A DNA stretch of 31,140 nucleotides from a virus: positions 1 through 31,140 of IMG/VR virus record IMGVR_UViG_3300009170_000017; one strand, written 5' to 3'. Positions 1-31,140 of this stretch are shown one piece after another (position 1 is the first letter of the stretch; each line of letters begins with the position of its first letter). The notes beneath the pieces were generated by a model that was not told the DNA's origin, ran no database searches, and was given only the letters and a program-made list of their open reading frames with translations. A program made the translations under genes and the position numbers.

Positions 1-1
1 A

Positions 2-1171
2 ACCACATCTTCTCAGGTGACTATTAACTATAGCAACAACTCAGGTGGTACTCACCAAATGTTATGGGGTAGCGGTAATAGTGTATACGGTACAGGTAAT
101 ATAACTTGTATTCCGGGTTCGGGCATAATTAGTTTGACAGGTAATTTAAATTCTGGTGGTATAGGGATAGTTGGTTTTGGAAGAATGTATGGCGGGGACT
201 TCTGGCATAGTGGTACGAATAACAACGGTACAAGAACGCCAACATTAAGACTAGGTAGATTCTCTGATGTTGAGACTCCTGCTTATACAATATATACTGA
301 TGATACTAGTGGCGATATATTAGATTTCTTCTCTGAAAGATATACAACAGATTTTAGGTTGACTAGGAACTCTGACACAGGTCTTAGAAGTGCAGTAAGA
401 ATGGCTAGTGATAATGGAGGTAGCTTTATTGACCTATATAGTGGTGGAGGCTCTGCAGTAAATTCTAGGATTACTACAGCTGGTGATAGTTATTTAATGG
501 GTGGTAATGTTGGTATAGGCATATCTTCTCCTTTGTATAAATTAGATGTAGCTGGTAATTTAAGATTTACTGGGAAGTTACTTATGACTGACACAGAAAC
601 AAGTGTTACTGAAGGCAGTCAGACAGCTCGTTTTTCAAAGACATATTCTAGCGCATCTGGCATAAGCAACTTAAATTTATATAGCACCGCTTCTGTTGTT
701 GTATTTGATTTAACAAATGGCGCATATAGCGGTAATGAAAGCTATAATGCTACAGCTTTATTGGCTCAAGCAGTTATAATAGGGAATTCAGGAACTGTAT
801 CATCTCAACCGATGAGGGCTATTATGACAGGTGTTGTAGGACAAAATGGTTCGGCTACTATGAATATTGCAGACTATAGGCATTTTGAGGTTAAGCAGCC
901 AGACAGGGCAGGTCTAACAGGACACGTTATCCAGAATATATATGGACTAAAGGTGGCTGATATGAAAAGCTCTACTGGGTACACAATCACTAATAGCTGG
1001 GCTATATATCAAGAAGGAGCTAATGACAACAACTACTTCAATGGTAAAGTGGTTCTTGGCTCAGCAACCGTAGGTGTATCTAAATTAAGGCTAGTTGGAT
1101 TACCAACATCTGCAACAGGACTGTCTAGCGGTGATGTATGGAACAATGCTGGTACATTAAGAATAGTTTAA
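2..1171 (+). CDS. Tail fibre / receptor-binding protein, C-terminal part (5' truncated)
   Basis: The frame is open to the left edge of the window, so this is the end of a longer gene; the GTG at 17 is only an internal codon. The visible ~390 residues are rich in Gly, Ser, Thr and Asn with no Cys, like beta-structured fibre shafts. Near residue 165 there is a 'GGNVGIGISSPLYKLDVAGN' segment, and the end reads 'GLSSGDVWNNAGTLRIV'; both are typical of tail fibres and large adhesins of Bacteroidetes phages. The likely role is host-surface binding at the virion tip. No Peptidase_S74-type self-cleaving chaperone end is visible, so trimerisation would need another mechanism. The family call is firm; the receptor cannot be told. 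Confidence 0.75.
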   Translation, partial: TTSSQVTINYSNNSGGTHQMLWGSGNSVYGTGNITCIPGSGIISLTGNLNSGGIGIVGFGRMYGGDFWHSGTNNNGTRTPTLRLGRFSDVETPAYTIYTDDTSGDILDFFSERYTTDFRLTRNSDTGLRSAVRMASDNGGSFIDLYSGGGSAVNSRITTAGDSYLMGGNVGIGISSPLYKLDVAGNLRFTGKLLMTDTETSVTEGSQTARFSKTYSSASGISNLNLYSTASVVVFDLTNGAYSGNESYNATALLAQAVIIGNSGTVSSQPMRAIMTGVVGQNGSATMNIADYRHFEVKQPDRAGLTGHVIQNIYGLKVADMKSSTGYTITNSWAIYQEGANDNNYFNGKVVLGSATVGVSKLRLVGLPTSATGLSSGDVWNNAGTLRIV

Positions 1172-1173
1172 CT

Positions 1174-1181
1174 TAAATTTG
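1174..1181 (+). promoter_or_regulatory. Possible Bacteroidetes -7 box (TAAATTTG)
   Basis: TAAATTTG fits the Bacteroidetes -7 consensus TAnnTTTG and lies 23 bases before the ATG at 1205. I see no clear TTTG -33 element at the right distance, so this is weak. An A-rich leader (AAAAACAAATAAAA) precedes the ATG, as expected for Bacteroidetes translation starts. Confidence 0.22.
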
Positions 1182-1204
1182 TAAAACTTTAAAAACAAAT
1201 AAAA

Positions 1205-1462
1205 ATGGCAAAGATTCAACCAATTGAGTTTCCTTTAGAAGGAATCGCAACAACATTAGAAGTTACATTACTACCTTTTAAAACAAGTGATGTAGCGGCA
1301 GGGACTTACAATAAGCTTTTAACAGATGAAGGCAAAGAAGTAATACCCGCTTGGAATTATACAATGACTGAAGCAGAATATGCTGCTTGGGGAGAAGACA
1401 ATTCTGTAGTAGATGACTACGTAGCTGCTGACAAGGGGCTAGTTATTATCTCTGAAATCTAG
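1205..1462 (+). CDS. Small conserved-type phage protein downstream of tail fibre
   Basis: This encodes 85 residues and is acidic, with two Trp in a WNY...YAAWGEDN segment. There is no signal peptide or membrane segment. It follows the tail-fibre stop by 33 bases and has an A-rich leader. From memory, Bacteroidetes phages often carry a protein of this size with a 'MTE.EYAAWG.DN..VDD' pattern right after the fibre or baseplate genes, but I know no assigned function. A fibre-associated or assembly role is only inferred from position. Confidence 0.7.
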   Translation: MAKIQPIEFPLEGIATTLEVTLLPFKTSDVAAGTYNKLLTDEGKEVIPAWNYTMTEAEYAAWGEDNSVVDDYVAADKGLVIISEI

Positions 1463-1471
1463 GGTGTTTTT

Positions 1472-1506
1472 TTTGGTTATGAAAACTAAATTCCTTAGTA
1501 TCTTTG
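1472..1506 (+). promoter_or_regulatory. Possible Bacteroidetes-type promoter
   Basis: TTTG at 1472-1475 and TATCTTTG at 1499-1506 match the Bacteroidetes -33 (TTTG) and -7 (TAnnTTTG) elements with a 23-base spacer, the upper end of the usual range. Transcription would start near 1513, giving a very short leader to the ATG at 1522. It sits in the only gap over 50 bases in the plus-strand block, a sensible place to start the lysis/neck/tail operon. Confidence 0.38.
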
Positions 1507-1521
1507 ACTAAATAATTTACT

Positions 1522-1800
1522 ATGTTGAATTTTGAACAACCACTGAAAGGACTCGATGGAGTCGAATTGAAAGATGAAAAAGATCAGGCAGTTACTCTTG
1601 GTAAGCTTCTTGCTAGCCAGCTTGCATTCTCTAACAAGGGAGATGCTCTCAAGCTGTTCACATGGGCACAGAAGATGTATGAAGGTAAGCCTCTAGATCT
1701 TGACAAGTCTGATGAGACAGTTCTTAGGGACTTTATCAAGGGTAACGAGCAGTTGACGAATATCGCCAAGGCTCAGATTCTAAGTGTATTTAAAGATTAA
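1522..1800 (+). CDS. Small phage protein of unknown function
   Basis: This encodes 92 mostly helical residues that are soluble and slightly acidic. It begins MLNFEQPLKGLDG and continues with a segment like 'VTLGKLLASQLAF' and an amphipathic C-terminal half. Proteins of this shape (N-terminal 'LKGLDG...', then 'ADT/TLGK.L...L') are common beside tail and lysis genes in many phages, but I know no function. It is the first gene after the promoter-like site at 1472-1506 and is followed after four bases by the holin-like gene, so it is probably co-transcribed with lysis and neck genes. Confidence 0.7.
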   Translation: MLNFEQPLKGLDGVELKDEKDQAVTLGKLLASQLAFSNKGDALKLFTWAQKMYEGKPLDLDKSDETVLRDFIKGNEQLTNIAKAQILSVFKD

Positions 1801-1804
1801 TTAA

Positions 1805-2059
1805 ATGACGGATATCGTTGAGAGTAGGATTAAGGCTTATTTAACCCCAATCCTGATTACGTGCTTCGGTGCAATTTCATGGTCGCTTATTAGCGAAATC
1901 AGAACTGATGTAAAGCTTCTTCTTGAAGCCAATGCTCAGACTCAGGTTAAGATCCAGCAGCTTGAAAAGAGGCTGGACGGTGTTGAAAATATCCTCTACT
2001 CTCAACGTGTATTCGCCTTGAAGCCAGATGAAATTGAAGTACCTAAGCGTAAACATTAG
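1805..2059 (+). CDS. Holin-like small membrane protein
   Basis: This encodes 84 residues: a short charged N-terminus, one hydrophobic segment at about residues 12-29 (YLTPILITCFGAISWSLI), then a predicted coiled coil at about 35-70 (VKLLLEANAQTQVKIQQLEKR) and a basic tail (PKRKH). One TM helix plus a cytoplasmic or periplasmic coiled coil fits a holin or holin accessory, and the next gene is a spanin candidate, which supports a lysis role. The family cannot be named from sequence. The last 32 bases overlap the start of the spanin-like gene in another frame, a compact arrangement common in lysis cassettes. Confidence 0.55.
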   Translation: MTDIVESRIKAYLTPILITCFGAISWSLISEIRTDVKLLLEANAQTQVKIQQLEKRLDGVENILYSQRVFALKPDEIEVPKRKH

Positions 2060-2570
2060 CATCATCATATTGATGTTTTCCTGCAACCCTGTTAAGAAGG
2101 TGATGCGGGATCCAGTAAGATTTGATGTTGTCGCCAAGGAGGTAATACGCAGAGGTTATTGTAAAGCAGATACAGTTATAGAGTATAAGGATTCTATTGT
2201 TTACAAAGACTCTATAATAGAGAGAATAGAAAAGATTCCGTGTGCGGATTTTGATACCACAATTGGTCGTGCACGGATAAGAGTCAGCTCGGGGGTACTA
2301 ACCTACTCAAGCAGGGACTCGATAATATACAAAACAACTACTAAGACTATAAGAGATTTAGCTATGGAGGAAGTACTCCGTGGTGATATATCAGATAGGG
2401 AAGCTGAGATTAGGTCATTAAAGGATCAGGTTCTCAATTCGCAAATTGAAAAGAAGCAGCTAAAGAAGGACGCCAATTTTTGGAGATGGAGATTCTGGGG
2501 TGCATTGGGATTGATTGTTCTGTTAATGCTGGCTAAGCAAGGAATTAAGGTACTATTAAATAGATTTTAG
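2028..2570 (+). CDS. Putative unimolecular spanin (lipoprotein with C-terminal TM)
   Basis: This encodes 180 residues. The N-terminus is a lipoprotein signal: MKLK, a hydrophobic stretch, then a lipobox-like 'LMFSC' with Cys19 as the modified residue. The middle is charged and helical with short repeats (YKDSIVYKDSII, RDSIIYKTTTKT) and a coiled coil around 120-150. The C-terminus has one TM segment at about 155-175 (WRFWGALGLIVLLMLA). An outer-membrane lipid anchor plus an inner-membrane TM helix in one chain is the layout of u-spanins such as T1 gp11, which fuse the two membranes in the last step of lysis. The start lies inside the holin-like gene; internal Met16 would destroy the signal peptide, so 2028 is preferred. 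The function is inferred from architecture and position. Confidence 0.6.
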   Translation: MKLKYLSVNISIIILMFSCNPVKKVMRDPVRFDVVAKEVIRRGYCKADTVIEYKDSIVYKDSIIERIEKIPCADFDTTIGRARIRVSSGVLTYSSRDSIIYKTTTKTIRDLAMEEVLRGDISDREAEIRSLKDQVLNSQIEKKQLKKDANFWRWRFWGALGLIVLLMLAKQGIKVLLNRF

Positions 2571-2849
2571 ATGGCGCTCTTTAAAGTAATGGCAGCAAAG
2601 GATGGTAGTTCGGCTTGGAAGGCTGAGGGTGTGAACCCAAAGACGGGTCGGGAGATTACACTTAAAGGTGGCGAGGCCAAGCACAGAGGAAAGTGGGGAA
2701 CACAAGGCGGTAAAAGTGAAGGACAGGTAAAGAGTTACTTCGCTAGGCACGCCAAGAACGACAGCCCCAAGGGATATATAAATGATTTAAACTGGCGACT
2801 AGGTTCACGTATTGGCAAAACTGTGAATGTACCCAATAATAGATTCTAA
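2571..2849 (+). CDS. Small basic phage protein, function unknown
   Basis: This encodes 92 residues, Lys/Gly-rich and strongly basic, with segments 'GVNPKTGREITLKGG', 'KWGTQGGKSEGQVKSYFARH' and an end 'SPKGYINDLNWRLGSRIGK'. There is no signal or TM. The pattern (a Gly-Gly-Lys core, then SPK.YIN..NW near the end) resembles small proteins found in several phage groups, for which I know no function; DNA contact or a virion component is possible given the charge. The ATG directly follows the previous TAG, and the next gene starts directly after this stop, so it is in the same operon. Confidence 0.65.
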   Translation: MALFKVMAAKDGSSAWKAEGVNPKTGREITLKGGEAKHRGKWGTQGGKSEGQVKSYFARHAKNDSPKGYINDLNWRLGSRIGKTVNVPNNRF

Positions 2850-3542
2850 ATGAACATTAACGACATCCATAACACTATTCTATTTATACTCGACAAAGAG
2901 CAGGATGGCTTTGTAACACATGGCGAGATAGATGATATGTTGGATAGAGCACAGCTGGTTTTATTTAACCAGTACTACAATAATCCAAAGGTTCCTGCTG
3001 CGGCACAACCTCAATCATATACACAGAACCAGAGGGTTCACGATAGCTTGTCTGCGTTTAAACAACTGCACACATTTACTACGGCTAACACCCCATCAGG
3101 AGTGCTTACTCTTCCGAATGACTTCATGAACTTGTTAAGCTTGTACACCACAGTGTACAACAATACCTTGTCTAGGAATGTATACTCAGCTGTACAGATC
3201 CTACCAGAGGATGAGTTGATTGTTAGATTGGAAAGTCAGGTTATACCAGTAAGTGCTGATGAGCCTATTGGTATTATGAATAAGGAGAATAAAATACAGT
3301 TGTTCCCCGAGCTGACATCTAATGGTGGCGTCTATTACTTAAGGCGTCCTGCTAAGCCAGTGTTCGGATATACTCAAAGTGGAAGGACCATTACTTATAG
3401 TTCAGGTACATCTACGCAACTTGAGTGGAAACAAAATGATTTAATGAATGTTATCGTAATCGCATTACAATACATAGGAATTAACCTTGACGCAGACGGC
3501 GTACTACAGTATGCTGATGCAAAAGATAAAGAAGGACAATGA
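2850..3542 (+). CDS. Probable neck/connector virion protein
   Basis: This encodes 230 residues: an N-terminal helical half (MNINDIHNTILFILDKEQDG), then mixed beta strands (SGVLTLPNDFMNLLSLYT; NKIQLFPE; YYLRRPAKPVFGYTQSG). Helices around a 'LP.DFM.L...' strand segment are typical of phage head-tail connector or tail-tube adaptor proteins, and it opens a row of three such genes upstream of the muzzle-like protein. Homologues in Bacteroidetes podoviruses are usually called structural. It overlaps the next gene by four bases (ATGA). The exact ring position cannot be decided from sequence. Confidence 0.55.
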   Translation: MNINDIHNTILFILDKEQDGFVTHGEIDDMLDRAQLVLFNQYYNNPKVPAAAQPQSYTQNQRVHDSLSAFKQLHTFTTANTPSGVLTLPNDFMNLLSLYTTVYNNTLSRNVYSAVQILPEDELIVRLESQVIPVSADEPIGIMNKENKIQLFPELTSNGGVYYLRRPAKPVFGYTQSGRTITYSSGTSTQLEWKQNDLMNVIVIALQYIGINLDADGVLQYADAKDKEGQ

Positions 3543-4159
3543 CAACTCGTTTTAAAATATCGGAACAAATTCAGAGACTCATCGCAGGAAACCCTACGAT
3601 AGCTACTCGTGTTCACATGAATGACATCAAGCTCTTGGTAGAGCAGGTTGCCAATCAGTTGCTGAAGGCGGACTTCTTTGCTGTTAACATGCCTGAAGGA
3701 GATACCATACCTAATAACTGTATGGTGTTTACTTATGATAACGTGGCTGTCACTACATATAAGACTACAAGAAGTAAGGCTTCTCTCCCGAGCTTTCCAA
3801 TAAGCTTGCCTAGGAATATGGGTGTTCTTCATGTATCAAAGACTGATGCAATCGACGAACCATTTGTTCCCATTCCAACTTCTTTGTTTGGAATAGTAAA
3901 GCCACAGACTTTGCTTGGCGATCTGTCTGGACTAATAGGTTATGAGGTTTCTGGAAGAGATATTATCTTTACCAAGAACCTTCCGGGGCTCGGGGTTAAC
4001 AATGTGTTTATCAGATTGGTTGGTGTAGATCTATCTCAATTAACTGACTATGATCCACTGCCTCTATCTGCAGACATGGAAGGACAGGTAGTTTCTCAGG
4101 TATATAACATTCTTGCTCAAACTCCGCCATCGGACAGGGTACAAAATATTAATGAATGA
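3539..4159 (+). CDS. Probable virion structural protein (neck/ring type)
   Basis: This encodes 206 residues. The N-terminal third is helical (ISEQIQRLIAGNP, then IKLLVEQVANQLLKADFF), followed by beta-rich segments 'SLPSFPISLPRNMGVLHV' and 'VNNVFIRLVGVDLSQL'. This layout, and the setting between two connector-like genes, resembles the ring proteins stacked between portal and tail in crAss-like podoviruses. No enzymatic motif is visible. The start ATG overlaps the previous stop (ATGA), and the end overlaps the next start in the same way, consistent with tightly coupled translation of proteins needed in fixed ratios. Confidence 0.55.
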   Translation: MTTRFKISEQIQRLIAGNPTIATRVHMNDIKLLVEQVANQLLKADFFAVNMPEGDTIPNNCMVFTYDNVAVTTYKTTRSKASLPSFPISLPRNMGVLHVSKTDAIDEPFVPIPTSLFGIVKPQTLLGDLSGLIGYEVSGRDIIFTKNLPGLGVNNVFIRLVGVDLSQLTDYDPLPLSADMEGQVVSQVYNILAQTPPSDRVQNINE

Positions 4160-4914
4160 AGACGTACACTTTAGATAACATAGTTAGATCAGCGCTACTG
4201 GATAAAGGTTATCCAATGCATTGGTATTTACAATTCCTTAAATACGGTATTGACGGGTTAAGGATGTTGAACTTTGATGTTCTTCAGAATGTAAAGAGCG
4301 TAAGGCTACCTGTTAATTCATATAAGGCAGCTACGCTTCCGTGTGACTTTGTTGATTATATTAAGGTTGGTGATGAGATAGGACAATATATTTCGCCATG
4401 GGGTGAAAAAGATTCTTTTAACCGTTTGAATAAATTTGACGCTAATGGAAACAAGATCAGCTACGGAGATATCGAAGCAACTAATGGTCTTCTCCCTGCA
4501 GACTGGGAAGGATTTTGGTATACAAATTATGTTAACGACAAAGGCGAACATCTTGGAAGAATGTTCAATAATTTCTCTTCTTTTAGAAACTCATTCCAAA
4601 TCGTTAGAGAAAGAAACGAGATACAATTAGATACTAGTTATACTGGCACTGAGATTACTATGGACTATCTAACAGATGGTCTAACATCTGATGCCAGTAG
4701 TGCTATACATCCTTATGCTATTGATACTATCACGACATACATATTCTGGAAGATGAAGGAGCACGCACGTCAATACAACATGAGTGAGAGGGCTATGGCT
4801 AAGGATGAGTTTTATAATCAGCTTAGATTACTTAAGGGCAGAATGAACGCAATGGATGTTAACCAGATCCGTAGAAGCCTTGCTGGTGGCTACGGACCAG
4901 TGATAAGAAACTAA
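4156..4914 (+). CDS. Neck / tail-adaptor protein (gp11- or gp4-like fold likely)
   Basis: This encodes 252 residues: N-terminal helices (TLDNIVRSALLDKGYPMHWY), a central beta part with 'VRLPVNSYKAATLPCDFVDY' and 'NEIQLDTSYTGTEITMDYL', and C-terminal helices 'IDTITTYIFWKMKEHARQYN'. The sequence order 'LP.DFVDYIKVG' - 'I.LD' - 'A..TITTYIFWK' is what I expect of head-tail connector/tail tubular A-type proteins in podoviruses and of crAss-like ring proteins. It sits directly before the muzzle-like gene and overlaps it by one base (TAATG). The class is a reasonable inference; the subfamily is not certain. Confidence 0.6.
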   Translation: MKTYTLDNIVRSALLDKGYPMHWYLQFLKYGIDGLRMLNFDVLQNVKSVRLPVNSYKAATLPCDFVDYIKVGDEIGQYISPWGEKDSFNRLNKFDANGNKISYGDIEATNGLLPADWEGFWYTNYVNDKGEHLGRMFNNFSSFRNSFQIVRERNEIQLDTSYTGTEITMDYLTDGLTSDASSAIHPYAIDTITTYIFWKMKEHARQYNMSERAMAKDEFYNQLRLLKGRMNAMDVNQIRRSLAGGYGPVIRN

Positions 4915-7900
4915 TGATCAATAAGAAAATATTTCTCAACGGAATTAATCAGGATGACAGCTACGCATTGGTTGACAAGGCAGACTATTTGAATGCTGTT
5001 AACATGAGATTTGCTTCTAGTGAAAATGGTAAGGCTGGTGAGCTCTCTAAGATAGAGGGTAATGTTTTGAAGAATGCTAGGATCGGGGGAACATTCACTC
5101 TTCCCGGCGGAACCAATGAATGTATTGGTGCATATGAAGATGTACCCGGAAGAAGAATATTTTATTTTAATAAGAACTCTAATGGTAGTCACGGCATCTA
5201 TTGTTATGATGCTGACACCGATTTAAACTATACTGTATTATTAAGCTCTCAGCTTGTTGGCGGACTTGGATTTAGTTCATTGGTCCATTCGGTAGCGATG
5301 GTTGACAACTTGTTATTCTGGACAGATAATGTAAATCCTCAAAGAAGAATTAATGTTGAGGCTGCAATTAAATTAAATCAGGCTACGTATTCAACTACAG
5401 TTCTTCCGTATGTTCTAGACAAGAACAGCTCGGGGGGATCTGGCAGTACGCATATCGCTAGCTCTGTTATAACACTAATAAGAAATCAACCATGGTCCGC
5501 ATTGACTGTTGTCAAAGTGAATGATGCTGGTTATGTAAATAATTTTATAAAAGATGAAGCGTTTCAGTTTGCCTATAGGTTTGTATATCGTGATGGTGAG
5601 GTTAGTACGTTCTCTCCTTTATCGAAACTAATAAACTATAACACTGCGGCAGAGAATACTGCACCAGTTAAGAATGCTGTTGATATTACTATCCCGCTTG
5701 GTCAGAAGATAGAGCAGGATGTTGTTGGTGTTGAGATTGGAGTAAGGTATTCTCTTGATGGAAATGTATTAATCATGAAGACCTTTACTAGTGGGTTTAC
5801 TACACACAATAGTGGAACTGCTTTGACGTTTAGATTCTATAATGATACTGTTGGCGTAAGTGTAGATAATGCAAGTGCGGTTAAGCCGTTTGACTCAATC
5901 CCCCGAACTTCAAAAACTCTGGAGATTGCTAAGAACAGATTGTTCCTAGGCAATAACTTAGATGGATATGATACGCCAACTACGACGACACTTAGTATTA
6001 GCACAGCAACTGCTGGTGCTGGTTCTGTAAGCGGGCAGTGGTATAAGGTGGTATATAGAAGTGGTGGCGTAACTATTACAAGATATTGGTTGTACATTAT
6101 TGATATCACTACTAACCCCGGGTACTATGTTCCTGCGTCTCAGCCTACACTTCCTATCCCTGCAACCAATGTTGACTATACAACATTAACTTTTGCTGGT
6201 GGAAGCATTAGTACTATTGCTACATACTTAGGTATACCAGTATCTGATGTACTGGCGTTACAATATCAAGGCCCTACTGTGACCATAACTAATGCAACAC
6301 CTAGTTCTATTGTTGGAACTCTTGCATTTAAAAGTGCAGCTACTTATAGGGCTGGTGTGGTTTTCTTTGATGAAGCTGGCAGAAAAAGTGGAGTTGTAAC
6401 TAACGATTCAATTGTAGCTGCTACACCTGATAGAAATTATTCAACGGTATCTTTTGTTACAAACATTAACTGGTCTTTAGATAATAACAATAACCCTGCT
6501 GCGCAGATACCAGATTGGGCAACACATTATTCTGTTGTTAGAACTAAATGCTTAAGAACTTCGTTCTTTGTTCAATTGAGGGCTAACGAGTTGCACTATA
6601 TACCAAAAGATCCTCTTACTGGGGAGTATGGCACATTAAAGCATAACTATAACGCTACTGATTTTGGAATTGCAGTTGAGGTCACAGCGTTATTTAGTAA
6701 TGGCCTTGGATATACTTATCAAGAAGGGGATATTTTAAAGCTTTATGTTTCTGGTGGTGCAACTTATAACCTAGCCGTTAAAGATACATTCGGAGAGTAT
6801 ATAATTGTAGAGCTAATCAACTTAGGTAATCTGTCATCAACAGCTGCTTTATACGAGGTTTATTCTCCATATATAAATAGCACAACAGAACCATACTTTG
6901 AGGTTGGTGATATATATAAGATCGACAACCCGGGATTAAATACTAGAAAGTTTGGTACTATATCTGGATCCTTCCGTGGTGATATATATATATTACAACG
7001 GACTATCCCTTCTACACATTTGTGTGAAGCTATGGCGCCAATTGATATATACTGGAAGAATTGGTTTACTGATATCGGAAGACCTACAATAGTTCTCAGC
7101 TCGGGGGCATCATCAAAGCCTGTAAGCGTATACTATTCTAACGTCATACTACAGGGAACTAAGACTAACGGCCTAAGTACATTTGAGGTTCTTTCTCAAA
7201 CAAACCTACCAACGGAATTAAAGCAGATCAACAGACTTGTTTTAACATCAAAGGTTCAGCTAGAGGGAACTGTTATGCTTGCTGTAGGAGAACAGGAAAC
7301 TGCATCTATATATATTGGCGAAGCTCAGATATTTGATAACTCTGGGAATTCATTTCTTGCTACCACCACTGGTGTAATAGGTAATGTCAATGTTATGAAG
7401 GGCAGCTTTGGTACAATCAATCCTGAGAGTGTTTATAAATGGAAGGGTGAGGTTATGTACTTCGATGCCAACAAGGGATCATGGGTAAGATATAATACCA
7501 ATGGTCTGTTCCCGATATCAGCTAATAAGATGGCAAAGTATTTTAGAAAGGTAGGTCAGGATATACTTGCATACTTTAGGAATCCATCTGAATATAATTA
7601 CGCTAACCCTAACTTTGCTTTAAGGGTATTAGGTGCTGTTGATCCTTACCATGAAGAATACCTGTGTCATGTTCCTAGAATGTACGTCAACACACAGAAT
7701 ACTATTCTTAATGACATGGAGCTAACCTATAACTCTATTGCATTTTCTACACTGAATGGATCTATGGGCGTTAGTGTTCCTAGTATGTCATTTGCTTATG
7801 TCTTAGGTAGTGGTCCTAGTGCGTCACAGTCTTCTAATTATACAGGAGTTAGTTTAGTTATTAATGGAACAATTAATGCTATTGCTCCCCCGAACTTCGA

Positions 7901-8714
7901 GCTATCATTCGATAACTTAAACTTTGCGCCAACTGCAACTATGCCTTATACGGGTATTAATAAGTCTGGCACAATTTACGTAAGGATGAAAGCTGGATTA
8001 GCTGGCGGTTCATACGGACCTAGCAGTGTAATACTATCTGATGGATCTACTGGAAATATCATTAATCTTAGTGGAAGTGTGAGTGTGCCTGTTACTCCGT
8101 TAATAAATACGAGTACGAGTGTGCTCGGGGGATTTACATATGTTTCTGGATCTGGTCCTTCGACTGCTCAATCATTTACAGTATCTGCATCCAACTTAAC
8201 TCCATCATCTGACAACATCACAATTACGCCATCAACAAACTATGAAGTATCTGTGACTTCAGGAACAACTGGATTCAGTAGTTCTCCTGTTACACTTGCT
8301 TATACATCTGGAGGTACTCTTGCAGTTAATACAGTTTTCGTAAGACTCAAAGCTGGATTAACAGCGGCAAGTTACGGTTCAGAAATTATATCTGTATCTG
8401 GAGGTGGTGCTACAACAAAGAACGTAACATGTAGTGGTATTGTTTATTCTGGTGGCACACCTACTATATATGCATATCCTAACAGTGGATATGGGCTATC
8501 TGAATCTTCAGCTTGCTCAATGGCGTCTGCTGGTCTTACAACTCTTACATCATCAAGCGATACAAGTTCGTTTGGTCTGGGATCTGTGGTGTTTATCAAC
8601 CCTGCAGGTACAACCTTGCTGACTGGTTACACACACATATTTATGAATGGCGCCAACTGGGATATTGATCCTACGTATGGTGTTGTTATTTCTTACTCTT
8701 TAACTCAGTGCTAA
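4914..8714 (+). CDS. crAss-like 'stabilization'/muzzle tail protein, N-terminal part plus Ig-like domains
   Basis: This encodes 1266 residues. The opening 'MINKKIFLNGINQDDSYAL' with 'YLNAVNMRF' and 'GKAGELSKIEGN', then repeated beta-strand blocks to about residue 950, matches the beta-propeller tail ('stabilization' or 'muzzle') proteins of crAss-like and related Bacteroidetes podoviruses, which close or gate the tail exit. From about 955 it changes: two Ig-like repeats (~955-1058 and ~1061-1175), each with GSGPS..QS near the start and V.VR.KAGL..(G/A)SYG near the end, then a short C-terminal domain (~1180-1266) with paired Cys-type 'ACS...' and a final Cys. The expected propeller end appears in the next gene instead. 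It carries five copies of the TCGGGGG word plus two in reverse inside its frame. The N-terminal call is good; the split is inference. Confidence 0.65.
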   Translation: MINKKIFLNGINQDDSYALVDKADYLNAVNMRFASSENGKAGELSKIEGNVLKNARIGGTFTLPGGTNECIGAYEDVPGRRIFYFNKNSNGSHGIYCYDADTDLNYTVLLSSQLVGGLGFSSLVHSVAMVDNLLFWTDNVNPQRRINVEAAIKLNQATYSTTVLPYVLDKNSSGGSGSTHIASSVITLIRNQPWSALTVVKVNDAGYVNNFIKDEAFQFAYRFVYRDGEVSTFSPLSKLINYNTAAENTAPVKNAVDITIPLGQKIEQDVVGVEIGVRYSLDGNVLIMKTFTSGFTTHNSGTALTFRFYNDTVGVSVDNASAVKPFDSIPRTSKTLEIAKNRLFLGNNLDGYDTPTTTTLSISTATAGAGSVSGQWYKVVYRSGGVTITRYWLYIIDITTNPGYYVPASQPTLPIPATNVDYTTLTFAGGSISTIATYLGIPVSDVLALQYQGPTVTITNATPSSIVGTLAFKSAATYRAGVVFFDEAGRKSGVVTNDSIVAATPDRNYSTVSFVTNINWSLDNNNNPAAQIPDWATHYSVVRTKCLRTSFFVQLRANELHYIPKDPLTGEYGTLKHNYNATDFGIAVEVTALFSNGLGYTYQEGDILKLYVSGGATYNLAVKDTFGEYIIVELINLGNLSSTAALYEVYSPYINSTTEPYFEVGDIYKIDNPGLNTRKFGTISGSFRGDIYILQRTIPSTHLCEAMAPIDIYWKNWFTDIGRPTIVLSSGASSKPVSVYYSNVILQGTKTNGLSTFEVLSQTNLPTELKQINRLVLTSKVQLEGTVMLAVGEQETASIYIGEAQIFDNSGNSFLATTTGVIGNVNVMKGSFGTINPESVYKWKGEVMYFDANKGSWVRYNTNGLFPISANKMAKYFRKVGQDILAYFRNPSEYNYANPNFALRVLGAVDPYHEEYLCHVPRMYVNTQNTILNDMELTYNSIAFSTLNGSMGVSVPSMSFAYVLGSGPSASQSSNYTGVSLVINGTINAIAPPNFELSFDNLNFAPTATMPYTGINKSGTIYVRMKAGLAGGSYGPSSVILSDGSTGNIINLSGSVSVPVTPLINTSTSVLGGFTYVSGSGPSTAQSFTVSASNLTPSSDNITITPSTNYEVSVTSGTTGFSSSPVTLAYTSGGTLAVNTVFVRLKAGLTAASYGSEIISVSGGGATTKNVTCSGIVYSGGTPTIYAYPNSGYGLSESSACSMASAGLTTLTSSSDTSSFGLGSVVFINPAGTTLLTGYTHIFMNGANWDIDPTYGVVISYSLTQC
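7770..8450 (+). repeat. Two tandem Ig-like domain repeats within the tail protein
   Basis: Repeat 1 is about 7770-8088 and repeat 2 about 8095-8440. Shared landmarks in order are YVLGSGPSASQS / YVSGSGPSTAQS, then FELSFDN / YEVSVTS, then IYVRMKAGLAGGSYG / VFVRLKAGLTAASYG, then a short strand ending in a Gly-Ser/Gly-Ile turn. DNA identity is low, so the duplication is old or each domain was acquired separately. Domains of this kind are frequent in secreted Bacteroidetes surface proteins and phage tail proteins, where they usually bind carbohydrate or act as spacers. Confidence 0.6.
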
Positions 8715-9481
8715 TGGCGTCAGTAGTAGTATCATTACCAGTAACTATCGATAAGCTGTACAGGATAACTGCACCGGCTGGAACATCTCTATATTATAAC
8801 GGGAAGCTGATTATAAATGGTGGCGGTGTTGGTTATGTTATTGCTGGTATTGAGAACATATTCATAGCCGTAACTGCAGCTGTCGCAAATGATAGTATTA
8901 TCATTGAAGAAATACTAAGATCATACTACGACGCATACGATGGACAGGTTGCCGTATGGTGCTTTCAGCCGGGGTTGGATAGGTGGACAAGTAAGTATTC
9001 ATTTGCCCCCGAGTTCATGACCTCTGTTGGTAACAGGCTAGTATCATTTAAGAACGGATACCCATACGTTCATAATTCTTCCTCATACAATGTATTCTAT
9101 GGGGGATCAGTATCAGACTCTGTTGTAGCGTTTGTGCATAACGATGCAGGCACACAGATCAAATCATATACTAACGTATTTATAGAGGGTGATGCACCAG
9201 ATATACTGCATTGTAGAACAGAGATACCTAACGTACAGAGTACAGACATTAGGGCATCTGAGTTTGAGGTTAAAGAGGGTGTGAAGTATGCCGCTATACT
9301 TAGGGACAGATTGTCTCCAAATACTACAGGAACTTATAACGAAAAGATTTATAAAGGCGATAAGCTAAGGGGCGAGGTTGCTCTATTTCAGGGTGTCTTT
9401 TCCTTCACTTCCGCCAACAAATTATTGAAATTTGCGGGTATCGTGTTTAACCCGTCTAAAGGACATCAAAACGAACAGTAA
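8714..9481 (+). CDS. Muzzle-like protein C-terminal part, separate gene
   Basis: This encodes 255 residues from the ATG at 8714; an in-frame GTG at 8708 is possible but less likely. After a ~70-residue beta-rich lead, the segment 'YYDAYDGQVAVWCFQPGLDRW' followed by 'YSFAPEFMTSVGNRLVSFKN' and 'GYPYVHN' is, in my memory of crAss-like stabilization proteins, the last blade of the propeller, normally in the same polypeptide. Here it begins at a TAATG junction with the 1266-residue gene, so it could be made by reinitiation and join the same ring as a separate subunit. No slippery heptamer is seen at the junction. The end overlaps the next ATG by one base. Confidence 0.6.
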   Translation: MASVVVSLPVTIDKLYRITAPAGTSLYYNGKLIINGGGVGYVIAGIENIFIAVTAAVANDSIIIEEILRSYYDAYDGQVAVWCFQPGLDRWTSKYSFAPEFMTSVGNRLVSFKNGYPYVHNSSSYNVFYGGSVSDSVVAFVHNDAGTQIKSYTNVFIEGDAPDILHCRTEIPNVQSTDIRASEFEVKEGVKYAAILRDRLSPNTTGTYNEKIYKGDKLRGEVALFQGVFSFTSANKLLKFAGIVFNPSKGHQNEQ

Positions 9482-10209
9482 TGCCAATACCTTTATTATT
9501 AGCCGCTGCTCCTGCAATTGCCTCTAGTGTCTTCGGCGCTATCAAAGGCATTCAGTCTCTTAGTCAGGCTAAGAAAATTAAGCCACAAGAGTATGCTTAC
9601 GGTGACGAGAGATTGCTTGGGAACGAAAGCAAGTATGCTAAGCAGATGCTAGGCTTAGCTCAAACTCAATTAAATGCTCGTGATCCTTTTGCTGTTGCTC
9701 AGCAGAGAGGAATATTAGGAAGTCAAGCCAATGCAATGGCTGGTGCACAGAGGGCCGTAACAGACCCTTCTCAGGCTCTTGCAATGACTGCAGCTCTTCA
9801 GGGTAATACTAATCAAGCAATGTTTCAGCAGGGCTTAGCTGAGCGCCAAGGATATCAACAGCGTCTCGGTAATCTAACTGGCGCACAGGGTGTAATGATT
9901 CAAGAGGGTGATAAGGTATATCAAGATAAGATGCAGAAGTTCATGAGAGATCAGGCAAGAAAAGATGCTCTTCAGCAGGCCGGAACTCAGTCTTTAATTA
10001 ACGCAGGCACAAGCCTTAGTTCTTCTCTATTGGGAATGGGTAAGGCTGGAGGATTTGGTAAAATGTTTGGTGGCGGCGGAGGTGGTGGTAGTGCCGCAGC
10101 TGGTAGTGCTGCTGGAATATTCGGAGGTGGTGGATCATCATTTATATCAGATGGCTACGGTGGTGGATATCAAACAAGAGGCATTGGAGGCATGGTAGGA
10201 AAAGTATAA
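9481..10209 (+). CDS. Ala/Gly-rich internal virion (ejection) protein
   Basis: This encodes 242 residues. The N-terminus is a hydrophobic Ala-rich helix (PIPLLLAAAPAIASSVFGAIKG), the middle is Gln/Ala-rich helix (residues ~50-170), and the C-terminus is very Gly-rich (GKMFGGGGGGG, then GIFGGGGSS). An amphipathic or membrane-active N-terminus with a low-complexity Gly tail is typical of the small internal or ejected protein of podoviruses, coded beside the large cargo proteins. No enzyme motif is visible. It sits between the muzzle-type genes and the Gln-rich cargo-like gene. The role in forming a channel in the host envelope is inferred from composition and location. Confidence 0.5.
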   Translation: MPIPLLLAAAPAIASSVFGAIKGIQSLSQAKKIKPQEYAYGDERLLGNESKYAKQMLGLAQTQLNARDPFAVAQQRGILGSQANAMAGAQRAVTDPSQALAMTAALQGNTNQAMFQQGLAERQGYQQRLGNLTGAQGVMIQEGDKVYQDKMQKFMRDQARKDALQQAGTQSLINAGTSLSSSLLGMGKAGGFGKMFGGGGGGGSAAAGSAAGIFGGGGSSFISDGYGGGYQTRGIGGMVGKV

Positions 10210-10214
10210 TAACT

Positions 10215-11645
10215 ATGGCGATTACAAGAGCATTAGAATTTGATCAGACGCCAAACAGAATGCTGTTTGAAATTGGTGAGCAAGCTCGTCAGCAACAATT
10301 AATGCAACAAAAGTTGCAGCAAGAAAACCAAGAAAAGCAACTTGATGTTTTGCAGCAAATAAATCCTGCTGCCTTATATCCAAAGTTTGAAAAAGAAGTT
10401 GTTGATCAGTCTGTTGGTGAATTAACTGCAGGCATGGCTAACTATATAAAGCAAAATCCAAACGCAAGTTACATTGACCTACAAAATATGGTCAATCAAA
10501 ATCTTGGTCAAATTGCTCGTTGGTCTGCAGGTGTTAAGTCTATGAAAGATAATATAGACAAAACGCTCTCGCTAATGGATTCAAAGTCTCCTTACGACAA
10601 AGGAAGAATCCGTGCATTGTCTATTGATAAAGCACTGTATAACACGGACGAATCTGGAAGAAAGGTCCTAAAGGGTGCAGACGAATTTGATTTTGATTCA
10701 GATATAATTTCTCAGGTAATAGTAGATAATGAAGATAAGCTTATTGATCCTTTTAAGGGAGAACAAGCTATGAATGATGTTGTGAAAGATGCTTCTCTAT
10801 ATACAAAGAATGTAGAACAAACAGTTGAAACCCCTGATGGAAGAAAGACGGTTGTCGTTGGGCAGAAGTCTTCCGTCCCTTTCTTTTTGGAAGCAAAGGA
10901 CGGCGAACTCAGGGTTAAAGAACAGCCTAACGGATATATAGACGAAGGTGTTTTCCAGCAGTTCTATCAAAATCCTGCTATAAGAGCGAACGTAAATGCC
11001 AATGCTAAATCTAATATGAAAAAGATTGGCGTACCTGATTCACCTGAAGCAAATGAATATTTCAAGAGGGCTTACCTAACCACTTGGTTGGAGGGAAATA
11101 AGAAGGGCGTTATTGATATGGTTGATAAAACATTGTATCAAAAACCAACAGCGCCTAGTGGTTCGGGAGCAGCGCCAGCTGACCAAACATATATTAACGC
11201 ATACCAAAAGATAGATGCACTTACTTCTTCTAAGAAGAAAGGATTCGGAACGCCATTCAATGAATTGGATTTGGAAACACAGGATGTGGTATTAAAAATG
11301 GTTAAGCCAGCTCTTGGTGGTGTATCTGTTGGTCAGGCTGATATATATCTAAAGAAAGAAGCTGATGGGACAAATGCTGTTTATACATCTAAGGCATTGA
11401 TGGACGATGATGGTAATGTTGTTAGAAAAGCTAATGATAGAATTGGCGCACTTACAACTACTGGCGTAAACTTAGCGGCTAATAAAGGTGGAGGAGTAAA
11501 AGCAAAGAAGGCTATCATGCAGCAGAAGTCAAGTAAGTATGTTGTTGGTGGTAAAGAATATAGTATGGATGATTTGAAGGGAATGGGATATACTGAAGAT
11601 GACGTTAATCAGGCAATAAAGGCAGGAACAGTTAAACTAAAGTAA
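10215..11645 (+). CDS. Gln-rich internal virion / cargo-like protein
   Basis: This encodes 476 residues. The first 60 are strongly Gln-rich helix (EQARQQQLMQQKLQQENQ), probably coiled coil; the rest is mixed, with long helices and a basic C-terminus (KAIMQQKSSKYVVGGKEYSM, then DDLKGMGYTEDDVNQAIKAG). The last ~40 residues look like a short DNA-binding-type or peptide-capping helical motif, not assignable. Genes of this composition sit between tail and giant cargo genes in many podoviruses and encode ejected proteins. It starts five bases after the previous stop and ends with a one-base overlap (TAATG) with the 3247-residue gene. Confidence 0.5.
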   Translation: MAITRALEFDQTPNRMLFEIGEQARQQQLMQQKLQQENQEKQLDVLQQINPAALYPKFEKEVVDQSVGELTAGMANYIKQNPNASYIDLQNMVNQNLGQIARWSAGVKSMKDNIDKTLSLMDSKSPYDKGRIRALSIDKALYNTDESGRKVLKGADEFDFDSDIISQVIVDNEDKLIDPFKGEQAMNDVVKDASLYTKNVEQTVETPDGRKTVVVGQKSSVPFFLEAKDGELRVKEQPNGYIDEGVFQQFYQNPAIRANVNANAKSNMKKIGVPDSPEANEYFKRAYLTTWLEGNKKGVIDMVDKTLYQKPTAPSGSGAAPADQTYINAYQKIDALTSSKKKGFGTPFNELDLETQDVVLKMVKPALGGVSVGQADIYLKKEADGTNAVYTSKALMDDDGNVVRKANDRIGALTTTGVNLAANKGGGVKAKKAIMQQKSSKYVVGGKEYSMDDLKGMGYTEDDVNQAIKAGTVKLK

Positions 11646-14600
11646 TGCAATTAAACACTGAAGATCCACTAGGAATATTAGGTAAGAGCGATCCACTTGG
11701 AATCTTAAAAAAAAAAGATGGTGGAGTAACACCACCTGCTGGTCCATCACCTGCAGCATTACTACGTTTAGAAGAATTAAAAAAACAACTAAACGAAAAT
11801 CAGCTAAAGCCAAAAAGAACAGAACTTCCAAGAGAAGCAAAGCAAGCTCAAGTAAGAGCTGAGTCTATTAAGACTAAAGAGGAAGTTACTCCAAAGGTAA
11901 CTCCAGTAATGTTTTCTAAAACTCCTACATTCAAAGTAGAGTATCCAGAACAGGATGAGCTAACTGCTAAGGTACTAGGATTTCAGAGTGCTCAACAGAG
12001 AGTGCAGTTCCAAGAAGAAGATCAACAGAAAAAGCAAGAGAATACACAGAAAGCTGCTGATGAATTTTACAACACTAGCACAGGTAAACTTTATTTTAAT
12101 TTTTTTCAACCATTAGCAGAATCAGGTGCTAGGGCTATTGGTAATACTGGCGCTACTATTTCTAGGCTTGCCGGAGAAGACGAACTTGCCGATGCGATAG
12201 TAGATAGGTTTACTCCAGAGAAAAGATACGAAGGTACTATTGCTGGTAATAAACCAACCAAACTACAAGGTGGTTTATTTAATGATGGGAAGGCTAATTA
12301 TTCAAAACTGCCGTCTAGTTTTGTTCGTGGATTAACAGATATGGCTTGGTTGGTTTCGCCAGCTGGTGGTGTAAGCAAAGTCGGTCAGGCTGCTGGCCTT
12401 ACACAAAAGGTAGCAACAAGTACCGGTTTAATTGCAACTTCATTTTTACAGTCTAGGGAAGATTATTATCAGGAAGGTAAGGCTTCTGGATTAAAGGGAG
12501 ATGCCCTTGATAGTTTTGCTACTGGTGCCGCTGGTTTAACATCAGCTCTTGAAGCGGTGTTTCCAAATACTATTGCCATGGGCGGATTCAGATCCAAGAT
12601 GGCTAAAGAATATGCTAAGCAGATAGCTAATGGTATTACTGCTAAGGCAGCATTAAAGGCTGGCGCTAAGGAAGTTTTAAAAGAGGCTTTTGTAAAAGAA
12701 CCTATTCAAGAAGTTACTCAATTGGTTGGAGATAAGGTTGCTAGGACTTTAACTGATATGACCACTGGTGAAGATAATTTTGGTGATCAGTTTGATTGGA
12801 ATAAAAGCAAGGATGAGATTTATGAAACTCTTGTAATGACTCCGTTAATAAGCCTTTTTGCTGCTGGTTCGGGGGCAATTAGAAGCTACACTCCTACTAA
12901 TTATGAGAAGGCTTTATTTTACGATGCTTCTAAAAACCCACAACAGGTAAACCAGTTCTTAGATAATAAGTTCATAGAAAAAGAAATTACCGAAGATCAA
13001 TACAAGCAAGCAAAACAAAAGTTTGCCAACTACAATACCTCTGTAGAGCAAGTTAAGAATCTTGGATACTCTGAAGATCAGACACTGCAGATGGCTTGGG
13101 AGTTATTTTCTGGTAAGGAAAAACTTCCAATGAATCAGTCAGTGATTGCTGATCCAATATTAAAAGATGCGTTAGGTGATGAGATAAAAAAAGATAAAGA
13201 AACAATATCTGAGAATATTAAGTCTATCGGAATGGGTATACCATCTGTTGGATCTGATATCGATGGTAAAGAACTCTCTTTTGTTATTTCTAATATCGGA
13301 GACAAGGGAGCTGAAATAGGTCAAGGATTAGTTGACCAGATTGGCGATGATACATATCGTGTTGAAGAGGTGAGTGTAAAAGATATTTATGATAACAATC
13401 CTGAATTTAGAAGTTATGTAGAGTCTTATAAGAAGGGTTCTATTGATGCAGATGTAATGATGGTTCCTGCTGTGTTGAAAGATAACAGCATTGTTGATGG
13501 AAGAGCTAGGCTTGCAGAGCAATTCTTATCAGGTAAAGACAGAGTTAAAATATTTAAAAACATAAGCAATGCCATTAATCAAAGCCAAGTCCAAGAAGGA
13601 AGAACAGAAGGTGATATCGTCCAACCTCAGGGAATTATACAAGGACAACCAGAAGTCGGGCAAAGAGAAGGGCAACAAGGGCAAACCCAGATCACGCCAG
13701 CAAATGTTAGCGATAGCAATATCGTCGGCGAAGTAGTTGTTCCCGAACTACCTAAAACAGAGGATGTAACTCCTGAACAAAAGAAAGAAGTTATTAAACA
13801 GAAATTTGATTTTATAACTGATCAAGACTTTGTTCAAGAATCTTTCACACAAGAGGAAGATGTAGCATATAGATCTACGTTACCAGATTCTGGATTTGCT
13901 AACGAGCAAGAATTTAAAAACTTTTTAGAGACTGGAGAGTATGCAATGCTAACTGGACAGAACCCAGAAGCTGTCCCTGTTTCTAAAGAGACTAATATAA
14001 AATTAAATGATCGTGCTAAAGAATGGTTATCAAGTAATGGATTAAAATATATTCCAATTTTTGGTAAGTACGGAAATTCAGAGAGATCATTCATGGTTCC
14101 AAACATGACAAAGTCTCAAGCAGTTGAATTTGCAAAAGACCTTAGCCAAGATTCTGTTGCGCACAGCTCAGGTTTAGTATACAAAGACGGATCATTTAAC
14201 CCTAGAGAAGAAGGGGCTGTTATTGATAACTTATTTAATAGCGCAGAAGATAACTTCTCTTCAATAAATATATCTGGTTCGCCCGTTGATTTTAAGATAG
14301 ATTTTGATTTTAAAACTACTATACCTTCCGGTGCTGAGCAGCTAACTCAAGAGCTCATCAAAGAACCGGTCGCTAAAGTTCGAGAGTCACTGAAGTCTGC
14401 CGGCATAACTGTTGATCTTATTGAAGACCCAGCAGAGTTTGATAGGCAAGTTCAGCAGCTCGGGGGACAAGCTGGTATGGAAGGCGTATTCTTAGCAGCA
14501 GACGGCAAGGTACTACTTAATGAGCAAAAGCTCAAAGAGGGAACTAATGCTGGAAGAATTATATTCCACGAAGCTTCTCACCCAATAATAAACATAATTA

Positions 14601-17600
14601 GGAATACAAATCCAGAGCTATATAAAAAAGTTGTTGCCGGTATTAATTCATCATCTGATAACCCAGCTATCCAAAAGGCTAAGGCTTGGGTGGAATCTAA
14701 TAAAAACGTATACAATACTGACACTAAGGTAGAAGACGAGACTATAGTTGAAACCATTGCTATGGTGGCTGATGGTACTCTAGATTTAGATACGGTTCCT
14801 ACTGGTTTAAAACAATCTATAATAGATATTGTAAATCTCATAGCGAGAGCTTTAGGTTTTGGTCAGGTACTAAGCGATACAGATACTGCTGCATTTAAAA
14901 AGTTGGCTGAACAAATTACTGATGTACTTACATCTGGTAGAGATATAGCAGAGATTGTTGGTAGAGAAAATGTAAGAGAGTATATGTCTAATCTTGAGTC
15001 CCCCGAACTTGTCGGTGGTGGTTCAATATCGGTTCAACCAAAAACCACAGAGTCTGCCCCTGTTAACGTATACGAATCCAAAGAGACAGAGGTTCTTCCT
15101 AAGAGAACATTGCAAGATGTGTACGATCAATACGAAGGCAAGGCTGTCGTAATTAATTCTGACCCTACAAGGGTTGGTGAACTTACTCTTCCATCGGGTA
15201 AAAAAATATTCATGTATGGAGGACCGGGATACTTATCTCTTAAGGATAACGTAAACGGTAATGTTGGTTTTGCTACAACACAGATTAGCAAGGTTAATAC
15301 ATGGATGAAATATGTTAATGAGTTGTTTGGCGATAAGCCCGGAGTAACTCTTGTAGCAACTCAAGCTCCAATATCTATTTTAAGTAATTCGTATGCACTT
15401 AGATATGTAATGGATGGTATATCTCAGTTACCAAAGAGTGTATTAAGGTCGTCTGACTTTAAGAATGAGTTCTTTGGTAAGGACCTTGTGTTATTAAAAG
15501 ATGCATTTGGTGATAAGGCATATAAAGAATTTGTAAATAAATATAAGAAAGCTGATCTGTCTAATCCTAATGCAATTAATGAGATGATCTCAGAGATGGC
15601 GTACAAGGTTGGTGATGATAATAAGCCTGCAAGTTTCAAAGCTCGTGGGGCATTTGTTGCAAACCTTCTTGGTGGTATTGAACAAAAGGCTAAGCTTAAG
15701 ACAGTAGAAGGAGATCAAGGTTACGTATCAAAGAAGCCTAAAAAATATATTTCTGGCCAGTTGTTTAACAGGCTCGGCCTTAATGCAGAAAAAGTAATTA
15801 GAGAGATAGGCGAGCCATCTATTGTAGATCTTTATATGAATGAAGGGAAGTGGGGTATGGCTGTGTCTGGATTTGAAACAGATCCTGCGATGACAGTTGA
15901 GTCTGTTCAGGCTGGTGGCATTAAACATCCTTTGTTTAATGCAAAGTTTCCGGGTAAGAATGCATTTGTTCTTGATGGAGCTTACGATGTAAATCAAATG
16001 TTTTCTCCAATTGAAATGACTGGTCCGTCTGGCGCACCTTACACTAAGACTGCAGGGCAAATGCTTGCTGGTAGTATGTATGTAAAAGGACAGCCTGTAG
16101 TGGAAGAAGGATCCTTTGAATATAAGACAACTCCTGCTGTTGGTGGCTCAATACAGTCTAGTACTGGCGGAAGAGATCTTACTGGTAATATAAATAATAG
16201 ACTTACTGATGATGGTAAAGGCAACTATGTCTTCTTCCATTACAGCGGAAAGAAATTAAGTAAGATCGATCCTTCTAAGTTCGGTGCTAACCTTGCAACA
16301 GGAAGAGATGAACGTCCGGGTGTTGGATTGTCTATGTACTATGTAGATAACAAGACACTTGAGTCTGGTGTGCCTAGTGACTTTGGTTACGCTGTGCGTA
16401 TACCTAAGGATAAAGTATATCCATTCAACGAAGATCCACTAAACTTATATGACCAAGCTAAAAAAGAATTTGAAAAGGATTATCCGGGTCAGGCATTTGA
16501 TGCAAACAAACAAATAGGTTACATAACTAAGGTTGCTAACGATAATGGATTTGATATTACTGTTGCTAACTGGAACATCAAAGGCCGTAAAGCGTTAAGA
16601 GCACAGACTACAAAGTCATTAAAGCCTGAGGTGTATAAGCAGAAGGTATTTAAGAATGGCTCCGAAAGAGAGCAGTTTAATGAAGAGCTTCAGAAGTTAA
16701 AGCCCGGAGTTCAAGCCTCAGTAGGCAACCGTGATATCATCAACGGATTCTATTCTCCAATTGAAGATCGTATCAACACATTCAAACAACCTAAGGCTTC
16801 TGTTCAGAAGTGGAAGGATATTGTTGGAGTGAAGTCTGATGAGGCTGTGTTCTCTGGATTAGCGGACTGGCTCGGGGGAATGAAGCCTGACCGTCAACTA
16901 TCTAAAGAAGAAGTAAACAAGTTCATAAAGGATAACAGAATTGAGATTAATGAAGTAGTGAAGGGCAAAGGTGTTAAGATGTCCCAGTCTCAAATAGACG
17001 ATGTGTATAACGGAGTAAGGGATCAGTTGTCTAACATGGACATGATTGATGATGTTGACGGAGATCGTAACAACCCATTGGACGTTTGGTATAACAACCC
17101 GACCGATGAGAACTATGATGCACTTGGTGAATTCACGGAAGAGCGTGGTGTCGATCTGAACTTCATAGCAGATGCTGAAAATGACGGAACTAAATTCTCC
17201 CAATACCAACTCCCCGGTGGAGAGAACTATAAGGAGGTGTTGATTACTTTACCTAGAAATGAAGATAAAGCTATTGAAGAATACAATAAGGCTAAAGATC
17301 AATTTGATGAATTTCAAAGAAATATAGATATGCCTACCGATGCAGACAAGTTGAGATACGGTGTGTTGTTTAGAAAAATAAAAGAATTAGAAAATAAACT
17401 TCCAAAAGATACTCTTATTCAACAAGGAAGGGCCTATCAGGGTACTCAACCTTTTAGGGCCGACCACTTCGATGAAGCCAACATCATCACTCACCTCAGG
17501 ATGAACACCCGTACCGATACAGATGGTAAGAAGGTATTGTTCTTGGAAGAGGTGCAGTCAGACTGGGGGCAGAAGGGTAAGAGGGAAGGTTTTAATATAC

Positions 17601-20600
17601 CTCCTTTGAGTGCGAAAGAAGAATCAAGGTATTGGGAGTTGGTTAAATTAGATGACATATCTGCCGATGAAATACTAGAATTAAAAACACTTACTAATAA
17701 AAGGGCAAAACAAATTGAAAACAAAAATGGAATTCCAACCGCCCCATACGTAACAAACACCAACGCTTGGGTAAAGCTTGGGCTAAAGGTTGCATTGAAG
17801 GAGGCTGTCAAGCAAGGCGCTGATAGGATTGCTTGGACTACAGGTGAACAACAGATTGAAAGATATGATTTGAGTAAATTTATCAAGAGGATTGATTTTA
17901 TAAGAATGGGAGAAGATAGATATAAATATGAAGCAGCAGGGCTAGATGGCAAAAGAATTGCCTACGATGATGATGGCACTACATCATTGGAAGAGATAGA
18001 GGGTATGTTTGGTAAGGACATAGCAGAAAAAGTAAAATCAGATAAGTACGGGGATTTAAGGTTGCAAGGTGATGGTTTAAAAGTTGGCGGCAAAGGAATG
18101 AAAGCATTCTACGGTGATGCACAGACACCGGGTATTGTAGGTAATGTAGCTAAGGCTTTGGTAAAAGAGTTGACTGGTAAGGAAGGTAACACTGTTGAAA
18201 GCGTTATAAATACAGGTGGTAAACTTCCAAACGAAATGACAGTTGGTGAAATACAAGCGGCTGGAGGCGTTGATGCTGTTAAGGCTTCAAATGCAAATAG
18301 TATACAACCTGCCATCGATATTACCCCCGAACTCAAGGCTTCGGTTCAAGGAGGTATTCCACAGTTCTCTGTTGGCAACCGTCCAGAGAACAATGCAAAC
18401 TTTAAGCTTGGCGCATTCGTAATGCGTAAGAAAGCTGAAGGTGCTACTGATGGTGAGATTGCAATTGCTATCGCCAGTGTAACTGGTATGAAGCCTGAAG
18501 ACATCAAGACCTTAATCGACAACCCAGAGCAGTACATCAGGGATATGTTCCCTAGTATGACTAAGCTACAGCAGGACAACCTTATTCAGAAGGCGAAGAT
18601 CCAGAATATATACAGAGGCAGACAGTTCGGGAAACCAATTGACAAAGCATTCACAGGATTAGAAGTTCCGCAAGAATATGTAGATGAGTACATGCAGAGG
18701 ACTGCTAAGTCTGACAATGCTGTAAAAGAATGGGCTACTGATTTTAAAAACAAATGGTTAGATCCTGCTAAAGGATTACCTGATTGGGTATTGGCTATTA
18801 AAGACTTCGCATCTGGAAGTAAGAATATAGAAATAGCAAGAGCTTCAAAGACTATAGAAAGATTAAAGGATGAAGCCAAGAAAATTGGGTTCACAGATTG
18901 GGATGCATTTGGTAAAGCACTTGTAGTTGCAAAGGATGTTAAGAGATATATTCCTAACGAAGATGGTGTTGTGCCATTTGATGCATACAGAGCAGCAGCT
19001 GGTAAGATGTTTACTACGCCAGATGACATGCTTCCTGCCTTGGTTCCTGATGAAATCAAAGCACTACCTGATGAAATTATTCCTTACGTATATGCTATGC
19101 GTGGGCAGATAGATAACTTAACTAGAGACTTAATTGGTAGTGGTTACGTTACCCCCGAGCAGGCAGTTACTCTTGAGAATAATATTGGTGCTTACGTTAA
19201 TAGATCTTATCGCATGTTCAATGAGATGGGATACAAACCTGAGCCTGAGGTAATGAATGCTGCAATTAAATTCTTGGCGGATGACTATGTAAAGAAACTA
19301 GCAACAGATAAAGTAGGCGCAGTTCCTGATAAGCAGATATATGACGAAGCTGTTGACTTGGCGAAAAAAGATGTTGATGCTATATTAAATAAAAAGAAGA
19401 ACCCATACTTTAACGAAAGTACTGATCGTAGAAATACAGGAATACTTCAAGAGAGACAAAACATATCAGAACCATTACGCAAATTAATGGGAGAATATAC
19501 CGATCCGGGTACTGTGTTCATGATGACTGTAGCAAAACAAGCTGCTCTAAAATCTTCTAGTCAATACATGGGAAAGCTTAGAGAGAATGGTATGGGTACT
19601 TTATTCTTCGAGCAGAACGACCCAAGCAGACCAGCTAGTCACAGTGTACAAATTGCTGCTGCAGGAACAGAGTCTATGAATCCACTTGGCGGATTATACA
19701 CTACTCCAGAAATAGCCGAGGCTATTGAAATGGCGGAGCCTACCTATAACGAGCTTACTCAAGCTTGGATGAAATTGGTTGGTGCAGTAAGATGGGGTAA
19801 GACTGTAGGTTCTGTTGCGACACAGTTTAAAAACTTTGAATCTAACTTAGGATTTGCTGTGCTGAACGGGTACCTTATGTCAGGTCAGAATACTGAATCA
19901 TTTAAAGCGTCTGCTAAATATGTAAAGGGACAGTATTCTAAGGCAGAGATTGACGCCATCACAGACAAGGTGATCAGATTGAATTTGGTTGGTCAAAGTG
20001 TTGGAGCTCGGGAGATAAAGGAAATGTTAGGCAGTGGTGACGTTCATGATATCGCTCTTGACATTGCTCTTAATCCTGATGGCAAGTGGGGTAAGAAAGT
20101 AGCTAAGAAATTAAACGTATTCAAAGAAGCTAATAAGCTTTATAGATTGGGTGATGACTTCTGGAAAGTATATGCATACATGACAGAAAGGGAACAACTA
20201 TCTGATGCTAGGTTCAATGGATCTAAGTACGATGGATTAACTAAAGAACAACAAGAACAGATTGATGTAGAGTCATCTGAAAGAGTTAAGAATACATGGC
20301 CTACTTATGACAGAGTAATTGAAGGCGCCAAGTTTGTAAGCAAGCGTGCTCCTATCTTTGGTAACTTCATTAGCTTCCAAGCTGAATCACTTCGTGTTCT
20401 TACCAATTCAATTAAGATGGCGAAGCAGGACATGGCTGACCCTCAGCTTAGGCACTTAGGTGTTAGAAGAGCTGTAGGTATTGCTGCGTACTTTGGATTA
20501 AGGTCTGCAATTACAATAGGCATAGCTAAGATGGCAGGATTTGCTGCTGCTGGTGTACTTGGTGCTGCGTTTGGTGATGATGAAGAGGAGCGTAATAAGC

Positions 20601-21388
20601 GTGCTATTAAGCAGGCATTACCACCGTTTATGAGAACATCTGATCTAGCGGTTATCAGAACTAAAGAACCACACAAGTTTACTGTAATCAGTCTTTCCTC
20701 TCTTGATCCATACGCAATCATTCCTAATTCGATGAATGCTTATACTGAAGGTAGAGAAGGGATATTTAGCAAGACTATGGACCCGGGAGTTGGTGCTGCT
20801 ACTGCAGAATTATTCAGCTCATTCCTTGAGCCAGAAATGACATTCTCAACTATGTGGTCTGTGGTTAATAACATTGATCCTAAGACTAAGCAGGAGATTG
20901 TAATTAGCTCAGACACTGACGCACAAGCTGCTGGTAAAGTTGGAGGTAAAGTGTGGGATATGCTTGAGCCGTCTTCAGTTGCTTTAGTTCAGAGGTTCTT
21001 TGAAAGGAAAGATAAGGAGGCTGAAATATTGGCGATCGGGGGTGCACGTCCATACGACGTAGATCTTCACAAATCATTTGGATATATACTAAGCCAGTTC
21101 GGAAAGGATATAGACGCCATCAATCGTGAGTACAACTCAATCAAGTACAGAGAAGAAATGTCTAAGCAGGATAAAGACGCAGCAGAGATGGCAGCTGAGG
21201 ATAAGAAAGCATTTGCTATCAGTAAAATAAATGAAACCTACAGAGACTTTATGAACCTAGGAGCAGATCCTAAAGTGCTTAATGAATTGATCAATCAAAG
21301 ATCAGCAGTTAAGGTAACAGGGTTTGATAAGAATACGAAGAACTCAATCAAGACAGGTAAAATACAAAAACAAAAACTATTCAAATGA
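11645..21388 (+). CDS. Giant polyvalent virion-ejected protein (ParB/Srx-like, HExxH zincin, ART-like, LPD domains)
   Basis: This encodes 3247 residues (about 0.36 MDa at 110 Da per residue). Order by rough residue: helical, Ala/Gly-rich N-terminus to ~450; ParB/sulfiredoxin-like segment ~571-636 with 'VDGRARLAEQ' (~617); metallopeptidase motif HEASH at 975-979; a conserved 'FMYGGPGYLSL' polyvalent-type domain (~1165-1400); an ADP-ribosyltransferase-like fold at ~1528-1665 (FFHYSGKKLSKIDPSKFG); a region with 'NGFYSPIEDRINTFKQPKAS' and 'FSGLADWLGG' (~1700-1780); a domain with 'YQLPGGENYKEVLITLP' (~1852), 'LEEVQSDWGQKG' (~1968) and 'IAWTTGEQQIERYDLSK'; then an LPD38-like end (~2330-3150) with a hydrophobic helix near 2950. 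These are hallmarks of phage polyvalent proteins, injected with DNA and thought to modify host targets. The domain calls come from motifs, not a search. Confidence 0.8.
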   Translation: MQLNTEDPLGILGKSDPLGILKKKDGGVTPPAGPSPAALLRLEELKKQLNENQLKPKRTELPREAKQAQVRAESIKTKEEVTPKVTPVMFSKTPTFKVEYPEQDELTAKVLGFQSAQQRVQFQEEDQQKKQENTQKAADEFYNTSTGKLYFNFFQPLAESGARAIGNTGATISRLAGEDELADAIVDRFTPEKRYEGTIAGNKPTKLQGGLFNDGKANYSKLPSSFVRGLTDMAWLVSPAGGVSKVGQAAGLTQKVATSTGLIATSFLQSREDYYQEGKASGLKGDALDSFATGAAGLTSALEAVFPNTIAMGGFRSKMAKEYAKQIANGITAKAALKAGAKEVLKEAFVKEPIQEVTQLVGDKVARTLTDMTTGEDNFGDQFDWNKSKDEIYETLVMTPLISLFAAGSGAIRSYTPTNYEKALFYDASKNPQQVNQFLDNKFIEKEITEDQYKQAKQKFANYNTSVEQVKNLGYSEDQTLQMAWELFSGKEKLPMNQSVIADPILKDALGDEIKKDKETISENIKSIGMGIPSVGSDIDGKELSFVISNIGDKGAEIGQGLVDQIGDDTYRVEEVSVKDIYDNNPEFRSYVESYKKGSIDADVMMVPAVLKDNSIVDGRARLAEQFLSGKDRVKIFKNISNAINQSQVQEGRTEGDIVQPQGIIQGQPEVGQREGQQGQTQITPANVSDSNIVGEVVVPELPKTEDVTPEQKKEVIKQKFDFITDQDFVQESFTQEEDVAYRSTLPDSGFANEQEFKNFLETGEYAMLTGQNPEAVPVSKETNIKLNDRAKEWLSSNGLKYIPIFGKYGNSERSFMVPNMTKSQAVEFAKDLSQDSVAHSSGLVYKDGSFNPREEGAVIDNLFNSAEDNFSSINISGSPVDFKIDFDFKTTIPSGAEQLTQELIKEPVAKVRESLKSAGITVDLIEDPAEFDRQVQQLGGQAGMEGVFLAADGKVLLNEQKLKEGTNAGRIIFHEASHPIINIIRNTNPELYKKVVAGINSSSDNPAIQKAKAWVESNKNVYNTDTKVEDETIVETIAMVADGTLDLDTVPTGLKQSIIDIVNLIARALGFGQVLSDTDTAAFKKLAEQITDVLTSGRDIAEIVGRENVREYMSNLESPELVGGGSISVQPKTTESAPVNVYESKETEVLPKRTLQDVYDQYEGKAVVINSDPTRVGELTLPSGKKIFMYGGPGYLSLKDNVNGNVGFATTQISKVNTWMKYVNELFGDKPGVTLVATQAPISILSNSYALRYVMDGISQLPKSVLRSSDFKNEFFGKDLVLLKDAFGDKAYKEFVNKYKKADLSNPNAINEMISEMAYKVGDDNKPASFKARGAFVANLLGGIEQKAKLKTVEGDQGYVSKKPKKYISGQLFNRLGLNAEKVIREIGEPSIVDLYMNEGKWGMAVSGFETDPAMTVESVQAGGIKHPLFNAKFPGKNAFVLDGAYDVNQMFSPIEMTGPSGAPYTKTAGQMLAGSMYVKGQPVVEEGSFEYKTTPAVGGSIQSSTGGRDLTGNINNRLTDDGKGNYVFFHYSGKKLSKIDPSKFGANLATGRDERPGVGLSMYYVDNKTLESGVPSDFGYAVRIPKDKVYPFNEDPLNLYDQAKKEFEKDYPGQAFDANKQIGYITKVANDNGFDITVANWNIKGRKALRAQTTKSLKPEVYKQKVFKNGSEREQFNEELQKLKPGVQASVGNRDIINGFYSPIEDRINTFKQPKASVQKWKDIVGVKSDEAVFSGLADWLGGMKPDRQLSKEEVNKFIKDNRIEINEVVKGKGVKMSQSQIDDVYNGVRDQLSNMDMIDDVDGDRNNPLDVWYNNPTDENYDALGEFTEERGVDLNFIADAENDGTKFSQYQLPGGENYKEVLITLPRNEDKAIEEYNKAKDQFDEFQRNIDMPTDADKLRYGVLFRKIKELENKLPKDTLIQQGRAYQGTQPFRADHFDEANIITHLRMNTRTDTDGKKVLFLEEVQSDWGQKGKREGFNIPPLSAKEESRYWELVKLDDISADEILELKTLTNKRAKQIENKNGIPTAPYVTNTNAWVKLGLKVALKEAVKQGADRIAWTTGEQQIERYDLSKFIKRIDFIRMGEDRYKYEAAGLDGKRIAYDDDGTTSLEEIEGMFGKDIAEKVKSDKYGDLRLQGDGLKVGGKGMKAFYGDAQTPGIVGNVAKALVKELTGKEGNTVESVINTGGKLPNEMTVGEIQAAGGVDAVKASNANSIQPAIDITPELKASVQGGIPQFSVGNRPENNANFKLGAFVMRKKAEGATDGEIAIAIASVTGMKPEDIKTLIDNPEQYIRDMFPSMTKLQQDNLIQKAKIQNIYRGRQFGKPIDKAFTGLEVPQEYVDEYMQRTAKSDNAVKEWATDFKNKWLDPAKGLPDWVLAIKDFASGSKNIEIARASKTIERLKDEAKKIGFTDWDAFGKALVVAKDVKRYIPNEDGVVPFDAYRAAAGKMFTTPDDMLPALVPDEIKALPDEIIPYVYAMRGQIDNLTRDLIGSGYVTPEQAVTLENNIGAYVNRSYRMFNEMGYKPEPEVMNAAIKFLADDYVKKLATDKVGAVPDKQIYDEAVDLAKKDVDAILNKKKNPYFNESTDRRNTGILQERQNISEPLRKLMGEYTDPGTVFMMTVAKQAALKSSSQYMGKLRENGMGTLFFEQNDPSRPASHSVQIAAAGTESMNPLGGLYTTPEIAEAIEMAEPTYNELTQAWMKLVGAVRWGKTVGSVATQFKNFESNLGFAVLNGYLMSGQNTESFKASAKYVKGQYSKAEIDAITDKVIRLNLVGQSVGAREIKEMLGSGDVHDIALDIALNPDGKWGKKVAKKLNVFKEANKLYRLGDDFWKVYAYMTEREQLSDARFNGSKYDGLTKEQQEQIDVESSERVKNTWPTYDRVIEGAKFVSKRAPIFGNFISFQAESLRVLTNSIKMAKQDMADPQLRHLGVRRAVGIAAYFGLRSAITIGIAKMAGFAAAGVLGAAFGDDEEERNKRAIKQALPPFMRTSDLAVIRTKEPHKFTVISLSSLDPYAIIPNSMNAYTEGREGIFSKTMDPGVGAATAELFSSFLEPEMTFSTMWSVVNNIDPKTKQEIVISSDTDAQAAGKVGGKVWDMLEPSSVALVQRFFERKDKEAEILAIGGARPYDVDLHKSFGYILSQFGKDIDAINREYNSIKYREEMSKQDKDAAEMAAEDKKAFAISKINETYRDFMNLGADPKVLNELINQRSAVKVTGFDKNTKNSIKTGKIQKQKLFK

Positions 21389-22191
21389 TGAACGAAGACC
21401 CGTATGCTCCTTATGAAAAAGAGGGTGCAAAGAAAAGGATACCTGCTTTAAAGTCTAGTCTTGCTTCATACATACAATCTCCAACTTATAAGAAAAGATT
21501 GGAAATGCAGGGTGTTAAAAATCCAGACAAGGTAATTAAGGAGAGGCTTGAGAAGCTACCTCAGATAGAAGTAACACAGGGTATGAGCCCAAGCCTTGCG
21601 TATATCTTTACAAAACCTAATCAGAAAGAAAGGGTTCCTGCACTTACTGTGAAAGGCAAAGACTCCGACTATACAATGATGCATGAGCTCTCTCATACCA
21701 CAAACTATGGAGACGTATTCTTCGATCCTAAGAAAAACAAATATGCAAAAGATAAATTTGGAGATGCTAGTACCGCTAGTGGAAAAGGTATGAGTCAGAA
21801 CGAGATGATGTTTCTTGTAAACAAGTCAACTCTCCCTGACAAGGTAAAGAAAGAAATTGCAGGTAGAGCTAAAGAAGGCGCAGAAAAATGGGGAACTTTT
21901 CAAAACCCAACAGAGGGTATGGCTGGTGAGGCGCATTCATTCGACCCTAGTGAGTTTAAGTCTGACCTAGATGCTGTTAGATTATTGTTTAAAGATTATG
22001 GTATTACCAAAAACTTTGGCCAAGACATAGATGAAGCCACAATAGAGAAGGCAATTAAGAATCCTAAGGTAGCCAATGAGCCACACTTCCAAAGACTGCT
22101 TAAGAATTTCGGTAAAAAGAATATTATAGAAATTAATAATAAGGTAGCAAAAGGTGGACTAGCCAATGCAGTAATGTCAAACATGGTATAA
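21385..22191 (+). CDS. Zincin-type metalloprotease-like virion protein (HELSH)
   Basis: This encodes 268 residues. The motif HELSH at residues 100-104 (YTMMHELSHTTNYGD) is a standard HExxH zinc-binding metallopeptidase signature, in a hydrophobic-flanked helix. A likely third ligand region follows ('GEAHSFDPSEFKSDLDAVR', ~175-200), but the exact residue cannot be fixed. The rest is helical and basic. The gene follows the giant polyvalent gene with ATGA overlap and precedes a transglycosylase-like gene, so it is probably an ejected or tail-tip peptidase that acts on host envelope or virion proteins. The ATG at 21388 is an alternative start differing by one residue. Confidence 0.6.
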   Translation: MMNEDPYAPYEKEGAKKRIPALKSSLASYIQSPTYKKRLEMQGVKNPDKVIKERLEKLPQIEVTQGMSPSLAYIFTKPNQKERVPALTVKGKDSDYTMMHELSHTTNYGDVFFDPKKNKYAKDKFGDASTASGKGMSQNEMMFLVNKSTLPDKVKKEIAGRAKEGAEKWGTFQNPTEGMAGEAHSFDPSEFKSDLDAVRLLFKDYGITKNFGQDIDEATIEKAIKNPKVANEPHFQRLLKNFGKKNIIEINNKVAKGGLANAVMSNMV

Positions 22192-23000
22192 TGGCACTAT
22201 ATAAAATGATGGGCGAAGACCCAAAAGTCAAGGCAGCTAAGAAGGAATCTGAGAAGGTCGTAATAAGACGTTTACTTGAGCAGCCATTGAGATACGATGG
22301 TAACAAGAAAGCTATTGAAGTTATTAATAGGGTAGCTCAGAGGAGTGGGTTACGTCCAGCATTTATTGCTGCTAACGCCATGCAGGAAGGGATGAATTCT
22401 GCTATCAAAGACGATAAGAACATGGAGATGAATGAGTCTTTTGCAGAGTTTGCTGGAGAAGATATCATTAAAAAATATCCTGTTGATGGATTTAACTATT
22501 ATGGATTAGACACATTCGGAGATAGCGTACAATCCCTAAAAGATAAAGGATACTTGGAAAAAGACTTTGACTTTGCTCCATACGAAGTTAGTAACGAGAG
22601 AGGGACAAGGGTAAAAACTGGTGCATTTAAATCTCACGAGGATGCACTGATGGCTAAGGCTGCTTACCTGAAAGGATTTAGAGATCAGGTTCGTGATTAC
22701 TCTGCTAAGAATAAAGTAAAGATCAATCCAAAAACTGAAGAGTACTTGACTATGAGTGCTTACAACGGTGGGTTCGGTAATGCAAAGATGATGATTGATG
22801 AACTTGCTTCCGGTAAGTTTGATCAAGACGAATACGTATCAAAGGGGTTGACATCTAGAAAAGGAGTTCATAAGAATGTAGCGCCAAGATTAGACAAGAT
22901 GAATATGATTGCCAAGATGTACGAGGGACCAAGGCCGCCATATGAAGCACCAATGCCTGCATTTAAAACACTATCAGAAACAATATATGGCAAAGATTGA
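22191..23000 (+). CDS. Lysozyme-fold / lytic transglycosylase-like virion protein
   Basis: This encodes 269 residues. Two segments fit the goose-lysozyme/SLT fold: 'AFIAANAMQEGMNSA', with Glu66 as candidate catalytic acid, and 'YLTMSAYNGGFGNAKMMIDE', with the AYN-G-G pattern (~190-194) typical of transglycosylase substrate loops. There is no signal peptide, as expected for an enzyme carried in the virion to open a local gap in peptidoglycan during DNA entry. It begins with a one-base overlap (TAATG) after the HELSH protein. It might also serve as the endolysin, since no other muralytic gene is visible in the window. Confidence 0.65.
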   Translation: MALYKMMGEDPKVKAAKKESEKVVIRRLLEQPLRYDGNKKAIEVINRVAQRSGLRPAFIAANAMQEGMNSAIKDDKNMEMNESFAEFAGEDIIKKYPVDGFNYYGLDTFGDSVQSLKDKGYLEKDFDFAPYEVSNERGTRVKTGAFKSHEDALMAKAAYLKGFRDQVRDYSAKNKVKINPKTEEYLTMSAYNGGFGNAKMMIDELASGKFDQDEYVSKGLTSRKGVHKNVAPRLDKMNMIAKMYEGPRPPYEAPMPAFKTLSETIYGKD

Positions 23001-23106
23001 TTCAATTAAACTAACCTTTGGTAAGCGCCGTAAGGGTAAGGCCAAGAAACGCAAAGGGCCAAAGGAAAAGACTGTTTCAAAATACACAGGTCAGGGAAGA
23101 TGCTAG
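22987..23106 (+). CDS. Tiny Lys/Arg-rich protein (39 aa)
   Basis: The product starts MAKIDSIKLTFGKRRKGK and ends SKYTGQGRC. It starts inside the transglycosylase-like gene (14-base overlap) in another frame. I chose the 22987 ATG because the frame upstream of it is only a shadow of that gene. About a third of residues are Lys or Arg, suggesting nucleic-acid or membrane contact. The end 'YTGQGR' resembles the end of small basic proteins I have seen in Bacteroidetes phages, with no assigned function. Confidence 0.55.
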   Translation: MAKIDSIKLTFGKRRKGKAKKRKGPKEKTVSKYTGQGRC

Positions 23107-23234
23107 CAAAAAAAAGAAATCCAAAGCTATGGGAAGCTGCCAAGCGTGAGGTCAAGGCAGAAGGTAACAAGCAGGGCAAGCAGTTTGTTAAGCAACCTGA
23201 TAAGATAGCTAAGAAGACTGCTAAGTATCGCTAA
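23100..23234 (+). CDS. Tiny Lys-rich protein (44 aa)
   Basis: ATG at 23100, stop TAA at 23232-23234. The product opens MLAKKRNPKLWEAAKREVK and is Lys-rich throughout (about a dozen Lys) with a run AAAAAAAA (A8) near the start. It overlaps the previous tiny gene by seven bases. It is the last plus-strand gene of the late block; its stop abuts the stop of the next, minus-strand gene with no spacer. The similar charge to its neighbour suggests a packaged or DNA-binding role, which is only inference. Confidence 0.5.
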   Translation: MLAKKRNPKLWEAAKREVKAEGNKQGKQFVKQPDKIAKKTAKYR

Positions 23235-23489
23235 TTAATTTATAATTTTATCTAGGAATACTCCGTGCTCTTCCAAAAGTGCAAAGAGTTTGTCGTACAC
23301 CAGATCTGCTCCATCGTAGGCGTCTATGTTTTTGTCATCCTCCTCAGCTGCTTCTATTATCCTATCTACACTCTTCTTTGAACTGGACAGTTCCCATAGA
23401 ACAAGGGCAAGATCTGTTGCCTTAATACATCTGTAGTGTTCCATTGCTTCGTCTGGATCGGACAAGTTAAATTCGATTGTTGCTTTCAT
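23235..23489 (-). CDS. Small acidic phage protein, function unknown
   Basis: This encodes 84 acidic, helical residues. It begins MKATIEFNLSDPDEAMEHYR and has 'ALVLWELSSSKKSVDRIIEA' in the middle. Proteins with an N-terminal 'FNL.(D/E)..E' strand and 'L..L..L' helices occur widely in early regions of phages of many hosts, without known function to me. It overlaps the nuclease gene by four bases (ATGA) and is the last gene of the minus-strand operon, converging directly on the plus-strand late operon. Confidence 0.7.
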   Translation of the reverse strand: MKATIEFNLSDPDEAMEHYRCIKATDLALVLWELSSSKKSVDRIIEAAEEDDKNIDAYDGADLVYDKLFALLEEHGVFLDKIIN

Positions 23490-23812
23490 TTCATATATAT
23501 TTTAGAGAATCCGTTATCAATAATCTCTTGGTTAATTAATCTTTTATCCACATAGATATCCACAAGTGGGCGACCATACTTATCCAGTTCCCTGCTTATG
23601 ATTGTTACCTCTGCTGGCAAGTTATCTATCAGGTACTGCTTAGCCTCTAGTGCTCTAATCTTTTCTTCTGGGTTTTTGGAATTAAGTTCGGGGGTATTAA
23701 TTCCGTACAATCTGCAATTAGACTTCCAGTGTACAGTAAATCCTAGGTCAATATCTAACCTAACCGTGTCACCGTCAATGATTTTTTCTACCCTTGATTT
23801 GTAAGTATACAT
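23486..23812 (-). CDS. Staphylococcal-nuclease-like (SNase) DNase/RNase
   Basis: This encodes 108 residues, a single SNase domain. Visible features are 'KIIDGDTVRLDIDL' (~10-22), 'CRLYGINTPELNSKN' with Arg34 and Glu42, 'ALEAKQYLIDNLP', 'DKYGRPLVDIYVD' with Arg81, and 'INQEIIDNGFSKIY'. Arg34, Glu42 and Arg81 align with the catalytic Arg35, Glu43 and Arg87 of staphylococcal nuclease; the calcium ligand Asp40 appears to be Asn39 (GINTPE rather than GIDTPE). No secretion signal is seen, so it acts inside the host, perhaps degrading host DNA for nucleotide supply. It carries one TCGGGGG copy at 23688 and shares ATGA overlap with the next gene. Confidence 0.75.
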   Translation of the reverse strand: MYTYKSRVEKIIDGDTVRLDIDLGFTVHWKSNCRLYGINTPELNSKNPEEKIRALEAKQYLIDNLPAEVTIISRELDKYGRPLVDIYVDKRLINQEIIDNGFSKIYMK

Positions 23813-23833
23813 AGAATATTGTCTTTAGTTTTG
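23798..23833 (+). promoter_or_regulatory. Possible Bacteroidetes-type promoter for the 53-aa plus-strand gene
   Basis: TTTG at 23798-23801 and TAGTTTTG at 23826-23833 fit the -33/-7 elements with a 24-base spacer, one longer than usual. The ATG is at 23849, about 15 bases past the box. This fits an independent promoter for the lone plus-strand gene among minus-strand genes. The upstream element overlaps the 5' end of the nuclease gene. Confidence 0.35.
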
Positions 23834-23848
23834 ATAAAATTTAATCTT

Positions 23849-24010
23849 ATGAAAGAGATGTTAGAAAACGTAAAAACTAGCTTGTTTGGAGCAGTCGCTG
23901 GTCTTCCAATGATTTATGAAGGCGCTATGGCAAATGATTGGAAACTTGTTCTTGCTGGTATCGGCATGTTACTTGTCGGTATCTTTGCTAAGGATTCCGG
24001 AAAGAAATAA
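23849..24010 (+). CDS. Small membrane protein (53 aa), encoded against its neighbours
   Basis: It begins MKEMLENVKTSLFGAVAGLP and ends with one TM-like stretch (LVLAGIGMLLVGIFAK) and a charged tail (KDSGKK). I chose the ATG at 23849; an upstream TTG at 23819 lies within the promoter-like sequence. It is the only plus-strand gene in the minus-strand block, with its own promoter-like box and a strong hairpin terminator straight after its stop. The size and hydrophobic profile suit a holin-like, superinfection-exclusion or inner-membrane-modifying protein; none can be chosen from sequence. Confidence 0.6.
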   Translation: MKEMLENVKTSLFGAVAGLPMIYEGAMANDWKLVLAGIGMLLVGIFAKDSGKK

Positions 24011-24045
24011 TAAAGGGGGGGCTAGTTCCCCTCTTTTATTTCTAT
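24002..24045. terminator. Bidirectional hairpin terminator
   Basis: The sequence AATAATAAAGGGGGGG, a short CTAGTT loop, then CCCCTCTTTTATTTC can form a GC-rich stem (AAAGGGG/CCCC(TC)TTT with one mismatch) flanked by A and T tracts on both sides. Read on plus it follows the 53-aa gene; read on minus it overlaps the 3' end of the metallophosphatase gene (its stop is at 24022-24024) and gives a U-rich end. It would stop the lone plus transcript and, at least partly, the minus operon. Confidence 0.6.
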
Positions 24046-24705
24046 TGCATTTCCAAATGAACTTAACCCAGTCATTCTACCATCTGTAACACAGGATCCA
24101 TTTGAGAACACGGTCTTATGTCTTGAGTAGTAGCTAACTCCTTGGTTCTTTACCCCATCCATGTCATGAATGTGTCCAAACAATGACAGCCTAGGGCTAT
24201 TCCTATATATCCACTTAGCCAAAGCGCCATCTCCACACATTTCTAGATCGCCATCTTTATTAAATGACAGATCTCTGACTCCCTTTGGTGGACCGTGAGT
24301 TATTAAAACATCTGTATCTTCTGGTATAGACTCCCAGACCTTGTTAATCTTGTTTCTAGCCTTCATAAAGGCCCAATCTCCAAAGGTTGGGGTGATAGGA
24401 CTACCCCAGAATTTGATGTCATCTATGGTCACGCAATCGTTCTCTAAATAGATTATGCCAGCGTCCTTCCATTCCTCTGGTCTGATCAGTTTTTTTTCAA
24501 TAGACGTATCGTGATTGCCTGCAACATATATCTTGTTTGGGCAAGGGACTTTAGAGTACCATCCCATAAATCTTCTTACCTCGTCGCTGTTTCTAAACGG
24601 ATCTCTCCAATTAGAGCAGTCACCACTGTGTACAATGACATCGTAGTCTAGGTCTTCTAGCTCTTCGTGAAATCCGTGGGTGTCTGAAATGTGCAAAAGT
24701 TTCAT
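24022..24705 (-). CDS. Calcineurin-like metallophosphoesterase
   Basis: This encodes 227 residues. All metal-binding blocks are in order: ISDTHG (Asp8, His10), HSGDCSN (~26-32), GNHD (63-66), THGPP (His137) and GHIH (His178, His180). Such enzymes use two metals to cleave phosphomono- or diesters. Phage members are thought to act on nucleic acids or nucleotides, or on 2',3'-cyclic and ADP-ribose-type phosphates, but the substrate cannot be told. No membrane segment is visible. It overlaps the next minus gene (24702) by four bases and contributes its 3' end to the hairpin terminator. Confidence 0.85.
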   Translation of the reverse strand: MKLLHISDTHGFHEELEDLDYDVIVHSGDCSNWRDPFRNSDEVRRFMGWYSKVPCPNKIYVAGNHDTSIEKKLIRPEEWKDAGIIYLENDCVTIDDIKFWGSPITPTFGDWAFMKARNKINKVWESIPEDTDVLITHGPPKGVRDLSFNKDGDLEMCGDGALAKWIYRNSPRLSLFGHIHDMDGVKNQGVSYYSRHKTVFSNGSCVTDGRMTGLSSFGNAIEIKEGN

Positions 24706-25025
24706 TTTAATGTAGTTTTAATAAAGTTTTCCAATGCGTCTCTTTGTTCAGAATCCATGTGAGTCATAAGCCTGAGCATCTCATCAAAGAATAAATGGTC
24801 ATTATCTTTTGCTGCCTTTCTCTGCTCGGGGGATATCTTTAATTCTATAGCAGACTTAAGCCACTTTAGCTTAGTAAGAATCGGTGGCATAGTTTCACGG
24901 AATACAATACTCCTAGTACTAAATAGATCTTCAGCATAAGTTAAGCCATTGCATATACTGGCGTGAAGAAGTTCAAATGATTCTGCCTGAGACTTAGTTA
25001 ATTTAATTGCCATCTTGTAGTTCAT
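24702..25025 (-). CDS. Small protein, function unknown
   Basis: This encodes 107 residues and is helical with mixed charge (KLTKSQAESFELLHASICNG ... SPEQRKAAKDNDHLF). There is no TM or known motif. Two starts are possible: 25025 (23-base overlap with the upstream gene) and 25013 (11-base overlap, beginning MAIKLTKSQ). The upstream one has the longer overlap and cannot be excluded. It lies in the nucleotide-metabolism part of the minus operon, between an unknown gene and the metallophosphatase. Confidence 0.55.
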   Translation of the reverse strand: MNYKMAIKLTKSQAESFELLHASICNGLTYAEDLFSTRSIVFRETMPPILTKLKWLKSAIELKISPEQRKAAKDNDHLFFDEMLRLMTHMDSEQRDALENFIKTTLK

Positions 25026-25245
25026 TAAGCATAAATAATATCTGACCTATTACAATACCTAGATTGATTTCGGATCCCTGCTCCACCGCCTTGGCTAGTG
25101 ATGAGTGAATATCTTTTATCTTTTTTCTGGGGATGTTGTATCTTATTGCTTCATATATCTCGCTGCCCTTCATTTGAAAGGACATATCAACTTTGTCTTC
25201 AGGGAAGTACAAACTATATACGGTGTCTTTATTTATCGATAACAT
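25003..25245 (-). CDS. Small protein, function unknown
   Basis: This encodes 80 residues and begins MLSINKDTVYSLYFPEDKVD. There is an N-terminal beta part, a Lys-rich centre (YNIPRKKIKDIHSSL), and a C-terminal helix (GIVIGQILFMLNELQDGN). No assignable fold. It overlaps the dNMP-kinase gene by 17 bases on one side and the 107-aa gene by up to 23 bases on the other, so it is clearly within one operon. The compact overlap supports a real gene. Confidence 0.55.
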   Translation of the reverse strand: MLSINKDTVYSLYFPEDKVDMSFQMKGSEIYEAIRYNIPRKKIKDIHSSLAKAVEQGSEINLGIVIGQILFMLNELQDGN

Positions 25246-25864
25246 ATAATAATTGTTTTACTTTGTTATCTAAATCTTCCAGACTACCATCGTTTACAAT
25301 ACGATAATCAAAATCATAGTGATCTAACTCAGTCTCTGACTTGTGATTATTAATGGGACCAACTCCGGTCCTGTCAATCCTAACCACAATACCATCACGC
25401 TCTTTGATGGCGGATGCCTCATTAAGAAACCTAGTGTCGGTGATTATCCATTTTGGATAGGTTGTACGGTCTGTATCTATATCATACATTCCTATATATT
25501 CGGCCATCAAAGCATTCACCCATGTGTTCTCATGTAGTCCATGTCGAACAGCATCAGTGCCTAGCTTCTGTAGAAACTCCCGAACCGTCATAGCTCGCAG
25601 CTCGGGGGCTGCGTTATACTTAGGCTCAACGTCTGTACCAGTTACATGTAGCTTATAAGACCATACAAACCAATCCATGCTAAGATCAGCAGCCTTGAAG
25701 TCTTGATCCTCAAAGTCAGTAACAGGATGACCAGTAAGAATACTAGCCACCTGCTTAAGCTTATCAGAAAACTTTCTAATCTGAAAATTGTTTTGATATT
25801 TTTTAATCATCTTAGCTATCTCGTCCTTTCCAGTTGTAGCATAACCATTTAGACCTATGATCAT
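25229..25864 (-). CDS. Deoxynucleoside monophosphate kinase-like protein
   Basis: This encodes 211 residues. The N-terminal P-loop 'IGLNGYATTGKDEIAKMI' (Gly4, Gly12, Lys13, Asp14) with the GKD variant, the middle 'FLQKLGTDAVRHGLHENTW', and 'WIITDTRFLNEASA' (Asp142, Arg144) are the standard signature of phage dNMP kinases of the T4 gene 1 type. They phosphorylate dNMPs, helping feed replication. The neighbours (nuclease, metallophosphatase, primase-helicase) fit a nucleotide-recycling and replication operon. It overlaps the upstream gene by four bases (ATGA at 25861-25864). Confidence 0.75.
   Translation of the reverse strand: MIIGLNGYATTGKDEIAKMIKKYQNNFQIRKFSDKLKQVASILTGHPVTDFEDQDFKAADLSMDWFVWSYKLHVTGTDVEPKYNAAPELRAMTVREFLQKLGTDAVRHGLHENTWVNALMAEYIGMYDIDTDRTTYPKWIITDTRFLNEASAIKERDGIVVRIDRTGVGPINNHKSETELDHYDFDYRIVNDGSLEDLDNKVKQLLYVIDK
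25596..25613 (-). repeat. Dispersed-motif copy inside an inverted repeat
   Basis: CGCAGC TCGGGG GCTGCG: the GYTCGGGGG word at 25600-25608 sits inside a perfect 6-base inverted repeat, with TCGGGG as loop, within the dNMP-kinase gene. A similar but weaker arrangement occurs at 14456-14475 (CAGCT ... AGCTG around the word). Most copies lack flanking arms, so the dyad is probably incidental or a local elaboration. The sequence could form a hairpin in single-stranded DNA or RNA. Confidence 0.4.
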
Positions 25865-26130
25865 AAGCTCTTAATTGTTGTTGTTTTAACTAATTCAAAA
25901 GAAGATTCAGTATATGCCATCAGCGCAGCAAGTAGTATGTCTGCTTCGTGATAACCTAATTCAAACTCTACTGAACCAAGGGCAAAGGTGACGCCATTGC
26001 CATCGTCATACATTACACAACATATATCGCCTTCACAAATCCAGTCTCCATTGTCTGCGTATTTAACTATAATCTTTCTGTCTGTCTTTTCTAAATCGTA
26101 TTGATATTGATCGTCTATATGTACTTGCAT
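25861..26130 (-). CDS. Small acidic protein, function unknown
   Basis: This encodes 89 residues, acidic, with 'ADNGDWICEGDICCVMYDDG' (three Cys) and a C-terminal helical part 'LLAALMAYTESSFELV'. The three Cys are not in a recognisable zinc-ribbon pattern. It lies directly after the GC-rich intergenic segment at 26144-26181 and is the first gene downstream of it in the direction of transcription. It ends with four-base overlap into the dNMP kinase gene. Confidence 0.6.
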   Translation of the reverse strand: MQVHIDDQYQYDLEKTDRKIIVKYADNGDWICEGDICCVMYDDGNGVTFALGSVEFELGYHEADILLAALMAYTESSFELVKTTTIKSL

Positions 26131-26143
26131 AATGATAAAATTT

Positions 26144-26181
26144 AGGGACGCCCGTGCACCTGCAGCGAGACGCCCCCTAGG
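26144..26181. other. GC-rich intergenic island with 22-bp-spaced direct repeats
   Basis: A 38-base segment of about 74% GC in an otherwise AT-rich genome, lying between minus-strand genes (26130 and 26184), one of the few true gaps in the minus block. It holds two copies of GACGCCC (26147-26153 and 26169-26175) exactly 22 bases apart, about two helical turns, with palindromes GTGCAC (26154-26159) and CTGCAG (26160-26165) between them. TAGGG at the left and CCCTA at the right could form a weak stem, followed on minus by a T-rich stretch. It could be an operator, terminator or replication-related site; the sequence alone does not choose. Confidence 0.35.
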
Positions 26182-26183
26182 TT

Positions 26184-26396
26184 TTAGAATGGTAGGTCCT
26201 CTGTTGGTTTCTCCTTTGGTTGATAATTATCTTCCTGAAGACGGTAGTCAGGTGATCTCTCGCCTTCTTTTTTGAATGTGTTTGGCCAAGCAGAGTAGCG
26301 TTTATCGCCAATGGTGATAGATAAGATTTCTACTGCTCCGTTCTTGGTGTTCACGGTTTTCTTCCATGCTCCACCTGCTGACTGGTTGTTGCTCAT
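26184..26396 (-). CDS. Small protein with SSB-like acidic C-terminal tip
   Basis: This encodes 70 residues. The body has two or three beta strands (WKKTVNTKNGAVEILSITIG; RYSAWPNTFKK) and ends with 'KPTEDLPF'. An acidic tip ending in aromatic -PF is how SSB proteins recruit partners (DDDIPF), so this may be a small DNA-binding or partner-recruiting protein; it is too short for a standard OB fold and no clear domain is visible. It sits between nuclease and nucleotide-metabolism genes. Its ATG overlaps the stop of the 47-aa gene (ATGA). Confidence 0.5.
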   Translation of the reverse strand: MSNNQSAGGAWKKTVNTKNGAVEILSITIGDKRYSAWPNTFKKEGERSPDYRLQEDNYQPKEKPTEDLPF

Positions 26397-26536
26397 TTTT
26401 TGAGATTTATTGTTATGAAATAATTTAAGAAGTAAAATCCGATTTCCAGCTTTTTATCCGCTGGGTCGTACATAAGTGTAATGATAGGTAAGATCATATA
26501 GACCTCTACTGTTCCTGTTTCAATTGAGAGTTTCAT
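26393..26536 (-). CDS. Tiny protein (47 aa) between nuclease and SSB-tip genes
   Basis: It starts MKLSIETGTVEVYMILPI, ends FLNYFITINLKK, and is hydrophobic with aromatic residues. ATGA overlaps at both ends (26533-26536 with the nuclease gene, 26393-26396 with the next gene) make a random ORF unlikely. It could be a small membrane-associated or beta-sheet protein. Function unknown. Confidence 0.5.
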   Translation of the reverse strand: MKLSIETGTVEVYMILPIITLMYDPADKKLEIGFYFLNYFITINLKK

Positions 26537-26874
26537 GGTTTTATAATTTGATTAGTAATTAACATCTGTAGTAATTCTTTAAAGTCTTCAATAGACATGG
26601 CGACTATCGTTCCCTTTCTGTTTCTTTTATGGAATACAACATTGTAGTTGGAATCCTTTGGCATCTTGGCGAGGACATCATGTATACTCCCGAGCTTCTC
26701 TACTGCCTTTGCTTGTACTGAGAATGGATCGGTATAGCACAGGTCAATACCTTGATCGTCTTTGTTCTTAGACTCAGACCTAGAGCTTACTGCCTTGGTC
26801 CATCCCAATTCTCTGAACCAGTCTCTGATGACAAGTTCGTAGTGATGTCCTTTGACTCTTGGATTAATCGCCAT
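26533..26874 (-). CDS. PD-(D/E)XK nuclease, Holliday-resolvase-like
   Basis: This encodes 113 residues. 'GHHYELVIRDWFRELGW' (Glu13), 'GIDLCYTDPFSVQAKAVEK' (Asp44, then Gln54-Ala-Lys56) has the order E - D - (E/Q)xK of the PD-(D/E)XK nuclease fold; the QxK variant occurs in archaeal Hjc-type and several phage resolvases. Its size fits a small Holliday-junction resolvase. It would trim or resolve recombination intermediates made by the YqaJ exonuclease system in the same operon. Its start lies inside the 26787-27080 gene (about 88-base overlap) and its end overlaps the 47-aa gene. Confidence 0.55.
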   Translation of the reverse strand: MAINPRVKGHHYELVIRDWFRELGWTKAVSSRSESKNKDDQGIDLCYTDPFSVQAKAVEKLGSIHDVLAKMPKDSNYNVVFHKRNRKGTIVAMSIEDFKELLQMLITNQIIKP

Positions 26875-27080
26875 ATCCTACCTGTTTTATATATTTCTTC
26901 TATCGTTGACCAGCTAACCGAAGCATCAAACACGGTTGGATAAAACTCATTTGGTTTCCAAACCTGCTGCATGTAGTATTGCTTACCCGGCTCCACATCT
27001 TCTATACTTGGCCGTTCTAGTAATCCATCCCCCGACCTGTCCACCACATATTCGCACAGCCTACCACCTCCGTTTAGCAT
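26787..27080 (-). CDS. Small protein of unknown function, overlapping the nuclease gene
   Basis: The frame is open from 27179, but that would overlap the primase-helicase 3' end by 86 bases. The ATG at 27080 (MLNGGGRLCEYVVDRSGDG...) starts 13 bases after the primase-helicase stop and is preceded by AAGGAG at a 9-base distance, so I prefer it; 97 residues. Segments such as 'EPGKQYYMQQVWKPNEFYP' and 'TVFDASVSWSTIEEI' look like a real folded protein, but I do not recognise it. The final 28 residues are read in a frame shared with the nuclease gene, which is odd: either a true overlap or an unrecognised frame disruption. Confidence 0.4.
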   Translation of the reverse strand: MLNGGGRLCEYVVDRSGDGLLERPSIEDVEPGKQYYMQQVWKPNEFYPTVFDASVSWSTIEEIYKTGRIWRLIQESKDITTNLSSETGSENWDGPRQ

Positions 27081-27093
27081 CTTCCATTGCTCC

Positions 27094-28824
27094 TTAAAAA
27101 CGATCTGCAAGTGAGGCGAAACCTTGGATTTCCCTAGAGCTGATCGGCTGACCGATGAACTTTGTTTTGTCCGTGCCATTGTTAATCATTTCTGCAGCAT
27201 TGTATCTGCTATTGTTAATGTTAAAATTAAAGAACCCTGTACCAACCTGACCAGAGTATCTGAACCTAACCTTCCACCTGTATACCTCTGTCTGTTTGGT
27301 TTCCATGTTCCTGTATACAGTCATGCCGTTATCAGGAAGGTTAAACCAGTGAGAGCTATCTCCAACATCATACCCATTAGGAACCTTGTAAATGCCATTC
27401 TTAACTTCAGTCATCTTCTTTGGGTGTGCCACTAGAAATACATGAACACCATAGTTCCTAGCAAACCTTGACACATCATTCATCATGTTCTTAATCTGAT
27501 GATGGCGTGTATCTGTCTGGCTGCTCATACTCTTTTCTACAGTACTCATGTTATCAATGACCATAATATTTATACCAAACCTCTTGACCATATACTTAGC
27601 CTTTTCTATAATACCCTCAATGGACAGGTCATTATCACTAAGCCTATAGTATTTAAAATGATCATTAAGAAATGGTATTAGATTATCTATCTCTGGTTTA
27701 GAGATCCTAGCACCATAATCTGAATTAAAAAAGCTTTTGCCTGATGCTATCTGAAGCATGTCTGTAAGAGCGAATGCAGTGTTGGCTTCCTCTGCTGAGT
27801 ATATGAATGACTTAAGGCCATGCATTTCTGCAAGCTTGTAGATTACATTCTTAATAAAGGTTGACTTACCATGGCCGGGGATACCTGTTACCAGTGTAAC
27901 CTGACCGGGATGCCAAATAAAATCTCCGTACACTTCATATCCTGCAGGAGCTCCGCCTTCATACAGACTAAATATCTCTGCACTTACACTTGATGCATCA
28001 TCAATACCTTCAACTGGGTATGGCGAAGCTGAGTTAAGGCATTCTAATAACTTGTCCTTACCTTCCCTAACTAGTGTATCGTTGGCGTCCTTGTGTGGGA
28101 ATTCAACTATGTAGCAATACTCCTTACCAAATCTTCTAGCCAGTTCACTTCTAAGAGACTGGCCAGCCTCATCCATGTCACATGCTAGGTATATCTTCTT
28201 GTCTTGGAATAGGTGAATATAATCCTCTAACCAATCAAGTTTCTGATTGCCTTTGCTTGCGCCGTTAGGTACAGAGATAGCCGACTTGATGCCCGCCTCA
28301 TAGAAAGACATAGTATCAATCTCTCCCTCTGTGATAACAACACAATCGGAATCATTATCAAGAACGATATCAATGCCGTAAGGGCCAAGCCTAGCGCCAC
28401 TAACAAGCTTAAAGTTTTTGTCACGATCTCTAAACTTAATATTGAAAACTTCTTCATTTTGAATGTAGTTAAAGTGAATGGTTCTGGTTTCTGCATTTAC
28501 CTGAGGCATGTAGTCTACACCTTCTGATACCTTGTATCTTAGAAGAGTTTGATTAGAAATCCCCCGAGCTGCAAACCAATCAATAACTTGTTGAGATAGT
28601 TTCTTAAGTTCGGATGGTGGTTTTACATATTCTTTCTTTGGTTTTTCAACAGACCCCTTGTATCCACAGTTATGGCACTGCCATATACCACGATCCACAT
28701 CAACAGACAGACAAGGATCTGTCTTGTTTTTTCTTGTAGGGGAACACTGAGGGCATGGAACTTTCACGTTGCCGTGTTGGTTTTCCCTTACGTTAATTCC
28801 CAATAATCTGAGTTGCTGAATCAT
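27094..28824 (-). CDS. T7-gp4-type bifunctional DNA primase-helicase
   Basis: This encodes 576 residues. The N-terminal zinc ribbon has Cys24, Cys27, Cys50, Cys53 (VPCPQCS ... WQCHNCGYKG). TOPRIM primase: 'CVVITEGEIDTMSFYEAG' (Glu166) and 'IYLACDMDEAGQS' (Asp216, Asp218). RecA-type helicase: Walker A 'GIPGHGKSTF' (314-323), Walker B-like 'INIMVIDNMSTVE' (~420-430), and a C-terminal 'HVFLVAHPKKM' segment. It makes primers and unwinds the fork as a hexamer. It begins inside the winged-helix gene (32-base overlap). The best-supported call in the replication block; the reverse motif copies at 28561 and 27029 are in or near it. Confidence 0.9.
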   Translation of the reverse strand: MIQQLRLLGINVRENQHGNVKVPCPQCSPTRKNKTDPCLSVDVDRGIWQCHNCGYKGSVEKPKKEYVKPPSELKKLSQQVIDWFAARGISNQTLLRYKVSEGVDYMPQVNAETRTIHFNYIQNEEVFNIKFRDRDKNFKLVSGARLGPYGIDIVLDNDSDCVVITEGEIDTMSFYEAGIKSAISVPNGASKGNQKLDWLEDYIHLFQDKKIYLACDMDEAGQSLRSELARRFGKEYCYIVEFPHKDANDTLVREGKDKLLECLNSASPYPVEGIDDASSVSAEIFSLYEGGAPAGYEVYGDFIWHPGQVTLVTGIPGHGKSTFIKNVIYKLAEMHGLKSFIYSAEEANTAFALTDMLQIASGKSFFNSDYGARISKPEIDNLIPFLNDHFKYYRLSDNDLSIEGIIEKAKYMVKRFGINIMVIDNMSTVEKSMSSQTDTRHHQIKNMMNDVSRFARNYGVHVFLVAHPKKMTEVKNGIYKVPNGYDVGDSSHWFNLPDNGMTVYRNMETKQTEVYRWKVRFRYSGQVGTGFFNFNINNSRYNAAEMINNGTDKTKFIGQPISSREIQGFASLADRF

Positions 28825-29377
28825 GTTTGTGTTGGTTTATCCAGTAGTGATTGGCGTCATCTAAGTACTTAAGAAACTTACCTGAGAAGATCGTAGATGG
28901 TCGGTTGTATTCCTTCATCTTATCATCAACACCCCAAGTCAAAGCCTTGTGCGTTATTACACTTTTAAAGTGATCAATGGTGAGCTTCGGATTGTTCTTA
29001 AGAATCTTGATAGCTAGATCGGTATTCGCAGGTACTTGGTATTTGGTAGAGTTTATTTCATTGAACAAACGAATCACCTCAACAGCTAGATCTTTCATGT
29101 CGTCCTTGACTACAACGTCTTCCCCTTGATGCGCCAAGTACCATGTCATGCTGGGGTAATAGTATCCGTTATCTTTCTTTTCAATCAGATGATGCTCGAT
29201 CAAATACTTCATGCTCTGACTTATGGTCTGAGCCGGAAGTCCTAGTTGCTCAGACAGGTATCCAACACCAGTACCCTTTAGTGTAGGGTATAGGTTGGCA
29301 CAGGCTTGGCATACTATGTACGCCACAGGATGAAGGCCTAACTTTTCCCGAACTGAGTGATCGATTATTGAAATCAT
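28793..29377 (-). CDS. Winged-helix replication protein with Phg_2220_C-like C-terminus
   Basis: This encodes 194 residues. The N-terminal half has a winged-helix look: 'GVGYLSEQLGLPAQTISQSM' (helix-turn-helix at ~36-56), then 'KYLIEHHLIEKKDNGYYY'. The C-terminal half 'IRLFNEINSTKYQVP', 'LTIDHFKSVITHKALTWG' and 'YNRPSTIFSGKFLKYLDDA' matches the conserved phage C-terminal domain found in replication initiation proteins (DnaD-like). The order (HTH plus C-terminal domain), followed by primase-helicase, is typical of an initiator or helicase loader that marks the phage origin. Its ends overlap with both neighbours, so it is in a single translation unit. Confidence 0.6.
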   Translation of the reverse strand: MISIIDHSVREKLGLHPVAYIVCQACANLYPTLKGTGVGYLSEQLGLPAQTISQSMKYLIEHHLIEKKDNGYYYPSMTWYLAHQGEDVVVKDDMKDLAVEVIRLFNEINSTKYQVPANTDLAIKILKNNPKLTIDHFKSVITHKALTWGVDDKMKEYNRPSTIFSGKFLKYLDDANHYWINQHKHDSATQIIGN

Positions 29378-29763
29378 ATGTTAATGTACTCTTCAATTTT
29401 TAAATATGGATTGCGTTTTGTTTTACTTCTAATTGCGTTTAGGCATAGACCTACCTTCACATAGAACTTTGTGATTGCATCCTGATAAGATTTAAGAACA
29501 CCAATAGACTCTCTCTTCTTACCTTCACGATAGTACTCTCTAAACTGCATAAGCTTGTGACGATATGAATCGTAACCGCAATCTAAGTAATTCATTATTG
29601 ATGCAGAATCGAATCCGTACATGTCAGCTAGACCAACGAATATTGTTCTAGCCAGTTCCTTATTACCTTCGTAATCTTCATTCGTCTGTAAAGGTTTTAA
29701 TCCTTCCTTGTCCCAAATAAACTGAGGCCTCATTACTTCTTCTAGCTCCTTAAGTTTGATCAT
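29374..29763 (-). CDS. Small helical protein, possible DnaA domain IV-like DNA binder
   Basis: This encodes 129 helical residues. The central segment 'ARTIFVGLADMYGFDSASIM', followed by a Tyr/Arg/His/Lys-rich helix (DSYRHKLMQFREY), has the order of a DnaA C-terminal HTH (A..LY....... I...L....S.R.H), while the end is basic with a short 'KTKRNPYLKIEEY'. This is only a resemblance. Placed directly upstream of the winged-helix/primase-helicase genes, a role in replication initiation would make sense. It overlaps both flanking genes by four bases (ATGA). Confidence 0.4.
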   Translation of the reverse strand: MIKLKELEEVMRPQFIWDKEGLKPLQTNEDYEGNKELARTIFVGLADMYGFDSASIMNYLDCGYDSYRHKLMQFREYYREGKKRESIGVLKSYQDAITKFYVKVGLCLNAIRSKTKRNPYLKIEEYINI

Positions 29764-29918
29764 AATTTATCCATTTCAATTTGTATCCAATCCTGTAATT
29801 GTATTAACACCTCTAGTCTTCTATCGCTTTCTAGGGTAAAGTATTCAGCGTATACTTTAAACACCTGAAACCTTAGCTGCCCTGTCTCGTCTACATAGTA
29901 ACTAAATTCTTCGCTCAT
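29760..29918 (-). CDS. Tiny protein (52 aa), function unknown
   Basis: It begins MSEEFSYYVDETGQLRFQV and ends LQDWIQIEMDKL; acidic, with a helical second half (LESDRRLEVLIQLQDWIQ). ATGA junctions at both ends (29915-29918 and 29760-29763) place it in the operon between the exonuclease and the DnaA-like gene. No motif is recognised. Confidence 0.5.
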   Translation of the reverse strand: MSEEFSYYVDETGQLRFQVFKVYAEYFTLESDRRLEVLIQLQDWIQIEMDKL

Positions 29919-30901
29919 AGCTTAACACTAAATGATTTTCTCCAAGTTATCTTTCCGTTAGGCAGCATCATTGTGGTTGCGCCTTCCTTTTCCATTACCT
30001 GCTTTAGTCTATTCTGAAACAGCTGCTTCTCAGATTCAAGAACCTTGATACCTGCGTTTAGCTTTGTATAGCTAAGTGCCCACTGGCCACATTCGTCTGT
30101 GCCTTGGATGGTAACCTCTTCCTCTCTAGCCTTATGCTTTTCAGAAACAAAATCATTGAATGCTTGGCTATTGTCAGCGTCCGGTTCATAATGGGAAGCG
30201 ATCTGAATTTGTTCATTCACATCATTTGTCTTTTCAATCTCTTTCTTAGCCGCCATTACACGGTTATGAAACTCTTCAGCAGCAAGCAGGATTGAATCCT
30301 GTATACCCCTGTTCGCTTCGAACGTAACACATCCAAGCTCTCTTCCATCCTTCAGATAAACTATTTCTCCGTAGCTCCATTCAGTTACCAGTAAGTAATG
30401 CTGTAGCTGAACGAGATAGCTCGGGGGAATCCCAGCTTCATAGGAATCGGCAGAGTATCCTGAGATAGTTTTCACTTCCAAGACACCTGCCTTCCTCCCA
30501 TGAATCGGATGTTTGGTGATCTTGCCATCGATATTGGCAAACAGGGTTGGGAACTTCCTGTTCTCAATTATGGCACGAACCTTTTTATAAGACTTGATCT
30601 TATTATTGTTTAATGTATTCTCTACCCATCCTTCATCAGTGCCATCATAATACTGCCAGCACTTTGCTACATAATCTTCCAGTTGTTTTCCGTGAAGCAT
30701 AATCCCGTTCATCTTATTTGGAAGACGGCTGATGCCAACAGACTGATAGAATAGATTGATAGGGGACTTGTACTTATTCAATCCAAGCAGTGTACCTGCA
30801 TCAGATCCTCCAACCATACCCCTGTCTACAAAAGAATGGCGAAGATTTTGCCATTCAGACTCGCTTAGCTTGGCTGTCGGTGTTAGTTTTAAGTGCTTCA
30901 T
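29915..30901 (-). CDS. YqaJ-type viral recombinase / lambda-exonuclease-family nuclease
   Basis: This encodes 328 residues. The signature blocks are in order: 'VGGSDAGTLLGLNKYKSPIN' (~31-49), 'MLHGKQLEDYVAK' (Glu75), 'FANIDGKI' (Asp125), 'VLEVKTISGYSADSY' (Glu142-Val-Lys144) and 'PPSYLVQLQHYLLVT' (Gln165, Gln167). It would degrade one strand of DNA ends as the nuclease half of a phage recombination system with an annealing partner, which might be the partial gene upstream (30898 onwards). A C-terminal helical tail of ~100 residues follows. The motif copy at 30419-30427 lies within it. The call is firm; the exact activity is inferred. Confidence 0.85.
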   Translation of the reverse strand: MKHLKLTPTAKLSESEWQNLRHSFVDRGMVGGSDAGTLLGLNKYKSPINLFYQSVGISRLPNKMNGIMLHGKQLEDYVAKCWQYYDGTDEGWVENTLNNNKIKSYKKVRAIIENRKFPTLFANIDGKITKHPIHGRKAGVLEVKTISGYSADSYEAGIPPSYLVQLQHYLLVTEWSYGEIVYLKDGRELGCVTFEANRGIQDSILLAAEEFHNRVMAAKKEIEKTNDVNEQIQIASHYEPDADNSQAFNDFVSEKHKAREEEVTIQGTDECGQWALSYTKLNAGIKVLESEKQLFQNRLKQVMEKEGATTMMLPNGKITWRKSFSVKL

Positions 30902-31140
30902 TTCTTAGCTGCTTTGGTTACGGCTTCCGCCTTAGATTGATTAATCATTGTGGTAAGAAGTTTCTTCTGGGAATCATTCAGCTTATACTTCTTGATTGCC
31001 TGCTCCACTTCCTTGTACTTGCCATCTACTATAAACTTAACCATGGCGTCATACTTCTCTTCATCAAGAGATGGCGGTTCGGGTGCTTTATTACTACCTA
31101 GGTATGATCCCGAATCGGTTGTTGTTGTAAATGTTATATT
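30898..31140 (-). CDS. C-terminal part of an unknown protein (5' end outside window)
   Basis: The frame is open from the right edge to a TGA at 30898-30900, giving ~80 residues. It contains a Pro-rich linker (KAPEPPSLDEE) and a Lys-rich helical end (VEQAIKKYKLNDSQKKLL). It overlaps the exonuclease start (ATGA). Because an annealing or ssDNA-binding protein often sits just upstream of a YqaJ/lambda-exo gene, it could be a RecT/SSB-like partner, but the visible part shows no domain. Confidence 0.45.
   Translation of the reverse strand, partial: NITFTTTTDSGSYLGSNKAPEPPSLDEEKYDAMVKFIVDGKYKEVEQAIKKYKLNDSQKKLLTTMINQSKAEAVTKAAKK

Follow-up and report, generated by a model that had tools for sequence, protein, structure and literature searches.

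The closest described systems are the phage nick motifs. Those of the Pseudomonas phages tf and Rembedalsseter (TACTRTGMC and WACTRTGAC, respectively) are asymmetric 9-bp words that occur on one strand only, are enriched in 61 related phages sharing little nucleotide identity, and lie within genes in 88% of cases, mostly on the coding strand; about 50 years of work have not settled what nick motifs do (PMC3517423, PMC11780129). Chi, an oriented G-rich word of the host genome thought to act in recombination, is over-represented about 2–5 fold in lambdoid phages, at 0.2 per kb (PMC3784561). The stoperators of cluster A mycobacteriophages, 20–30 asymmetric, phage-specific duplex sites of 13–14 bp dispersed in the genome, follow the direction of transcription (PMC6550527). 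Finally, the gp4 primase of T7 reads the trinucleotide 5'-GTC-3' (PMC9198812).

The window analysed here is the whole 31,140-nt stretch of the IMG/VR virus record IMGVR_UViG_3300009170_000017. The initial annotation had reported 17 copies of GYTCGGGGG and 21 of TCGGGGG; recounting gave identical numbers, with TCGGGGG found 13 times on the plus and 8 times on the minus strand. Its expectation of about 0.1 and 0.9 copies was reproduced by dinucleotide shuffles (0.07 and 0.88, respectively), while its GC estimate of 38% is corrected to 39.8%. TCGGGGG is the top over-represented 7-mer of the window. When synonymous codons were permuted inside each gene, the 17 GYTCGGGGG copies in genes compared with a mean of 0.30 and a maximum of 3 in 100 such codon-preserving shuffles of the window. 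The word as first defined is real but the form is somewhat wider, since GYTCGGGAG is also in use, bringing the GYTCGGGRG total in the window to 22. In the window alone, the strand ratio of these sites (13:9, p = 0.52) is not significantly biased. In a full-text literature search, none of the matches listed describes GTTCGGGGG as a motif of phages. The sites in the window are:

2287..2295, plus strand, site GCTCGGGGG, sense in ORF 2028-2570
3785..3793, minus strand, site GCTCGGGAG
5428..5436, plus strand, site GCTCGGGGG, within the gene of a 1266-aa virion protein
5900..5908, minus strand, site GTTCGGGGG
7099..7107, plus strand, site GCTCGGGGG
7887..7895, minus strand, site GTTCGGGGG
8123..8131, plus strand, site GCTCGGGGG
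11161..11169, plus strand, site GTTCGGGAG
12867..12875, plus strand, site GTTCGGGGG, within a 3247-aa ORF
14458..14466, plus strand, site GCTCGGGGG
15000..15008, minus strand, site GTTCGGGGG
16870..16878, plus strand, site GCTCGGGGG
18324..18332, minus strand, site GTTCGGGGG
19152..19160, minus strand, site GCTCGGGGG
20006..20014, plus strand, site GCTCGGGAG
23686..23694, plus strand, site GTTCGGGGG, antisense in a minus-strand gene
24824..24832, plus strand, site GCTCGGGGG, antisense in a minus-strand gene
25577..25585, minus strand, site GTTCGGGAG
25600..25608, plus strand, site GCTCGGGGG, antisense in a minus-strand gene
26687..26695, minus strand, site GCTCGGGAG
28561..28569, minus strand, site GCTCGGGGG, in sense orientation within the primase gene and left of the polarity switch
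30419..30427, plus strand, site GCTCGGGGG, in antisense orientation within the YqaJ gene (at PPSY, codons CCC CCG AGC) and right of the polarity switch

The 3247-aa ORF spans window positions 11645-21388; its first 1085 aa, the sole part searched, had no PHROG match.

Relatives were found in IMG/VR with the window's primase and a virion protein as queries. About 30 phage contigs whose primase is at least 56% identical to that of the window carry the word, which is absent from contigs with a primase at most 43% identical. All contigs of this clade bear it, over a GC range of 0.36–0.53, and the sisters are without it; one 4-kb clade contig has the GYTCGGGAG form only. Across 16 genomes of the clade, the density was 0.24–0.72 per kb and the excess over the codon-preserving shuffle 11–57 fold. 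Nearly all core genes respect the border between bearers and non-bearers and TerL ignores it, so the word is a mark of the clade rather than of one gene. TerL identity is 51% among bearers and 49–54% between bearers and non-bearers. A packaging contact, one of the initial suggestions, is disfavoured where the terminase is taken as the reader, given that TerL and the word do not go together. A restriction or modification site, also suggested there, would be a further candidate.

The neutral loss of copies in relatives, named at the outset as counting against a selected site, gives a mixed picture: about 70% of aligned sites are gone in a given relative, yet the sites are conserved three times as often as controls (30% for the word against 10% for control GC-rich 9-mers, summed over 15 non-independent genome pairs). 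Despite this turnover, every relative retains many copies and the density is kept. With about 30% of sites kept in place, function seems to hinge less on where individual copies lie than on their density and polarity.

In the relatives, the motif reads cAGYTCGGG(G/A)G. In its 9-base core, G-Y-T-C-G-G-G-(G/A)-G, TCGGG is near-invariant, base 2 favours a pyrimidine and base 8 is G or A, changes being tolerated solely at bases 2 and 8 and partly at base 9. Over 666 sites, C and A are favoured directly 5' of the core, together with G at −4 and AT-rich stretches about 10 bp out on both sides; the flank preferences reach about 13 bp. Sense and antisense copies in coding sequence share them, which points to a protein that reads DNA as a duplex and speaks against an effect at the coding or RNA level.

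Selection acts on the word as DNA, as had been proposed; the codon shuffle, the use of all frames, the conservation relative to controls, the recruitment of rare codons and the flanks all support this. Copies occur in the clade in all codon frames, on both strands, and in intergenic terminators and RNA elements. Rare codons are drawn in: the sites account for 11% of GGG and 18% of CGG codons, compared with 0.1% of CCT or CCA. In YqaJ, the conserved residues PP[SN]Y are coded by most bearers as CCC CCG ARC, while the non-bearing sisters (PPYY) use CCT CCT or CCT CCA. Codon usage and protein repeats are ruled out as the cause by the codon shuffles and the use of all frames. An RNA-level signal was also rejected, there being 55 antisense copies in plus-strand genes of 16 genomes against about 0.4–3 per genome in the shuffle, both orientations together.

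Copies of the word also make up arms of hairpins that resemble intrinsic terminators, and of RNA elements between genes. Hairpins with the word as stem, for example CCCCCGAGCTCGGGGG followed by T's, were seen in G012 near 31694, and in G422 and G430 near the late/early junction. In addition, gaps between small early genes of relatives hold tRNA-minihelix-like RNA elements, composed of a 7-bp acceptor-like stem, a D-loop-like linker containing ATGGT and a 6-bp stem with a TTCGANT T-loop. Examples are:

G010 14032, minus strand, minihelix-like element
G010 12300, minus strand, minihelix-like element
G433 53349, minus strand, minihelix-like element
G013 2401, plus strand, minihelix-like element
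G001 427, plus strand, minihelix-like element
G444 48287, minus strand, minihelix-like element in a non-bearing genome

An alignment of 23 copies has standard pairs in each of its 299 pair cells, and 12 of the 13 pairs have changed on both sides. None was found in the window, and the five stretches tested matched no Rfam family at gathering score. The element is perhaps an RNase P/Z processing site or a mobile cassette border. Many of these elements bear the word at the 5' arm; an origin of the word in intergenic RNA elements was rejected, as the elements hold some copies but also exist without it.

The word is strand-polar, with a ratio of 357:117 over 16 genomes that is clear only in the longer relatives. 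Over 20 genomes, the ratio is 88:9 for intergenic copies and 235:57 for copies in genes on the major strand. Three genes of the window bear on what follows:

27094..28824, minus strand, primase-helicase (Toprim and DnaB-like, T7-gp4-like), candidate reader and clade marker
29915..30901, minus strand, YqaJ-type exonuclease gene, inside which site polarity flips in relatives
26533..26874, minus strand, small protein whose match to an Mrr-like nuclease is weak and falls below the cutoff, a candidate only

With genomes aligned at the primase, polarity flips near the recombinase and primase genes: copies point away from a spot that lies some 1.4 kb upstream of the primase and within the YqaJ gene. 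Restricting the count to minus-strand genes, which controls for coding strand, gave 39 minus to 12 plus left of the switch and 10 minus to 45 plus right of it. Two conserved YqaJ sites are partly fixed by the YqaJ protein sequence; with that gene excluded, the effect stays in nine divergent genomes (p = 0.0017), smaller p-values being optimistic because the switch point was picked from a scan and the genomes are related. Relative to transcription, the word is sense in late (221:55) and left-early genes (39:12), and antisense in right-early genes (45:10) and their gaps (48:1). Outside the switched region, copies of the major orientation have a mean spacing of about 1.7–3.9 kb, and very short gaps are rarer among them than under an exponential distribution.

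We tentatively take cAGYTCGGG(G/A)G to be an asymmetric duplex-DNA site read by a phage-encoded protein, most likely for strand-specific nicking, a reading that we hold at somewhat short of even confidence. The phage would keep the word at a density and polarity, and not at fixed positions; a phage nickase would cut one strand at each copy, as at the nick words of T5-, phiKMV- and tf-like phages; and this strand-specific processing may be coupled to the direction in which the DNA is replicated or recombined, as the flip at the recombination and primase genes suggests. A nick-type site, already raised in the initial annotation, is the closest match to a described kind: like the tf, phiKMV-like and T5 motifs, the word is an asymmetric 9-bp sequence, strand-biased, mostly in genes and commoner on the coding strand, and it is enriched throughout a clade of diverged phages and not clearly in the phages sampled outside it. 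The likeness fails on single-strand confinement, as the 357:117 bias is not exclusive and roughly one copy in four is found on the opposite strand (3:1, as against one strand only). The word differs from these nick motifs also in sequence and phage group, in being known from sequence alone, in copy number (up to 44, as against about 9–14) and in a polarity that flips at replication and recombination genes. To our knowledge, such switching with genome position is not known for nick motifs, and it counts against the nick reading. Also against it, no nickase was recognised in the clade, and the reader may, although less probably, be host-encoded. We do not class the word as a nick motif, because its copies are not strictly placed on one strand and the case comes from assembled genomes.

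Quite possibly, although on balance we doubt it, the word is instead a replication or recombination polarity site that is read by the phage's own machinery and marks direction. It could then be a Chi-like signal of the phage's own, a long (~9-nt) priming site for the T7-gp4-like primase, or a DnaA-box-like site for the DnaA-C-like protein. Both the flip, which persists without the YqaJ gene, and the scarcity of short gaps favour such a role, as does the presence of primase, YqaJ and the DnaA-C-like protein throughout the clade. Were the switch spot the origin, the lagging-strand template would be the strand that carries the word; the spot is a putative origin only, placed by the polarity of the word. 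With their duplex-like character, the flanks speak against a reader of single-stranded DNA alone. We know of no phage-encoded Chi system, which counts against the Chi-like variant. As for the primase variant, the clade conserves a primase-helicase related to T7 gp4, but known primase sites, such as that of T7 gp4 (PMC9198812), are far shorter than the word, and a 9-nt site would be new.

Near universal in the clade are the primase, YqaJ, the weak Mrr-like small protein (present in all 19 bearers holding its region) and a stand-alone DnaA-C-like DNA-binding protein. The latter (G012 33734-34075, G013 5705-6043 and homologs) is present in every long bearer and also in five sisters without the word; because of this, and of its variable recognition helix, it is a candidate only, and the DnaA-box variant suffers accordingly. 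Gene-by-gene association singled out no reader, since almost the whole set of core genes divides bearers from non-bearers as a block. The integrase was rejected as reader, having no match in some bearers, for example G013 (43 sites). In that genome, a PhoH-like protein (L051:2829-4490) is interrupted by a Hint/homing-endonuclease (intein-like) insert.

The virion proteins of the window are related to those of Bacteroidota phages. A prophage search of genome contigs with the primase found no host; a TerL search of genome contigs returned distant relatives only, in a Flavobacteriales, a Prolixibacteraceae and a Cloacimonadota MAG. From the related phages and the MAG loci, a Bacteroidota host is inferred for the clade. 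In a sample of 396 Bacteroidota genomes, counts of the word stayed near those of the reversed-word control and none approached the phage density. Two extended 14-mers fetched 164 viral stretches, and those clearly enriched were clade members; an unrelated 45-kb contig of about 51% GC held 6 copies, a weak excess. As far as the sampled genomes go, the Bacteroidota counts and the restriction of clear enrichment to the clade make a phage-encoded reader likely.

The same counts make a host Chi, the first option of the initial annotation, improbable. The word would then halt a host RecBCD/AddAB-type nuclease and so protect or recombine phage DNA; it is indeed an oriented, spaced G-rich 8–9-mer, and phages can over-represent host Chi (PMC3784561). 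However, the word is far more enriched than lambdoid Chi, is not enriched in the tested Bacteroidota, whereas Chi is shared with the host genome, and belongs to a clade that encodes its own YqaJ exonuclease and Rad52-type protein. Three sisters without the clade word (G444, G445 and G446) carry GGGGTRACC, strongly oriented and not enriched in 297 Bacteroidota genomes; we do not take it as support because its copies fall for the most part in a single codon frame and its excess over the codon shuffle is no more than about 4–6 fold.

A stoperator-like operator, at which a prophage repressor would bind dispersed sites and block transcription, is very improbable: most genomes have an integrase, about half a Cro/CI-type HTH protein, and copy number and asymmetry resemble the dozens of stoperator sites of cluster A phages, but unlike these (PMC6550527) the word ignores the direction of transcription, being sense in late and left-early genes and antisense in right-early ones, and it is present without the HTH protein of G012 in the long bearers G013, G427, G431, G433 and G434, the first of these lacking an integrase match as well.

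The best reading is that of a clade-specific polar phage word, with nicking as its most likely action and a role in replication or recombination as the main rival. Clade-specific oriented phage words are rarely recognised, nick motifs being the best known. The word analysed here adds a strong example from another phage group, and the flip of its polarity beside the recombination and primase genes links such a word to replication or recombination. If true, the primase variant would be the first long (~9-nt) recognition sequence of a phage primase.
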